Shown: in pieces, positions 1 to 64,000 of the stretch
How positions within the stretch are numbered: position 1 is the stretch's first letter
Layout of the letters: every line of letters begins with the position of its first letter
Assembly: GCF_002073895.1 (NCBI RefSeq)
Contig: NZ_CP012839.1
Coordinates: 415,486-479,485 of the forward strand
Length of the DNA stretch: 64,000 bases
From: Candidatus Riesia pediculischaeffi
GTDB taxonomy: Bacteria; Pseudomonadota; Gammaproteobacteria; Enterobacterales; Enterobacteriaceae
Reading direction: 5' to 3'
Notes under the pieces: generated by a model
The model's database searches: none
What the model was told of the DNA's origin: nothing
What the model saw: the letters and a program-made list of their open reading frames with translations, nothing else
Position numbers and translations under genes: made by a program

Positions 1-2
1 AA

Positions 3-443
3 TCTATAAAATCTTTCGATCTGGTCAAGGATGAGATTCATGAAACGATTAGTTTTAGAAAAGCATATGAAGAAACCGAACAAGATGGAAAATCTATTAT
101 AGATCAATTAAAATCTTTAAAAGAAGTAGGTGAAGAAAATTTCTTCAATACATGGTCCGTACGTTTTGAAGATGAAAAGATCATTTCTAGGAGTGGGATC
201 AGAAATTCTTCTTTTCTTCATAACGCTTTTAACATGTCTATTTCTAATAAAGGAAATCCAAGTTATTGCATGATAAGGGATCGAAATCACGACCTAATAA
301 TCATTAAGTTAATAGGTATTATCCACGTGCAACCGAACGATAGAGAAATACAATTGATTTCTTCGGAAATTCTTAAAAATCTCAACTCCATAGTTATGGA
401 ATCCCTTTTTTCTCATCTTTTCAGTCGAGCAAAGATTAGCTAA
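3..443 (+). CDS. ppiD: PpiD periplasmic folding factor, C-terminal part (cut by window start)
   Basis: The reading frame is open from the window edge to a TAA stop, giving about 146 residues of a C-terminus. The last third resembles the end of E. coli PpiD: a Pro-Ser-Tyr/Gly-Met block, a hydrophobic strand ending in Leu-Ile-Ile-Ile-Lys-Leu, and a terminal helix with Met-Glu-Ser-Leu-Phe-Ser-His-Leu and a final Ala-Lys-Ile. PpiD is an inner-membrane-anchored periplasmic chaperone of the parvulin/SurA class that sits near the Sec translocon and handles newly exported proteins. The membrane anchor and parvulin domain would lie before the window. In E. coli ppiD follows hupB and lon; that side is not visible. 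Identification rests on remembered similarity of the tail only. Confidence 0.7.
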   Translation, partial: SIKSFDLVKDEIHETISFRKAYEETEQDGKSIIDQLKSLKEVGEENFFNTWSVRFEDEKIISRSGIRNSSFLHNAFNMSISNKGNPSYCMIRDRNHDLIIIKLIGIIHVQPNDREIQLISSEILKNLNSIVMESLFSHLFSRAKIS

Positions 444-660
444 AAATCGATTTTAAAATCCAGAAACCTTATATTTTTTATTTATTTCGATCAGCGCATG
501 ATAAATAACTCCTAAAACAATTATTAGAACATCAATAAAAAAAATTACAAGCTTGTGAACTCGTTCTTTGTTTTAGTTTTAAATGGTCCCTAGTTTCGTT
601 TTCATAAAAATTGATTCAATCGGATTATTTTCAGGATCGTTATCAAACAAATTAAAAGAA

Positions 661-1179
661 ATGAAAAAATTAATCGAAAAAATCATTTACCTATCAAGAT
701 GGTTATTGTTTCCTGTATATATGGGGTTATCTTTTGGATTTATTCTTTTAACTCTGAAGTTTTTTCAAAAAGTTCTTTATACTATTCCAGAATTATTCAA
801 GATTGATGAATCTGGTCTGATACTAACAGTCCTTTCTTTAATCGATATCGCTTTGGTTGGCGGATTATTGGTGATGGTTATGTTTTCTAGCTATGAAAAT
901 TTTATTTTAAAGATGACGGTAGATGATAAACATCAAAAATTAAGTTGGATGGGAAAGATGGATGTCAATTCTATCAAAAACAAAGTTGCATCTTCCATCG
1001 TTGCGATTTCTTCAGTACATTTGTTGCGTCTTTTTATGGAGGCTGAAAAAGTAGCAGATGATAAGATCATGTGGAGCGTAATCGTGCATTTAACCTTTGT
1101 TCTGTCCGCATTTGGAATGTCATATATTGATCGTATGAGCAAGAATAATAATCTATCAAAGATGGATATATCAAAATAA
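661..1179 (+). CDS. yqhA: YqhA/UPF0114 family inner-membrane protein
   Basis: The protein resembles E. coli YqhA (164 residues) over its whole length: an N-terminal Ser-Arg-Trp-Leu-Leu with Pro-Val-Tyr, a central [12 protein letters not shown] membrane segment, then Lys-Met-Asp, Lys-Asn-Lys-Val-Ala and [13 protein letters not shown]. I count three or four hydrophobic segments. The frame is open further upstream, but the extra 26 residues have no counterpart, so I start at the ATG of Met-Lys-Lys-Leu, giving 172 residues. The biochemical function of this family is not established to my knowledge. It stands alone, facing mnmE. Keeping an uncharacterised membrane protein in a reduced genome suggests a useful envelope or transport role, which is inference. 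Confidence 0.85.
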
Positions 1180-1185
1180 ATCATT

Positions 1186-1203
1186 TATCTTACGAATAAG
1201 ATA
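1186..1203. terminator. A/T-rich hairpin between convergent yqhA and mnmE
   Basis: A 7-bp perfect inverted repeat (TATCTTA / TAAGATA) encloses a CGAA tetraloop and lies 6 bases past the yqhA stop, in the 44-base gap between two converging genes. It could end transcription in both directions, but it has a single G-C pair and no clear U tract, so it may be chance. Confidence 0.3.
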
Positions 1204-1223
1204 TCATTTATTGTAATATGGAG

Positions 1224-2606
1224 CTATTTTCCAATGCAGAAATTGGAAAAAATATCATTTAAAATTTTTTGTGAAGAATATTTTTTACCGTTAAATATCT
1301 GATTTAAGTATCTGTTCGCTGACTTCACTTCTTCCGCTACCATTTCTACAGATTGATAACAGCTAAGATTGTTCGCTCTTTTTAAATGTTTCAAAGCCTT
1401 CTTCGCGAAACAATAGTACCTATACTTGACGTTTAAAGCACTTTCCACATGATTTTTACGTTGTATAGTTCGTTTAAGATGCTTTTTTAAAATGTTCAAT
1501 CCATCTTCTGTTCGTACTGATAAAAATATGACATTACATCCTTCTATTATCGTAACTTTCGATAATAATCTGTCAACGTCTATTTTATTCCTTATAATGG
1601 TATAAGACTGATGGGATTTGAGATTTTTTTTAAGAAAAGATAGAATGTAGTTTTTTTTAGAAAAAAATCCTTCACAGATATTATCTGTAACATATAAAAT
1701 ATGATCTGATTTTTTTACCTCATTCAAAGCTCTCTTTATTCCAATCCTTTCTATATCATCGTTTGATTTTCTAATTCCTGCAGTATCGGAGATTTGTATT
1801 AAAATTCCGTTTATATACATGTTTTCTTTAATAACATCTCTCGTTGTACCTCGGATAGAAGTAACGATAGATGTTTCCTTTCCTGACAACAAATTCATCA
1901 AACTTGATTTCCCAGAGTTCGGCTTTCCTATGATTGCAACTTTGATCGAATCGGAAATACATATATTTTTGTGAGCTTTATTAAATATCGATTCTAATTT
2001 TGAGATAATATTCTGAATTCTTTTATATATTAAATGTACAGGAGAAGATATGTTTTCTTCTGGAAAATTAATTTCAATCTCAATCATGGATTCAACTTCT
2101 TCAACCATCCTTTTTATAGAACGCAATTCCATAGAATATTTTGAATCTTTACCAATATGTTCAATGGATCTTCTGATAGATTCTTTATTACTTGCGTTGA
2201 TTAGTTCACAAATAGATTCTGCTTGAACTAAATCTACTTTGTTATTTAAGAAAGCCCTCTTTGTGAATTCCCCAGGATAGGCCATTCTTATCTCACAAGT
2301 TCGTAAAATATTCTCTAACAATATATCTAGAACGAATTGTCCACCATGAGCATGTAGCTCAACAATATTTTCTCCAGTAAAAGAATTTGGTTTTGCGAAA
2401 TATATGGCTATTCCGTAATCTAATATTTGATCGCATGATCCATAAAATGGTAAATAGGTTGCATATCTAGGCTTTAATCTTTTTTTTAATATCTTTTCGC
2501 ATATCTGATCCGATTTTTCACCGGAAATTCTAAGTATTCCAATCCCTCCTATTCCAGGAGGTGTAGATTGAGCAATGATTGTATCATCTAAACTTTCTTG
2601 TATCAT
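1224..2606 (-). CDS. mnmE: tRNA modification GTPase MnmE
   Basis: MnmE works with MnmG to add the (carboxymethyl)aminomethyl group to uridine 34 of tRNAs that read two-codon sets; mnmG is also in this window. The 460-residue protein (454 in E. coli) starts with the formyl-THF-binding N domain (Ser-Thr-Pro-Pro-Gly-Ile-Gly-Gly-Ile-Gly-Ile-Leu-Arg-Ile-Ser). The G domain follows: P-loop Gly-Lys-Pro-Asn-Ser-Gly-Lys-Ser-Ser near residue 228, Gly-Thr-Thr-Arg-Asp, Asp-Thr-Ala-Gly and Asn-Lys-Ile-Asp. The C-terminus is the family signature Phe-Cys-Ile-Gly-Lys with the essential cysteine. It lies 42 bases downstream of yidC, as in the E. coli rpmH-rnpA-yidD-yidC-mnmE order. All key motifs are intact. 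Confidence 0.97.
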   Translation of the reverse strand: MIQESLDDTIIAQSTPPGIGGIGILRISGEKSDQICEKILKKRLKPRYATYLPFYGSCDQILDYGIAIYFAKPNSFTGENIVELHAHGGQFVLDILLENILRTCEIRMAYPGEFTKRAFLNNKVDLVQAESICELINASNKESIRRSIEHIGKDSKYSMELRSIKRMVEEVESMIEIEINFPEENISSPVHLIYKRIQNIISKLESIFNKAHKNICISDSIKVAIIGKPNSGKSSLMNLLSGKETSIVTSIRGTTRDVIKENMYINGILIQISDTAGIRKSNDDIERIGIKRALNEVKKSDHILYVTDNICEGFFSKKNYILSFLKKNLKSHQSYTIIRNKIDVDRLLSKVTIIEGCNVIFLSVRTEDGLNILKKHLKRTIQRKNHVESALNVKYRYYCFAKKALKHLKRANNLSCYQSVEMVAEEVKSANRYLNQIFNGKKYSSQKILNDIFSNFCIGK

Positions 2607-2648
2607 ATGAAATTTTATTTTATAGATAAAATTATGGAGATCAAAAAA

Positions 2649-4295
2649 CTAATTTTTGTTAGATTTTTTCAATCCTCTTTTCCTTAAAACCCGATAGATA
2701 GCCTTTTGTTGAATAATTGTAACTAAGTTGCTAATAAAATAATATAAAACCAATCCAGAAGGAAACCATAAGAAAAATACCGTAAAGAATATTGGGATGT
2801 AGTCAATTATCTTTTCGTGAGCTGAATCCGGTTTTGTTGTATTAGGAGACATTTTTTGAATAAGATACATGGTAACTCCCATCAAAAATGGAAGAAAATA
2901 GTAGGGATCTCTGGAAGATAAATCTTGTATCCAATATATAAAAGGAGCTTGACGTAATTCTACTGCACCTATCAACATATAGTACAGTGCAAGGAATATT
3001 GGCATCTGTATTACTACTGGAAGACAACCTCCTAATGGATTAACTCTTTCTTTCCTATACAATTCTATAACTTCTTGACTCATCTTATTCTTGTCTTTTC
3101 CTGAACGTTTTCTGATCTCTTCTAATTTAGGTTGTAAGAATCTGATCTTGGCCATAGAAACATATTGTGCCTTTGTCAAGGGATACATCATTCCTCTAAC
3201 AATGAAAGTAATAATGATGATAGAAAAACCCCAATTATTAACAAATCGATGAATAAATTGTAATAACTGAAACAACGGTTTAGAGATGAACCACAACCAT
3301 CCATAATCAACTGTAAGATCAAGATGATCAGCTACTCTTGACATTTCCGTCTGTAATTCCGGACCAATCCATATCTTAGAAATATATTGAAATCTTTCAT
3401 TTCTCTTTACTGTAATCTGGGGGGTCTTATAACCAATAATTGCAGCATTTCCATTAAAATTAATTGAATATAAAGAATTTCTGTATTCTTTATTTAATAT
3501 CCATGCGCTTGCAAAATACTGTTGTAACATGGCTATCCATCCAGATTTTGTATAAATTTCCAATTCATTTTTTATAAGATCACTAAATGTACATTTTTTA
3601 TACTTCGTTTGATCAGTGGAATAAGCTGCTCCACGATAGGAATGGATAGAGAAACCATGATTTTCTGAATTATCCTCATTAGACTCTTGTATGCTTTGTT
3701 TCAATTGTCCGAATATAGAAATTCTAACATCTTTTTTACTATCATTAATGATTTGATATTTCACAGTGATATCATATTGATCATCCTTAAATACATAAAT
3801 TTTTTTGTATTTTACTTTATTTTTTCCTAAAAAAAACAATGGAACTTCTATATATTTTTCTTTATCCCGAGCTATAAAGTGATCTTCTTTAGCGTAATAA
3901 GTTGGTCTAATGCCATGATCATAATTCATATTATCCGGACCATCCTTTCCGATAAATCCGCTTTGTATTTGATATATAAAATCTTCTTTTGTTTTTATCA
4001 TTGTAAATGGTTGATCGGAATTTAATTTCTTTTTATATTTTATTAAGTCAACTCTATATATGTCTCCCCCTTTTTTATCAATAAACAATTCAAATACTTT
4101 GGTCCTTACTTTTACAAAAGATTTATCATCTTCTTCTTGAAGATGACGATTAATTCTTCGATCTAAAGGAATATCATTTGTTTTTTCTGTCTCTATCGAA
4201 GATTTCTCTTGAATTTTATCATTTTTCCATATTTGCCATATCAAAGAAGAAACGAACAAAAAAGCGATGAGTAATAAGTTTCTATGAGGATACAT
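2649..4295 (-). CDS. yidC: Membrane protein insertase YidC
   Basis: YidC inserts and folds inner-membrane proteins, alone or with SecYEG. The protein has 548 residues, the same length as in E. coli. It begins with an uncleaved membrane anchor (Arg-Asn-Leu-Leu-Leu-Ile-Ala-Phe-Leu-Phe-Val-Ser), followed by a large Lys-rich periplasmic domain to about residue 330 and then the five-helix insertase core. The core keeps the functionally important arginine in Gly-Ala-Val-Glu-Leu-Arg-Gln-Ala-Pro-Phe and a basic C-terminal tail. It is preceded 21 bases upstream by yidD, in the ancestral order. An unmodified insertase is expected in a cell that still has a respiratory membrane and lipoproteins. Confidence 0.97.
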   Translation of the reverse strand: MYPHRNLLLIAFLFVSSLIWQIWKNDKIQEKSSIETEKTNDIPLDRRINRHLQEEDDKSFVKVRTKVFELFIDKKGGDIYRVDLIKYKKKLNSDQPFTMIKTKEDFIYQIQSGFIGKDGPDNMNYDHGIRPTYYAKEDHFIARDKEKYIEVPLFFLGKNKVKYKKIYVFKDDQYDITVKYQIINDSKKDVRISIFGQLKQSIQESNEDNSENHGFSIHSYRGAAYSTDQTKYKKCTFSDLIKNELEIYTKSGWIAMLQQYFASAWILNKEYRNSLYSINFNGNAAIIGYKTPQITVKRNERFQYISKIWIGPELQTEMSRVADHLDLTVDYGWLWFISKPLFQLLQFIHRFVNNWGFSIIIITFIVRGMMYPLTKAQYVSMAKIRFLQPKLEEIRKRSGKDKNKMSQEVIELYRKERVNPLGGCLPVVIQMPIFLALYYMLIGAVELRQAPFIYWIQDLSSRDPYYFLPFLMGVTMYLIQKMSPNTTKPDSAHEKIIDYIPIFFTVFFLWFPSGLVLYYFISNLVTIIQQKAIYRVLRKRGLKKSNKN

Positions 4296-4316
4296 GGATG
4301 AAATTCTCTATTAGGA

Positions 4317-4553
4317 TCAGTACCAATACTTGTTCATATTTTTTTTACAGAAATATAGAGGATTACAAGTCAGTATTCTTTTAGCTGAACAGTAGATCCC
4401 CTTTGTAAGGCCTAACCTTCTGATCATTCTAATGGAATATTCGGAGCAACAAATTTTAAATCTACAATTCTTTCCAAGAAATGGACTAACCGTTTTTTGG
4501 TATATTTTTATCAAAAAAATTATCATTTTCGAAAAATATGATATCTTTCCCAT
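4317..4553 (-). CDS. yidD: Membrane protein insertion efficiency factor YidD
   Basis: This is a small basic protein of 78 residues (85 in E. coli) that helps membrane protein insertion next to YidC. The family pattern is clear: an amphipathic N-terminal helix ending Tyr-Gln-Lys-Thr-Val-Ser-Pro-Phe-Leu-Gly, then Cys-Arg-Phe, Cys-Cys-Ser-Glu-Tyr, and the tail Ala-Lys-Arg-Ile-Leu-Thr-Cys-Asn-Pro. The second half is slightly shortened. Its start overlaps the 3' end of rnpA by 31 bases in another frame, the same tight packing as in E. coli, so translation is probably coupled. Confidence 0.93.
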   Translation of the reverse strand: MGKISYFSKMIIFLIKIYQKTVSPFLGKNCRFKICCSEYSIRMIRRLGLTKGIYCSAKRILTCNPLYFCKKNMNKYWY

Positions 4554-4867
4554 AGACGATTTAACATGGCATTGATTTTAATATTTTTCAGATTTTTCAG
4601 ATCTTTTTTTACTAAAATAACAAAATCCATCTTTTTAAAATAAATGTAATTGATTCTAAAATATTCTCTAAATAATCTTTTTATTTTATTTCGTGCAAAA
4701 GATTTCTTAATATTTTTTTTTGAAACCATCAGACCTAACCTTGGATACTTCAAAGAATTTTTTTTCACCAACATAGTGATACCATGCAAAAAAATTTTTT
4801 CTGGATCTCTGAAAATTCTATCGAAATCTCTCTTCTTTGATAATCTCAAACATTTGGGGAACTTCAT
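4523..4867 (-). CDS. rnpA: Ribonuclease P protein component
   Basis: RnpA is the protein cofactor of RNase P and matures the 5' ends of tRNAs with the catalytic rnpB RNA, which I do not find in this window. The 114-residue protein (119 in E. coli) is rich in Lys and Arg. It keeps the RNR-type RNA-binding helix as [12 protein letters not shown] and the N-terminal Leu-Ser-Lys-Lys-Arg-Asp-Phe. Its ATG overlaps the rpmH stop as ATGA, and its end overlaps yidD, so the three genes form one tight transcription unit. Confidence 0.95.
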
Positions 4868-5019
4868 TTCCAGTATTTTTCCGAAGATACAGTGATCTTG
4901 ACCCTTTTTTTAGCTCTCCGACGAGATATGATAATTCTACCATTCTTTGTCGACATTCTATTACGAAACCCATGAGTACGGCGTCTTTTTAGTACAGATG
5001 GTTGAAAAGTTCTTTTCAT
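4864..5019 (-). CDS. rpmH: 50S ribosomal protein L34
   Basis: A short gene of 51 residues, found by translating the minus strand above rnpA. It begins [12 protein letters not shown], the near-invariant L34 start, and continues with Thr-His-Gly-Phe-Arg, Arg-Met-Ser-Thr-Lys-Asn-Gly-Arg and Arg-Arg-Arg-Ala-Lys-Lys-Arg. E. coli L34 has 46 residues, so there is a small C-terminal extension (Glu-Lys-Tyr-Trp-Lys) whose coding region runs into the rnpA start; the stop and start overlap as ATGA. L34 is a structural component of the large ribosomal subunit. It is the first gene of the rpmH-rnpA-yidD-yidC-mnmE unit. Confidence 0.96.
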
Positions 5020-5846
5020 GAATTTTATGTTTAAAATAAAAAGGTCTGCGAATTGATCGAAAAAATTTAAAAAATTCTAATAGTACCGAACATAACATAA
5101 TCCTAATCGAATTTTATCATGTGTCAGAATTTAATCAAATCATAAAATAGTAATTTGTCAATATAAAATTGAATCATCTTCTTAAAATTTGAAAAACTAT
5201 AAATAATACGATGCTTCTACTTTAATGGATTCACGAAAATTATTCATATTCAACGAAAATTAAAATGAAAGAATTAAATCGCTAATTCATAAATAAAATC
5301 GTAAAATTCCTTAAAGTTTTAAAATTGCTTAAATTGTAAGATTACGGTTCTACAATGTAAAAATTCATCATACATTGTAATTTAAGATTTAGTATATATG
5401 AAAGATTTCATGTTATCTTTTTGAAATGTACTATATTCAGTCATTTAAGTTTTTTAATCTCGAAAAATCTTACAAAGATTTATTATTTTATATTCCTATT
5501 TTACTGACAGAATAAAATACTAAAAGTTAATCAAAATACAGCTAGTTCTCATTAGAAAATATCCGTTATCGTGTTATTTTTTAACTCTTTTTTATCAAAT
5601 ACCATGTTTTTATAAAATAAAGTTATCAGACCAAAACTATTCATTTTATTTTTAAGTACAACATATCAGTAAAATAGTTCCAAGTTACTTAATAATTTAC
5701 TTATGTTATATTAGATTAATCTGAATTGATTTTTATGATCTTAAAGGGTCTAAAATTTTTTAAAAATAATGATTTTTTATCATTTTAGAATCGAATACAT
5801 TAAGTATATACTACAAAAATATTAGGTCAGAATAATCAAATAAAAT
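5020..5846. other. 827-base gene-free region between divergent rpmH and dnaN; dnaA absent
   Basis: In E. coli and most gammaproteobacteria dnaA lies between rpmH and dnaN. Here the interval is too short for dnaA (about 1.4 kb) and no frame codes for a recognisable piece of it. The region is extremely A/T-rich, with long A and T runs. I looked for DnaA boxes (TTATNCACA and complement) by eye and saw none. It must contain the rpmH and dnaN promoters and, because transcription diverges here, it is a candidate replication origin region, but nothing in the sequence proves this. Confidence 0.5.
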
Positions 5847-6950
5847 ATGAAATTTGTTGTTCAAAAAGAAGTATTGATCAAATCTTTAAAAAAAGTATAT
5901 AGGGCAACTAGTAATAAGATTGCTAATTTTTCTTTTGATAAAATCTTTTTACATGTTCAAAACAGTTTCCTTAATTTAACTTATTTGGATTCTGAGGTTA
6001 CAATAGTGACAAAAGTTAAGCTAGTATATTCTGATCAAGACGGATCTATAGTTGTATCTATACGAAAATTTTATGAAATTTGTTCGAACGCTCAAAACGG
6101 ATCTGAAATTTGTTTTGTATTTGACGAAAAAAAGTTAACAATACTATATGAAAGAAGTAAATTCTCAATTTTAATATTTCGTGAATCTGGGTTTCCGAAA
6201 TTAATTAATTGGACATCGCAGGTAGATTTTAGAATTTCTCAAATAGAATTAAGGAAATTGATTCTATCAACAAAAGTTTCAATAGGTTCTCATGATACAC
6301 GATATTACTTAAATGGAATTCTTTTACAAAATAACGAAAATTATATTAGAGCTGTTTCCACTGATGGTCATAGACTATCTGTAAGTCAGACATACGTAAA
6401 ATTCAGTAACTATGAAAAATTTTCTATTATTCTATCAAAAAGAGGTGTGGTCGAATGTCTTAGGCTATTGGAAAATAGTGACAACCTGTTGAGAGTATCT
6501 ATTGGAAAAAAGGATTTTAAAATGAATATGGATGATTTTTCTTTTTGTGTTAAGTTAGTCAACGGAAATTTTCCAAATTATCAAGATATTTTTCTAAAAA
6601 CTGACAAAAAGGTAGTTGTTTTAGACCGAATTCAATTTAAGAACATGTGTCAAAGGGCTATGATCTTATTGAACGATAAAAATCAAAGCGCATGTTTTGT
6701 TTTTGAAAGTCATTTAGCGAAAATTACAACAAAAAATTTTAATCATGGAGAATATGAAGAAACTATTAAAGTTCAATATCAAGATTCTATAATTAAAATT
6801 TGTTTGAATGTTAAGTATGTTCTCGATGTTCTAAATATCATTCAATGTGAAAGGATAAAGATAGAAATGATAGATTCTATTTCATACGTCAGAATACAAG
6901 GAATGTCGAATCAATTATCTTTCTATGTTATCATGCCGGTAAGGATATGA
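5847..6950 (+). CDS. dnaN: DNA polymerase III sliding clamp (beta subunit)
   Basis: The beta clamp encircles DNA and tethers polymerase III; it also recruits repair proteins. The frame codes for 367 residues (366 in E. coli), consistent with three repeated clamp domains of about 120 residues. Recognisable family positions include the N-terminal Met-Lys-Phe with Leu-Ile-Lys-Ser-Leu, the middle-domain Ala-Val-Ser-Thr-Asp-Gly-His-Arg-Leu-Ser, Gly-Asn-Phe-Pro-Asn-Tyr-Gln, and the terminal Met-Pro-Val-Arg-Ile that forms the edge of the peptide-binding pocket. It faces away from rpmH and precedes gyrB, with dnaA and recF missing from the usual operon. The sequence is quite diverged and Lys/Ile/Phe-rich but complete. 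Confidence 0.96.
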   Translation: MKFVVQKEVLIKSLKKVYRATSNKIANFSFDKIFLHVQNSFLNLTYLDSEVTIVTKVKLVYSDQDGSIVVSIRKFYEICSNAQNGSEICFVFDEKKLTILYERSKFSILIFRESGFPKLINWTSQVDFRISQIELRKLILSTKVSIGSHDTRYYLNGILLQNNENYIRAVSTDGHRLSVSQTYVKFSNYEKFSIILSKRGVVECLRLLENSDNLLRVSIGKKDFKMNMDDFSFCVKLVNGNFPNYQDIFLKTDKKVVVLDRIQFKNMCQRAMILLNDKNQSACFVFESHLAKITTKNFNHGEYEETIKVQYQDSIIKICLNVKYVLDVLNIIQCERIKIEMIDSISYVRIQGMSNQLSFYVIMPVRI

Positions 6951-9726
<2,776 letters not shown>

Positions 9727-9732
9727 GTTTGT

Positions 9733-10851
9733 TCATAAGTGATCCAATAATATTTTTAGCATTCTTCTTAAAGGTTCTGCAGATCCCCAGAGCAATTGGT
9801 CTCCTACCGAAAACAAAGATAAATATTTTTCTCCAATTTTAGTCTTACGTATTCTTCCGACATTAATATCCAAAGTTCCCATAACGTTCGTTTGACTTAA
9901 CTGTTTTAAAGTTCTTTTCTTTTTGTTAGTAATGATATTTATCCATTTATTGTTCTTTTTTAAGATTTTTTCTATTTCTTCTATAGGAACATTTTTCTTC
10001 AATTTAACTATAAAAGATTGACTATGACATCTAATTGAACTAACCCTAACACACGTGCTATTGATTGGAATAGCGTTCTTCTCGTTGTATCCTAATATTT
10101 TGTTGGTTTCATATTGAATTTTCCACTCTTCCGAAGTTCTTCCATCGCGGATAACATCATCCTTTCCTATCCAAGGAACCGCGTCGAAAAATAAAGGATG
10201 TTCAAGATATTTAGAATATTTTCGAATACAAAAAAGAAACTCTTTTTCTGAAGATAAGATTAAATTAGATCGATGATTACAATTTGCATAAAGTATTTCA
10301 GACATTTCTTGTATCTGTCTAATAAACCTTGTGATAGCTGTCGAACCTGCTCCAGAAATGGATTGATAGGTGGAAACAGAGATCCATCTGATCAAATCTT
10401 CTCGTAATAAACCGGATAAGGACATCAACATCAAGTTGACAACACAATTTCCGCTAGCAAATGTTTTTATTCCATTTTTTACAGATTGATATATTCTTTT
10501 TTTATTTATCGGATCTAAGATGATTAAACTATCTTCTAAAGTTCTTATAAAAGAAGAGGAATCTAACCAATATCCTTTCCAATTGATATTTCTCAACTTA
10601 AAATATATATTTTTTGTATAATCATCTCCTGCACAACAAATTATAATATCTAAAGTTTTTAAAATGTTTAGATCAAGCGCGTTAAGTATTTTTTTTTCTT
10701 TTTGTCCACATATAACAGTAACACTTTTTCCTGCATGGGATACGCTGAAAAGAAGCAAATTTATTTTTTTAACATCTCCTTCTTCATGCATTCTTCTTAA
10801 TAATACAGATCCGACCATTCCTCTCCATCCGATAAGTCCTACATTATACAT
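9733..10851 (-). CDS. asd: Aspartate-semialdehyde dehydrogenase
   Basis: Asd reduces aspartyl phosphate to aspartate semialdehyde, the branch-point precursor of diaminopimelate/lysine, threonine and methionine. The protein has 372 residues (367 in E. coli). The NADP-binding start Val-Gly-Leu-Ile-Gly-Trp-Arg-Gly-Met-Val-Gly-Ser-Val-Leu is typical, and the catalytic cysteine is in Ser-Gly-Asn-Cys-Val-Val-Asn. The Gly-Ala-Gly-Ser loop and a Cys-Val-Arg-Val site follow, with His-Ser-Gln at the active-site histidine position. It converges on gyrB with a 6-base gap and lies just downstream of digH on the minus strand. With dapA in the same window, the most likely purpose is diaminopimelate for peptidoglycan. 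Confidence 0.95.
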   Translation of the reverse strand: MYNVGLIGWRGMVGSVLLRRMHEEGDVKKINLLLFSVSHAGKSVTVICGQKEKKILNALDLNILKTLDIIICCAGDDYTKNIYFKLRNINWKGYWLDSSSFIRTLEDSLIILDPINKKRIYQSVKNGIKTFASGNCVVNLMLMSLSGLLREDLIRWISVSTYQSISGAGSTAITRFIRQIQEMSEILYANCNHRSNLILSSEKEFLFCIRKYSKYLEHPLFFDAVPWIGKDDVIRDGRTSEEWKIQYETNKILGYNEKNAIPINSTCVRVSSIRCHSQSFIVKLKKNVPIEEIEKILKKNNKWINIITNKKKRTLKQLSQTNVMGTLDINVGRIRKTKIGEKYLSLFSVGDQLLWGSAEPLRRMLKILLDHL

Positions 10852-10869
10852 ATCAATACCGTAAATTGT

Positions 10870-12173
10870 TCATCGATTCCATCTATATTGTAAATATTCT
10901 ACGATTTTTTTAGACCCTCTAGAATGACTTGCGAGAAATGATTCTCTAAAAAATACGATACCTTGTATCTCTGATATATCATCACTTAAATCTAATTGTT
11001 TGCTAATCTCTGTAATTCCGTAGTTTTCAAACCATTCTGGTTCTTGAGGATTATAAATTCCAGCTTTATATAAAGCTAATCCAACACATAATTTAGTTCT
11101 AGAAGTTTTAATAAGATTCGCCCACCACTTTATCAGTATATCATATTTAGCTGTTTTATCAGAACAAGACCAATATATCTGAGGAATCACATAATCTAGT
11201 ATTCCGGTTTTGATCCATAATTTAACATCTGCATAACAAGAATCATAAGATGAATATAGTGAGTTAGTTTGAGATCCGAAAGGATCATTTCTAACATTCC
11301 TCCATATCCCTATTGGACTAACTCCGAATGATACATTCGGTTTAATGGAATGAATCTTTTTATATACATCTTTTATTAAAAGAAATGTATTGTTTCTCCT
11401 CCAATTTTCTTTATTGGAAAATTGATTTTTAGAATACTTATGATACGTATCATCATCTTTTAATCTCGATAGAGAATCTTCATAATAGAAGTAATCGTCA
11501 AACTGAATTCCATCTACATCATAAAATTTAACGATTTCTTCAACTATATTAACAATCCAACTACGTACTTCAGGCAAACCTGGATCCAATACAAACTGGT
11601 TGTGAGAAACTTTCACCCAACTATTATGTTGAATATATACACTTGGTAAATAGGAAAATGCAGTATTTTTCAAAGATAATACTGTGTTAGAATCTATTTT
11701 TGTTGAAACTCTATACGGATTTATCCAGGCATGTATCTTTAAATTTCTTTTATGTGCCTCCATGATAATGAACTCTAAAGGATCATAACCAGGATCTTTA
11801 CCGATCTTTCCAGTTAACACATTTGACCAAGGTAAAATACGCGATCGATACAGTGATGTTCCATCAGGCTTTACTTGAAAAAATATCGTGTTGAATCCGA
11901 TTTTACTTAATCTATCTAACTTTTCTATCAAACTTTTTTTTTGTAATTTTATCATTTTATCGAAAGAAGTACAAAAAAACACATTTGATGATTGATCAGG
12001 CCAATCTAAACCAAAAGCAGTTGTAATCCATATTCCTCTAACATTAGAATAATTGATTTTTGTTCTAGCTGAGATACAAGAAAAAATATCACTCAATATT
12101 AATATTGATAAGAAATGAAGGAAAAATTTTTGTAATTTTTTTTTTTATTTTTAAATAAGAATAAATTTTTCAT
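10870..12173 (-). CDS. digH: Glycosyl hydrolase DigH (YddW-type), start separated by an A11 frameshift
   Basis: The long frame (10870-12096) matches the DUF187/GH10-like family of E. coli DigH, an outer-membrane lipoprotein that cuts glycan strands stripped of their peptides. Family marks are Val-Arg-Gly-Ile-Trp-Ile-Thr-Thr with Leu-Asp-Trp-Pro, His-Ala-Trp-Ile-Asn-Pro-Tyr-Arg, Gly-Ile-Gln-Phe-Asp-Asp-Tyr-Phe-Tyr, and Asp-Tyr-Val-Ile-Pro-Gln-Ile-Tyr-Trp. That frame has no ATG at its head, only TTG, yet it is open further up and codes for a hydrophobic Phe-Phe-Leu-His-Phe-Leu-Ser-Ile-Leu-Ile-Leu stretch. An ATG at 12173, after an AAAGGA box, begins a Lys-rich signal-peptide start in another frame; one extra A in the A11 run joins the two into about 434 residues (439 in E. 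coli). I annotate the joined gene. Confidence 0.75.
12136..12146 (-). repeat. A11 homopolymer (coding strand) that breaks the digH frame
   Basis: Eleven A residues on the digH coding strand fall in the Lys-rich n-region of the signal peptide. Twelve (or nine) would bring the ATG at 12173 into frame with the enzyme. Confidence 0.85.
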
Positions 12174-12592
12174 ACAACTTATATTCCTTTCATATGAAGA
12201 TCTATAAATAAAAAATCGACGTTTATGATTTTATTTAACTCATTATGATACAAATCATTCTGATGATTTTACAGAAAGGATGAACCGAATAGAACAATCT
12301 GTATTCTTTAAATTGTTTGACCTTTAACAGTAAAAAAATAGAAATTGTAGAAATTTTTGTCAAAGTTAATTAATACTTTTTTGTTAAAAATAGTTTTTAT
12401 CTAGTTTTGATTGTAACGTATAAAATTTGCATTAAAATTATATTTAGTTTTTAAAATTACATATTAAAGGATACAAGTAAAACATATAAAAGTATATGTT
12501 CATATAATAAATGGATGAGAATATAAAATACATACGGTGTTCACGGTTTTTTAACAAAGATCTTTATAGAGATTCAAAAAATTTAATCAAAA
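12174..12592. other. Divergent intergenic region between digH and gmk
   Basis: About 420 A/T-rich bases with no recognisable gene. It must hold the two divergent promoters. A frame from 12511 overlaps the start of gmk in another phase and looks like a chance shadow. Confidence 0.4.
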
Positions 12593-13246
12593 ATGAAAGA
12601 GATAATTACAGGAAGAATATTTATCATATCTGCTCCGAGCGGGACCGGAAAATCCAGTTTGTTACGTGCTTTGATAAAAAAAAAGGGAAGAAATATGAAG
12701 CTTTCTATATCTTATACAACTAGAAAAATTCGATCACATGAAAAAGATAAAAAAAATTATTTTTTTATAAACATGAAAAAATTTCAAAATATGATTAATA
12801 ACAACGATTTTTTAGAATATGCTTCTGTATTCGGAAATTATTATGGAACTTCAAAAAAATTCGTTATAAAAAATATTAGGTTGGGATATGATATTCTTTT
12901 AGAAATCGATTGGCAAGGAGCTCAAAGAGTACTTAAAAAAATTCCCTCTTCAAGGAGTATATTTATTTTACCTCCATGCAAAGAAACCCTTCAGAAAAGA
13001 TTACTCAGCAGAAATCAGGACGATAAAAGTACGATATCACTAAGAATGCAGAATGTTGCACAAGACATTAAAAATGGATTAAAATATCATTACATAGTTA
13101 TCAACGATAATTTTGAACTTGCTCTTGAAGAAATTCATCATATTATATGCTCAGAACACCTTAGATCAAGAGAACAGATTTTAAAAAATTACAATTTGAT
13201 TCACGAATTTTTTCTGCAAGATGATGTTCGTGACAAACCTTATTAA
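12593..13246 (+). CDS. gmk: Guanylate kinase
   Basis: Gmk phosphorylates GMP to GDP and so links the guaB/guaA products made in this window to GTP and dGTP. It has 217 residues (207 in E. coli). The P-loop Ser-Ala-Pro-Ser-Gly-Thr-Gly-Lys-Ser-Ser lies at residues 13-22. The GMP-binding region has Ser-Tyr-Thr-Thr-Arg-Lys-Ile-Arg, then Phe-Leu-Glu-Tyr-Ala and Tyr-Tyr-Gly-Thr. Leu-Leu-Glu-Ile-Asp-Trp-Gln-Gly-Ala follows, and the lid has Arg and Asp-Asp residues around Ser-Arg-Asn-Gln-Asp-Asp. The frame contains an A9 run just after the P-loop (ATA AAA AAA AAG) and is intact through it. In E. coli gmk precedes rpoZ-spoT-trmH-recG; here recG follows directly. Confidence 0.96.
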   Translation: MKEIITGRIFIISAPSGTGKSSLLRALIKKKGRNMKLSISYTTRKIRSHEKDKKNYFFINMKKFQNMINNNDFLEYASVFGNYYGTSKKFVIKNIRLGYDILLEIDWQGAQRVLKKIPSSRSIFILPPCKETLQKRLLSRNQDDKSTISLRMQNVAQDIKNGLKYHYIVINDNFELALEEIHHIICSEHLRSREQILKNYNLIHEFFLQDDVRDKPY

Positions 13247-13684
13247 AAGATTAATAGAATATCGTTTTAATGAATTTAATATAGATCAGCTAATACCATT
13301 ATAAATAAAATCATCAACTTTATTATCTGTTGATTCTATTCGATAAGTTACTTTCTTTATTTATTAGTAGTTATTTTTTCAAAGTCTAATTTTTATCAAA
13401 GCACATCAAATCAGATCATAATATTCTTCATTAAAACACTATGATTTAATTTTAATTAAATACCTCACATTATATAGACGTTATTTAAAAAAGTAAATGA
13501 TATCATAAATATCTCAATATTTAAAATATTCGATATTTTAAAGATTGTGATACGTAAAATTTATGAAAATTTTGTAGCTCGTATCTTATCGAGATAGGTA
13601 AAATGATGTATACAATTTTTAAAAGTTTTTATTTAGTGTATCATTTTTGATTGAAGAAGATTGATATTTATCAGTTAAGACAAA
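13247..13684. other. 438-base gap replacing rpoZ-spoT-trmH
   Basis: E. coli has rpoZ, spoT and trmH between gmk and recG, more than 3 kb. Here under half a kilobase of A/T-rich DNA with frequent stops in all frames remains, and I recognise no piece of the three genes. The omega subunit and the (p)ppGpp synthase/hydrolase are therefore absent at this locus. Confidence 0.5.
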
Positions 13685-15796
13685 ATGAAAGTTAACGATA
13701 TTCGATTAGAAGATCTGGGAAATATATCCATAGAAAAAGTTGGACAGATCAACTCTTTTAAAAAGAGTAAATTGAATCGATTTGGAATACATAGTGTTTT
13801 AGATCTGATTTTTCATTTTCCAAAAAGTTATAAAGATCGAACTAAACTATCTTTAATTAAAGAAGTTCAAGATAAAGAAGACGCTTTCATAGTTGCCAAA
13901 ATACTGGAAAAACATGTGATAGAAACGAAAAAACAAATTGAAATACATGTCAGAGATCATTCTGGAAGACTAATAATTAAATTTTTCAACAACTCTTCTT
14001 TTATAAGAAAAATTTTTAAAAGAAATACTTACGTTCAGATATATGGAAGAGTATATCTCAGAAAAAACAAAAAATTTATGATCCATCCAGAATATAAAAT
14101 TTTAAGCTCTTTAAAAGATCTCACTATATCAGATTCTTTAACACCAATTTATCCAAATATTGATGGAATTAGTCAAAATACGATTCATACAATGATCAGA
14201 AAGTGCATGGTACTATTCAATCAATGTGTCGTCAAAGAGTTAATTCCAAAACCGTTTAATACAAAATTCATCGGATTTAAAAAAGCGATTAAAATCATTC
14301 ATCAACCAAATTCTAGAGTTTCTACGATCGATTTGAAAAAATATCAACATCCAGCACAAAAGAGATTGATATTCGAAGAATTGTTGGCATTTCAGTTATC
14401 TTTTATGAAGATAAGGAAAAAAAATAATTCATTAAAAGCAATTCCTCTAATCGTTAAAGAATCAACGAAAAGAAAAATTATCCGATCTCTTCCGTATTCT
14501 TTAACTGATTCTCAGAAAAACGCCATTAGAGAGATTGAGTTAGATCTTTCAAAAAGCACCCCCATGATGAGATTATTGTGCGGAGATGTTGGAACTGGTA
14601 AAACAATAGTTGCTTTATTTTCTTCTCTTTGTGCTATTTCTAATGGAAAACAAGTTGCTTTGATGACACCTACAACAATACTAGCAAAACAACATGCGGA
14701 TTTCTTCAAAAGAATGTTCCATCCAATCGGTAAAAAAGTAATTCAATTGTCTAAAAGTAATGATAAAAAATATTATTTATCTCAGCTAGATCAAATAAAG
14801 AGTGGAGAAGTTTCGATGATCGTTGGAACACACTCTATATTTCAAAAAAAAATTGATTTTTGTTCTTTATCCTTGGTAATAATTGATGAACAACACCGTT
14901 TTGGAGTTGATCAAAGATCAAAATTATTAAGAAAAGGAAGAACACAGGATGGAATATATGCACATCAGCTGATTATGACTGCTACTCCTATTCCAAGAAC
15001 ATTATCGATGAAAATTCATGCGAATCTTGATGTATCATTCATTAATGAATATCCTTTTGAAAAAAAAGTTCCAGCAAAAACTGTAATCATTTCCAATCTC
15101 AGAAGAGATGAACTGATACAACGCATCAAGAAATATAGCAAGAAAAACAAAACAAAAATTTATTGGATATGTACGATTGTCAATAGTTCAAATAATTTGA
15201 ACGTAGTTTCTTTAATGGATATCAATCGTAAATTGAAAGTATCTTTTTCAACAATGCAAATTGGTTTAATTCATGGAAAAATGAGCGTAAAAGATAAAAA
15301 GAAAATAATTTCTGATTTTCGTAAGAATCGAATACAAATTCTGGTCGCCACAACTATTGTAGAAGTTGGAATAGATATCCCGGATGTTAATATCATAGTT
15401 ATTGAAAATCCAGAGAGATTAGGATTATCTCAGTTACATCAGCTAAGAGGAAGAATCGGTAGAAATGGTGATCAAGAATCTTTCTGCATACTTTTATATC
15501 CCCCACTTATTACGAAGGTAGCACAATCAAGGTTAAGGGTGTTTAAAAATAGTTTTGATGGATTTCAGATCTCTGAAAAAGATCTCTTGATGAGAGGACC
15601 TGGAGAAAATTTAGGGGTTAAACAGACAGGATATCCGATATTCAGGATCGCAGACTTAAAAAGAGATTTTCAAGTACTTTATCAAGTAAGAAATCTGGCA
15701 GAACGCATCATTTTTTCGCGAGAGGATAATTCAGAACAGATAATGAAAAGATGGATATTCCATAAGACCGATACAAACTCGCAAAAGAATAAATAA
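13685..15796 (+). CDS. recG: ATP-dependent DNA helicase RecG
   Basis: RecG is a branch-migrating helicase that remodels stalled forks, R-loops and D-loops. The protein has 703 residues (693 in E. coli). An N-terminal wedge/OB domain (Phe-His-Phe-Pro-Lys-Ser-Tyr-Lys-Asp-Arg-Thr near residue 50) precedes the helicase core. Motif I is Gly-Asp-Val-Gly-Thr-Gly-Lys-Thr, motif Ia Met-Thr-Pro-Thr-Thr-Ile-Leu-Ala, motif II Asp-Glu-Gln-His-Arg-Phe-Gly-Val, and motif III Thr-Ala-Thr-Pro-Ile-Pro-Arg-Thr. The C-terminal motifs include Ala-Thr-Thr-Ile-Val-Glu-Val-Gly and Gln-Leu-Arg-Gly-Arg-Ile-Gly-Arg. Retention in a reduced genome points to a need for fork rescue. Confidence 0.97.
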   Translation: MKVNDIRLEDLGNISIEKVGQINSFKKSKLNRFGIHSVLDLIFHFPKSYKDRTKLSLIKEVQDKEDAFIVAKILEKHVIETKKQIEIHVRDHSGRLIIKFFNNSSFIRKIFKRNTYVQIYGRVYLRKNKKFMIHPEYKILSSLKDLTISDSLTPIYPNIDGISQNTIHTMIRKCMVLFNQCVVKELIPKPFNTKFIGFKKAIKIIHQPNSRVSTIDLKKYQHPAQKRLIFEELLAFQLSFMKIRKKNNSLKAIPLIVKESTKRKIIRSLPYSLTDSQKNAIREIELDLSKSTPMMRLLCGDVGTGKTIVALFSSLCAISNGKQVALMTPTTILAKQHADFFKRMFHPIGKKVIQLSKSNDKKYYLSQLDQIKSGEVSMIVGTHSIFQKKIDFCSLSLVIIDEQHRFGVDQRSKLLRKGRTQDGIYAHQLIMTATPIPRTLSMKIHANLDVSFINEYPFEKKVPAKTVIISNLRRDELIQRIKKYSKKNKTKIYWICTIVNSSNNLNVVSLMDINRKLKVSFSTMQIGLIHGKMSVKDKKKIISDFRKNRIQILVATTIVEVGIDIPDVNIIVIENPERLGLSQLHQLRGRIGRNGDQESFCILLYPPLITKVAQSRLRVFKNSFDGFQISEKDLLMRGPGENLGVKQTGYPIFRIADLKRDFQVLYQVRNLAERIIFSREDNSEQIMKRWIFHKTDTNSQKNK

Positions 15797-15816
15797 CTTC
15801 GATAATATAACGATTG

Positions 15817-16746
15817 TCATTTCTTAAAAAATTTAGAAAGGAATTTTTTTAAACTAAGGTGGTATTTTTCAAGATCGTCATTGCGATCGACTTCTATTCT
15901 GGAAAAACTAGATCTTATCAATCCAACTTTATGACAAGCCAGTTTAATAGGAATCGGATTGATAAAATACGATAGTTGTACGATTAATTTATGTAATTTA
16001 TAATGTAACTTCTTTGCTTTTTCGATCTTTTCGGATAAAAGAAAATCGCAGATCGAACGTACTACGTTTGCCGCAATGTTCGCTACCACGGATATTACAC
16101 CATCTCCTCCATTCAATATGAACTGAAAAAAGTTTAAATCGTTCCCCCCTAGTATGTAAAATCTCCTATTGATCAATTTTTTCATTATTACGATCCTTCT
16201 TAAAGAAGGATGAGATTCTTTTATCCCTACGATGTTATCAATTTTTGATAATTTATAGATTGTTGATAATGAAAGGTTATTTTTAGTTCGAGAAGGAACG
16301 TTATATAGTACCTGAGGTGAATCGGTTGAGTAAGAAATTTCTTTAAAATGAGCATACAGTTCTTCCTGCGATAAAATTCTGCTAAAAGGTGCATTTACTA
16401 GATGACCTGCTATTTGAGATTTTTGAACTAGCTTATTTGTTAAAACCGCTCCTCTAGTTGAATCGGAATTATTTCCTGCGATGATAGGTATTTTATTATC
16501 AGCATACTCTACTGCAGAAAAAATAACATCCATATATTCTTTTTGTGTAAGTTTATAGAACTCTCCCGTAGTTCCACATACGACAATAGATTGAGTTTTT
16601 TCTTTTATATGATACTCAACTACTTTTTTTAAACTAATCTTATCTATACTTCCATCTTCATTCATAGGAGTAACAATTGCTGCGATACTTCCAGAGAAAA
16701 TTCTTTTTTGACCTTTTTCTTTAACTTTGTTTGAAGATTGTTTCAT
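15817..16746 (-). CDS. dapA: 4-hydroxy-tetrahydrodipicolinate synthase (DapA)
   Basis: DapA condenses pyruvate with aspartate semialdehyde, the first committed step toward diaminopimelate. The TIM-barrel protein has 309 residues (292 in E. coli), with about 17 extra Lys-rich residues before Phe-Ser-Gly-Ser-Ile-Ala-Ala-Ile-Val-Thr-Pro. The Schiff-base lysine is in Gly-Ile-Lys-Glu-Ser (Lys176). The active-site tyrosine and arginine are in Leu-Tyr-Asn-Val-Pro-Ser-Arg-Thr (Tyr148, Arg153), and the threonine pair is Gly-Thr-Thr-Gly (59-60). The usual Pro-Tyr-Tyr-Asn motif reads Pro-Phe-Ser-Arg at 120-123, so the second tyrosine of the proton-relay triad (Tyr107 in E. coli) is Ser. Either the enzyme is slower, or the specificity has drifted within the DHDPS/NAL superfamily. 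With asd present, DapA remains the best call. Confidence 0.88.
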   Translation of the reverse strand: MKQSSNKVKEKGQKRIFSGSIAAIVTPMNEDGSIDKISLKKVVEYHIKEKTQSIVVCGTTGEFYKLTQKEYMDVIFSAVEYADNKIPIIAGNNSDSTRGAVLTNKLVQKSQIAGHLVNAPFSRILSQEELYAHFKEISYSTDSPQVLYNVPSRTKNNLSLSTIYKLSKIDNIVGIKESHPSLRRIVIMKKLINRRFYILGGNDLNFFQFILNGGDGVISVVANIAANVVRSICDFLLSEKIEKAKKLHYKLHKLIVQLSYFINPIPIKLACHKVGLIRSSFSRIEVDRNDDLEKYHLSLKKFLSKFFKK

Positions 16747-17652
16747 ATATCATCTAAAAATTTAGTTACCATTGCCGGATGATCTTTAAAAAAAAAGATT
16801 AAAACTTTAAGAATTCTTATATTTGTAAAAATTGAACTAAACTGTATTCAAATCGTTTATAAAACGGTTGGTATTTATTATTTACAACAACATATCAATC
16901 GACATAATTTTCAATTCTTTGCAAATGGATTCTTCATGATTGATTCTAACAATGAAACTGATAAAATCTATTGCAGTCATACTTGAAGAAAGTGTATAAA
17001 ATCCAATACGATATGGAAATACTTCCATTTGATATTTTGATAAGAGATCCTAAAATTAAAAAAATTTTTCGAATTAAATTGGTAGATATTACGATGGAGA
17101 TATTTTATTCGATTGAAAATTTAACTTAATTCATAAACATATTTGAAATATTTTATATGCATGTTACGTCGATATAGTACAAATGGATAATCGAATAGTC
17201 ATTTATCTTTTATTTAAAATTTAAAAAAACCATAAAAATGATGTCTTCCTGATCTATCTGAATTAGAAGTATATGAAATTATGTGATAACTATAAGAGAT
17301 AGATTCAGCTATTATCAAAAAGACCTTTTATCTTACATGTTCTCGAAGAAACTAAATTTCAAAATTTTTGGAAATAAGTATTAAAACTTAATAAAATTTA
17401 AATGAAAAATATTCATGAATAAAAATCTAATCAAAATGTTCTCTCGCAAATCTGATAAGTAAGAATATATTATTTTACATTCGATCTGATCTCGACGTAC
17501 AGTACGATCTTATGTTATATGCGTTATGTACGTGATATACGGACCTAATGAAAAACAGTTTAACTAATCTTAACGGACGGTCAGTGATAAAACAATTGGG
17601 AGTACAGTTTAATTTCGACCTATAATTTCGTTCTTTCATCCTTGATAAAAGA
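16747..17652. other. 906-base gene-poor region between dapA and upp
   Basis: A/T-rich and without a recognisable gene. One minus-strand frame of 48 codons (16882-17028) has a protein-like composition (Met-Glu-Val-Phe-Pro-Tyr-Arg-Ile-Gly-Phe start) but I cannot match it to a family; it may be a relic. A frame running from inside upp to 17475 looks like a read-through shadow of upp. Confidence 0.35.
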
Positions 17653-18279
17653 CTACTTTGTTCCAAAAATTTTATCTCCAGCATCTCCCAAACCAGGGAT
17701 AATGTAGCTATTTTTATTCAATTTTCTATCAATGGAAGCAGTATACAATTCAACATCTGGATGGAAAAGCTTTAGTTTCTCTATACCTTCTGGAGACGAA
17801 ACAATAACGATAACTTTAATAGACTTGCATCCGTATTTCTTTAGTAATTCGATCGTAGCGAGTATTGATCCACCAGTGGCTAACATCGGATCTAAAACTA
17901 ATGCCATCCTTTCTTCAATATTCGAAGCTAACTTTTGAAAGTACAAAATTGGTTTCAATGTTATTTGATCACGATATACACCTACTAAACTGATTCTAGC
18001 ACTTGGGATGTTCTCCAATACTCCATCCATCATTCCTAATCCAGCACGTAATATCGGAACAACAGTAATTTTTTTTCCTTTTATTTTTTTAGTTTTTACC
18101 TTTCCTAACCATCCATCGATGATAATTGTTTCTGTTTCTAGATTTGCCGTCGCTTCATATGTCAGAAGGCTTCCTATTTCAGAAGAAAGTTCTCGAAAAC
18201 TCTTAGTGTTAATATCTCTGTGTCTCATTAATCCAAGTTTATGTTGAACTAATGGATGTTTTACCTCAATGATCTTCAT
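17653..18279 (-). CDS. upp: Uracil phosphoribosyltransferase
   Basis: Upp salvages uracil with PRPP to give UMP. The protein is 208 residues, equal to E. coli. It starts [16 protein letters not shown], keeps Leu-Arg-Ala-Gly-Leu-Gly-Met and the PRPP-binding loop [10 protein letters not shown]. It ends with [11 protein letters not shown], the uracil-recognition motif. The uracil permease gene uraA that follows upp in E. coli is gone. Retention of salvage suggests that the host supplies uracil or that RNA turnover is recycled; that is inference. Confidence 0.97.
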
Positions 18280-19795
18280 AATTCATTGTTCCTTGTCTTT
18301 AAGTGAAAATAAAGTTAGAATGATGGGACTGTTCTGATGATTTTACCGTTTTAGATAATTATAAACATATCGAAGATATGTGTATACGAAATGAGAAAGT
18401 GATGTTTTCGTCGTATCTCGATTCTTACTCTATGAAAAAGACCATTTATACATGATTAATCTAATCTTTTTTTTTGATTTTTTAAAATGGTTCAAAACAT
18501 CATAACAAACAACCAACACCTTAATTTGATAAGGATGTATAACTTTTACCTAATCAAACGAACGTTAGATGTTACTTGATCTTTCAAACTGGTATTAAAT
18601 CGTCAAGAGTTAATCTATTTTATTTTTTTTAAAATCCGTTTTTATGATTTTTACATTTATTAGCAATTTTAGAACATGCTGTATAAAGTATCCGCGATGA
18701 TGATCACTTTTTAAGGTTATTACCTGATAAAAAATATTATTTATAAAATATTCCCTGAGATATCTCATACGCCTAATAGTTTTTATAAAGAAAGGATTTC
18801 AATCATTTAAACCATATTCATGTTGCATATATCTTTTAGTTTGATAAAAACATTGATTAATGGTAGAAATGAAAAACTAATGAAATTGTATCTTTTCTCT
18901 TATTCAATCTCTTACGAATACAAGAGATGATTGATGCTCTTATCAAACAAAACTGTATCATCTGAAACAACAAGATGTTGTTAAATATATCGACGTAATA
19001 CTAATTTATTAAATTTGATATAACTCTCCATAGCTTTTAATTTTTAGATAGAAAAGAGATTCTCTTCGATACTTACTTTCTATGTATTCTATAGAAGTTT
19101 TTAAATAAGTTTAATCTTAATTTTCATTTTTCTAAGGTGTATGCTCCGTAATACATTTCTCTTTACATTTGAAATATTTTCATAAAATTTAATTTAACTT
19201 AAACGTTATCATTATCGTATTTAAATTAATCCATAAATTTTTATAAAAATAAAATATTGAATTTTTAGAAATGATATTGTTAAAAATTTTCTTGATTTTA
19301 TGAAGATGTTAAATTTAAAAAAAAGATTAAATAGATTTGGTGATTAAATTTTTGGATCGATTTTGATCGACTGTAGAATGGTTCTTCTTAGAACAAATTT
19401 TTGATGACTCTATGTTCGAGGAATTGTTTTACATTATCGAATTCTTAGGAATGGTGGGCAGGATACAAATGCGAATTTTTTTGAATTTAAGATAGGATAA
19501 GTTCCATACATTTAATTGTAGATAGGGATCTGATGTCGTAATAAATTCGACAAATTCTTATTAAATACAAATATCTTTATGAAAGTTGAGATGCTAGATA
19601 TCAATATAATCTTGTTCTGCTTAAGTATTTTAAGAAAATTAACTTTTCGATCGCTATCGAATCCATTTTTGGAAAGATATTCATATCTTAACAATCTCTA
19701 GTAGATGTTCATTTTTTTATGTAAAAATTATCAAGGAATTTAAAAATTAAATAGATTCAATTTCCCATACAACATTAATTATTGAAGATAGAGTT
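18280..19795. other. 1.5-kb region without a readable gene upstream of the MgtE fragment
   Basis: This is one of the longest gene-free stretches here. All frames are broken by frequent stops and the base composition is very A/T-rich. Given that the following frame codes only for the membrane half of an MgtE transporter, eroded N-terminal and CBS-domain sequence could lie in the last kilobase. I translated parts of it and found no convincing match. Confidence 0.4.
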
Positions 19796-20386
19796 TTGGA
19801 AAAAAATAGAGAAAAAGAGAAAAACAGCAAAACCGAATTGAACCATATAGAAAACATTTTTTCTTCAATATGGAGATCCGTCAGAAATAGATGGATTTGG
19901 CCTACAATCAATTTATGTACAGCTTTTATTGCTTCTAGAGTCATTGAGATTTTCGAAAGCACTATTTCTCACATTGTTGTTCTGGCAACTCTTATGCCGA
20001 TAGTTGCTTGTGTAGGAGGGAACACAGGAAATCAGACCACAACGATAATTATTAGAGCTATCGCATTACATCAAGTAAAATTAAGCGATATTTCTTTCCT
20101 GTTCTTGAGAGAATTAGGAGTTGCCCTAGTTAACGGAATATTTTGTGGGAGTATTACAGGGGTGATCACTTATTTTCTATATCATAGTATAAAAATAAGT
20201 ATGATCATGATGCTAGCAATGATCTTGAATTTAATGACAGCTGCCTTGATCGGTGTAGCGATACCTTTAATTATGATAAAAATCGGAAAAGATCCAGCGA
20301 TCGGATCTAGTGTCATTATCACTGCAATCACTGATACGAGTGGTTTTTTTATATTTCTTTGGTTAGCTACGCTATTTTTGATATAA
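19796..20386 (+). CDS. mgtE: MgtE-family magnesium transporter, membrane domain only
   Basis: MgtE is a Mg2+ channel whose usual form (about 450 residues) has a cytoplasmic N domain, two CBS domains and a five-helix pore. Here only about 196 residues are readable. They start just before the plug helix (Ser-Val-Arg-Asn-Arg-Trp-Ile-Trp-Pro) and run through the whole pore. The family signature Pro-Ile-Val-Ala-Cys-Val-Gly-Gly-Asn-Thr-Gly-Asn-Gln is present, and so is an aspartate in a late helix (Ile-Thr-Asp-Thr-Ser-Gly-Phe). The frame has no ATG before that signature; TTG at 19796 is one possible start, and the frame is open back to 19751. The gating domains are missing. This may be a 5'-eroded gene or a minimal ungated pore like SLC41-type proteins. 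Confidence 0.65.
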   Translation: MEKNREKEKNSKTELNHIENIFSSIWRSVRNRWIWPTINLCTAFIASRVIEIFESTISHIVVLATLMPIVACVGGNTGNQTTTIIIRAIALHQVKLSDISFLFLRELGVALVNGIFCGSITGVITYFLYHSIKISMIMMLAMILNLMTAALIGVAIPLIMIKIGKDPAIGSSVIITAITDTSGFFIFLWLATLFLI

Positions 20387-20529
20387 ATGATGTTCTGTTA
20401 TGAACGTAGTGGAAGACGTGTCCGTTTTATTATGTACATTAAGGATCTAAACACCATATTTTAGACATGTTACAGTTGTTTCTTATCTTACAAATATCTT
20501 TTTTATAAAAAATTACGCAAGATAGATAG

Positions 20530-21840
20530 ATGAAAATACCGCGTTCTGAAAAATTAGAGCTTTTATCTCCGATTAGATCAGTGAAGTGCATGCGATATGC
20601 TTTTCACTATGGAGCAGATGCTGTTTATGGGGGGATTCCAAGATATAGTTTAAGAGTGCGAAATAATGAATTAAACATCAATAAGTTAGGTCAATGTATA
20701 CAAGAAGCACATAGATTAAATAAAAGATTTTATGTTGTAGCAAATATAATTCCACATAATAATAAGATAAAGACTTTTATAAAGGATATGGATTCGATTA
20801 TTAGTTTAGATCCAGATGCATTAATCGTGTCTGATCCAGGGATAATTCTTTTAATTAAAGAAAATTTTCCAAAAGTTAACATACACCTCTCGGTACAAGC
20901 TAACACGACAAACTTTTTATCTGTGAAATTTTGGGAAAAGATTGGAATCAAACGCATTATTCTGTCAAGAGAACTATCCATTCACGAAATATTTGAGATT
21001 CATAAAAAGAACCCAAAAATAGAACTAGAAGTGTTTATTCATGGATCTCTTTGTATTGCATATTCTGGACGTTGTCTAATTTCTTCATATTTAAATAGAA
21101 AAGATTCTAATCAAGGTGTCTGTGATCATTCTTGTAGAAAAGCATATTCTATAAATCAAGAAAAACTTGTATTAGACAATTTTCGTAGTTCTTATGAATT
21201 GGAAGAAACGAATTTAGATGAAAATGTAGGACGAACATATTCTAGAAGTCTTTCGATCATCGAAGATAGACACGGATCATACATCATGAACTCTAAAGAT
21301 CTATGTGGTATTGGAAGCATCAAAGATTTGATCAAATCAGGTGTATCCTCCTTTAAAATAGAAGGAAGATCGAAATCTGTGTTTTATTGTGCGAGAACAG
21401 CTCAAATTTATAGAAAAGCGATAGATAATATTTGTTCCGGAAGAGAGGTTGATCAGTTATTAATTGATAATATAAATAATCTCTCTAATAGAGGGTATAC
21501 GGAAGGATTTTTTAAAAGAGATTTATCGCATATGTTTCACCAGAATTATGAGAGAAGCCATTCTCTTTCTATCACTCAAAAATTTGTAGGAGAGTTCACA
21601 GGGAAGCTAGAATATGAGTTCGCCGAAGTATTAGTAAAAAACAGATTTCTCATAGGAGATCATCTTGAGTTGATGAATTCAAAAAAAAATATTCAATTCA
21701 CTTTGAAAAAAATGTTTAATGAACAAAATAAAATGATTGATTCTACAGATAACAATAAGATTGTGTATATTTCAGTTCCAAAGATAGATTCAATTGACCT
21801 AAAGTTTGCTATGCTCATCTTAAATGTACGTAATAAATAA
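20530..21840 (+). CDS. trhP: tRNA 5-hydroxyuridine synthase TrhP (YegQ, U32 family)
   Basis: This 436-residue protein aligns along its length with E. coli YegQ/TrhP (453): Glu-Leu-Leu-Ser-Pro at the start, then Met-Arg-Tyr-Ala-Phe-His-Tyr-Gly-Ala-Asp-Ala-Val-Tyr, and Ser-Leu-Arg-Val-Arg-Asn-Asn-Glu. His-Leu-Ser-Val-Gln-Ala-Asn-Thr is followed by the U32 signature with four cysteines (Gly-Ser-Leu-Cys, Ser-Gly-Arg-Cys, Gly-Val-Cys, His-Ser-Cys-Arg) that probably hold an Fe-S cluster. In E. coli TrhP hydroxylates wobble U34 of certain tRNAs by a route that depends on prephenate and iron-sulfur supply. Here it is convergent with aroH, the first enzyme toward chorismate and prephenate, and close to suf. 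Confidence 0.9.
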   Translation: MKIPRSEKLELLSPIRSVKCMRYAFHYGADAVYGGIPRYSLRVRNNELNINKLGQCIQEAHRLNKRFYVVANIIPHNNKIKTFIKDMDSIISLDPDALIVSDPGIILLIKENFPKVNIHLSVQANTTNFLSVKFWEKIGIKRIILSRELSIHEIFEIHKKNPKIELEVFIHGSLCIAYSGRCLISSYLNRKDSNQGVCDHSCRKAYSINQEKLVLDNFRSSYELEETNLDENVGRTYSRSLSIIEDRHGSYIMNSKDLCGIGSIKDLIKSGVSSFKIEGRSKSVFYCARTAQIYRKAIDNICSGREVDQLLIDNINNLSNRGYTEGFFKRDLSHMFHQNYERSHSLSITQKFVGEFTGKLEYEFAEVLVKNRFLIGDHLELMNSKKNIQFTLKKMFNEQNKMIDSTDNNKIVYISVPKIDSIDLKFAMLILNVRNK

Positions 21841-21952
21841 AAACTCTTTCATATCAACATTTGTTTGTACACTTGAAGAAAATCTACTCTATTAGTTATG
21901 TGTATAAATATTTAGAGAAGTTAAGGTGTACATTCTTTTCAAATGTGGAATT

Positions 21953-23014
21953 TTAAATGCTATTGATCCTGATTTTAGCGACTTTCATGAGAAAATCTAA
22001 CAATTTTCTCGTATCTTTCCAGCTTAAACATGGATCAGTGATCGATTGTCCATATCTCAGAAACTTTTTATTCCTTATGTCTTGAGATCCTTCAACTAAG
22101 AAACTTTCAGCCATGATTCCAAAAACACAACTCTTTCTACCTCGTGATTGTTCGAATATTTTTTTTGCTATATCGATTTGTCGATAATATTTTTTTTGAC
22201 AGTTTCCATGACTTAAATCAATCAATAATTTTCTTGGAAGTTGTGATTTTTTTAACTGATAGTATGCTATATCTATAAATTTTTTTCCATAATTTGGTTT
22301 TTTTCCTCCTCTCATCACGATATGACTACATTTGTTTCCAAACGTTCGATAGATTTTTATTTTCCCATTTTGATCTTGAGTTAGGATGACATTTCTCATC
22401 CTTGATGATAGAATTGCGTTGATTGCAACATTAATATTCCCATTTGTTCCATTTTTAAAACCTACTGGAAACGGCAACGCAGAAACCATTTGTCTATGTA
22501 TCGGACTCTCTACAGTTCTTGCACCGATAGAACCCCAACTAACTAAATCTGATATATATCGAAAGATCATCGTATCTAAGAATTCTGTTGCAATTGGAAG
22601 TCCTAACTTGTTGATGTTGATCAAAAGCTCTCTAGCGATTTTCAATCCCTTGTTAACCTGATATGAATTATTAATATCAGGATCTAGTATTGATCCTTTC
22701 CATCCGGAAATAGTTCTTGGTTTCTCAAAATATGCTCTCATAACTATTTGTAAATAATCTTTATAACGGATGTGCAATTTAGAAAGCATTTTTGCATATT
22801 CGAAGACCGCGTAATGATCATGAACTGAACAAGGTCCAATTATCACTAATAATCTTTTATCTTCTCCGGATAATATAGATTCTATTTTTTTTCTAGAATT
22901 TATCACATGCTTTATGATATCTTCAGATATAGGAAATTCATTGATTAATTGGTTGGGTGTAATTAGATCATCCAATAATTTAATTTTTAATTCATTTTTT
23001 ATATACATTCTCAT
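21953..23014 (-). CDS. aroH: 3-deoxy-7-phosphoheptulonate (DAHP) synthase, AroH-like
   Basis: DAHP synthase joins phosphoenolpyruvate and erythrose-4-phosphate to open the shikimate pathway. The 353-residue protein is a class I enzyme with Ile-Gly-Pro-Cys-Ser-Val-His-Asp (metal-binding Cys), Phe-Glu-Lys-Pro-Arg-Thr, Gly-Ala-Arg-Thr-Val-Glu-Ser, and Pro-Val-Gly-Phe-Lys-Asn-Gly-Thr. Of the three E. coli isozymes it looks most like the tryptophan-sensitive AroH: Ser-His-Gly-Asn-Cys-Gln-Lys, Ile-Met-Ala-Glu-Ser-Phe-Leu, and Gly-Gln-Ser-Ile-Thr-Asp-Pro-Cys-Leu. An AAAGGG box directly abuts the first ATG and is better spaced for a second ATG two codons later (23008), which may be the true start. 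No other shikimate gene is in the window. Confidence 0.9.
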   Translation of the reverse strand: MRMYIKNELKIKLLDDLITPNQLINEFPISEDIIKHVINSRKKIESILSGEDKRLLVIIGPCSVHDHYAVFEYAKMLSKLHIRYKDYLQIVMRAYFEKPRTISGWKGSILDPDINNSYQVNKGLKIARELLININKLGLPIATEFLDTMIFRYISDLVSWGSIGARTVESPIHRQMVSALPFPVGFKNGTNGNINVAINAILSSRMRNVILTQDQNGKIKIYRTFGNKCSHIVMRGGKKPNYGKKFIDIAYYQLKKSQLPRKLLIDLSHGNCQKKYYRQIDIAKKIFEQSRGRKSCVFGIMAESFLVEGSQDIRNKKFLRYGQSITDPCLSWKDTRKLLDFLMKVAKIRINSI

Positions 23015-23620
23015 CCCTTTATGACAATAAGCTATTAATCAATATAAATAAACTGATCTCTATACATAGTTCTAATCCATATGTTCAGAATTTAAGTTCA
23101 TGGTTGTAAATATGTTAAAGATATTGATAACTTCTTTAATTCAAGAATATTATTTCAATTATAAAAATATCTTCTTGATGACACACTAAGAATATATTTA
23201 ACTATCTCTAATCACAAGATTTCAAATATCTACGTTGAACATCAATCTATCATATCTTTTAAAAGATTCTCCAACTATTTTGTTTTTATTTCATAGAATC
23301 TTTGTTGGACTCTGTTATTTACATAGAAATTTCATTCAATGACGCAAACTTTATAGAACAAAACACGATGTAAAGATCATATCATTTCATAAAATCGTGA
23401 TAATCAGTTATCGAACGTTTTACACAACAGTTCACTATTACTTTATCCTATCGCATGATAAACGTTTAGAAATTTTATCTTTTTAACATCAAATGATTGC
23501 TTTATATTTTTATTAGATAATATCGATTATTAATGAAGTATTTTTGATGAAAATAATATACAATAAACAATTGATTCCGATTTTTCATTCAATTATTATA
23601 AATTTTGGATTATAGTTAGT
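23015..23620. other. Divergent intergenic region upstream of the suf operon
   Basis: About 600 A/T-rich bases between aroH and sufA without a recognisable gene. It holds the two divergent promoters; I saw no convincing IscR or Fur operator. Confidence 0.4.
23571..23599 (+). promoter_or_regulatory. Possible sigma-70 promoter of the suf operon
   Basis: TTGATT and TATTAT are separated by exactly 17 bases and end 21 bases before the sufA ATG, leaving a short leader. In DNA this A/T-rich such a match can arise by chance. Confidence 0.35.
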
Positions 23621-24002
23621 ATGAGCAATGAATCTCTTAGATTGATCCAGATAGGACATAGTAATAACAAATGGATAATTAACATCACAAAAAATGCATT
23701 CAACAAAATAAATCATATCTTAGAAGAAGATCGATCGAAAGATTCGTGGATTTTTTTTAAATTTCTTGAAATCTGGATGTTTAGGATCTTCCTATAATAT
23801 AAGTAAAATATACAAAAACGATCTTTCTTATCTAGTTTTTAGTAGAGATAATATAAATATTTTCGTTATTCATAAGTTTATCCAATTCATTGATGGGATA
23901 AAGATTGACTATATCAAAGAAGGATTAAATAGAAGGTTTACATTTGAACATCCAAAGATTGTTCGATCCTGCAAGTGCGGAGAAAGTTTTGTTTTTATTT
24001 AG
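23621..24002 (+). pseudogene. sufA: SufA A-type Fe-S carrier, interrupted by a one-base shift in a T8 run
   Basis: SufA receives Fe-S clusters from SufBCD and hands them to target proteins. The ATG at 23621 opens a frame (Met-Ser-Asn-Glu-Ser-Leu-Arg) that reads through Ile-Leu-Glu-Glu-Asp-Arg-Ser-Lys-Asp-Ser-Trp-Ile-Phe. It then runs out of frame at eight T residues. Removing one T joins it to Phe-Leu-Lys-Ser-Gly-Cys-Leu-Gly and the rest, ending Cys-Lys-Cys-Gly-Glu-Ser-Phe. The joined product has about 126 residues (122 in E. coli) and all three cluster-binding cysteines. There is no other lesion, and every other suf gene is intact. It may be a fresh pseudogene, a sequencing error, or a gene read through transcriptional slippage. 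The sufB start follows closely. Confidence 0.85.
23751..23758 (+). repeat. T8 homopolymer that breaks the sufA frame
   Basis: Eight T residues in the coding strand between the N- and C-terminal parts of sufA. Seven would give a single open frame. Confidence 0.85.
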
Positions 24003-24014
24003 AAAATATTGAAG

Positions 24015-25511
24015 ATGTATAAAAAAATAAAAAATCTTTCAAAAATAAATAAATCAAGTTTTAAGGAATTATATAAATACGGTTTTTCTACACCAGTTAC
24101 TTCAGATAAAACTAATATAGGAATCAGCGAAGAAACTATCTATCAGATCTCTGAAAGAAGAAACGAACCAAGATGGATGTTAAATTTTAGATTGCAATCC
24201 TATAAAAAGTGGCTAGATATGGAAGAACCTCATTGGTTGAACGGATATTATCCTAGGATTAACTATCAGAACTATATCTATTATTCTTCTCCATTTCTAA
24301 AACAAAATAAGATCGATTCAAAAAATTCACAAAAAGATTTTTCTATTAAAGATGTTTCAGTTAATAACGATGGTCATATTGTTAGAAAAGAGGTGGAAAA
24401 TACTTTTAAGAAACTTGGTGTGCCCATCGAAAAAGATAGCAATGTTGCCGTAGATGCAGTTTTTGATTCAGTCTCAGTTTTTACAACTTATAAAAAAGAT
24501 TTAGAAAAAATTGGAATCATCTTCTGTTCTTTTAATCAAGCGATTCATCAATATCCAGAATTGGTTAAAAAATATTTAGGAAGTGTCGTTCCAAACGATG
24601 ATAATTTTTTTGCATCTTTAAACTCCGCGGTAGCTTCCGATGGAACCTTTATATATGTACCAAAATACACCAGATGTCCTATAGAATTATCCACTTACTT
24701 CAGGATCAATGAAAAAGATACAGGTCAATTTGAACGCACAATACTGATTGCAGACGAAGGAAGCGAACTGAGTTATCTAGAAGGTTGTTCAGCACCGATC
24801 AGAAAAAGATATCAGCTACACGCTGCGGTGGTCGAGGTCGTTGTACATGAAAAGGCTAAAGTAAAATATTCAACTATTCAGAACTGGTTTCCTGGAGAGA
24901 AGGATAAACAAAATGGTATCTTAAATTTTGTGACGAAAAGGGCTGCCTGTATTGGAAGTTATTCCAATATGTCTTGGATACAATCTGAGATTGGGTCGGC
25001 TATCACTTGGAAATATCCTAGCGTGATTTTAAAAGGAGATAACTCTGTGGGAGAATTTTATTCTATATCCACTACTAATGGAAATCAACAAGCGGATACT
25101 GGAACTAAGATGATTCACATTGGAAAAAACACAAGTTCTATAATCATCTCTAAAGGGATTGCGTCTGATGAAAGTATCAACACCTATCGTGGATTAGTAA
25201 AAATCTCTAAAAATTCATCTTTTTCTCGAAACTATACTCAATGCGATTCCTTATTGGTCGGCAATGAAAGCAGTTCACACACGCTTCCATCGATTGTTGT
25301 TGAAAATAATACATCTCAATTAGCACATGAAGCTACCACGTCTAAAATCAGCGAAGAACAGATATTTTATTTTTTACAAAGAGGAATCAACCGAGAAGAT
25401 GCTATTTCTATAATTATAAATGGTTTTTGCAGAGATATTTTTTCTAAATTTCCATTAGAATTTTCAGCAGAAGTACAAGATCTCTTGAGAAGAAATTTAA
25501 AGAATGGTTGA
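24015..25511 (+). CDS. sufB: Fe-S cluster scaffold protein SufB
   Basis: SufB is the main scaffold of the SufBC2D complex on which clusters are built. I take the ATG at 24015 rather than an in-frame TTG two codons earlier; the product has about 498 residues (495 in E. coli). The family start Tyr-Gly-Phe-Ser-Thr-Pro-Val is present. So are Arg-Arg-Asn-Glu-Pro-Arg-Trp-Met-Leu, Lys-Leu-Gly-Val-Pro-Ile-Glu-Lys, the beta-helix core with Gln-Cys-Asp-Ser-Leu-Leu-Val-Gly (the likely cluster-acceptor Cys), and His-Glu-Ala-Thr-Thr-Ser-Lys-Ile. The C-terminal helices have Leu-Gln-Arg-Gly-Ile-Asn. It is second in a complete sufABCDSE order. No isc gene is visible, so Suf may be the sole Fe-S system, which is inference. 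Confidence 0.96.
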   Translation: MYKKIKNLSKINKSSFKELYKYGFSTPVTSDKTNIGISEETIYQISERRNEPRWMLNFRLQSYKKWLDMEEPHWLNGYYPRINYQNYIYYSSPFLKQNKIDSKNSQKDFSIKDVSVNNDGHIVRKEVENTFKKLGVPIEKDSNVAVDAVFDSVSVFTTYKKDLEKIGIIFCSFNQAIHQYPELVKKYLGSVVPNDDNFFASLNSAVASDGTFIYVPKYTRCPIELSTYFRINEKDTGQFERTILIADEGSELSYLEGCSAPIRKRYQLHAAVVEVVVHEKAKVKYSTIQNWFPGEKDKQNGILNFVTKRAACIGSYSNMSWIQSEIGSAITWKYPSVILKGDNSVGEFYSISTTNGNQQADTGTKMIHIGKNTSSIIISKGIASDESINTYRGLVKISKNSSFSRNYTQCDSLLVGNESSSHTLPSIVVENNTSQLAHEATTSKISEEQIFYFLQRGINREDAISIIINGFCRDIFSKFPLEFSAEVQDLLRRNLKNG

Positions 25512-25548
25512 AATGTGTACACGACGATTAATACGTTCAAATGAAATT

Positions 25549-26304
25549 ATGTTGAATATTCAAGATTTAAATGTAGAAGTTGATAAAAAAATAATCCTTA
25601 AAGATTTTAATTTAAAAGTTTTCTACGGGGAGATACATGTTATCATGGGTCCAAATGGATCTGGGAAGAGTACTCTCGCATTTACTATAGCGGGTAAAAA
25701 AAACTATTTCATATCGAAAGGAAAGATATTTTTTAAAAATAGAAACTTGACGTACACTTCTCCGGAAGAAAGAGCAAAAGAAGGGATTTTTTTAGCATTT
25801 CAAAATCCTATAGAAATACCTGGAGTCAGGAACGACCTATTTCTCAAAACATCTCTCAACGAAATTAGAAAAAATAGGAATCAACACCCTTTAGACACTA
25901 TAGAGTTTCAAAAAATTTTAAAAGAAAAAGCTGATCTTTTAGGTATCTCTGAACATATGTTAAATCGTTACGTTAATGTAGGATTTTCTGGAGGTGAGAA
26001 AAAGAGGAATGATATTTTACAAATGTTGGTTCTAGATCCAGAACTTTGTATATTAGATGAAACTGATTCTGGGCTTGATATAGATTCTTTAAAGTTGGTA
26101 TCTGAATCTATTAGATCGATGATGAATAAAGAAAAATCTCTTATTTTGATTACACATCATCAAAGTTTGATCAACTACATTAAACCAGATTTTGTTCACG
26201 TTCTTCATCATGGAACTATTGTAAAATCTGGAACATATTCTCTATCTAAAAAAATAGAAGAAAATGGATACGGTTGGATTTATGAAAAAAGAAAAGGAAT
26301 TTAA
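25549..26304 (+). CDS. sufC: Fe-S assembly ATPase SufC
   Basis: SufC is the ABC-type ATPase that drives SufBCD. The frame is open to an ATG at 25504 that overlaps sufB, but the match to family members begins at Met-Leu-Asn-Ile-Gln-Asp-Leu, so I start there (251 residues; 248 in E. coli). Walker A is Gly-Pro-Asn-Gly-Ser-Gly-Lys-Ser-Thr, the Q-loop Ala-Phe-Gln-Asn-Pro, the signature Phe-Ser-Gly-Gly-Glu-Lys-Lys-Arg, and Walker B Leu-Cys-Ile-Leu-Asp-Glu-Thr-Asp-Ser-Gly-Leu-Asp. The switch is Thr-His-His. All catalytic elements are present. Its end overlaps sufD, so the two are translationally coupled. Confidence 0.97.
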   Translation: MLNIQDLNVEVDKKIILKDFNLKVFYGEIHVIMGPNGSGKSTLAFTIAGKKNYFISKGKIFFKNRNLTYTSPEERAKEGIFLAFQNPIEIPGVRNDLFLKTSLNEIRKNRNQHPLDTIEFQKILKEKADLLGISEHMLNRYVNVGFSGGEKKRNDILQMLVLDPELCILDETDSGLDIDSLKLVSESIRSMMNKEKSLILITHHQSLINYIKPDFVHVLHHGTIVKSGTYSLSKKIEENGYGWIYEKRKGI

Positions 26305-27595
26305 AATAAAAGAAATTCTATATTTAGAAAAAATAAAAGAAAAAATCCTTAGTTCACTTTATGAAAAAAATAACGTGATCAGTTTTCGTTTCTTAATGGA
26401 AAAGGATTTATCTTTTCTTTTTAAAGGAGATATGAATTTAGATTTTTTAAAAAAAATCTTAGAGAAGAAATATTTTATTGAGAAACCAAGCGAAAAAAAT
26501 ATCATAAAATCGCTTCAGACGGTTGAATCGTTTTTTAAAAATTCTTTAAGACATCATTGGACGTTATTTATCTTAAACGGATCGATAGTACCGAATTTAA
26601 GCAATTATCGAGATAGTCCTTATCAGATAAAATCTGTTCCATATACGGATGATCTCTCTAGTCATATCTCAGGAGTAGTAGATGTTGAAGACGCGTTTTC
26701 TTATTTAATGCAGCTAATTTCGAAAAAAATAATATATATTAAATCTCATAAGAACAGCTTTCCTAAAAAAACTTTGTACATATTTAATATAGCTTCTGGA
26801 TCTAAAAAGAATAACATTTTGAACTTAAATTATTGTAGGTATTTTTTAAAAGTTTCCCAAGGAAGTAAGATTAAAATAGTTGAAATTTTCATTTCAATAG
26901 ATCATTTTTCATATTTTACAACGCGACTGTTTACATGCAAGATCGAAAAAAATAGTAGTCTTCTATATAACAAGATAAATTTAGAAAATGATCATAATTT
27001 ACATTACTCGTATTACGGATCTTTCTTAAAAAGAAACAGTTTATTACAATATAACGATGTCTCCTTAGGTTCAAAAGATTCTCAAAATAAAGTAAAGATT
27101 TATTTAAATGGATGTAAGAGCAAAGTTGTGCTGAACAACACATCTCTTCAAAAAAATTCAGAGACAAACAGTAACCACACTTCGGTAAATCATGTTCGAC
27201 CTTTTGGAGAGAGTGAACAAACCTATAATATGATCTCTCTAGACGAGAGTACTGTTGATTTAAAAAATATTATTCATATATCTCCAGAATCTCCCTTTTC
27301 TTCTGGAAAGATTGTGAACAAAAATCTCATATTTGGAAAACATTCAAAAATATCTTCTTTGCCACAGTTAGATATTTATAATAAAGAATCTTATTGTTCA
27401 CATGAAGTGACGATTGGAAACATTGATGAAGAGCTGATTTTCTATTTTCGTTCTCGTGGAATATCTAAGAACAAATCAAAAGAAATTATCATAATTTCTT
27501 TTTTTAAAGAAATATTAGATAATATGCATACAGAATTTATAAAGAACAAAATATTAGAATTAATTAGTAAAGAGATATTGAAAAATTTTTCATGA
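26282..27595 (+). CDS. sufD: Fe-S cluster assembly protein SufD
   Basis: SufD pairs with SufB in the scaffold complex and helps iron entry. I start at the ATG of Met-Lys-Lys-Glu-Lys, 23 bases inside sufC (437 residues; 423 in E. coli); an in-frame codon at 26264 is also possible. The N-terminal half is strongly diverged and Lys/Phe-rich. The C-terminal part keeps the family features: Asn-His-Thr-Ser-Val-Asn-His, Gly-Lys-Ile-Val, and Ser-His-Glu-Val-Thr-Ile-Gly-Asn-Ile-Asp-Glu-Glu with the functional histidine, followed by Tyr-Phe-Arg-Ser-Arg-Gly-Ile. Its stop overlaps the sufS start as ATGA. Confidence 0.93.
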   Translation: MKKEKEFKIKEILYLEKIKEKILSSLYEKNNVISFRFLMEKDLSFLFKGDMNLDFLKKILEKKYFIEKPSEKNIIKSLQTVESFFKNSLRHHWTLFILNGSIVPNLSNYRDSPYQIKSVPYTDDLSSHISGVVDVEDAFSYLMQLISKKIIYIKSHKNSFPKKTLYIFNIASGSKKNNILNLNYCRYFLKVSQGSKIKIVEIFISIDHFSYFTTRLFTCKIEKNSSLLYNKINLENDHNLHYSYYGSFLKRNSLLQYNDVSLGSKDSQNKVKIYLNGCKSKVVLNNTSLQKNSETNSNHTSVNHVRPFGESEQTYNMISLDESTVDLKNIIHISPESPFSSGKIVNKNLIFGKHSKISSLPQLDIYNKESYCSHEVTIGNIDEELIFYFRSRGISKNKSKEIIIISFFKEILDNMHTEFIKNKILELISKEILKNFS

Positions 27596-28869
27596 AAATT
27601 TCTACCTTAGATCGCAGCTGTATTCGAAAACAGTTTCCTATATTAAAAAGACGGATAAATGGATTCCCGTTGATATATTTAGATAACGCATCCAGTTCTC
27701 ATAAACCAATGCAAGTTAGAGAAAGAGAAGAACGTTTTTTAAATTATTACTATTCTGCAGTACATAGAGGAACACACGTCCTTTCTGAAAAATCCACTGA
27801 GCAAGTCGAACTAGTTAGACATCAAATATCAAAATTCATCAATGCTACCGATAGATCAGAGATTATATTCACTAAAAATACGACGGAAGGGATCAATTTA
27901 ATTGCTAATGTCTATGCACAACAGTTCATCTCTTATGGAGATAACATGATAATTAGTCAGATGGAACATCATTCCAACATTATTCCTTGGTACATATTAT
28001 CTTCTAAAATAGGATTTAAGATTAGGATTTTACCGATTAAAGAAGATGGAACGATTAATTTGGAAATTTTAAGAACGATGATCGATTCTAAGACAAAATT
28101 TCTGTCCATTACCCATATGTCAAACGTTTTAGGGACTGTTAATCCTATCCGTGAAATCATAGAATGTGCTAGAAAAGTTTCTGAGATAAAAGGTTCCAAC
28201 TTACGTGTTTTAGTAGACGGAGCTCAATATATTTCCCATTATCCAGTCGATGTTCGCGATATAGACTGTGATTTCTACGTTTTTTCTGGTCATAAAGTGT
28301 ATGGTCCTACCGGAATCGGAATTCTGTACGGAAAAAAAGAGGTATTAAATCAATTAAATCCATGGCAAGGAGGTGGTGGAATGGTGAAGACAATGAACGT
28401 ACATCGTGCTGAGAAAGGATACGAAATAAAAAACGTTTTATATGAAGAATCCCCTTGGAAATTTGAATCTGGAACGATCAATATCGTTGGAATAATAGGA
28501 TTGGGAGAAGCTTTAAATTATATTTCAGAGATAGGATATAAAGAAATCTTTCATCATGAAAATGAATTAACTCAATATGCATACCATAAGCTCAAAGAAA
28601 TAGGATCCATATGCTTGTATGGACCTTTGAAAAAGAAGAAATCTATCATCTCCTTTAATATCGGAAAGTTTCATTCTTATGATATTGGAAAATTTTTAGA
28701 TCTATACTCCATATCTATAAGAACTGGTCATCATTGTGCTATTCCGTTAATGAACTTTTATGGAGTATCTTCGATGTGTAGGATATCTATTGCCATCTAT
28801 AATCAAGAAGAAGAAATAGATCTACTAGTAAAAAGATTAAAACATATTCAAAAAGTACTTAACAAGTAA
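27592..28869 (+). CDS. sufS: Cysteine desulfurase SufS
   Basis: SufS is the PLP enzyme that takes sulfur from cysteine and passes it to SufE. The protein has 425 residues (406 in E. coli). It begins with Phe-Pro-Ile-Leu and Tyr-Leu-Asp-Asn-Ala-Ser-Ser-Ser-His-Lys-Pro. The PLP lysine is in Ser-Gly-His-Lys-Val-Tyr-Gly-Pro-Thr-Gly, and the PLP-stacking His is in Gln-Met-Glu-His-His-Ser-Asn. The persulfide cysteine is in Arg-Thr-Gly-His-His-Cys-Ala. The extra length is mostly near the C-terminus and in lysine-rich loops. It is coupled to sufD by the ATGA overlap and lies 10 bases before sufE. Confidence 0.97.
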   Translation: MKISTLDRSCIRKQFPILKRRINGFPLIYLDNASSSHKPMQVREREERFLNYYYSAVHRGTHVLSEKSTEQVELVRHQISKFINATDRSEIIFTKNTTEGINLIANVYAQQFISYGDNMIISQMEHHSNIIPWYILSSKIGFKIRILPIKEDGTINLEILRTMIDSKTKFLSITHMSNVLGTVNPIREIIECARKVSEIKGSNLRVLVDGAQYISHYPVDVRDIDCDFYVFSGHKVYGPTGIGILYGKKEVLNQLNPWQGGGGMVKTMNVHRAEKGYEIKNVLYEESPWKFESGTINIVGIIGLGEALNYISEIGYKEIFHHENELTQYAYHKLKEIGSICLYGPLKKKKSIISFNIGKFHSYDIGKFLDLYSISIRTGHHCAIPLMNFYGVSSMCRISIAIYNQEEEIDLLVKRLKHIQKVLNK

Positions 28870-28879
28870 TTTAAAAGAA

Positions 28880-29338
28880 ATGATTTCATCAAAATCTCTA
28901 CCAAAAGAAGAAAAATTATTAGAAAACTTTCTTCGATGTTGTGATTTAGAACAAAAATATATCTATTTGATGGAACTAGGAATGAAGCTAGCACCACTTT
29001 CTAAAATACAAAGAACTCGAGAAAACGAAGTTCTTGGTTGTCAAAGTAAAGTATGGATGGTTGTTGAAAAAATCGATCACAATACAGTTCACATCAATGG
29101 ATACAGCGATACAGCGATAGTAAGAGGTTTAATTGCAATCCTTGTCGTGTTATTTAACAAAAAGACTTTTCATGAAATTTTAAACACGAATGTAAGTTCT
29201 TTTTTTAAAAAGTTATCAATTGAGAGATATATATCTCCCTCTAGAAGCAGTGGATTATATTCCATCGTTCAAAACATTTTTTCGAGATTGATGCGTCTGT
29301 CAAGAGAAAATGAGTTAATCTGTGAAGATAAAATTTAA
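28880..29338 (+). CDS. sufE: Sulfur acceptor protein SufE
   Basis: SufE accepts sulfane sulfur from SufS and delivers it to SufB. The 152-residue protein (138 in E. coli) keeps the acceptor cysteine in Val-Leu-Gly-Cys-Gln-Ser-Lys-Val-Trp, and the preceding Tyr-Leu-Met-Glu-Leu-Gly. The later Ser-Asp-Thr-Ala-Ile-Val-Arg-Gly-Leu-Ile-Ala segment and the tail Ser-Pro-Ser-Arg-Ser-Ser-Gly-Leu are also typical. The C-terminus extends about a dozen residues beyond E. coli. It is the last suf gene, with ldtE beginning about where it ends, in E. coli order. Confidence 0.95.
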   Translation: MISSKSLPKEEKLLENFLRCCDLEQKYIYLMELGMKLAPLSKIQRTRENEVLGCQSKVWMVVEKIDHNTVHINGYSDTAIVRGLIAILVVLFNKKTFHEILNTNVSSFFKKLSIERYISPSRSSGLYSIVQNIFSRLMRLSRENELICEDKI

Positions 29339-29342
29339 CGAT

Positions 29343-30290
29343 ATGTTACGAAAAGTTCGTAAAGAAGTACCTCTTCTATTCTGTAAAACGATTTTAGTGT
29401 TTACTATCTTTTGTTGTATTCTTCTCGATCATTTTACATTTGCAAGAAGTTACAAATTTAATCAATATGAAAGATTGATAGGGAAAATAGAGAAGTACAT
29501 CGTTCCTGATGGAAAACAATCTTTAGAAGATATAATGAGTCGTTTTCAAGTAGGATTGTTGGGAACATTACAATTGAATCCAGAATTGGACGTGTATCTC
29601 CCATCACCTGGAAGTGAAGTGATACTTCCATCTCAGATGATACTTCCAAAATTGAAGAAAGACGATAAAATTTTGATCAATCTCGCAGAGTTAAGACTGT
29701 ATCATCTCTTAAAGAAAGAAAAGATCGTTTCAGTGTATCCTGTCGGTATCGGACAAATAGAAGCTAGTACACCTACATTCGAAGCAAAGGTTATTCAAAT
29801 GATAAAGAATCCATCTTGGGTTCCAACAAACAATATACGTAAAAGATATGCAAAAGAAGGAATAAACCTACCGAAGGTCGTACCTTCTGGTACGGACAAC
29901 CCTATGGGAATGTACGCAATAAGATTATCTTATGGTCATGGAGAGTACCTCATCCATGGAACTAATGAAAATTTTGGAATTGGTTCAAGGGTAACTTCTG
30001 GATGTATCAGATTGAGAAAAGAAGATATAAAAGACCTATTTAGTAAAGTCAAAGTTGGGGATAATGTAAGAATTATTAATGAACCAATTAAGTATTCTAA
30101 AGAATCAGATGGAGAATGTTATATTGAAGCACACCGACCTCTTTCCGAACGTGCTGAGTCAACTATGAGCTACGAAAAAAACTTAGAATTGAAGGATTTT
30201 CTGGAAGAAAACAAAATAGATAAAATATTCTTCTTAAAAGCAATTTCTGATCAACTTGGAATACCAATCAAATTAAAAAAGAATACTTAA
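29343..30290 (+). CDS. ldtE: L,D-transpeptidase LdtE (YnhG)
   Basis: YkuD-family L,D-transpeptidases act on DAP residues of peptidoglycan; LdtE in E. coli makes 3-3 cross-links, and paralogues attach Lpp. I use the ATG just after sufE (315 residues); a GTG seven codons upstream, inside sufE, is also possible. A basic N-terminus and hydrophobic segment ending Phe-Thr-Phe-Ala-Arg form a signal peptide. A LysM-like region follows, then the catalytic domain from about residue 115 (Leu-Ala-Glu-Leu-Arg-Leu-Tyr), with His-Gly-Thr-Asn and Val-Thr-Ser-Gly-Cys-Ile-Arg-Leu around the nucleophilic cysteine. The lpp gene is next, converging on it. Confidence 0.93.
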   Translation: MLRKVRKEVPLLFCKTILVFTIFCCILLDHFTFARSYKFNQYERLIGKIEKYIVPDGKQSLEDIMSRFQVGLLGTLQLNPELDVYLPSPGSEVILPSQMILPKLKKDDKILINLAELRLYHLLKKEKIVSVYPVGIGQIEASTPTFEAKVIQMIKNPSWVPTNNIRKRYAKEGINLPKVVPSGTDNPMGMYAIRLSYGHGEYLIHGTNENFGIGSRVTSGCIRLRKEDIKDLFSKVKVGDNVRIINEPIKYSKESDGECYIEAHRPLSERAESTMSYEKNLELKDFLEENKIDKIFFLKAISDQLGIPIKLKKNT

Positions 30291-30366
30291 TACGATAAAA
30301 AGTAAGGAATTCACAATCTATCATTTAAGCGAACTTTACGAATTATAGAAGATTCTACAAAGATTG

Positions 30367-30597
30367 TTATTTCTTGTATCCATGAACCTGATTATCTAAT
30401 CTTTGGTTTGCTCGAATAGCTTCTTCTTTAGTATTTTGAAGATCAGATTGCAAGGATTGAGTTTCTTCAGAGATATTCTCAACTTTATCCTTTAAAGAAT
30501 GTAATTCAGAATTTATTTTTTTATTCTGGTTCGTCGTACATCCAGAAAGTGTGAGAAATGTCATAGCAATAATATACGGAATAAATTTATTTTTCAT
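30367..30597 (-). CDS. lpp: Major outer-membrane (Braun) lipoprotein Lpp
   Basis: Lpp is the small trimeric coiled-coil lipoprotein that staples the outer membrane to peptidoglycan. A GGAG box six to nine bases upstream selects the ATG of Met-Lys-Asn-Lys-Phe, giving 76 residues (78 in E. coli). The signal peptide ends in the lipobox Leu-Ser-Gly-Cys, with the lipidated Cys at position 20. Heptad repeats follow, and Ala-Asn-Gln-Arg-Leu-Asp-Asn leads into a Lys-Lys C-terminus, the side chain that L,D-transpeptidases join to DAP. It lies in the conserved ldtE-lpp-pykF neighbourhood. Presence of Lpp implies a cell with an outer membrane and DAP-type wall. Confidence 0.94.
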   Translation of the reverse strand: MKNKFIPYIIAMTFLTLSGCTTNQNKKINSELHSLKDKVENISEETQSLQSDLQNTKEEAIRANQRLDNQVHGYKK

Positions 30598-30773
30598 TTT
30601 ATACTCCAACTTTTACAAATTAAAGTTTATTTGATCTTGGTTCCTATAAGAACATTTCTATAGAATATTACAAAAGTCGACAAAATAAAGTACATCACCA
30701 AATTCAGATTGTATCATCTTTCGCTTACGATTGAAATGGATTTTATCAACTTATAAAAATATTTATTAAATTA

Positions 30774-32186
30774 TTACAAAATGTGAATAGAAGAAGTATT
30801 GATCGTTCCACTAGGAACAAGTGCTCCACAAACCATTATAATAATATCTCCTTTTTTTCCGACCTTTTCTTCTATAGCAATCTTTTTTCCTATGATGTAA
30901 AAATCATCAGTTGAAATGAATCGTTCGACTAATTTTGGGAAAACACCCTTGACCAGTAGAAGTTGATTGACAGTCTCTTTTTGAGTTGTCAAAGCTAGAA
31001 TCGGAGCTTTTGGAAAATATTTTCGAATAGATTTCGCTGATTTTCCACCAAAAGTTGCTACAATAATTAATTTAGAATCTAAATTCTCAGAAATTTCTAC
31101 GGCGCTATGACAAACTGCTTCGGTGAGGGTAATTTTTCTTCTATAAACTTTATTGTAATTAATATGATTCATGACAATATCAGCTCTTTTACAGATAGTC
31201 GACATGATTTTAACTGATTCAATCGGATATTTTCCATTCGCACTTTCTCCAGATAACATAACAGCATCTGTACCATCTAAGATCGCATTCGCAACATCTC
31301 CAGCTTCTGCTCTTGTTGGTCTCGGATTTTTTATCATAGAATCTAACATTTGAGTTGCTGTAATTACAATTTTAGAAGATTCAACACACTTAGCAATCAT
31401 CATTTTTTGAGCAAATATTACTTCTTCTGCTGGGATTTCTACTCCAAGATCTCCTCTAGCTACCATAATTCCATCTGAAATTTCTAGTATATCATCAAAA
31501 TTATTTAATCCTTCTTGATTCTCTATTTTAGCAATGATAGAAATTTTTTTACCTCCATGATTTTTTAACACATTACGTATCTCTTCAACGTCAGATCTTC
31601 TTCTGACAAACGAAACTGCGATAAAATCTACTCCTTTTTGACAACCGAAAATTAGATCTTTTCTGTCCTGTTCGGATAACGCTGGTAGATTAACCGTGAC
31701 TCCCGGTAAGTTAATACTTTTATTTTCTCCTAATATTCCATTATTCAACACTTTACAAATAATTTTTTCATCTTCAATGTATAGAACTCGCATTTCTATT
31801 AATCCATCATCAATTAAAATGGAATCTCCTTTTTTTAAGTCATTATGTAAGTTTTTATAGGTGACAGCTACATGATTATGATCTCCTAAAATGGAAGAAT
31901 TCGTAGTTAATACGAAATGTTGTCCGGCTACTAAAACAACATTTTTATTTTTCTTTAATTTCATCGTTCTTATTTCAGGTCCTTTTGTATCTAGCAAAAT
32001 AGCTATTTGTCTTTTCTTCTTATTGCATATTTCTCGAATATTTTCGATTCTTCGACCATGTTCTTGATGACTTCCATGGGAAAAATTTAGTCGAATGGCG
32101 TCCATTCCATGATCGATTAACTGAGATAGCATGAATTCAGATTCCGTTTTAGGACCAATCGTACAAATTATCTTTGTTTTTTTCAT
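30774..32186 (-). CDS. pykF: Pyruvate kinase I
   Basis: PykF makes pyruvate and ATP from phosphoenolpyruvate and feeds the pyruvate dehydrogenase encoded nearby. From the Met of [12 protein letters not shown] the protein has exactly 470 residues, as in E. coli PykF; an upstream in-frame start would add six. Active-site regions are intact: Arg-Leu-Asn-Phe-Ser-His-Gly, Asp-Thr-Lys-Gly-Pro-Glu-Ile-Arg-Thr, Ile-Ala-Lys-Ile-Glu-Asn, [10 protein letters not shown], and Ala-Thr-Gln-Met-Leu-Asp-Ser-Met. It closely resembles the fructose-bisphosphate-activated type I isozyme. It follows the E. coli order next to lpp. Confidence 0.97.
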
Positions 32187-32579
32187 AAACTTTCTATACT
32201 TCATATCAATAAGTGATTTTTAACTACAATATGAAAAAATCGTTTCAATAAATTTCATTTCTTTTGAACGGGGATAGAGAATTTAAATTAAAATTTGTTT
32301 GAAATATAAGATTGTATCTATAATATGAATTTTTATAAACATTTTTAATAATTTTGACTATTTTAGTAAATTAATGAGCATCGTATATATTTTCTCGATT
32401 AAGAACTTATTAAAAATTTTTGTTTTATTTTGTTACTATATTTTTATCAACTAATTTAATAAAATAAAAAGGTTAAAAAAAGAACGAAAATTAAAACTTT
32501 TTATTTCATACCTATCAATTGATTTCTTGAACATTCTCTTTTAGACTTTTTAAAATTTTATCTTATTACAAATAAATCA
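32187..32579. other. Divergent intergenic region between pykF and grxD
   Basis: About 390 A/T-rich bases with no recognisable gene; presumed promoters only. Confidence 0.4.
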
Positions 32580-32882
32580 ATGGAAACAATAAAAAAAATT
32601 AAAGAACAAATTAAAGAAAATAAATTTTTATTATATATGAAAGGTTCTCCTGATAGACCAAGTTGTACATTTTCAATGAGAGCTGTGCAGATCATACGTT
32701 TATGTAAAGTACGATTCGCATATATTGATGTATTAAAACATGACGATATTCGTAGATTTCTTCCAGAATATTCTAACTGGCCAACCTTTCCACAGTTGTG
32801 GATTAACCGTAAATTTGTTGGAGGATTTGATATTATGAAGGAATTGTATTTTGAAGGGAAGTTACAAAATATGTTCAAGTAG
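32580..32882 (+). CDS. grxD: Monothiol glutaredoxin Grx4
   Basis: Grx4-type proteins bind a [2Fe-2S] cluster between two subunits with glutathione and serve in Fe-S trafficking. The 100-residue protein (115 in E. coli) aligns closely: Leu-Leu-Tyr-Met-Lys-Gly-Ser-Pro, then Phe-Ala-Tyr-Ile-Asp-Val, and Trp-Pro-Thr-Phe-Pro-Gln-Leu-Trp with Val-Gly-Gly-Phe-Asp. The acidic C-terminal tail is missing. The usual Cys-Gly-Phe-Ser active site reads Cys-Thr-Phe-Ser (Cys29), keeping the ligand cysteine but not the glycine. It stands alone, but partnership with the suf-encoded system is the obvious role. Confidence 0.94.
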   Translation: METIKKIKEQIKENKFLLYMKGSPDRPSCTFSMRAVQIIRLCKVRFAYIDVLKHDDIRRFLPEYSNWPTFPQLWINRKFVGGFDIMKELYFEGKLQNMFK

Positions 32883-33296
32883 ATAGTATAATTTAAAAAA
32901 AAAATTAAGTGAGATTTGTTTAATATTTCTAAAAAAATTATAGAACTTTTGCAAAACTATATTTTAGTATTTTATACTCACTTTCGAAGTGTTCTACAGC
33001 AAGATTTCTTAAGAAATATACATTATCTCCATTTAATCTCGTTCAAATATGATACTAATCATAGATTATAGATCATTATCCCATTTATAATGATTTTCAA
33101 TCTTATTTAAGATAATTAACATGAATATTTTTATGTAGAAGGTTATTTTTTTTGTAGAATTTATATAAAAATAATTTTATATCTTGAATTTTTATTTTTT
33201 ACTGTAGAAGATCATTCTATAATTAGAATATAAATGGTGATAGAGCATATAATCGATCTTCAGAAATTCTATTAATGATATCAATATCTGATTAAA
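32883..33296. other. 414-base gap between grxD and tyrS
   Basis: A/T-rich, without a recognisable gene or tRNA. It contains a 14-bp perfect palindrome (ATTTCTTAAGAAAT, 33004-33017) of unknown meaning. Confidence 0.4.
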
Positions 33297-34622
33297 ATGA
33301 TAAAAATGCAGAGTTCTAAAAAAGATTTTATCAAAGTTCTTAAAAGTTTTAAATTAATTGACCAGTTAATTCATGAAGAACTATTGATACAAACTATTTT
33401 TCGAGAAAATATTACGATTTACTGTGGTTTTGATCCTACATCTGATAGTCTTCATGTTGGACATCTTGTTCCATTACTATTGTTAAGGATATTTCGAAAC
33501 ATGGGACATAGAATAATTGTTCTAGTAGGAGGAGCGACGTGTCTTATCGGAGATCCAAGTTTTAAAGATTTTTATAGGACGGTAAACACAGCTTCTCAAA
33601 TAGAGGATTGGACGAATGAACTTCAAAAACAGATAGAAAAATTTTTAAACTTTCATTACGAAAAGAATGATTTAATTATCGTTAATAATTTAACATGGTT
33701 AAAGGATATGAAAGTAATGGACTTCTTTGATAAGATCGGGAAACATTTTAATGTCAACAGCATGATACAGAGAGAACTAGTAAAAAATAAGATAAAGAAT
33801 CACGTTCGTCGGATTTCTTTTTCAGAGTTTTCTTACGGATTGTTGCAAGCTTACGACTTTTATAAACTTCATTTAGATTATCACGTATCTCTCCAAATTG
33901 GAGGATCAGATCAATGGAAAAATATCATCTTTGGAATTGAACTAATAAGAAAGTTATGTAATAAAAAAACATTTGGATTAACTTTTCCATTAATAACAAA
34001 TTCAAATGGAAAAAAGTTTGGTAAATCTAAAAAGAATAACATCTGGTTAGATCCGAAAAAAACAAGTCCATATCATTTTTATCAGTTTTGGATCAACATA
34101 GACGATGAGAATGCTCGGATATTTTTCTATTTTTTACTAATCAGTATGTATGATGTTCAGTCTGTTGATCATATGTCTAAAAAGTATGCAGAAATAATTA
34201 ATGAAAAAAATAAATCCAGTCGTTCTAAGATCATCCAATATTTTTTAGCAGATAAAATCACAGAGATGATTCATGGAGGGGACAATGCAAAAACAGCAAA
34301 GGAAGTATCTAAAAAGATATTCTTCTACAAGGATATTTTGCGATTTAAAGAACAAGATTTTCAAAAAATTTTAAAGATAGGAGTTCAATCAGTGAGATTG
34401 GACTCGCGTAGAGAACATGACATTCGAGAAATCTTAGTGATGTCTAGAATCTCAAAATCTAAGAAGCAAGCTAAAGATATGATCTCGACAAATTCGATCT
34501 CAATCAATTGTAATCCTCATCGGAATAGAGATTACTCAATTTCAAAAGAAGACGCAATCTTTCAAAGATACTCCCTTATCAAAAAGGGAAAGAAGGAAGT
34601 TCTTTTGGTCGTGTGGAAATAA
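33297..34622 (+). CDS. tyrS: Tyrosyl-tRNA synthetase
   Basis: TyrS charges tRNA-Tyr. The protein has 441 residues (424 in E. coli). It is class I: Tyr-Cys-Gly-Phe-Asp-Pro-Thr precedes the HIGH-type motif His-Val-Gly-His-Leu, and the KMSKS-type loop reads Lys-Phe-Gly-Lys-Ser as in E. coli. The tyrosine and tRNA contacts Gln-Ile-Gly-Gly-Ser-Asp-Gln-Trp and Lys-Lys-Thr-Ser-Pro-Tyr are present, and the S4-like C-terminal RNA-binding domain is intact, ending Val-Val-Trp-Lys. The extra residues are mostly lysine-rich insertions. It converges on fabI. Confidence 0.97.
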   Translation: MIKMQSSKKDFIKVLKSFKLIDQLIHEELLIQTIFRENITIYCGFDPTSDSLHVGHLVPLLLLRIFRNMGHRIIVLVGGATCLIGDPSFKDFYRTVNTASQIEDWTNELQKQIEKFLNFHYEKNDLIIVNNLTWLKDMKVMDFFDKIGKHFNVNSMIQRELVKNKIKNHVRRISFSEFSYGLLQAYDFYKLHLDYHVSLQIGGSDQWKNIIFGIELIRKLCNKKTFGLTFPLITNSNGKKFGKSKKNNIWLDPKKTSPYHFYQFWINIDDENARIFFYFLLISMYDVQSVDHMSKKYAEIINEKNKSSRSKIIQYFLADKITEMIHGGDNAKTAKEVSKKIFFYKDILRFKEQDFQKILKIGVQSVRLDSRREHDIREILVMSRISKSKKQAKDMISTNSISINCNPHRNRDYSISKEDAIFQRYSLIKKGKKEVLLVVWK

Positions 34623-34676
34623 GGTTCATAAGATTTTTATAGGAGCTGGAAAACGATAACAAAATTATTAAATTTT

Positions 34677-35471
34677 TTATATCCTGCAAGTGAAACGGAA
34701 ACCACCATCGACATTTATAACCTCTCCTGTAATACCAGAAGACATGTTCGAACATAAGAACACTGCACACTTTCCTATATCTTCTATCGATATCTTATCA
34801 GTTAAGATATTTTTCTTAAAATGTTCGTACATTCTTCGAAAATTTTTTATTCTAGAAGAAGCAATCGTCATAATTGGACCAGAAGAAATAGCGTTTACTC
34901 TGATTTTTCTTCTCGATAATGAACTTGCAATGTACCTTACGTTGGATTCCAAAGAAGCCTTCGAAGGACCCATCACATTGTAATTAGGAACGGATAAAAT
35001 GGACCCAATGTAAGTGATAGTCAGTATGGTCGAATGTTCATTTAACATATCCCTACAAAACTTCACCATTGCTACCAAACTGTAGGAGCTGATCTCATGT
35101 GATATCTGAAAATCTTTCCTCGTTACTACATCTACATAATCTCCACGAAGCTGATTACTATCCACATATGCGATAGAATGTACAAAACCATCGAATGTTT
35201 TCCAAAAATTTTTCAGTTTATCGAAAAGAAGTTTTATGTCTTCATCTGAAGAAACATCACATGGTAAAATGATATCAGATTTGAATCTTCTAGCTATCTT
35301 CTCTACTCTTGATCTAACTCTCTCATTCTGATAACTGAAAGCTAGCTCTGCTCCACTTCTATACATCATCTTCGCTATTCCATAAGCGATGGAAAGCTTT
35401 CCAGATATTCCAGTGATTAACATTCTTCTTCCCTTCATAAGACTATTTTTTTCTATTTCTAAAATTGACAT
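34677..35471 (-). CDS. fabI: Enoyl-[acyl-carrier-protein] reductase (NADH) FabI
   Basis: FabI carries out the last reduction of each fatty-acid elongation round. The short-chain dehydrogenase fold is 264 residues (262 in E. coli). The N-terminal Ile-Thr-Gly-Ile-Ser-Gly-Lys-Leu-Ser-Ile-Ala-Tyr-Gly-Ile-Ala is the variant NAD-binding turn of FabI. Catalytic positions are conserved: Tyr in Thr-Tyr-Ile-Gly, Tyr in Val-Pro-Asn-Tyr-Asn-Val-Met-Gly, and Lys in Ser-Lys-Ala-Ser-Leu. The C-terminal Gly-Glu-Val-Ile-Asn-Val-Asp-Gly-Gly-Phe is typical. It implies that the cell makes its own phospholipid acyl chains, in line with its lipoprotein and insertase genes. Confidence 0.96.
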   Translation of the reverse strand: MSILEIEKNSLMKGRRMLITGISGKLSIAYGIAKMMYRSGAELAFSYQNERVRSRVEKIARRFKSDIILPCDVSSDEDIKLLFDKLKNFWKTFDGFVHSIAYVDSNQLRGDYVDVVTRKDFQISHEISSYSLVAMVKFCRDMLNEHSTILTITYIGSILSVPNYNVMGPSKASLESNVRYIASSLSRRKIRVNAISSGPIMTIASSRIKNFRRMYEHFKKNILTDKISIEDIGKCAVFLCSNMSSGITGEVINVDGGFRFTCRI

Positions 35472-35676
35472 ATACGATATCGTCTCGAGTTTTAAAAGGT
35501 GAGAGTGTCTGTATTAAACAATCAATAAAAATTCTTGTTCAATTAGTAAACCTGCCTTCTTAAGATCATGAATAAACATGAACGACCTTATTCATAAGAA
35601 CGAGATAATTGTTCGAAAAACTCTTTTATCGAAACCTAACTTTATGTTTCTTAGTTCAAAAGATCGTTCATCCTAT

Positions 35677-36672
35677 CTATCGACTAATGTACTTGATTAA
35701 ATCTAAAACTTTTTCAGAATATCCGGTCTCATTATCGTACCAAGAGATCAGTTTAGCAAAATTTCCATTTATCAACGAACTCGCCTTCGCATCGAAGATA
35801 GAAACTAGGGTATTTCCGTTGAAATCACTTGAAACGACCTCTTCATCCGTATATCCTACTATTCCTCTCAAGTAGCTTCTGGAAGCTTCTTTGACGAGTT
35901 CGCAAATTCTATCAAAAGAAGTTGAAACTTTTAAAGAAACTGTGAAATCCACTACAGAAACGTTGGCAATTGGTACTCTAAATGCCATTCCGGTTAATTT
36001 ACCTTGTAAATCAGGTATTATTTTTCCGGTAGCTTGAGCAGCTCCAGTCGTAGAAGGTATGATGTTTTGAATGGAACCTCTTCCATCTCTCCAGTTCTTC
36101 ACGGAAGGACCGTCGACTGTCTTTTGGGTAGCAGTCGCTGCATGTACCGTTGTCATGATGCCACTTTGTATTCCGAAATTCTCGTGTACAATTTTCGCTA
36201 TCGGAGAAAGACAGTTGGTAGTACAGGAAGCGTTAGAAACTATATCTTGATTCTGGTAGGTATGATGGTTTACACCCATCACAAACATTGGTGTATCGTC
36301 TTTAGATGGACCAGTGAGAACGACTTTCTTTGCACCGCAGGAGATGTGTGGACGAGATAATTCATCAGTTAAAAAAAGACCAGTCGCTTCTGCTACACAA
36401 TCCACTCCGATTTCTCCCCATGATATATCTTTAGGGTTCTTTTCGGAAGTGCAGCGAATCTTATTACCGTTCAATAATATCGAATTTCCTTGAACTTCAA
36501 TGTTCTCCAAAAAATTACCGTGTGTTGAATCGTACTTTAAAAGATATGCTATGTACTTCGTATCTAACAAATCGTTTATTCCAACTATCTTTATATCTTT
36601 CCTTTTTTGAGCAAGTCGAAAAATTACTCTTCCAATTCGACCAAATCCATTGATTCCTACTCTGATTGTCAT
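35677..36672 (-). CDS. gapA: Glyceraldehyde-3-phosphate dehydrogenase A
   Basis: GapA catalyses the NAD-linked oxidation step of glycolysis. The protein has 331 residues, as in E. coli. The NAD-binding start is [11 protein letters not shown], and the nucleophilic cysteine is in [10 protein letters not shown]. The catalytic histidine follows in Thr-Val-His-Ala-Ala-Thr. The substrate-binding Thr-Gly-Ala-Ala and the C-terminal Trp-Tyr-Asp-Asn-Glu-Thr-Gly-Tyr-Ser are present. It is one of the best conserved proteins of the window. It is followed upstream by the remains of sppA, which is also a near neighbour in E. coli. Confidence 0.98.
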
Positions 36673-36699
36673 CGATTTTACCTTCTCCGTTCATCATTT

Positions 36700-38109
36700 A
36701 CATTAAAATATTTAATCTGTCTGTTTTTGCACATCACTCAAGTAGATCAAGCGATGTCGAACTAGATAATATAGTCGAACTTCATAAAAATCAAATCATT
36801 TATCGATTTCTATGTAAAAATTTCTGAAAAACTTTGAATTAAGGTTCCTAATCGATTCTTATCAGTATTCAACATCTCAACTTTCGTATCAGATAACCAA
36901 TTTAGGATGTGTAAGATCATGTTGTTTATCGGGACATATCCTACTCGGATCTTCCAGTACATCAACGATATCAAAATATTTTTCTTTCTTTACCATATAA
37001 CTGAAGAATATATGAACGTTCAAACAGGAATAGATCATTTCGATCGTTTATCTTATCGTCCAAGAACTGTGACAATTTTATCGTATCATCAATATCATCT
37101 AGTTATCCAACTGATCCTTCCATAAGTCATATGAAACGAATCTGAATTCTTCTATCATATTGATTTAAAATATTGATTTCTATGAAAGATAAGGTTGTAT
37201 TTCGAATGCTACCGCATTTTTTTCGTACGTCTAAATTTCTGAGAGAAACGGATCTATCACAGAAATTTCGATGTTGTGGTAGATCAATAACTTAGCTTTT
37301 ATCATGATCTAACTTTCGGATACATCATCCGAATATTTTAACTGAACTGACAGTAATTTTCTGATGAAAGATGAGATAGTTGAAATCGATGAACGTCCAA
37401 TATCTCTCTGATATCCGCTTCTTTCACAGGTGCGATCACATATTTTTCATCCTCTCGGAGAGATCGAACATATTTTCAATTTTTCGAAACCTGATCCATC
37501 TGCAAGACGATTGATTATCAATTCCAACGATCGATGTTAAGAACAAACTTATCTTTCGATGTTTCGATGACATCTCTTATAAATTATGTATTCACGTTTG
37601 AATGTTCATCCTAGTTTTAAAGAATACTATGATTTGTACAAATTCACTACGATATCTACAGATCCCTCTATATTTCAACAGTTTATCTTCGAAACATTCT
37701 GTTTCCATCGATATACGTTGATGCAACGATCTATGATCGATCAAGTAAATCAGATTATTTTTTAAGATTCACGATGTGTCATCCATGTTAAGTGATTCTA
37801 CGGTTCAAACTATCCTTCCATAAAAATCATTTTAACAATCACATCTGATTCTTCCAAGAACTCCTTAAAATACCTACAATAATTAGAACAAACTTTAAAG
37901 GTTGGTCTTTCATACCTGATGGATACATTTTTGTTTCTGATACTACCTGGATAATAAGATAGGGTAATTCTCCTGATCCTTAGTTTACGTTCAATGATAC
38001 ATCGTGTAGAAGATCGATCTACCGTAATTCAACCGTACGATCTTGAAACACCCGTTGATCTCTTGATGTCACGAATTTTCGTATGGATTCGATAATTTAA
38101 AACAGCGAT
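36700..38109 (-). pseudogene. sppA: Decayed middle and C-terminal part of sppA (signal peptide peptidase A)
   Basis: No long minus-strand frame exists here, but fragments in shifting frames match SppA in the right order. At 37801-37872 the minus strand reads Tyr-Phe-Lys-Glu-Phe-Leu-Glu-Glu-Ser-Asp-Val-Ile-Val-Lys, like the E. coli segment Tyr-Tyr-Lys-Ser-Leu-Leu-Asp-Lys-Leu-Lys-Val. At 37325-37378 it reads Tyr-Leu-Ile-Phe-His-Gln-Lys-Ile-Thr-Val-Ser-Ser-Val-Lys-Ile-Phe-Gly, like Tyr-Ile-Val-Ala-Asn-Pro-Ser-Thr-Leu-Thr-Gly-Ser-Ile-Gly-Ile-Phe-Gly. The spacing fits a gene of about 1.7-1.8 kb. The catalytic serine motif is not recognisable. Stops and frameshifts are many, so it is inactive. Confidence 0.7.
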
Positions 38110-38394
38110 TTATTCTGGGTGAGTTGATCGTAGTCGAAATGATGACGATCGAATCGATACATGAGCTTTATCGTAAGAACGGATATGATTGACAATCATA
38201 TCGTTTAAATTAAAAACTAACGTTCCATAATCCTCTTCGTGAGATCTTTTGTTTTCTCGATATAACATCAAGACGACGATTAGAACGAGGATGATCAAAA
38301 TATTTAGGAGAAAGGCGGTTAACTTCCCTATCAATTTGAACAGGTGAAGAACAGGTTTGAAAATGAGAAAGATGAGTTTCAAAAATTCCCACAT
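38110..38394 (-). pseudogene. sppA: Intact N-terminal fragment of sppA
   Basis: This 94-residue frame matches the start of SppA, an inner-membrane peptidase that cleans up cleaved signal peptides. It has Trp-Glu-Phe-Leu-Lys with a long hydrophobic anchor, then Tyr-Gly-Thr-Leu-Val-Phe-Asn-Leu-Asn-Asp-Met-Ile-Val, equivalent to Gly-Ala-Leu-Leu-Leu-Asp-Ile-Ser-Gly-Val-Ile-Val in E. coli. It stops before any catalytic region; the rest of the gene lies decayed downstream. If translated it would be a bare membrane anchor. A small membrane protein with a new role cannot be excluded. Confidence 0.7.
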
Positions 38395-38507
38395 CGAAGT
38401 ACTTAAATGACGAAGAAGTTATTCTGTCGTTCAGTATAGCGTTTTGAAGAAAAGACCTTGGATGATCCAGATATCATAGCTAGAACATACGATGTATGTT
38501 TGAGCCA

Positions 38508-39314
38508 TCATATCTTGAAATCAGCCCATACCGGAGCATGATCAGATGATCTGATCATATTTCGAATAGAATAATCTATCCCGGAACTCTGACATATATT
38601 AAATAATTCTTTTGAAGAAAGTATCAGATCGATCCTTAAACCGATATTTCTAAGGAACCCATTCGAACGATAATCGAACCAAGAAAATCTTTTTTCAGTT
38701 TCGCCACTTTTTTTTCTGAAAGTATCAGAAAGTCCAGAAGACTTCAACTCTTGCATCCAAATTCGTTCTTCCGGAAGAAAAGCACATTTTCCAATTTTTA
38801 TCCATTTATTCCGATGATATTCGCTAATTCCAATGTCTTGTTCATCCGGACTGATGTTCATATCTCCCATAACAACTATGTTCTCATTTCTGCCGATCGT
38901 CGCACGAACATATTTGGTTAAATCTTGATAAAATCTCCTTTTTTTTTCAAACTTATCCTTGTTCTTTTTATAACCACCTTGTGGAGAATAGATGTTCACT
39001 ATATGAATCGTCTTCTCCTTCAAAAGGATGTTCGCCGATATGATACGACATTCTTCGAAAAAATCCTTTTCGAAAAACTTTATGTCGACATCAACCAACT
39101 TTTTTTTACTGAACAGAGCAACTCCGCAGCGAGATTTCTGTCCGTTAAGATATATGTGGTAGTTGAAATTGACAAATTTTTCTATCGGAAAAAGTCCATT
39201 CTCCACCCTAGTTTCCTGCAATCCAATGATATCTGGATCATATTTTTCGATGACTGCATAAAGTTGATGTATATGCGCTCGAATACCGTTGATGTTAAAA
39301 GAGACGAATTTCAT
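38508..39314 (-). CDS. xthA: Exonuclease III
   Basis: XthA is the major AP endonuclease and 3'-5' exonuclease of base excision repair. The protein has 268 residues, as in E. coli. Catalytic motifs are intact: Phe-Asn-Ile-Asn-Gly-Ile-Arg-Ala, Gly-Leu-Gln-Glu-Thr-Arg (metal Glu), Tyr-Ser-Pro-Gln-Gly, Met-Gly-Asp-Met-Asn-Ile-Ser-Pro, Trp-Phe-Asp-Tyr-Arg and Ser-Ser-Asp-His-Ala-Pro-Val. It is not in an obvious operon; lysS lies upstream on the same strand after a short gap. Its retention with recG and a possibly slipping recJ suggests a minimal repair set. Confidence 0.97.
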   Translation of the reverse strand: MKFVSFNINGIRAHIHQLYAVIEKYDPDIIGLQETRVENGLFPIEKFVNFNYHIYLNGQKSRCGVALFSKKKLVDVDIKFFEKDFFEECRIISANILLKEKTIHIVNIYSPQGGYKKNKDKFEKKRRFYQDLTKYVRATIGRNENIVVMGDMNISPDEQDIGISEYHRNKWIKIGKCAFLPEERIWMQELKSSGLSDTFRKKSGETEKRFSWFDYRSNGFLRNIGLRIDLILSSKELFNICQSSGIDYSIRNMIRSSDHAPVWADFKI

Positions 39315-39408
39315 TCGACGATCTTCCGTTAACTGTATTAAAAATTTTTAAATATCTTTTCGTTTAATATTTTTCAAAATGATCGTATTGATCATAAAAT
39401 AACAAGCT

Positions 39409-40881
39409 CTATGTATCATTCTTTCTAAGGATTGGAAAGAATATCACATCCCGAATAGAACAGCGATCTGTCAGCAACATGACCAATCTATCGATTCCTA
39501 TACCTAACCCAGCTGTAGGAGGTAATCCATATTCCAAAGCGGAGATATAATCTTCATCGTAAGAATAATCTTGATCAACCACACCTGATCGATTTTCTCT
39601 ACGCTGTTGGATAAATCGACTTAACTGATCGATCGGATCGTTCAGTTCAGAGAATCCGTTGGCGACCTCATATCCTCCTATGAAAAGTTCGAACCTTTCT
39701 GCGATCGAAGGATCATCTTCTTTTCTTTTTGATAAAGGAGATACTTCGATAGGATACTCCGTAACAAAAGTTGGTTGTACCAGTTTTTTTTCTACTACCT
39801 TCTCAAAAATTTTATACTGTATTTTACCTAACTGATCCGTATCATCGATTTTGACTTCATACGATTTGGCAATCATGATAATTTTATCCTTATCGTTCAA
39901 ATCCTTTTCAGAGAATTCATCGGAGATATTTCTCAAGATGGACTCTTTCATAGTAATCTTTTCGAAATCTTTATCGAAGTCTAAAAAATTTTCTCCATGT
40001 TTTACCTTGCTTGTTTTGAGCATTGATCGAGCAATCTTCTTCAATAGAAGTTCGACAAACTTCATAAGATCTAAATAGTTTTTATAAACTTCGTACATCT
40101 CCATCATTGTAAATTCTGGATTGTGCACTCTTGATATCCCTTCGTTTCTAAAGTTCTTACCGATTTCAAAAATCTTTTCGAATCCTCCGATGATCAATCT
40201 CTTTAGATATAGCTCCGGAGATATCCTTAAATATAGTTCAGTATTTAATGTATTATGATGAGTGATGAAAGGTTTTGCTAAAGCTCCGCCAGGTATCGGT
40301 TGCATGATCGGAGTTTCCACCTCTATGAACCCTCTTCGGTTCATAAATTGGCGTATCCAGTTAATAATTTTGGATCGAACAATAAAAATTTCTTTAGAGT
40401 CCTCATTAGAAATAAGATCTAAACATCGATTTCTATGTTGGATCTCTCTATTTTTTAGTCTGTAGAATTTGCTCGATATCGTACGATACGATTTGGACAA
40501 CAAGTAGATTCTCTGACAATCTATGGTCAATTCACCTACTTTGGTCTTAAACAATCTTCCATACACCCCTACTATGTCCCCTAAATTCCATTTTTTAAAA
40601 TGATGTTCATAGAACTTTTCTTTGACGGTGTTCACTGAAACATACACTTGGATCGTTCCTGAAAAGTCTCGCAACGTGAAGAAAGATGCTCTTCCAAGAA
40701 TTCTTCTGGAGATCATCCTTCCTGCTACAGAAACATGATTCTCCAAACTTATTAATTTTTTTCTTTCTATTTGATAGAATTTATTATATAAATCTTTAGA
40801 TAAGTGGTCTCTCTTAAACCCTTTGTGTCGACACAATGAGTGATATCTTCTTATATTATTTCCTACAATTTTTGTTTTCAT
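39409..40881 (-). CDS. lysS: Lysyl-tRNA synthetase (class II)
   Basis: LysS charges tRNA-Lys. The protein has 490 residues (505 in E. coli); the N-terminal helix is shortened. The OB-fold anticodon-binding domain has Val-Ala-Gly-Arg-Met-Ile-Ser-Arg-Arg. Class II motif 2 is Phe-Arg-Asn-Glu-Gly-Ile-Ser with His-Asn-Pro-Glu-Phe-Thr-Met-Met-Glu, and motif 3 Gly-Leu-Gly-Ile-Gly-Ile-Asp-Arg-Leu. The Pro-Gly-Gly-Ala-Leu-Ala-Lys-Pro-Phe loop and Pro-Thr-Phe-Val-Thr-Glu-Tyr-Pro are also typical. It is 34 bases downstream of prfB, in the conserved recJ-prfB-lysS order. Lysine codons are very frequent in this genome, so demand on this enzyme should be high. Confidence 0.97.
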   Translation of the reverse strand: MKTKIVGNNIRRYHSLCRHKGFKRDHLSKDLYNKFYQIERKKLISLENHVSVAGRMISRRILGRASFFTLRDFSGTIQVYVSVNTVKEKFYEHHFKKWNLGDIVGVYGRLFKTKVGELTIDCQRIYLLSKSYRTISSKFYRLKNREIQHRNRCLDLISNEDSKEIFIVRSKIINWIRQFMNRRGFIEVETPIMQPIPGGALAKPFITHHNTLNTELYLRISPELYLKRLIIGGFEKIFEIGKNFRNEGISRVHNPEFTMMEMYEVYKNYLDLMKFVELLLKKIARSMLKTSKVKHGENFLDFDKDFEKITMKESILRNISDEFSEKDLNDKDKIIMIAKSYEVKIDDTDQLGKIQYKIFEKVVEKKLVQPTFVTEYPIEVSPLSKRKEDDPSIAERFELFIGGYEVANGFSELNDPIDQLSRFIQQRRENRSGVVDQDYSYDEDYISALEYGLPPTAGLGIGIDRLVMLLTDRCSIRDVIFFPILRKNDT

Positions 40882-40915
40882 TCTTTCGTGAAGACCGATT
40901 ATTTATCTTTTTTTT

Positions 40916-42064
40916 TTACAAAGGTATATTTTCTTTATTTAAATTTGCTATGATGAATTTATCAATCTTTCCGTTCAAAATAGACTGTACATTTCTATCT
41001 TCTGTTCCAGTTCTTAAATCTTTTACTCTTGAATGATCTAGGACGTAAGAACGTATTTGATGACCCCAAGTTATATCAAACTTGCTATTCTCGATAATTT
41101 TTTGGTTCTCTTGTTTTTCTTTTTCCTTAATTTCACATAATTTATTTCGTAGTTGTCTTAAAGCATGTTCTTTATTTCTATGCTGCGATCTATCATTTTG
41201 ACACTGTGTAACTATCCCGGTTGGAATATGTGTGATCCTAATTGCTGATTCTGTTTTATTAGTATGTTGTCCTCCAGCTCCAGAAGATCGATAAGATTCG
41301 ATTCTCAAGTCATGAGATTTGATTTCGATTTCCTGGTTCTTATCATCTGATATCTCAGGATACACGAATACGGAAGAAAAAGAAGTATGTCTTCTTCCTG
41401 AAGAATCAAACGGACTCTTTCGAACTAACCTGTGGATTCCTGTTTCTGTTCTCAACCATCCGTAAGCATATTTTCCTTGTATCATAAGAGTAGATGATTT
41501 GATTCCTGTTAACTCTCCATATGAGATATCTAATATGTGCGATCGAAATTTTTTTAATCCAGCCCATTTTAAATACATCCTCATCAACATATTTGTCCAG
41601 TCTTGAGAATCTATTCCTCCAGATCCAGACTGTAGATCTATATAGCAATTACAAAAATCATTTTTTTTTGAAAATAGTCGAATCAACCTTATATCTTCAA
41701 TTTTTGATTGAACTTCTGATATCTTTTGAAAAGCTTCATTTAAAAAATCCTCATCTTTGTTTTCTATTAGAAAATCAATTAAAATTCTGATATTTTCTAA
41801 ACCTTCTTCTACCCTTTTTATCTTCTCGATCTCAATCTTCTTATTAATCGATCGTCGCATTACTTCGAATTTCTCCGATCTGTTCTCATCACGATTCTTC
41901 GAACAATCTTCATACTTCAAGATATTTAGATCGCACCATCCTCCTTCATTTTTGAAGGTTCTTTTAAGATCTTGAAATGCTTTGACAGATCTTTTAAAAC
42001 GTTCTATTATATTCTTAATTTCCATTCTAGATAGCAATTCGATTCGTTGAATAATTTGATCCAT
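40916..42064 (-). CDS. prfB: Peptide chain release factor 2 (no programmed frameshift)
   Basis: RF2 reads UAA and UGA stops and triggers peptide release. The frame encodes all 382 residues without interruption (365 in E. coli). The stop-recognition motif Ser-Pro-Phe is in Val-Arg-Lys-Ser-Pro-Phe-Asp-Ser, and the catalytic Gly-Gly-Gln in Gly-Ala-Gly-Gly-Gln-His-Thr-Asn. In E. coli a UGA at codon 26, read by +1 shifting, autoregulates the gene. The corresponding N-terminal region here is continuous and has no UGA or Shine-Dalgarno-like stimulator, so that control is lost. It is 9 bases downstream of recJ. Confidence 0.97.
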   Translation of the reverse strand: MDQIIQRIELLSRMEIKNIIERFKRSVKAFQDLKRTFKNEGGWCDLNILKYEDCSKNRDENRSEKFEVMRRSINKKIEIEKIKRVEEGLENIRILIDFLIENKDEDFLNEAFQKISEVQSKIEDIRLIRLFSKKNDFCNCYIDLQSGSGGIDSQDWTNMLMRMYLKWAGLKKFRSHILDISYGELTGIKSSTLMIQGKYAYGWLRTETGIHRLVRKSPFDSSGRRHTSFSSVFVYPEISDDKNQEIEIKSHDLRIESYRSSGAGGQHTNKTESAIRITHIPTGIVTQCQNDRSQHRNKEHALRQLRNKLCEIKEKEKQENQKIIENSKFDITWGHQIRSYVLDHSRVKDLRTGTEDRNVQSILNGKIDKFIIANLNKENIPL

Positions 42065-42073
42065 TACCGTTGT

Positions 42074-43797
42074 TTAATCTTCAATTGGCCATAAATATTG
42101 AATTAGTAATTGCACTTTATCTCCGTAACAATACCTATAGTTAACATCTATCTTATATGCTGCTCTTACTAATCCGTTACAATCGAAAGGACATTTAGAC
42201 TCGTAGTTAAAAACTATTCCATTGAACTCCCTCTGTTCTTCAAGTAATTTTAACTTCACTTTAAGGTGCTTTTTTTTGAGGATTTTTTTTCTCAATATCA
42301 AGAATTTTCCATCGAAAATAGGCTCTGGGAAACCAGGACCCCATGGACCTGCGTACCTGATCAGTTCAGCTGTCTCAATCGAAAAATCTTTTCCTTTTAA
42401 CTCTCCATCACTTAAGATGACGTTCTTCAACGTAGCATGATTCAGTATTTTTTCGGTCAGGCGAACAAATTTATTCTGAAAAATTTGAAATTTATCTTCT
42501 TCTATCGTCAAACCAGCCGCCATTCTATGACCTCCAAATTTTAATATTAATCCCGGATATAGCTGATCCATTTGTTCTATAATATTTTTTATATGTAACC
42601 CATCTATCGATCTTCCCGAACCCTTTAGGATACCATGTTGTGATCTGGCGAAGATTATTGTAGGCCTGTTGAAGTATTCTTTTATTCTCGAAGCAAGGAT
42701 ACCTATGATTCCTTGATGCCATGTCGGATAATACATGACTAAAACTTTTGGCAAAATCGTTTTGTTCAGGTTAAGTTCATCAAATATCTCATAAGCTTCT
42801 CTTTGCATGTTCTCTTCTATTTTCTTTCTAGATTCATTGAGATTATTTAATTTAACCGCAATCGTTTTAGCTGAACTCTCATCATCTGTTATCAATAAAG
42901 CTACGCTGATTGACATATCATCTAACCTTCCAGCAGCATTTAACTTTGGACTAACTGTGAAACTAAGATCATTCGAAACAACCGTCTTAATATCAATCCT
43001 GGAAATTGTGATGAGCATCTTTATTCCGATACAACACATTCCAAATCTAATTCTCCTTAATCCGTGATGGACAAGTATACGATTGTTTTTATCCAATGGG
43101 ACAAGATCAGATATGGTTCCTAATGCAACTAAATCTAAAAAATTTGCTAAATTTGGAACTTCTATAGATCTTTTTTTAAACCATCCTATTTGATTTAGTT
43201 TAGATCTTAATGCGAGCATAAGATAGAAACTCACTCCAACTCCAGCCAACGATTTGGATGGAAAATTTGAATTTGGTAAGTTTGGATTCACTATCGCGTC
43301 TGCTTCAGGAAGAATTTCTTCTGGAAGATGATGATCGGTGATGATTACCTTAACTCCGTTCTTTCTAGCATACACCACTCCCTCATGGGCAGAAATTCCA
43401 TTATCTACGGTGATGATCAGTTGAACTTTTTTTTTATAACCTTTTGTACGGTCGTTTTGGTTAGCCCGTATCCATCTTTAAATCGGTTTGGTATGAAATA
43501 ATCGACACTATTGTATCCTAATTTCTTCAATATCCGTATCAACAGGGCAGTGCTAGTCGCCCCGTCAACGTCAAAATCTCCTACTACGACAATTCTCCAT
43601 TTATCATACAAAGCTCGTATCAGAAGATTGACCGCCTTTTTTATATCAGTCAATAATCTGTAGTCTAAAAGAGATCTTATGCTTAATTCTAAATCCTCTT
43701 CAGAAGATATTCCTCTTGAGGAATATATCCGTTGCAATATGGAAGGTAGGTTATTTAACTTACAATCTCCTTTTTTCTCTCTTCGGATCAATTTCAT
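42074..43797 (-). pseudogene. recJ: Single-strand exonuclease RecJ, split by a one-base shift in an A9 run
   Basis: RecJ degrades single-stranded DNA 5'-3' in recombination and mismatch repair. The N-terminal frame (43417-43797) holds motif I Val-Val-Gly-Asp-Phe-Asp-Val-Asp-Gly-Ala-Thr-Ser and ends Val-Ile-Lys-Lys-Lys-Phe-Asn then stop. The second frame carries Asp-His-His (Ile-Thr-Asp-His-His-Leu-Pro), Ala-Gly-Val-Gly and Gly-Gly-His. One more A in the A9 run gives Lys-Lys-Lys-Val-Gln-Leu-Ile-Ile-Thr-Val-Asp-Asn-Gly-Ile-Ser, exactly the family sequence, and a total of about 574 residues (577 in E. coli). No other lesion is seen. The gene is either freshly broken, misread, or rescued by slippage. 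Confidence 0.88.
43427..43435 (-). repeat. A9 homopolymer (coding strand) that breaks the recJ frame
   Basis: Nine A residues read ATA AAA AAA AAG on the coding strand and lead to an early TGA. Ten would restore a single recJ frame. Confidence 0.85.
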
Positions 43798-44507
43798 GTC
43801 TTTTATCGTATGTTTCTATCTTTTCTGTTAAAAATGTTTACGGTTGAAATGTTCGAACAAACGATCCTAATGATAATAGTTTTACCGATATAATACAACT
43901 ACCATTAGGCGAAAGAACATACAATTTTAAACCTAACTTTATAAATTACGTTTTTAAAAATGTTTGAGAAATCTATTATTAAACGATCCATCTAGTATAC
44001 GGTACTTTTAGGAACCTCCTTTAATATTTTTTTGATCTTTTTAATCGCCTAGAAGGTTTTTATGATCTTTCCAGAAACAATGCTTTTATCTTGAAATATG
44101 ATTGTTTAAAAACATGGAAAATTATGGTTTGATACACTCAAAAATCCAATCGTAAAACCAAAAATCTTGTTCGATTGCGTCCTTTTTATATCTTTGATAT
44201 CTCTTTAAAATCTTCAGATAGTTTTTTAATTTATTCCTACGTATCCCTTGATAATCTTATAATTTTCTCTATTCAGATATCCGTCACATGAAGAGCTTTC
44301 ATTGTTAGCATTAAATATGAAAGTTATGAAGAATTCTCTATGAGATCTTCAGAAAGGTATATCTAAGATAAAATTCATACTTAAGGTCGAATTTAGAGAA
44401 CTTAATTTAAAACTACGGAACATATAATATTCTCTCCTAAACAAAATAAATGTAAAAACCAGGATTGTAATTCACCGTGATCAAAATCAAAACATTTTCT
44501 AAAACAA
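43798..44507. other. 710-base gene-free region between recJ and ubiH
   Basis: A/T-rich, with no recognisable frame on either strand. In E. coli dsbC and xerD lie upstream of recJ, and visC downstream of ubiH; relics of these could be here, but I could not recognise them. Confidence 0.4.
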
Positions 44508-45695
44508 TCAAATTATGTGTAAAGTATTTAAAATTCTTCTAATCAATTTTTTTCTTAAATAATCCGGAGAAACGGAAAAAAATTTGAAAAATATGTTAAA
44601 GAGGTAGGAATAAAACGATGAATTGTATATTTCTGACAACATATTGGTCATTTGGACGACTCTAATGCGATCCATCTTTCTTTTTTCTCGATATTTTTGT
44701 AGAATCATGTAGCTTCCGAAATCTTCACTTTTTTTCATCGATTTCGAAATAATTTGAGATAGTTCGTATATATCTCTTACAATTAAGTTGAATCCTTGCC
44801 CAGCGATAGGGTGCACGGTTTGTGCAGCGTTTCCAATTAATATGAGCCTATGATTTACCACACTATCGGGTGTTGAAACATATATTGGAAAACTCGATCT
44901 TCGACTTAAATTCTGAATTTTTCCAAAAATATTATTAAAGAACGGTAACTCCTCCTCCACTTTTCGGACGAAACTTTCTTTACTTAACCTATCAATGTTA
45001 TTTTTTATATCTTTATCGTAGAACCAGATTAGAGTACCATGATTTGTACCGTTTGGTAGGACGGCTAAGGATCCATTTTTTGTGAATCTCTCAATAGAAA
45101 CTCCACAAAAAGGTTTTTCAGTATTGAATTTCATAAAAGTAGCAAATTGTCTGCATTTTTCAGACCATTGAATTCCATATCTCCCGTTGTCTGTATTAAT
45201 TTTACAAGATGAAATTAATAATTTTGCTCGAAGAATCTTTCCGCTCTTCAATCGCGCTGAAATATAATTCTTATGATATTTTATGTGATTTACTTGATCT
45301 GGATGATGTATCCTGGTTGATTTATTTGAAATCAATTGAACTTTTTTAAATAGATATCTTTTAACTTTCGATAACAACGTCGTACATCCGAAGAATGGAC
45401 AAGATAGATATTCTTCGGAAGAAATCTTAAGAAGATTTTTGCATCCATGTTTAGAAATATAAATACTCTTTACAGGATAGATATGATTACGAATATCGGA
45501 TAGTGCTTTGATTTTTTTAAATTTCTGTAACGTACTTTTATTGAGAAAAATCGTTCTTTCTTGAAGAATAGAATGATTTTTCTTCGTACCGCCGTTTTCA
45601 ATTAAATCAATTTCTAGATCTTTTCTACAAAAATATCTTAAGAATAAAGTTAAAGAGATTCCTGTTAAACCTCCACCAACGATAATTATTGTCAT
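44508..45695 (-). CDS. ubiH: UbiH-like ubiquinone biosynthesis hydroxylase, diverged
   Basis: This 395-residue class A flavin monooxygenase resembles E. coli UbiH (392), which hydroxylates a ring carbon during ubiquinone synthesis. The FAD-binding start Ile-Ile-Val-Gly-Gly-Gly-Leu-Thr-Gly and the second FAD motif Gly-Asn-Ala-Ala-Gln-Thr-Val-His-Pro-Ile-Ala-Gly-Gln-Gly are intact. Glu-Arg-Phe-Thr and Gly-Ser-Leu-Ala-Val-Leu-Pro match UbiH well. The middle Asp-Gly motif (Ala-Asp-Gly-Thr in E. coli) is replaced by Ser-Cys-Lys, and the C-terminus is basic and diverged. rpiA lies upstream on the same strand, as in E. coli where pepP, ygfB, zapA and serA stand between. It is probably still UbiH, with some doubt about activity. 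Confidence 0.85.
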   Translation of the reverse strand: MTIIIVGGGLTGISLTLFLRYFCRKDLEIDLIENGGTKKNHSILQERTIFLNKSTLQKFKKIKALSDIRNHIYPVKSIYISKHGCKNLLKISSEEYLSCPFFGCTTLLSKVKRYLFKKVQLISNKSTRIHHPDQVNHIKYHKNYISARLKSGKILRAKLLISSCKINTDNGRYGIQWSEKCRQFATFMKFNTEKPFCGVSIERFTKNGSLAVLPNGTNHGTLIWFYDKDIKNNIDRLSKESFVRKVEEELPFFNNIFGKIQNLSRRSSFPIYVSTPDSVVNHRLILIGNAAQTVHPIAGQGFNLIVRDIYELSQIISKSMKKSEDFGSYMILQKYREKRKMDRIRVVQMTNMLSEIYNSSFYSYLFNIFFKFFSVSPDYLRKKLIRRILNTLHII

Positions 45696-46159
45696 ATTTT
45701 TAAAGTTATCTCTAAAAAAAATATTTTTGCATCACGCTGTAACGTTCTTCAATAGTTTAAAAAAAGTGGCTTACGATCATGAGATAAAATCAATACGATG
45801 AATCCTTATCAAACATATCAAAATGTAATAGATGGTTATATTCAAAAATTATGTGAAGTGAAATTAGGATTTTACCTATTGAGAGGAATGATGAAAAATG
45901 TATTTTAAAAACAGATTCTCTGAAAGATCAGTCCTTAGTTCGTTCTACAATATTAAAACGATTTAGCAATTTTTAAAAAAAATGAACGATGAAATTGATG
46001 TAGTAGAATTTGAAACGAAAAATTTTTTGAAAAGTGATTCATTTAATCTGTTCATTCGATCGATTTAAAAAAAAAGATAGATACTTTAAAATCTTATTTT
46101 GAAATTCTACCTTATTGAAATGAATATTAAGCGCATTAATTTCCAAATTCAGAAGTCGT
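45696..46159. other. 464-base gap between ubiH and rpiA
   Basis: In E. coli this interval holds pepP, ygfB, zapA, the 6S RNA gene and serA. Nothing recognisable is left. A 36-codon plus-strand frame (from 45798, Met-Asn-Pro-Tyr-Gln-Thr-Tyr) is not identifiable. I looked for 6S RNA and saw no long rod-like pairing. Confidence 0.4.
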
Positions 46160-46834
46160 TCAGCTCTTATATTCATCATAGATAAATCTTTCTATTCCTC
46201 GATGCGTTGCAAGGAGGACGATATCGGCGGGTCTGTTTGCAAACAATCCAACTGTTATCACTCCAGCAATGGAATTAATTTTATCTTCCAACAGTGTTGG
46301 ATTGAATATCTTCAAATGGTATACATCTACAATAATATTCCCATTATCTGTGACGACATGTTTTCTATGTCTCGGAATTCCTCCTAACTTTTTTAATTCC
46401 CTGATCACATAAGATTTTGCCATTGGAATAACTTCTACCGGAAGAGATGATTTACCAAGTATAGAAACCTTTTTAGATTCATCAGCGATAGCAATGAATT
46501 TTTTTGCCATTCCTGCTATCACTTTTTCCCTTGTAAGGGCTGCTCCCCCTCCTTTTATCATCATTAAATTTTTGTTAAACTCATCTACGCCATCCACATA
46601 TATATCAACATAGTCTACATCGTTACTATCGATTATGGAGATCCCGATCTTTCTTAATTTGTTTGTGGAAGATATTGAGCTAGATACTGCTCCACGAATG
46701 ATATTTTTTTTATATTTTAGACCATCTATGAAGTAAGATACAGTAGATCCTGTTCCAACCCCAATTATCATACCTTCTTTAACATATTCTAAAGCAGCCA
46801 TCCCTGCCATTTTTTTAAAATCGTTCCAGGTCAT
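46160..46834 (-). CDS. rpiA: Ribose-5-phosphate isomerase A
   Basis: RpiA interconverts ribulose-5-phosphate and ribose-5-phosphate, supplying PRPP for upp and the purine enzymes in this window. The protein has 224 residues (219 in E. coli). Typical motifs are Ile-Ile-Gly-Val-Gly-Thr-Gly-Ser-Thr-Val, the catalytic Asp-Gly-Val-Asp-Glu, Lys-Gly-Gly-Gly-Ala-Ala-Leu-Thr-Arg-Glu-Lys (with the catalytic Glu and Lys), and Ala-Asp-Glu-Ser-Lys. The C-terminal Gly-Val-Ile-Thr-Val-Gly-Leu-Phe-Ala is also conserved. It stands alone between two gene-free stretches. Confidence 0.96.
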   Translation of the reverse strand: MTWNDFKKMAGMAALEYVKEGMIIGVGTGSTVSYFIDGLKYKKNIIRGAVSSSISSTNKLRKIGISIIDSNDVDYVDIYVDGVDEFNKNLMMIKGGGAALTREKVIAGMAKKFIAIADESKKVSILGKSSLPVEVIPMAKSYVIRELKKLGGIPRHRKHVVTDNGNIIVDVYHLKIFNPTLLEDKINSIAGVITVGLFANRPADIVLLATHRGIERFIYDEYKS

Positions 46835-47193
46835 ATTTTTTCCAAAAATTTATCGCATCTGATTAATTGTAAAAATCTTTGTACTAAATGATTAAATTAT
46901 CAGCTATTTATTCTCATAATATGATCGATAAATCCATCGATTTTATTAGGACGAACACTGTTATATCATAAGAATATTATCCTTTTCATATTTTCTGTTA
47001 ATTTTTAAAAATTTTAAATAGATTTCAAAATTGCTAACATGTTAAATAAATTGTTATCTTTAGAATCTGCTAAAATAACTCATTTTAAATGGTTCCTTTG
47101 TTTTCTATGTGAAATCAAGATAAAAACCTTTTTGAAAGTACAATACCATCATTTTTAAATGATGATCATGGAGTTGATCGGCTTGTAAAGAAA
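46835..47193. other. 359-base gap between lpdA and rpiA
   Basis: A/T-rich with no recognisable gene; it should include the rpiA promoter and the end of the pyruvate dehydrogenase transcript. Confidence 0.35.
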
Positions 47194-48663
47194 CTAACAT
47201 TTTTTATTTTCATATTCTTTATATATCATCGATTTTTTGTTCGGTAAGTCTGTGATGCTTCCTTCGAACATTTTTGAAGCCATTCCTATAGATTCATATA
47301 AAGTTGGATGCGCATGAATAGTCAAAGCGATATCTTCTGCACTACATCCCATCTCTATAGCTAATCCAATTTCTCCTATAAGTTCTCCACCATTTACTCC
47401 AACGATAGATCCTCCCAAGATTCTTTTAGTTTTTTTATCAAAGATGATTTTCGTCATACCATTTGTATGATTTGAAGAAATCGCTTTTCCCAACGCACCC
47501 CATGGTACTGTGGATGTCTCAAAAACTATATTTTGTCTTTTTGCTTCTTCCTCAGTTAATCCTAACCAAGCTATTTCGGGATCGGTATAAGCGATAGATG
47601 GTATAATATATGGATCGAAATAATGGTTCATACCGTAGATAACCTCTGCTGCGATATGACCTTCATGCATGCCTTTATGTGCTAACATAGGTGATCCAGC
47701 TACATCTCCTACAGCATATATATGTGATATATTCGTTTTCATTTGAGAATTTGTTTTAATGAATCCTTTTTCATCTATCGAAATACCAATTTTATCAAGA
47801 TTGATTGAATCAGAGTTTGGAGTACGACCGATTGCTAACAGCAATTTATCATATTTCTTTGTTATATCTTGATTCACTCTATCCTTCATAATTACTGATA
47901 TTTCCTTTTGATTATATAAAATTTTTGTAACCCTCGTGTTGAGCATAATATTAAATTTTTTGCTCACGTCTTTCATATAGAATTGAGATACTTCATCTTC
48001 CACCATTGGTAACAATCGTTCTTCAACTTCTACTATATCTATCTTTGATCCTAAAGTATGATATATAGTTCCAATTTCTAATCCGATTATACCTCCTCCT
48101 ATCACCAAAATAGATTTCGGTATTTCTCGTATCTCTAATGCTTGATCAGAACTCCATATCTTTTTATTACCATCAGAATCCATATCTAGAATATCCACAG
48201 TTCTAGGTAATTTAGTTGGATGAGATCCAGTTGCAATAATGGCGTTTTCGAAAGAAATCTCATAATCTTCTTCCTCATTTTCTACCATGATGGAATTAGA
48301 ACTGATAAACTTCCCATTTCCTTGAATAAATTTAATTTTTCTATCACATATCATCTTATAGAGATTATTTGCAATTCTTGAAACTACCTTTTCTTTTAAC
48401 TCTCTGATCTTTTGAACACAGATCTTATTTTCCATACATAAGATACCTGAATTAAACAACCAATTTGATTCTTGAATAATCTTAGAGATATTTAAAAGAG
48501 TTTTTGATGGAATACAACCAACGTTCAAACAAACTCCTCCAACTTTACTGAAACGTTCTACTAAAATTGTTTGTAATCCTAAATCGGCACAACGGAATGC
48601 GGAAGAATATCCAGCAGGTCCTGATCCTAGAACCACTACTTGAGTTTTAAATTTTGATTGCAT
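47194..48663 (-). CDS. lpdA: Dihydrolipoyl dehydrogenase (E3)
   Basis: Lpd reoxidises the lipoyl arms of pyruvate dehydrogenase, passing electrons to NAD. A GGGAG box about eight bases upstream favours the ATG of Met-Gln-Ser-Lys-Phe (489 residues; 474 in E. coli); the frame is open ten codons further. The FAD start is Val-Val-Leu-Gly-Ser-Gly-Pro-Ala-Gly-Tyr-Ser, and the redox disulfide is Gly-Gly-Val-Cys-Leu-Asn-Val-Gly-Cys-Ile-Pro-Ser-Lys. NAD-binding Gly-Gly-Gly-Ile-Ile-Gly-Leu-Glu and the catalytic His in His-Ala-His-Pro-Thr-Leu are intact. It is third in an aceE-aceF-lpdA operon, the E. coli order. Confidence 0.97.
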   Translation of the reverse strand: MQSKFKTQVVVLGSGPAGYSSAFRCADLGLQTILVERFSKVGGVCLNVGCIPSKTLLNISKIIQESNWLFNSGILCMENKICVQKIRELKEKVVSRIANNLYKMICDRKIKFIQGNGKFISSNSIMVENEEEDYEISFENAIIATGSHPTKLPRTVDILDMDSDGNKKIWSSDQALEIREIPKSILVIGGGIIGLEIGTIYHTLGSKIDIVEVEERLLPMVEDEVSQFYMKDVSKKFNIMLNTRVTKILYNQKEISVIMKDRVNQDITKKYDKLLLAIGRTPNSDSINLDKIGISIDEKGFIKTNSQMKTNISHIYAVGDVAGSPMLAHKGMHEGHIAAEVIYGMNHYFDPYIIPSIAYTDPEIAWLGLTEEEAKRQNIVFETSTVPWGALGKAISSNHTNGMTKIIFDKKTKRILGGSIVGVNGGELIGEIGLAIEMGCSAEDIALTIHAHPTLYESIGMASKMFEGSITDLPNKKSMIYKEYENKKC

Positions 48664-48798
48664 ATAATCTCCCATTTGTGTTTGATCAAACATGATTATG
48701 TATGAACAGATTTCAACTCATCCAATTTATCTTGAAAATCTTTGATTTTGTCCCTAGAAAGATATCTATAAATTAAAGTAAATAAGGAAATGATCTCT

Positions 48799-50100
48799 CT
48801 ACATCAACAAATTTCTGAGATCTTGTATAAGAAACGAGATTCTTTCTATAAATTTTACTCCTTCTGCTCCATTAATGATTCTATGATCAAAAGATAGTGA
48901 AACCGGCATCGTTAATTTTGCTAAGAATTTTGAACCATCCCAAATAGGTTTCATGAAAGATCTTGAAAGTCCAAGAATAGCTACCTCTGGAGAATTAACA
49001 ATCGGGGTAAAACCATTTGTAGGACCTAATCCTCCAAGATTTGATATTGTGAATCCACCTTTTTGCATATCTTTGGGAAATAATCTTCCTGATCTAGCTT
49101 GTTCAGACATATCTCCTATAACTTTAGATATTTCAAAAATATCCATTCGGTCTACATTTTTAATAACAGGAACTAAAAGACCGAAATCTGTATTAACTGC
49201 AATCCCTATATTGATATCTTTTTTTAAAATAATTTCTCCAAGGTTATTCGATATTTCACTGTTGAAAATAGGAAATTCTTTCATGATCTTGGAAACCGCT
49301 TTTAGGAAGAATGGTAGCATTGTAATTTTAGATGATTTATCTTCTTCTTTTATCTTTCTTCTATACAGCTTCCTAAAAGAGTTCAACTCTTCGACATCCA
49401 CCTCTCCGAAAATTGTTACATGAGGAACTTTTTTCCATGTTTCGACCAAATTCTTACAAGAATTTTTTTGAATATGGTTCATTTTTAAGATTTTGAATTC
49501 TTCTATCTTTTTCTCAATAACAAGACTTTCAGACATATTACTTTCTGAAGAACTCTTGTTGTTGTCATTATTATAAAAAGATAAATTGAACCTATTAACC
49601 GCTTCTTTAACATATTGAAAAACATCTTCTGGAAGAATGCGACATTTCTTTCCAGATCCTTTTATGTTTTTCAGATCCACATTGAATTTTCTAGATAACC
49701 TCCTGACTAATGGCGTTGCATGTAAAAATTGATTTTTTTCAATATCATTTTTTTCGTCACCAATAGTAGATTGTTTAGTATATTCAGGATGATCATCTCT
49801 TACTTTTAGGGGTTGATGATATTGATAAATTTTATCGTTTGATAGGGTCGATTCCTCTTCTTTTTTAACATGACTTTTAAGAACCATTATCAACATATCT
49901 TTTTTAAGAATATCTCCCTTAGATATCTTGATTTCTTTAACTACTCCAGAATCAGGAGAAGGCAATTCCATCGATACTTTCTCACCTTCTATCATTATTA
50001 AAGGTTGCTCTAGGCTAACTTTTTCTCCAACTTGAACCAGAATATCAGTGACTTCCGCTTCATCTACTCCAATTTCTGGCATCCGAATATCAACGAACAC
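48799..50100 (-). CDS. aceF: Pyruvate dehydrogenase E2 (dihydrolipoyl acetyltransferase), single lipoyl domain
   Basis: AceF forms the core of the pyruvate dehydrogenase complex and transfers acetyl groups to CoA. The protein has 433 residues against 630 in E. coli, because only one lipoyl domain remains; the lipoylated Lys is Lys41 in Glu-Gly-Glu-Lys-Val-Ser-Met. A charged linker leads to the E1/E3-binding domain at about 127-165 (Ala-Thr-Pro-Leu-Val-Arg-Arg-Leu-Ser-Arg), then the catalytic domain from about 205. The active-site motif is Asp-His-Arg-Ile-Ile-Asn-Gly, with Asn where the family has Asp. It lies 17 bases after aceE. One lipoyl domain is enough for activity in engineered and natural E2 proteins. 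Confidence 0.95.
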   Translation of the reverse strand: MFVDIRMPEIGVDEAEVTDILVQVGEKVSLEQPLIMIEGEKVSMELPSPDSGVVKEIKISKGDILKKDMLIMVLKSHVKKEEESTLSNDKIYQYHQPLKVRDDHPEYTKQSTIGDEKNDIEKNQFLHATPLVRRLSRKFNVDLKNIKGSGKKCRILPEDVFQYVKEAVNRFNLSFYNNDNNKSSSESNMSESLVIEKKIEEFKILKMNHIQKNSCKNLVETWKKVPHVTIFGEVDVEELNSFRKLYRRKIKEEDKSSKITMLPFFLKAVSKIMKEFPIFNSEISNNLGEIILKKDINIGIAVNTDFGLLVPVIKNVDRMDIFEISKVIGDMSEQARSGRLFPKDMQKGGFTISNLGGLGPTNGFTPIVNSPEVAILGLSRSFMKPIWDGSKFLAKLTMPVSLSFDHRIINGAEGVKFIERISFLIQDLRNLLM

Positions 50101-50117
50101 TTATATCACCTCAATGT

Positions 50118-52793
50118 TCATACTAAACGTGGGTTAATTTTTTCAGGATTAATGTTATATTTTTTAATAGCTTCATATACCGTAACTTTATCTATCTTTT
50201 TCTGATCGGATAACTCATTGAGAGCAGCTAATACAATATAGTTCGTACTAATCTCGAAGTAATCTCGAAGGTTTTCTCTGCTGTCGGAACGTCCAAAACC
50301 GTCCGTACCTAAGACCTTGTAACTTTTTGATGGAATATATGGACGAATTTGATCAGCGAACGTTTTCATATAATCAGTCGCTGCAACAGCAGGATCACTG
50401 TTCATTACGGTGGTAACATATGGAATCTTCTTTTTTTTCAATGGATGCAACATATTCCATCTTTCACAATCTTGCCCATCTCTACATAATTCTGTAAAAG
50501 AAGTTACGCTATATACAGTAGATGAAATTTCATATTCATTAGAAAGAATTAATGCAGCTTTTCTCACATGTCGAAGAACAGATCCTGATCCCAATAACTG
50601 TACAGCTCCATTTCTTCCTTCCAAATGATCTATCTTGTAAATTCCTCTTCGAATACCTTCCTCCACTCCATCTGGCATAGGAGGCATCTCATAATTTTCA
50701 TTCAACACGGTCATATAGTAGTATATATTTTCCTGTTGATCTCCATACATTCTATTTATTCCATCCTGTAAGATAACGGCAACTTCATATGTATAAGATG
50801 GATCATAAGAAATACAATTTGGAACAGTTAACGATTGAATATGACTGTGACCATCCTCATGTTGTAGTCCCTCTCCGTTCAATGTAGTCCTCCCAGAAGT
50901 TCCTCCGATCAAGAAACCTCTAGCTTGCTGATCACCTGCTGCCCATAATAAATCACCAACTCTCTGAAAACCGAACATAGAGTAATATATGTAGAAAGCG
51001 ATCATTGGAAAATCGTTATTACTATAAGAGGTAGATGCAGAAATCCAAGAAGCACAAGCGCCAAGCTCACTAATTCCTTCTTGTAAGATAATTCCTTTTT
51101 CATCCTCTCTGTAATATATCAAACTATTTTTATCTTGTGGAATATATTTTTGACCAAACGCGTTATATATTCCGATTTGACGAAACAATCCTTCCATTCC
51201 AAAAGTTCTTCCTTCATCAGCAATGATCAACGACAATCTGTTCTTGATAGAATCACATTTTAACATAATGTTAAATGCTCTTATAAACGCCATTGTAGTA
51301 GACATTCTACCCTGTTTTTTTAGAAGACTGTTAAAAATATTTAAGGATGGTACATCTATTTTCCGTGTAAATCTTGCAATCCTTTTTGGGATATATCCTC
51401 CCAACTTTTTTCTACAAGAATGAATGTAACGGTGCTCTTCTGAACCTTCTTTTAGCGAAACAATTGGGAAGTTCAATATTTCCCGATCTGAAACTGGTAT
51501 ATTAAATCTATCTCTGAAACGTTTCATATCTTGCAAGCTAATATCCTTAATTTGATGAGCAATATTCCTTCCTTCCGCAACTTCTCCCATTCCGTGTCCT
51601 TTTATCGTCTGTATCAAAATGACGCTAGGTTTTCCAAAACTTTTTTGGGCAAGTTGAAAAGCAGAATATATTTTTTTAGGATCGTGACCACCGAGATTTA
51701 ATGAATAAGATCGAATTTGTTCATCTGTCATATTTTGTACTAATTTCTCTGTTTCTAAATATCGATTGAAAAAATTCTTTCGTATATATTCTCCATCTTT
51801 AGACCTAAGATTTTGATAATCTCCATCATTGGTTTGGTTAATAAGACAAATTAGTTTTCCAGAGATATCCTTTTTAAAAAGGTTGTCCCATTTGCTTCCC
51901 CAAATAACTTTAATCACATTCCAACCAGCTCCAATAAACAGTCGACTAAGTTCATTAATGATTTTACCGTTACCCCAAACTGGACCATCTAATCTTTGCA
52001 AATTACAATTGATTACAAAGATTAAATTATCCAAATTTTCTCTAGAAGCGATTGTGATAGCTCCTTTCGATTCTGGTTCATCCATTTCGCCATCCCCTAA
52101 AAATGCATATACCTTTTGTTCTGAAGTATCTTTTAATCCTCTTTTATACAAATATTTTAAAAATTTGGCTTGATAAATAGAACTAATAGCTCCAAGACCC
52201 ATCGAGACCGTTGGAAATTGCCAAAATTCTGGCAAAAGTCTAGGATGTGGATAAGAAGGTAATCCAAAGTCGCTTTCAATCTCTTGTCTAAAATAGTTGA
52301 TTTGTTTTTCAGTTATACGACCTTCTAAGAAAGCTCTAGAATAAATTCCTGGAGAGATATGGCCTTGAAAATAGATCAAATCTCCTTCTTGCTTTAGAAA
52401 ACTGTTTCTCGCTCGAAAAAAATGATTAAAACATACTTCATATATTGTTGCACATGATTGAAAAGATGATATATGACCTCCAAGATTGAGATTTTTTTGA
52501 GACGCTTTTAGAACCATCATAATTGCGTTCCAACGTATTATGTTACATATTCTTTCTTCAAGGTTTAGCTCACCTGGGTAAATCGGTTCTCTATCAGAAG
52601 GAATGGTATTAATATAATCTTGTTCCATTATTTCTGAAAAGAAAGATCCCGAACTTTGTTGAACATAGTTCGACAATTTTTGTATGATATACCGACAACG
52701 ATCTGCACCTTCGTTATGAAAAACCCATTCGATCGACTGTAACCATTCAACAATTTCTGTTTGGTCCATATCTTGATTTGATTCATTCCTCAT
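50118..52793 (-). CDS. aceE: Pyruvate dehydrogenase E1 component
   Basis: AceE is the homodimeric thiamine-diphosphate enzyme that decarboxylates pyruvate and acetylates the lipoyl group. It has 891 residues (887 in E. coli). Family segments are clear: Gly-Gly-His-Ile-Ser-Ser-Phe-Gln-Ser near residue 105, and the ThDP motif Gly-Asp-Gly-Glu-Met-Asp-Glu-Pro-Glu-Ser. Lys-Gly-His-Gly-Met-Gly, Ala-Asp-Glu-Gly-Arg-Thr-Phe-Gly-Met-Glu-Gly, and Leu-Gln-His-Glu-Asp-Gly-His-Ser follow. It leads the aceE-aceF-lpdA operon. The regulator pdhR, which precedes aceE in E. coli, is missing, so induction by pyruvate is probably lost. Confidence 0.97.
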   Translation of the reverse strand: MRNESNQDMDQTEIVEWLQSIEWVFHNEGADRCRYIIQKLSNYVQQSSGSFFSEIMEQDYINTIPSDREPIYPGELNLEERICNIIRWNAIMMVLKASQKNLNLGGHISSFQSCATIYEVCFNHFFRARNSFLKQEGDLIYFQGHISPGIYSRAFLEGRITEKQINYFRQEIESDFGLPSYPHPRLLPEFWQFPTVSMGLGAISSIYQAKFLKYLYKRGLKDTSEQKVYAFLGDGEMDEPESKGAITIASRENLDNLIFVINCNLQRLDGPVWGNGKIINELSRLFIGAGWNVIKVIWGSKWDNLFKKDISGKLICLINQTNDGDYQNLRSKDGEYIRKNFFNRYLETEKLVQNMTDEQIRSYSLNLGGHDPKKIYSAFQLAQKSFGKPSVILIQTIKGHGMGEVAEGRNIAHQIKDISLQDMKRFRDRFNIPVSDREILNFPIVSLKEGSEEHRYIHSCRKKLGGYIPKRIARFTRKIDVPSLNIFNSLLKKQGRMSTTMAFIRAFNIMLKCDSIKNRLSLIIADEGRTFGMEGLFRQIGIYNAFGQKYIPQDKNSLIYYREDEKGIILQEGISELGACASWISASTSYSNNDFPMIAFYIYYSMFGFQRVGDLLWAAGDQQARGFLIGGTSGRTTLNGEGLQHEDGHSHIQSLTVPNCISYDPSYTYEVAVILQDGINRMYGDQQENIYYYMTVLNENYEMPPMPDGVEEGIRRGIYKIDHLEGRNGAVQLLGSGSVLRHVRKAALILSNEYEISSTVYSVTSFTELCRDGQDCERWNMLHPLKKKKIPYVTTVMNSDPAVAATDYMKTFADQIRPYIPSKSYKVLGTDGFGRSDSRENLRDYFEISTNYIVLAALNELSDQKKIDKVTVYEAIKKYNINPEKINPRLV

Positions 52794-53831
52794 AAGTTGT
52801 TTCCTTCTTATTTTTTATAGATCTTATTTTTAAATTGCTTATAATTCAATAATTGATAACTTTTTTTTCGATATAAATATACCTAAATTTTTACTGTTCT
52901 TATATTTAGATCACTGAACATTCAAACATTCTAAAAGGTAAAAGTATCAGATTATAAGGATATTCATATGAATCGAATATTGTTCTTATAATCTCGTAGA
53001 ACCTGGTATTATACTTTATTACGCATATTTATGAAGTTTCTCCGATCTTCATGAATTCTAAACGATAATTATTTGATCTGACGAATATATATAATTTTTA
53101 AAATCTAGTATTCTAATAATCTACATTTTAAATCTTTATCGTTTTGAACATTGTATCTTTTAAAGTAGGTTTTTCTTGTAGCAAGATTTAAGATCTATAT
53201 AAGATTCTAGAAAAGATGAAGATGGTATATGAAAGAAAAAGAATTGTATCGATCTTACTATTCCATTCGTAAAATAGATATTAAACGATTTACTGTTGTA
53301 GGATCGTTGAATAACCTAATAGTTATAAGATAATTATTCATATATGAATCTCTATTATATTTCTTTTTTTTTCACAGGATGACAATTCCTTAAACTTCGT
53401 TGATTTAACAAAAATATAAATCACTTATTTTTAACATCATTAGACCAATGAATAAAAATTTTTGTCGTTCTGTAAAATGGTATCTGATAAATTTAAAAAA
53501 AAATTACAAGGTAAGAAATATTACTTTATCTTCAAAAAAATTTAAAGTTAAATGGAAATCAATTAAAATCCTGCATATTTTAAAGTTCATCACTGTTTTA
53601 GTGTAATATATTGAATTTGAACTATTAGATTTCAAAGATGATCATATTATAAAATCAATTGAAAGTTGTTATTCATCACGAACTTATTACGTGATTAACG
53701 ATCAAATTGATTTTTATTTCTTAATTTTACTCGTAAGTCTCTCATAATTTTATTAAAAAACTAGAGTTAAAGATATTTCAAATGTATAATTTGAAAGCGT
53801 TATTTTTTATAAGATAAGGTAAATTTTGCTC
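52794..53831. other. 1.0-kb divergent region between aceE and guaB
   Basis: Gene-free and strongly A/T-rich, with short runs of A and T and frequent stops. It must carry the aceE and guaB promoters. pdhR would stand on the aceE side, but I recognise no remnant. Confidence 0.4.
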
Positions 53832-55307
53832 ATGTTAAGAATCAAAAAAATAAAAGGATTGACGTTTGATGATGTTCTGTTAGTTCCAGCATATTCGACA
53901 ATCGTTTCAGATTCTATTGATTTATCAACCCATCTCACTAAAGAAATTCAACTTAATATTCCGATTATCTCTGCATCTATGGATACCCTTGCAGAATCAG
54001 AGTTGTCTATTGAATTAGCTCAATCTGGAGGAATCGGTTTTATTCACAAGAATATGACCATTCAAAATCAATCAGAAGAAGTCAAGAAGGTTAAAAATTA
54101 TCAGGTTGAAACTACAGATAATTGGTATTTTCAATCTAATTCAACTATTTTACAAATTTTTAAAACAGCGGAATCAAAACACACGATGCAATATAGAATT
54201 GAAGAAAAAAAATTCGTGTCCTTTAGTATCGTAAGAAATATAGATTTTCCGAAGAATATCAATCATCCAAGCTGCAAAATATTTTCTAAATATAAAATAA
54301 GCATCGTTGAAGAGCAAGAAAAGTATGTGGATGTGTTTCATAAAATGATTAGCGATCGTTCCAAATATGCTTTAATAATCAATAATTGTAAGGATATAAT
54401 GGGAATGTTCTCGATAGAAGTATCTTCAAAGGATGAAAAAAACTTTCGTGCTTGTAAAGATAAGAGAGGGAGATTAAGAGTTGGAGCAGCAATTAGTGCT
54501 AACGAAAATGATGATAGAATTAAAGAGTTGATTGAATCTGAAGTAGATGTAATATTGATAGATTCCTCTCATGGACATTCTGATATTGTATTGAGAAAAA
54601 TATTTGAGACTAAAAAAAAATATCCAAATTTGCCAATTATTGGAGGAAATGTTGCTACCTCAAAAGGAGCGTTAGATTTGGTACAAGCAGGTGCTGATGC
54701 GGTTAAAGTAGGAATAGGACCAGGATCAATATGTACTACAAGAATAGTAACTGGAGTCGGAATACCTCAAATTACTGCTATCTCTGAATCTTCAGAAGCT
54801 TTATCTAAAACTGAAATTCCGATAATTGCAGATGGGGGAATTAGATTTTCCGGAGATGTTGGAAAAGCGATAGCTGCTGGAGCTAAATGTGTCATGTTAG
54901 GATCTGTTTTGGCAGGTACGAAGGAGTCTATTGGAAAATTAGTGATATATAAAGATGGATTTTACAGACAGTACCGTGGAATGGGTTCAAAAAAATCTAT
55001 GGTACATGGTTCTTATGATCGATATTTTCAATTAAATACAAAAGAAACAGGACAATTTGTTCCAGAAGGAGTAGAAAGAAAGATTCTATATAAAGGATTC
55101 TTGAAAGACGTTGTTCATAAAATCATAGGTGGACTTCGTTCTTGTATGAGATTAACCGGTTGCAACAATATTAATCAACTTCGTCTCAATACAGAGTTTA
55201 TAACGATCAGTCAATCTGGAATAAAAGAAAATCATGCGCATGGAACGGATATGTTAGGGGATTCTTTATCTTATCGAAACCAGTTAGAGATATTTAAATT
55301 GAAATAA
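53832..55307 (+). CDS. guaB: IMP dehydrogenase
   Basis: GuaB oxidises IMP to XMP, the committed step to guanine nucleotides. I start at the ATG of Met-Leu-Arg-Ile, the conserved E. coli start (491 residues; 488 in E. coli). The barrel has [10 protein letters not shown]. The catalytic cysteine loop is Gly-Pro-Gly-Ser-Ile-Cys-Thr-Thr-Arg, and Asp-Gly-Gly-Ile-Arg and the Arg-Tyr flap Tyr-Arg-Gly-Met-Gly-Ser are present. The CBS pair, about residues 90-205, keeps its length but is poorly conserved, which suggests relaxed allosteric control. guaA follows after 23 bases. Confidence 0.96.
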
Positions 55308-55330
55308 TTAAATTACGTGATACATAAAAA

Positions 55331-56890
55331 ATGTTGCGAAAAAATACCATATTAATTATCGATTTCGGTTCTCAATATAGTATGTTGATTGCAAGAAGAA
55401 TTCGAGAAATGGGAGTATATTGCAGAATCTGTGTTTTAGACGATTCAAAAAAGAATATCTCTAGAGATCTACCACAAGGTATAATACTCTCTGGAAGTCC
55501 AGATAGTGTAGTTAAGAAAGATTATCAAGGTTCGTATAATTTTATATTTGAATCTGGAGTTCCTATATTGGGAATCTGTTACGGAATGCACGTTATATCT
55601 CTTCATTTCCATGGCAAATCAATTACGTCGAATCGTAAAGAATTTGGTCGAGCAGAACTATTGATACATCGACAATGCTCGTTAACTCAAGGTATTTATG
55701 ATTATCTAGATGATCTAGGAAATTCGATACTGCAAGTTTGGATGAGTCATTCGGATATCATTGCAGATATTCCAAAAGATTTTCAAAATTTTGCTAGTAC
55801 AAAAAACTGTCGTTATGCGATCATTGGAAACGAGAAGAGAAGACTTTATGGGGTACAGTTTCATCCAGAAGTAACTCATACCAACCAAGGTAGAAGGATT
55901 CTTAGTCAATTTGTGATAAACATCTGTAAATGTAAGAGTACTTGGAAATTAGACCGATCAATTTCTCACATAGTTCAAAGAATACGAAATCGAGTAAAAA
56001 ACGATCAAGTGATTCTAGCTTTTTCTGGAGGAATAGATTCTCTTGTAACTGCAATTTTAATTCATCAAGCCATTGGTAAAAATTTATTTTGTGTATTTGT
56101 TGATACAGGATTGCTTCGTCATAATGAATTAAATAGAGTTTCAAAATATTCTTCTAAATTTGACTTCAATCTCATAGTAGTATCGGCAAAAAATCGTTTT
56201 TTTATTGCTCTTCGAGGTATTCATTCTCCCGAAAAGAAAAGGATGATTGTTGGTAAATTGTTTACAGAAATATTTAATGAACAAGCAAGAATAAGAAAAA
56301 ATGTACGATGGTTTGCACAAGGTACTATCTGTCCAGATATAATCGAATCTCAATCGCAGAATAAAAAGAATATTAAATCTCATCATAATGTTGGTGGATT
56401 GATAGGATTAAGCAGATCACTAAAATTGCTCGAGCCGATAAAAAACCTGTTTAAGGATGAGGTTCAAGAAATAGCAAAGAAATTTGGACTCTCTAATCGT
56501 ATTATATATGGTCACCCGTTTCCGGGTCCAGGCATGTCTATAAGAATTTTAGGCGAAGTTAAAGAAAGATACTGTGAGATAGTTCGAAAAGTCGATTATA
56601 TATTCACCGAAGAACTTTTAGAAAGTAAATTATACGATAAAGTTAGTCAAGCTTTCGCTGTGTTTATACCTGTAAAATCCGTAGGAATCATGGGAGATAA
56701 TAGAAGATATGAATGGATCGTATCTTTAAGAGCTGTGAAAACCGACGATTTTATGACTGCTGATTGGGTCTATTTACCTCGCAAATTACTAGAAAAAGTT
56801 TCAAATAGAATAATTAACGAAGTAGAGTCGATTTCGAGGGTAGTGTACGATATCAGCAGCAAACCACCGTCTACAATCGAATGGGAATAA
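55331..56890 (+). CDS. guaA: GMP synthase (glutamine-hydrolysing)
   Basis: GuaA aminates XMP to GMP, using glutamine. The protein has 519 residues (525 in E. coli). The class I amidotransferase domain shows Asp-Phe-Gly-Ser-Gln-Tyr, the nucleophile in Leu-Gly-Ile-Cys-Tyr-Gly-Met, and Phe-His-Pro-Glu-Val-Thr-His. The synthetase half has the PP-loop Ala-Phe-Ser-Gly-Gly-Ile-Asp-Ser, Val-Asp-Thr-Gly-Leu-Leu-Arg, Gly-Gln-Gly-type Ala-Gln-Gly-Thr-Ile-Cys-Pro-Asp, and the C-terminal Ile-Glu-Trp-Glu. It forms an operon with guaB; together with gmk they give a complete IMP-to-GDP path in this window. Confidence 0.97.
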   Translation: MLRKNTILIIDFGSQYSMLIARRIREMGVYCRICVLDDSKKNISRDLPQGIILSGSPDSVVKKDYQGSYNFIFESGVPILGICYGMHVISLHFHGKSITSNRKEFGRAELLIHRQCSLTQGIYDYLDDLGNSILQVWMSHSDIIADIPKDFQNFASTKNCRYAIIGNEKRRLYGVQFHPEVTHTNQGRRILSQFVINICKCKSTWKLDRSISHIVQRIRNRVKNDQVILAFSGGIDSLVTAILIHQAIGKNLFCVFVDTGLLRHNELNRVSKYSSKFDFNLIVVSAKNRFFIALRGIHSPEKKRMIVGKLFTEIFNEQARIRKNVRWFAQGTICPDIIESQSQNKKNIKSHHNVGGLIGLSRSLKLLEPIKNLFKDEVQEIAKKFGLSNRIIYGHPFPGPGMSIRILGEVKERYCEIVRKVDYIFTEELLESKLYDKVSQAFAVFIPVKSVGIMGDNRRYEWIVSLRAVKTDDFMTADWVYLPRKLLEKVSNRIINEVESISRVVYDISSKPPSTIEWE

Positions 56891-57107
56891 AAGGATAGAT
56901 GACGACTGAGAAGATGACATTTTATATTTAATATGATCAAATAGTTTTAAAACATATTTCATATGGGAAATAGGCACATTTCAATCCATGAACTATAAAC
57001 TTCATGAAAACGTTCAAAGTTATCTGTTCGATAAAAAATTTTTGCTTAACTACCCAACACTATTTGAAGAATGATAAATGCATTATATTTAGTTTTTATA
57101 TTGAAAT

Positions 57108-58982
57108 ATGAGAACGACAAGAAATTTCGATGTAATTATTGTTGGAGGGGGACACGCTGGATCAGAGGCAGCTTTCGCTTCCTCTAAATTCGGCTGCAGA
57201 GTTTTATTGATTACTCATAATGTGCAAAAGATCGGAGAACTTTCTTGTAACCCTTCAATTGGAGGCATTGGAAAAGGACAGCTTGTCAAAGAAATTGATG
57301 CGTTAGATGGAATGATGGCCATTGCTGCAGATGAATCTGGAATACATTTTAAAACGTTGAATTCAAGAAAAGGTTCGGCTGTACAATCTACGAGAGTTCA
57401 AGTCGATAGAAAATTGTACAAGAAATCTATCGTTAACCAAATAAGAGAACAGAAAAATATATTTATCTTAGAACAATCTGTTAAGAAATTACTTCTTGAA
57501 GGAAATCAAGTTTCAGGAATCATTACTGAAGAAGATGTCTGTTTTCTTTCTAAATCAGTTGTATTGACTACTGGAACATTCTTAAATGGAAAAATTCACA
57601 TAGGTTCAGAGAATTTTTCAGGAGGAAGACTCAGAGATAAATCTTCTATCATGTTAGCAGAACAACTTAGACGACTTCCATTTAGAACGAGAAGACTAAA
57701 AACTGGTACACCTCCAAGGATAGATATAAAAACTGTTGATTTTTCTAAACTAGAAAAACAGTCGGGAGATGACCCTATTTCTTATTTCTCTTTTCTAAGA
57801 AAACGAAAGGAACATCTCAAACAAATTTCATGCTATATTACTCACACAAACAGTAATACTCATCAGATAATTTTGGAAAATTTACATAAGAGTCCAATTT
57901 ATTCAGGGAAAATTCAAGGTATAGGACCAAGGTATTGTCCATCCATCGAAGATAAGGTTGTTAAATTCACTCATCAGCCATCTCATCATATTTTCCTTGA
58001 ACAAGAAGGTTTCAGGAGTAGAAAAATCTATCCAAATGGGATTTCTACAAGTTTACCAATCGAAATACAAGAAAAATTTGTACGTTCTATATGTGGTTTA
58101 GAAAAAGCAAAAATTATTGATCCAGGATACGCTGTAGAGTATGACTGTTTCGATCCAAACGATCTGAAACAAACTTTAGAAAGCAAGGTTATCGATGGAT
58201 TATTCTTAGCCGGACAAATCAATGGAACAACTGGTTATGAAGAAGCAGCATCACAAGGTTTATTAGCCGGATTAAATGCTGCGCTGTGTGTTAAGAAAAG
58301 ATATCAATGGTATCCAAGAAGAGATCAAGCATATATTGGAGTCATGATAGATGATCTTTGCACTATAGGAACAGAAGAACCGTATCGAATGTTTACAGCA
58401 AGATCAGAATATAGACTCTCTCTTAGAGAAGATAATGCTGATTTACGTTTAACAGAGTTAGGATATGCTTTAGGAGTTGTTAGAAAGGAAAGGTTCAAAT
58501 GTTTACAAAGAAAAGTTGAACTTATTAGAAGAGAATCATTTAGATTCCGTAATACATTTTTAAAAAAAGATTCTAAAAAGATTGAGTTGATAAGTGGAAT
58601 GTTATGTTCTCATCTTAAAAAAGATACAAGTATAGAGGATCTCCTGAAGAGACCAGAGATTACATGTGAAAAGTTAGTTCAATGCGGAATTTTATCTACA
58701 GATGGAAAAATGCATATCCAAAAAATACTGGAAAATCAAATTAAATATCGTGGATATATTAAGAAACAGATGTTGGAAATCAAAAAAAGAAACTTTTTTG
58801 ATGGTATCAAAATACCTATTACAATTAAATATCAAAAAATACCAGGATTATCGAATGAAGTGTTATATAAGTTAAATAAACATAAACCTAACTCTATTGG
58901 TCAAGCTTCTAGGATATCTGGAGTTACTCCGTCAGCCATATCCATATTGCTGATTTGGATGAAAAAACAAGGTTTAATATGA
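57108..58982 (+). CDS. mnmG: tRNA uridine modification enzyme MnmG (GidA)
   Basis: MnmG is the FAD-dependent partner of MnmE in wobble-uridine modification. The protein has 624 residues (629 in E. coli). The FAD-binding start is Ile-Val-Gly-Gly-Gly-His-Ala-Gly-Ser-Glu-Ala, followed by Cys-Asn-Pro-Ser-Ile-Gly-Gly-Ile-Gly-Lys-Gly, then Gly-Thr-Phe-Leu-Asn-Gly and Arg-Leu-Lys-Thr-Gly-Thr-Pro-Pro-Arg. Gly-Gln-Ile-Asn-Gly-Thr-Thr-Gly-Tyr-Glu-Glu and the C-terminal Gly-Val-Thr-Pro-Ser-Ala are conserved. In E. coli mnmG adjoins oriC and is followed by rsmG and the atp operon; both neighbours are missing here. Confidence 0.97.
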   Translation: MRTTRNFDVIIVGGGHAGSEAAFASSKFGCRVLLITHNVQKIGELSCNPSIGGIGKGQLVKEIDALDGMMAIAADESGIHFKTLNSRKGSAVQSTRVQVDRKLYKKSIVNQIREQKNIFILEQSVKKLLLEGNQVSGIITEEDVCFLSKSVVLTTGTFLNGKIHIGSENFSGGRLRDKSSIMLAEQLRRLPFRTRRLKTGTPPRIDIKTVDFSKLEKQSGDDPISYFSFLRKRKEHLKQISCYITHTNSNTHQIILENLHKSPIYSGKIQGIGPRYCPSIEDKVVKFTHQPSHHIFLEQEGFRSRKIYPNGISTSLPIEIQEKFVRSICGLEKAKIIDPGYAVEYDCFDPNDLKQTLESKVIDGLFLAGQINGTTGYEEAASQGLLAGLNAALCVKKRYQWYPRRDQAYIGVMIDDLCTIGTEEPYRMFTARSEYRLSLREDNADLRLTELGYALGVVRKERFKCLQRKVELIRRESFRFRNTFLKKDSKKIELISGMLCSHLKKDTSIEDLLKRPEITCEKLVQCGILSTDGKMHIQKILENQIKYRGYIKKQMLEIKKRNFFDGIKIPITIKYQKIPGLSNEVLYKLNKHKPNSIGQASRISGVTPSAISILLIWMKKQGLI

Positions 58983-59787
58983 TCTTAATAATATTCATAT
59001 ATCATCGAAGATGGATGGATATTTTGATCACTTTTTAAAAAAGAATAATAAATTTTGAAGGATTTCTTTAACAGGGGAGTATTACACGAAAAAAAAGAGG
59101 ATGTAATTTTTTTTAAATTTCCGTACATTTGAAGTTATTACGATTTAATTGAAGTTTTCACAAAAGATAAAAATTTTAATTTAAATTGATAAGTTTTGCA
59201 TATTACTCATTTCAGAAAAAATTTTAATCGCTAACAGATATGAAATCAAATGTTCTATGGTAGAGAATTTTGAAAATTCAGCGGTGTGTTTATGATCATT
59301 TTTTGTATATCTTTCAAAATACATGATGTGATATAAACATAAAATATCACATATCTTTGAATGTATCCAACAACATTAAAAATTTGTGCGTAATCGGTAT
59401 TTGTATGATGTTATTCTTAAAAAAGAGGACAAGATTGCGACTGATAATAAATATGTCAGGAGTATAAAGATGCTCTTAATTTTAACGTTAAAAGGACAGA
59501 AATAAACGAAAATATGTAACTGAATTTGGAAGATACCATCCAAAAATGGATACATTTAAAGTGTACCATGACGGTAAAACTTAATAAGAAAGTTGATCTT
59601 ATAAAAGTCACGTTTCGATAAACGAGCTTTATTACAAAGAATTTGAAGTAGTGAAAATATATCTCATATTTTTCCTTTTTTTATTTTCTTTATATACACA
59701 TAATTGTAAAAACTTTACTTAAAAGTAAAGAATGAGATCCGATAATAAGTTAATGAACTTTCATATATTCAGGAAGATAATAGTATC
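58983..59787. other. 805-base gene-free region where rsmG and the atp operon would be
   Basis: E. coli has rsmG and atpIBEFHAGDC between mnmG and glmU. Here under 0.9 kb remains and no ATP synthase subunit or methyltransferase piece is recognisable. The F-type ATPase has been lost or moved. Confidence 0.5.
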
Positions 59788-61158
59788 ATGAAATCATCCA
59801 ATCGAAATATTGTTATATTAGCAGCTGGAAAAAGCGTACGTATGTGTTCGAAAGTACCAAAAGTTCTTCATAGCATTGGCGGGAAGATGATTCTACAGCA
59901 TGTAGTGGATACTGCTCTTTCTGTAAAGAAGATATCGGATATTTATTTAGTATGTCATGAAGAAAATAGATTTCTGAAAAAAATATTTTTTAATAAAAAA
60001 ATAAAGTTGATTTTTCAAAAACATCAATTAGGAACAGGATATGCTCTTCGTAAAGTAATGCACTATTTCGATGATGGATCGGACATTATCGTATTGTATG
60101 GAGATGTTCCTTTGATTTCTAAGGAAACGATAGAAAGACTCATCCTTTCCAAGGATGGCAGTGTAATTAGTCTGTTAACTGCTTTTGTAAAAGATCCAAA
60201 TGGTTACGGAAGAATTTTGCGAAAGAACGGCGAAGTTGTAAAGATAATTGAAGATATTGAAATATGTCAAGACGAATGGAAAATAAAAGAAGTATATTCT
60301 GGAATATTCATTGCTAACACTTATTTTTTAAAAAAATGGGTTCATTTGATTAACAACGAAAATATTCAAAAAGAATATCGATTGACCGATATCGTAGCTT
60401 TAGCCAGCGAAGAGAGATGTAAAATTAGCACGATCTATCCAATGGAATCAATCGAAATACATGGAATTAACAATTTGTTTCAGTTGATGAATTTAGAAAA
60501 ACACTACCAAGAACGTCAAGCTAAAAAACTTTTACTATCTGGATTGATGATCTCTGATATATCTAGATTTGATCTACGAGGAAAAATAAAGTATGGAAAA
60601 GATGTATACATAGACAACGACGTTATGATAGTTGGTAAAGTTATCTTAGGAAACGATGTTTATATAGGATCAGGTTGCATATTAAAAGACTGTACAATAT
60701 CGGAAAATTCAATCATCCATCCGTACACTATTATAGAAAATTCAATTGTTTCAAAAGATTGTACGGTCGGACCATTTACATACCTTAGGAATAACAGTGT
60801 ATTGAAGGAACGATCAGAAGTTGGAAATTTCGTAGAAATTAAAAATACGATCTTTGGCTCACATTCGAAAGCTAAACATTTAAGTTATCTAGGGGATTCA
60901 ACAGTCGGATCTCATGTCAACATAGGCGCTGGAGTGATCACTTGTAACTACGATGGAGCGAACAAATTTCAAACACATATAGAAGATAATGTATTTATAG
61001 GTTCAGATAGTCAACTGGTCGCCCCTATAACAATTCAAAAAAATGCGACAATTGGAGCTGGGACAACGTTGACACGTGACGTAAAAGAGAATGATCTCGT
61101 GATCAGCAGAATAAGACAAAAACATATAAAGAATTGGAAAGGAACTTTGAAGAAGTAA
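59788..61158 (+). CDS. glmU: Bifunctional UDP-GlcNAc pyrophosphorylase / glucosamine-1-phosphate acetyltransferase
   Basis: GlmU acetylates glucosamine-1-phosphate and joins it to UTP, giving UDP-GlcNAc for peptidoglycan and lipid A. The protein has 456 residues, as in E. coli. The N-terminal nucleotidyltransferase shows Leu-Ala-Ala-Gly-Lys-Ser-Val-Arg-Met with Lys-Val-Leu-His, and Tyr-Gly-Asp-Val-Pro-Leu. From about residue 250 a left-handed beta-helix of hexapeptide repeats follows. It ends with the acetyltransferase site Leu-Ser-Tyr-Leu-Gly-Asp and Cys-Asn-Tyr-Asp-Gly. An AGGAAG box lies about eleven bases before the ATG. It precedes glmS by 50 bases. Confidence 0.97.
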   Translation: MKSSNRNIVILAAGKSVRMCSKVPKVLHSIGGKMILQHVVDTALSVKKISDIYLVCHEENRFLKKIFFNKKIKLIFQKHQLGTGYALRKVMHYFDDGSDIIVLYGDVPLISKETIERLILSKDGSVISLLTAFVKDPNGYGRILRKNGEVVKIIEDIEICQDEWKIKEVYSGIFIANTYFLKKWVHLINNENIQKEYRLTDIVALASEERCKISTIYPMESIEIHGINNLFQLMNLEKHYQERQAKKLLLSGLMISDISRFDLRGKIKYGKDVYIDNDVMIVGKVILGNDVYIGSGCILKDCTISENSIIHPYTIIENSIVSKDCTVGPFTYLRNNSVLKERSEVGNFVEIKNTIFGSHSKAKHLSYLGDSTVGSHVNIGAGVITCNYDGANKFQTHIEDNVFIGSDSQLVAPITIQKNATIGAGTTLTRDVKENDLVISRIRQKHIKNWKGTLKK

Positions 61159-61208
61159 AGATCTACAGTAAATTACAAATCTTAAATAAACATCTGGAGT
61201 AACGGTTA

Positions 61209-63050
61209 ATGTGCGGAATCATAGGAGCGATATCTCGACGTAATATCGTAAAAATATTAATTGATGGGCTCTATAGATTAGAGTACCGAGGTTACGATTC
61301 AGTAGGTTTAGCTGTAATCGATGAAAAATCAGAGTTTATACGAGTTCGTGAAGTAGGAAAAACCAAGATTCTAGATGAAAAAATAAGAAATCTCTCTATA
61401 TTTGGTAAGATAGGAATCGCTCATACTAGATGGGCGACTCATGGAAGATTAAATAAGAGAAACGCTCATCCACATATATCTAATAATATCTCGGTAGTTC
61501 ATAATGGAATCGTAGAAAATTATCGGGAATTGAAGGAGTGGCTGAAAGGTAAACAGTACAAGTTCTTTTCCGAAACCGATAGCGAGGTGATAGCTCATCT
61601 GTTACATTGGGAAACCCAAAAAAACAGAGATTTAATTGTTGCTGTTCGAAAAGTTGTTCTTACATTACGAGGCAACTACAGCATAATAGTAATGGATAAA
61701 AGATATCCAGAGAAACTAATATCGGCTAGAACTTTAAGTCCTTTGATCATAGGTCTCGGAACCGAAGAAAATTTTCTTGCATCTGATCAAGTCGCGTTAA
61801 CCCCGATTGCTAGCAGATTTCTGTTTTTAGAAGAAAATGAAATTGCAGAAATCTCTAGCAACTCTGTAAAAATCCTAGATTTCGAGGGAAACGTAGTTGA
61901 TAAGAGAGAAGTTAGCTGTCTAACTCATCAAGATATACCGAATATAGGATCATATCGGTGTTATATGGAAAAGGAGATATACGAACAACCCTCCGTTATA
62001 GAAAATCTGATAAAAGATCGGTTCGATAAAAAGAAAAACATATTTTTCTCAGAACTTAAGGGTGGTGAGATAAATGAGATACTCTCTAAAGTGGAACATA
62101 TTCAAATAGTTGCTTGTGGAACTTCTTACAATGCAGGAATGGTTGGAAAGTATTGGTTTGAATCTTTTACGGATATTTCTTGCAATGTAGAATTTGCATC
62201 AGAATATTGTTATCGAGATCATGTACTCATCAAGAACAGCCTCTTAATCACGATTTCTCAGTCTGGAGAAACGGCCGATACGATATCTGCGTTGAATATA
62301 TCAAGAAAATTAAATTACATTTCCAATCTAGCGATTTGTAACGTTTCTAACTCTCATTTAGTGAGAGAATCAAGATTTTCAATCATGACAAAGGCTGGAA
62401 TAGAGATCAGTGTGGCCTCTAGTAAATCTTTTATTTCTCAGTTAACCACTTTGTTGCTATTGATAGCTTATATCAGAAGAATCAGAAACGGTAAAGATGA
62501 CGATTTTCAAGAAGCTATACTTTTATCTTTAAAAAAGCTATCCTTTCAAGTTGAAGAATTGCTCCTGACTTACAGAACTAGAATGGAGCTTCTCATTTCT
62601 AACTTACGTGACGAACAAAATGTTCTTATACTCGGAAGAGGTGATCAATTTCCAATCGCTATGGAAGGAGCTTTAAAGTTGAAGGAAATTACTTACATTC
62701 ATGCGGAAGCTAGCGCTGCAGGAGAATTAAAACACGGTCCTTTAGCTTTAGTTGATGAAAAAATTCCGATTGTTATGATTGTTCCTCATAACAGAACTCT
62801 CAACAAACTTCTGTCAAATATAGAAGAAATAAGGTCTAGAAGAGGAATGTTGTACATCCTGACCGATAGTAGGATATCTATTCAAGAGGATACGAGGACT
62901 AAAATAATTTCTTTTTTTAACATAGAGGAAATCGTATCTCCTATATTTTATGCCATCCCATTTCAGCTGTTAGCTTATGATATCGCTCTATCCAAAAAAA
63001 TCGATATAGATAGACCGAGAAATTTAGCCAAATCTGTTACCGTAGAGTAA
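61209..63050 (+). CDS. glmS: Glucosamine-6-phosphate synthase (isomerising)
   Basis: GlmS makes glucosamine-6-phosphate from fructose-6-phosphate and glutamine, entering amino-sugar synthesis. The protein has 613 residues (609 in E. coli). The N-terminal nucleophile is the Cys of Met-Cys-Gly-Ile-Ile-Gly, with Arg-Gly-Tyr-Asp-Ser, Thr-Arg-Trp-Ala-Thr-His-Gly and His-Asn-Gly-Ile-Val-Glu-Asn. Two sugar-isomerase domains carry Ala-Cys-Gly-Thr-Ser-Tyr, Ser-Gln-Ser-Gly-Glu-Thr-Ala-Asp-Thr, and Glu-Leu-Lys-His-Gly-Pro. The C-terminus is Leu-Ala-Lys-Ser-Val-Thr-Val-Glu, as in E. coli. A strong hairpin follows immediately. Confidence 0.98.
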   Translation: MCGIIGAISRRNIVKILIDGLYRLEYRGYDSVGLAVIDEKSEFIRVREVGKTKILDEKIRNLSIFGKIGIAHTRWATHGRLNKRNAHPHISNNISVVHNGIVENYRELKEWLKGKQYKFFSETDSEVIAHLLHWETQKNRDLIVAVRKVVLTLRGNYSIIVMDKRYPEKLISARTLSPLIIGLGTEENFLASDQVALTPIASRFLFLEENEIAEISSNSVKILDFEGNVVDKREVSCLTHQDIPNIGSYRCYMEKEIYEQPSVIENLIKDRFDKKKNIFFSELKGGEINEILSKVEHIQIVACGTSYNAGMVGKYWFESFTDISCNVEFASEYCYRDHVLIKNSLLITISQSGETADTISALNISRKLNYISNLAICNVSNSHLVRESRFSIMTKAGIEISVASSKSFISQLTTLLLLIAYIRRIRNGKDDDFQEAILLSLKKLSFQVEELLLTYRTRMELLISNLRDEQNVLILGRGDQFPIAMEGALKLKEITYIHAEASAAGELKHGPLALVDEKIPIVMIVPHNRTLNKLLSNIEEIRSRRGMLYILTDSRISIQEDTRTKIISFFNIEEIVSPIFYAIPFQLLAYDIALSKKIDIDRPRNLAKSVTVE

Positions 63051-63052
63051 AA

Positions 63053-63073
63053 TGACAGATTAAAAATCTGTCA
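63053..63073. terminator. Bidirectional terminator hairpin between glmS and endA
   Basis: A 9-bp perfect inverted repeat (TGACAGATT / AATCTGTCA) with a three-base loop starts 3 bases after the glmS stop and ends exactly before the endA stop. On the minus strand it is followed by TTTT. It is the clearest terminator-like structure in the window. Confidence 0.65.
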
Positions 63074-63847
63074 CTATTGCACTGTAAAAGCATTTTTCTG
63101 AAGATGTCGTATTTTTTTTATTTTCAAAAAACAATGATCTTTCAAACCCGTTATTTTCTCTATCCTTAACGATTTCTGTATTTCCCAATCACTCACTGGG
63201 TACTTTATATTCCATAAAATCATTTCTTCAAGATGTTTTTTGGGCATCTTTAAACGATATTTTTTGACCATATAAAGGACAACTCTAGCGATTTGTCCTT
63301 TTACTTCATCTCTCGGCTCGAATATTCTTCTTTGAAAATCTATTTTACTTTTGCACGTTCCGTAAGTATATGGAACATAAGATCTAACTTTTGAATATTG
63401 AAAGTTTTTCCGATCGTTATTGATCTCTCCTATCACTGGAGCAATATTATATAGATCTGATTCCATCCTTTGAAATTCTTTATCTTTTAATGTACAATAC
63501 TTTCTCCCTCCTTGTTTCCAACAAGGACGATATTTTCCAAATCTTGAAACGGGAACGATATGTTCCCATTCTATGTGCTTGGCCCTATCCATATTTTTTC
63601 TTACCTGATAACCACATTTGTTAAGGTCAACTTCTCCAGAAGATCCGTTTTTTTTCCAAACCCAATTACATCCACAGTATAAGGTTCCTTGTTTTCCTTG
63701 AGATTGATCAAAAAAGATGTACTGTTTTGCAATTTTTTTTGTCTGTTCAAAGTTGAAATTACATGTGGTAGATCTGATCGTTCCGCTAAAGAATTGGATA
63801 GAAAAGAAAATAAGAAATACTCTTTTTAAAAATGAATTGAATAACAT
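63074..63847 (-). CDS. endA: Periplasmic endonuclease I
   Basis: EndA is a periplasmic non-specific DNase of the beta-beta-alpha metal fold. The 257-residue protein (235 in E. coli) begins with a basic, hydrophobic signal peptide. Family positions are well kept: Thr-Leu-Tyr-Cys-Gly-Cys, Cys-Gly-Tyr-Gln-Val-Arg-Lys, the catalytic Glu-Trp-Glu-His-Ile-Val-Pro, Cys-Trp-Lys-Gln-Gly-Gly-Arg-Lys, and Met-Glu-Ser-Asp-Leu-Tyr-Asn with the metal-binding Asn-Asp-Arg-Lys-Asn-Phe. The C-terminus is Lys-rich and about twenty residues longer than usual. It converges on glmS. Such a nuclease is a surprising survivor in a reduced genome; nucleotide scavenging is one possible use. Confidence 0.94.
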   Translation of the reverse strand: MLFNSFLKRVFLIFFSIQFFSGTIRSTTCNFNFEQTKKIAKQYIFFDQSQGKQGTLYCGCNWVWKKNGSSGEVDLNKCGYQVRKNMDRAKHIEWEHIVPVSRFGKYRPCWKQGGRKYCTLKDKEFQRMESDLYNIAPVIGEINNDRKNFQYSKVRSYVPYTYGTCKSKIDFQRRIFEPRDEVKGQIARVVLYMVKKYRLKMPKKHLEEMILWNIKYPVSDWEIQKSLRIEKITGLKDHCFLKIKKIRHLQKNAFTVQ

Positions 63848-64000
63848 TTGTCCTGTTGTGAAGAATAATTTTATAATGATGGTGCGACAGTTAGATCTTT
63901 ATCCAAAGATACTCTTATAATTGATCGAAAGTATGAAATCTATAGTACCATTTATATTAAGCAATGATTTATCGTTGTACGGTGAACGAACAAATTCGTG
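63848..64000. other. Window end upstream of endA; possible start of another gene
   Basis: A plus-strand ATG at 63933 opens a frame (Met-Lys-Ser-Ile-Val-Pro-Phe-Ile-Leu-Ser) that continues to the window edge, 22 codons. On the minus strand another frame is open from the edge to about 63900. Neither is long enough to identify. Confidence 0.25.

Follow-up and report, generated by a model that had tools for sequence, protein, structure and literature searches.

In Buchnera and Blochmannia, slippage at poly(A) tracts produces a mixed mRNA pool, and a review reports that 12–50% of the transcripts are corrected; the slippage length it names there for bacteria is nine bases (PMC5009743). A later study describes no frame restoration in Buchnera (PMC5574713). 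The homopolymer-frameshifted genes of Blochmannia listed in another source are dnaX, ytfM, erfK and others, and the dnaX shift is common to B. vafer and B. floridanus, the gene being otherwise in frame (PMC3017870). The recJ gene in the window (the whole stretch of 64,000 nucleotides analysed, from the 572 kb genome G000) is a new case of this known kind of frameshift. It shares with the Blochmannia cases, as that source describes them, an AT-rich insect symbiont, a single poly(A)/poly(T) indel, a shift common to species and an effect on replication genes (PMC3017870). It differs from them in that the genus is louse-associated, the gene is recJ and the A9 run lies near the short end of the range of lengths considered. 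A mixed mRNA pool with corrected transcripts is proposed here for recJ on the basis of selection, whereas the review describes it as measured in transcripts for Buchnera and Blochmannia (PMC5009743).

In the window recJ lies on the minus strand and loses its frame at an A9 run (43427..43435). The 5' open frame of 126 amino acids (43417..43797) contains the start of the DHH domain and ends just past the run. The 3' open frame (42074..43426) has 450 amino acids from run to stop, and carries the rest of the DHH domain, DHHA1 and the RecJ OB domain. The two halves match positions 6–127 and 148–577 of PRK11070, a RecJ model of 577 positions, the 3' piece for this match having been started at the first GTG and not at the A9 run. 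The corresponding halves in G001, the second genome, match at 5–127 and 131–577. Junction spacing was compared with the RecJ loci of 9 of 12 relatives (L015, L017 and L019 left out), and in 8 of these 9 the intact RecJ has the same spacing; the ninth, L020, was not judgeable. No ATG adjoins the A9 run in the 3' frame.

The comparison was made between two genomes of one genus, as G001 was the sole other member obtained from the genus search. It was found that the identical A9 run, its near flanks and the lost frame exist in both genomes, the run in G001 being at C2:115926-115934. The initial annotation had proposed relatives as a check on both the shift and the run, and in this respect recJ stood while digH and sufA did not, both being in frame without the run in G001. 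When the 3' part of recJ was searched against genome contigs no third Riesia was matched, and a plasmid search gave no match, although very near genomes or sequences may be absent from these sets. Protein identity between the two species is 76.8% for the 5' half and 79.5% for the 3' half, which corresponds to ranks of 0.74 and 0.82 when all 153 ORFs are ranked. Differences at third codon positions outnumber the average for the other two positions 2.6-fold (5') and 3.5-fold (3'). In 2000 simulated runs in which recJ was unconstrained since the split, there were on average 34.3 stops (minimum 19) at an identity of 0.26; the observed halves contain 0 stops, and neither genome has a second lesion. 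As judged from these coding sequences, both recJ halves are under strong purifying selection in both species. The gene thus has three of the features by which selection-maintained homopolymer frameshifts are recognised: a single indel in a run of about nine or more, a shift common to species and selection on both sides. The residues directly after the run are 87.5% conserved over 40 codons, and there is no Met among the first 60 residues after the run in either species. A separate downstream RecJ protein is therefore unlikely, and so is a gene working as two separate RecJ polypeptides, odd start codons being the way in which this could occur. It should be noted here that a kept run by itself is not proof, because 3 of the 27 other in-frame cases also retain an exact A9+ run at the corresponding position.

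The initial annotation had noted a loss of frame at a homopolymer in digH, sufA and recJ. This is borne out: at each run the frame matching the family changes, and both sides are recognisable. In digH (minus strand) the A11 run (12136..12146) breaks the signal-peptide region, and the open frame 3' of it (10870..12135) holds the body of the protein, which matches the GHL10 domain (PF02638). In sufA (plus strand) the T8 run (23751..23758) is followed by the 3' half (23759..23999), which matches the SufA model with a score under the curated cut-off and gave no match against Pfam at 0.001; its identity to G001 is 49%, rank 0.04 of 153 ORFs. The A11 of digH satisfies a run length of about nine, whereas the T8 of sufA is one base short of the length named in the review (PMC5009743). 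Conservation of the frame shift between species is seen in recJ and in neither of the other two. The further claim that the three are a set of slippage-decoded genes is thus upheld for one gene of three. Slippage decoding of digH and sufA is unproven, and their breaks, private to G000, may be sequencing error, recent damage or the same rescue. Error or recent decay explains them as well as slippage does, because both genes are intact in G001 and G000 has 13 other private breaks at ordinary sequence. The gene sppA (36691..38394, minus strand), which had been contrasted with the three as random decay, was confirmed as a multi-lesion pseudogene with many stops in the window; it is open in G001 and provides a contrast case for real decay.

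The 13 private breaks lie outside the window and away from long runs, and the genes broken include rpsA, glnS, cysS, rho, ffh, glmM, nrdB and pgk, all of which are essential in E. coli. The G000 sequence therefore probably holds indel errors. The cyoB gene near 405800, with an A8 close by, was kept out of the 13 since its site is ambiguous. Other candidates were dropped before counting: neighbouring genes mistaken for splits (315775, which we take to be rpsR/rplI; 484904, presumably pheS, with pheT; and a gene end at 292356), ORFs of very small length that gave hits in several frames (in G001, 241943-242248 and 270570-270836), mirror rows that repeated a break already in the count, and an rRNA-like block near G001:C2:36-40 kb. 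The automatic frame-break rule missed the recJ split, which was found by eye and from the ORF adjacency list, so other shared breaks may be overlooked; the sufA and digH breaks scored below even the relaxed rule. In the part of G001 that was surveyed, the three breaks found (recJ A9, recG A13 and an rluD-like gene A9) all fall in runs of at least nine A, and such runs are 0.32% of G001 coding bases. The recG of the window (13685..15796, plus strand) is intact. At the rluD-like gene, G000 has A10 and keeps the frame, whereas G001 has A9 and loses it. Both G001 genes fit the slippage idea, each as a single-genome case. Homopolymers were counted in 146 of the 153 G000 ORFs, the seven omitted being recJ 5', sufA 3', digH, recG, the rluD-like gene and cyoB (two pieces); halves of the 13 other broken genes stay in both sets. 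Runs of eight or more A or T are 0.72% of the coding bases of these 146 ORFs, so uniform accident does not account for three lesions there. Position in a run alone does not show rescue, because indels also concentrate in long runs and mutS was not found in either genome; recA is open in both. In-frame coding A9+ runs are depleted in G001 (50 against 68.1, sd 5.3, in synonymous shuffles; 0 of 200 as low) and less clearly in G000 (27 against 33.6, sd 4.1; 17 of 200 as low).

It is reasonably probable, from the comparison of the two species, that recJ carries a real and old frameshift in its A9 run and that a full-length product is rescued by re-framing on the run. The one-base frameshift most likely goes back to an ancestor shared by the two Riesia-type genomes. 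The two lineages may instead have undergone recent deletions in parallel, for which a rough estimate inferred from break rates gives 1–2%. Part of recJ expression would re-set the frame on the A9 run, thus keeping the gene useful. RNA-polymerase slippage on A9 is the likeliest route, giving a mixed mRNA pool from which some full-length RecJ would be made. The ease with which runs of this kind break is probably due to the absence of mismatch repair (mutS).

At recJ a −1 shift by the ribosome competes with polymerase slippage as an explanation, because the heptamer A_AAA_AAG (43426..43432, minus strand) is of the dnaX type. In E. coli dnaX, a −1 frameshift takes place at A_AAA_AAG with a Shine-Dalgarno-like stretch upstream. 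The recJ heptamer is a slippery X_XXY_YYZ-type sequence, has AAA AAG in the upstream frame as in dnaX, is conserved and in phase in both recJ genes, and a −1 slip on it would yield the same RecJ product. In recJ and in the rluD-like gene of G001 alike, a G closes the A9 run, AAA AAG falls in the upstream frame, and the frame needed is −1. A Shine-Dalgarno-like AAAAGG (43440..43445, minus strand; AAAGGA in G001) lies 7 nt 5' of the recJ heptamer and could be a weak stimulator; of the 77 other coding A9+ runs, 6 have an AAAGG-like stretch nearby (5 in the 27 of G000, 1 in the 50 of G001). However, the 7 nt spacing is shorter than that of dnaX and than the roughly 10 nt expected for this type of site, no downstream stem was found at recJ, and the shifted product of recJ is the full-length one. 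The sequence 3' of the run has no stable fold (z +1.3 and +0.7 in the window, −0.2 and −1.0 in G001), all four stretches from the two species being within 1.3 sd of shuffles in pseudoknot-free folding, and synonymous conservation is without clear excess (the identical share of conserved codons is 0.63 over 40 codons and 0.59 overall). A recoding signal 3' of recJ is thus unsupported. In addition, the A13 of recG in G001 requires the opposite shift direction, and A9+ runs ending in G in the same phase also lie inside open genes (1 of 5 in G000, 8 of 13 in G001). Programmed ribosomal frameshifting in place of polymerase slippage, at recJ and at the rluD-like gene, is accordingly rather unlikely.

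For digH and sufA, there is about an even chance that the G000 run lengths are wrong and the genes intact. The private breaks in essential genes, short N stretches in G000 which may be assembly gaps, and the intact copies in G001 agree with such an error; on the other hand, recJ has the identical break in the second genome, the survey found no non-homopolymer-type break from the N stretch at 415455 to the one at 483513 (the window lying inside), and 124 other coding runs of eight or more in the 146 ORFs remain in frame. It is improbable that all three genes are young pseudogenes and that the deletion in recJ took place twice. Long A-runs are prone to deletion, no recJ match came from five of the family's smaller genomes (G006–G009 and G011) and sufA is among the least conserved ORFs, but recJ is more conserved than most ORFs compared and free of further lesions in both genomes. 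Run-length mosaicism seems equally doubtful: without mutS the tract would flip in replication, so that many of the genome copies in a host are in frame and the consensus is not. The lack of a detected mutS in both genomes and the A10/A9 difference of the rluD-like run point in this direction, but the recJ consensus is out of frame at the same length in the two species, an outcome that random flipping would not favour.

A literature search, narrow in its reach, found no report of a frameshift kept across species in a louse symbiont, and rescued recJ would be such a case. Comparison with a second genome tells frameshifts that are kept from those that are probably sequence errors, as one gene of three passes this comparison and the G000 sequence breaks essential genes elsewhere. 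It could even be, though we consider it a long shot, that Riesia-type symbionts, lacking mutS, rely on poly(A) slip sites to express some of the recombination and repair genes left to them, namely recJ in both species and recG in G001. Repair capacity would then itself hinge on slippage, and the in-phase A_AAA_AAG of recJ, usable by polymerase and ribosome alike, would be a fixed dosed control and not a tolerated defect. Annotating recJ as a pseudogene would misjudge the repair capacity of the symbiont.

The frame-break survey set 279 kb of Candidatus Riesia pediculischaeffi (G000; 571,864 bp in two contigs, the smaller of 5,197 bp; window about 30% G+C) against 280 kb of its genus mate G001 (one contig of 574,389 bp and one of 7,737 bp), in which 169 ORFs of at least 80 aa were examined, plus 43 from a region that partly overlaps the first. 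The window (G000:C2:415486-479485) is colinear with G001 but inverted, and the nucleotide identity of the blocks is 67%-84%, mostly near 74%. The initial annotation was correct in placing frame losses at homopolymers of digH (A11, 12136-12146, minus strand), sufA (T8, 23751-23758, plus strand) and recJ (A9, 43427-43435, minus strand), as the family-matching frame switches at each run. In 146 G000 ORFs, runs of at least eight bases account for only 0.72% of the coding sequence, and thus the placement of the lesions is not uniform chance; long runs are also hotspots for mutation and sequencing indels. In G001, recJ loses its frame at the very same A9, whose near flanks also match exactly, and sufA and digH are each one open frame without the run. 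Conservation of both shift and run was therefore observed for recJ but not for the other two.

Both parts of the broken recJ are well conserved between G000 and G001. Protein identity is 76.8% over 125 codons in the 5' part and 79.5% over 449 codons in the 3' part (ranks 0.74 and 0.82 among 153 compared ORFs, with a median of 71%), and differences in the 3' part at codon positions 1, 2 and 3 are 0.167, 0.105 and 0.474. When the gene was simulated as unconstrained since the split (third-position change matrix, 2000 runs), a mean of 34.3 stops (minimum 19) and an identity of 0.26 resulted; the observed number of stops is 0. The Pfam DHH domain spans both frames, with DHHA1 and the OB domain within the second. 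Of the 9 usable relatives, 8 show matching spacing at the junction; no judgement was possible for the ninth (L020), and three further loci were unusable. True decay over equal time is pictured by sppA, rightly named as such a case in the initial annotation, which is dead in G000 while open in G001. Elsewhere in the window, a UPF0114 family protein (583-1179, plus strand) is 94% identical in G001, far over the 71% median. An MgtE-like ORF (19796-20386, plus strand) with a TTG start carries the membrane domain PF01769 alone, is 86% identical in G001 and seems to be a shortened transporter that has been kept.

Sequencing error had been the alternative to slippage, and it bears differently on the three genes. 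In 13 G000 genes the survey found frame breaks that G001 lacks and that do not lie at long runs: ffh, rpsA, gloB, pgk, glnS, sucA, rho and hflC by NCBIfam match, and others which we take, from their sequence, to be nrdB, miaB, pepA, cysS and glmM. Because E. coli cannot live without many of these genes, the breaks are most simply sequence errors, and G000 is likely to have regional indel errors. These 13 breaks, mostly in core genes, lie on G000:C2 outside the window (L025-L029, L035-L037, L041-L043). N stretches flank the window (415455-415485 just before it, 483513 after it), and between them the survey found no ordinary-sequence break, so that none of the 13 falls within the window. Given such private breaks, a homopolymer break seen only in G000 cannot be credited to slippage. 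Within the proposed set of slippage-decoded genes this weakens the case for digH and sufA but not that for recJ.

The survey found three breaks in G001, all in coding-strand A-runs of at least nine, which make up 0.32% of coding bases there: recJ (A9), recG (A13; G001:C2:144374-144414, minus strand; intact in the window) and an RluD-like pseudouridine synthase gene (A9 then G; G001:C2 about 41465, minus strand), in which the G000 run is A10 and in frame. The G000 RluD-like protein scores 320.8 bits against the RluD model NF008385, below its cut-off of 351, and passes that of TIGR00005. In-frame A-runs of nine or more are depleted in G001 (50 vs 68.1, sd 5.3, in synonymous shuffles; 0 of 200 as low) and weakly so in G000 (27 vs 33.6, sd 4.1; 17 of 200).

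RNA-polymerase slippage on A9 would yield the full recJ product, and we rank it first, ahead of ribosomal -1 shifting; it fits A-run cases needing either direction. In the available text of PMC5009743, bacterial slippage takes place where nine A or T stand in a row, and corrected transcripts amount to 12-50% in aphid and ant symbionts. Counting against such rescue, a genome-wide transcript-indel count in E. coli and Buchnera detected no restored frame, as far as the available text of PMC5574713 goes. Ribosomal -1 shifting could be a second route that fits recJ and the RluD-like gene, as both runs end A_AAA_AAG in phase, and at recJ both species have an AAAGG-like stretch 7 nt before this heptamer (present at 6 of 77 other runs). 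However, folding gave no clear structure downstream of recJ, and no clear extra synonymous conservation was found there between G000 and G001. A mosaic of run lengths is a less likely alternative, which the probable loss of mismatch repair would allow.

Loss of mismatch repair is likely to have caused the breaks, because mutS has no match in either genome. Also, recR has no match in G000 or G001, and no RecB scores above its cut-off in them, a cut-off passed by just 1 of 14 control genomes; recA is open in both. Both species thus carry a recombination kit of recA and recJ without mismatch repair. The main text of a frame-transition survey of 1106 prokaryote genomes (PMC3711429) names neither recJ, recG nor Riesia, and that of a R. 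pediculischaeffi paper (PMC4232544) lacks the words frameshift, recJ and slippage. No earlier report of a Riesia slippage or recJ case, or of a recJ frameshift in symbionts, appeared among the papers listed by the literature searches. Frameshifts of the same kind as that in recJ are described in Blochmannia, where a dnaX shift is common to two species (available text of PMC3017870 and PMC4389277). Of the three genes, recJ joins this already described kind of kept homopolymer frameshift.
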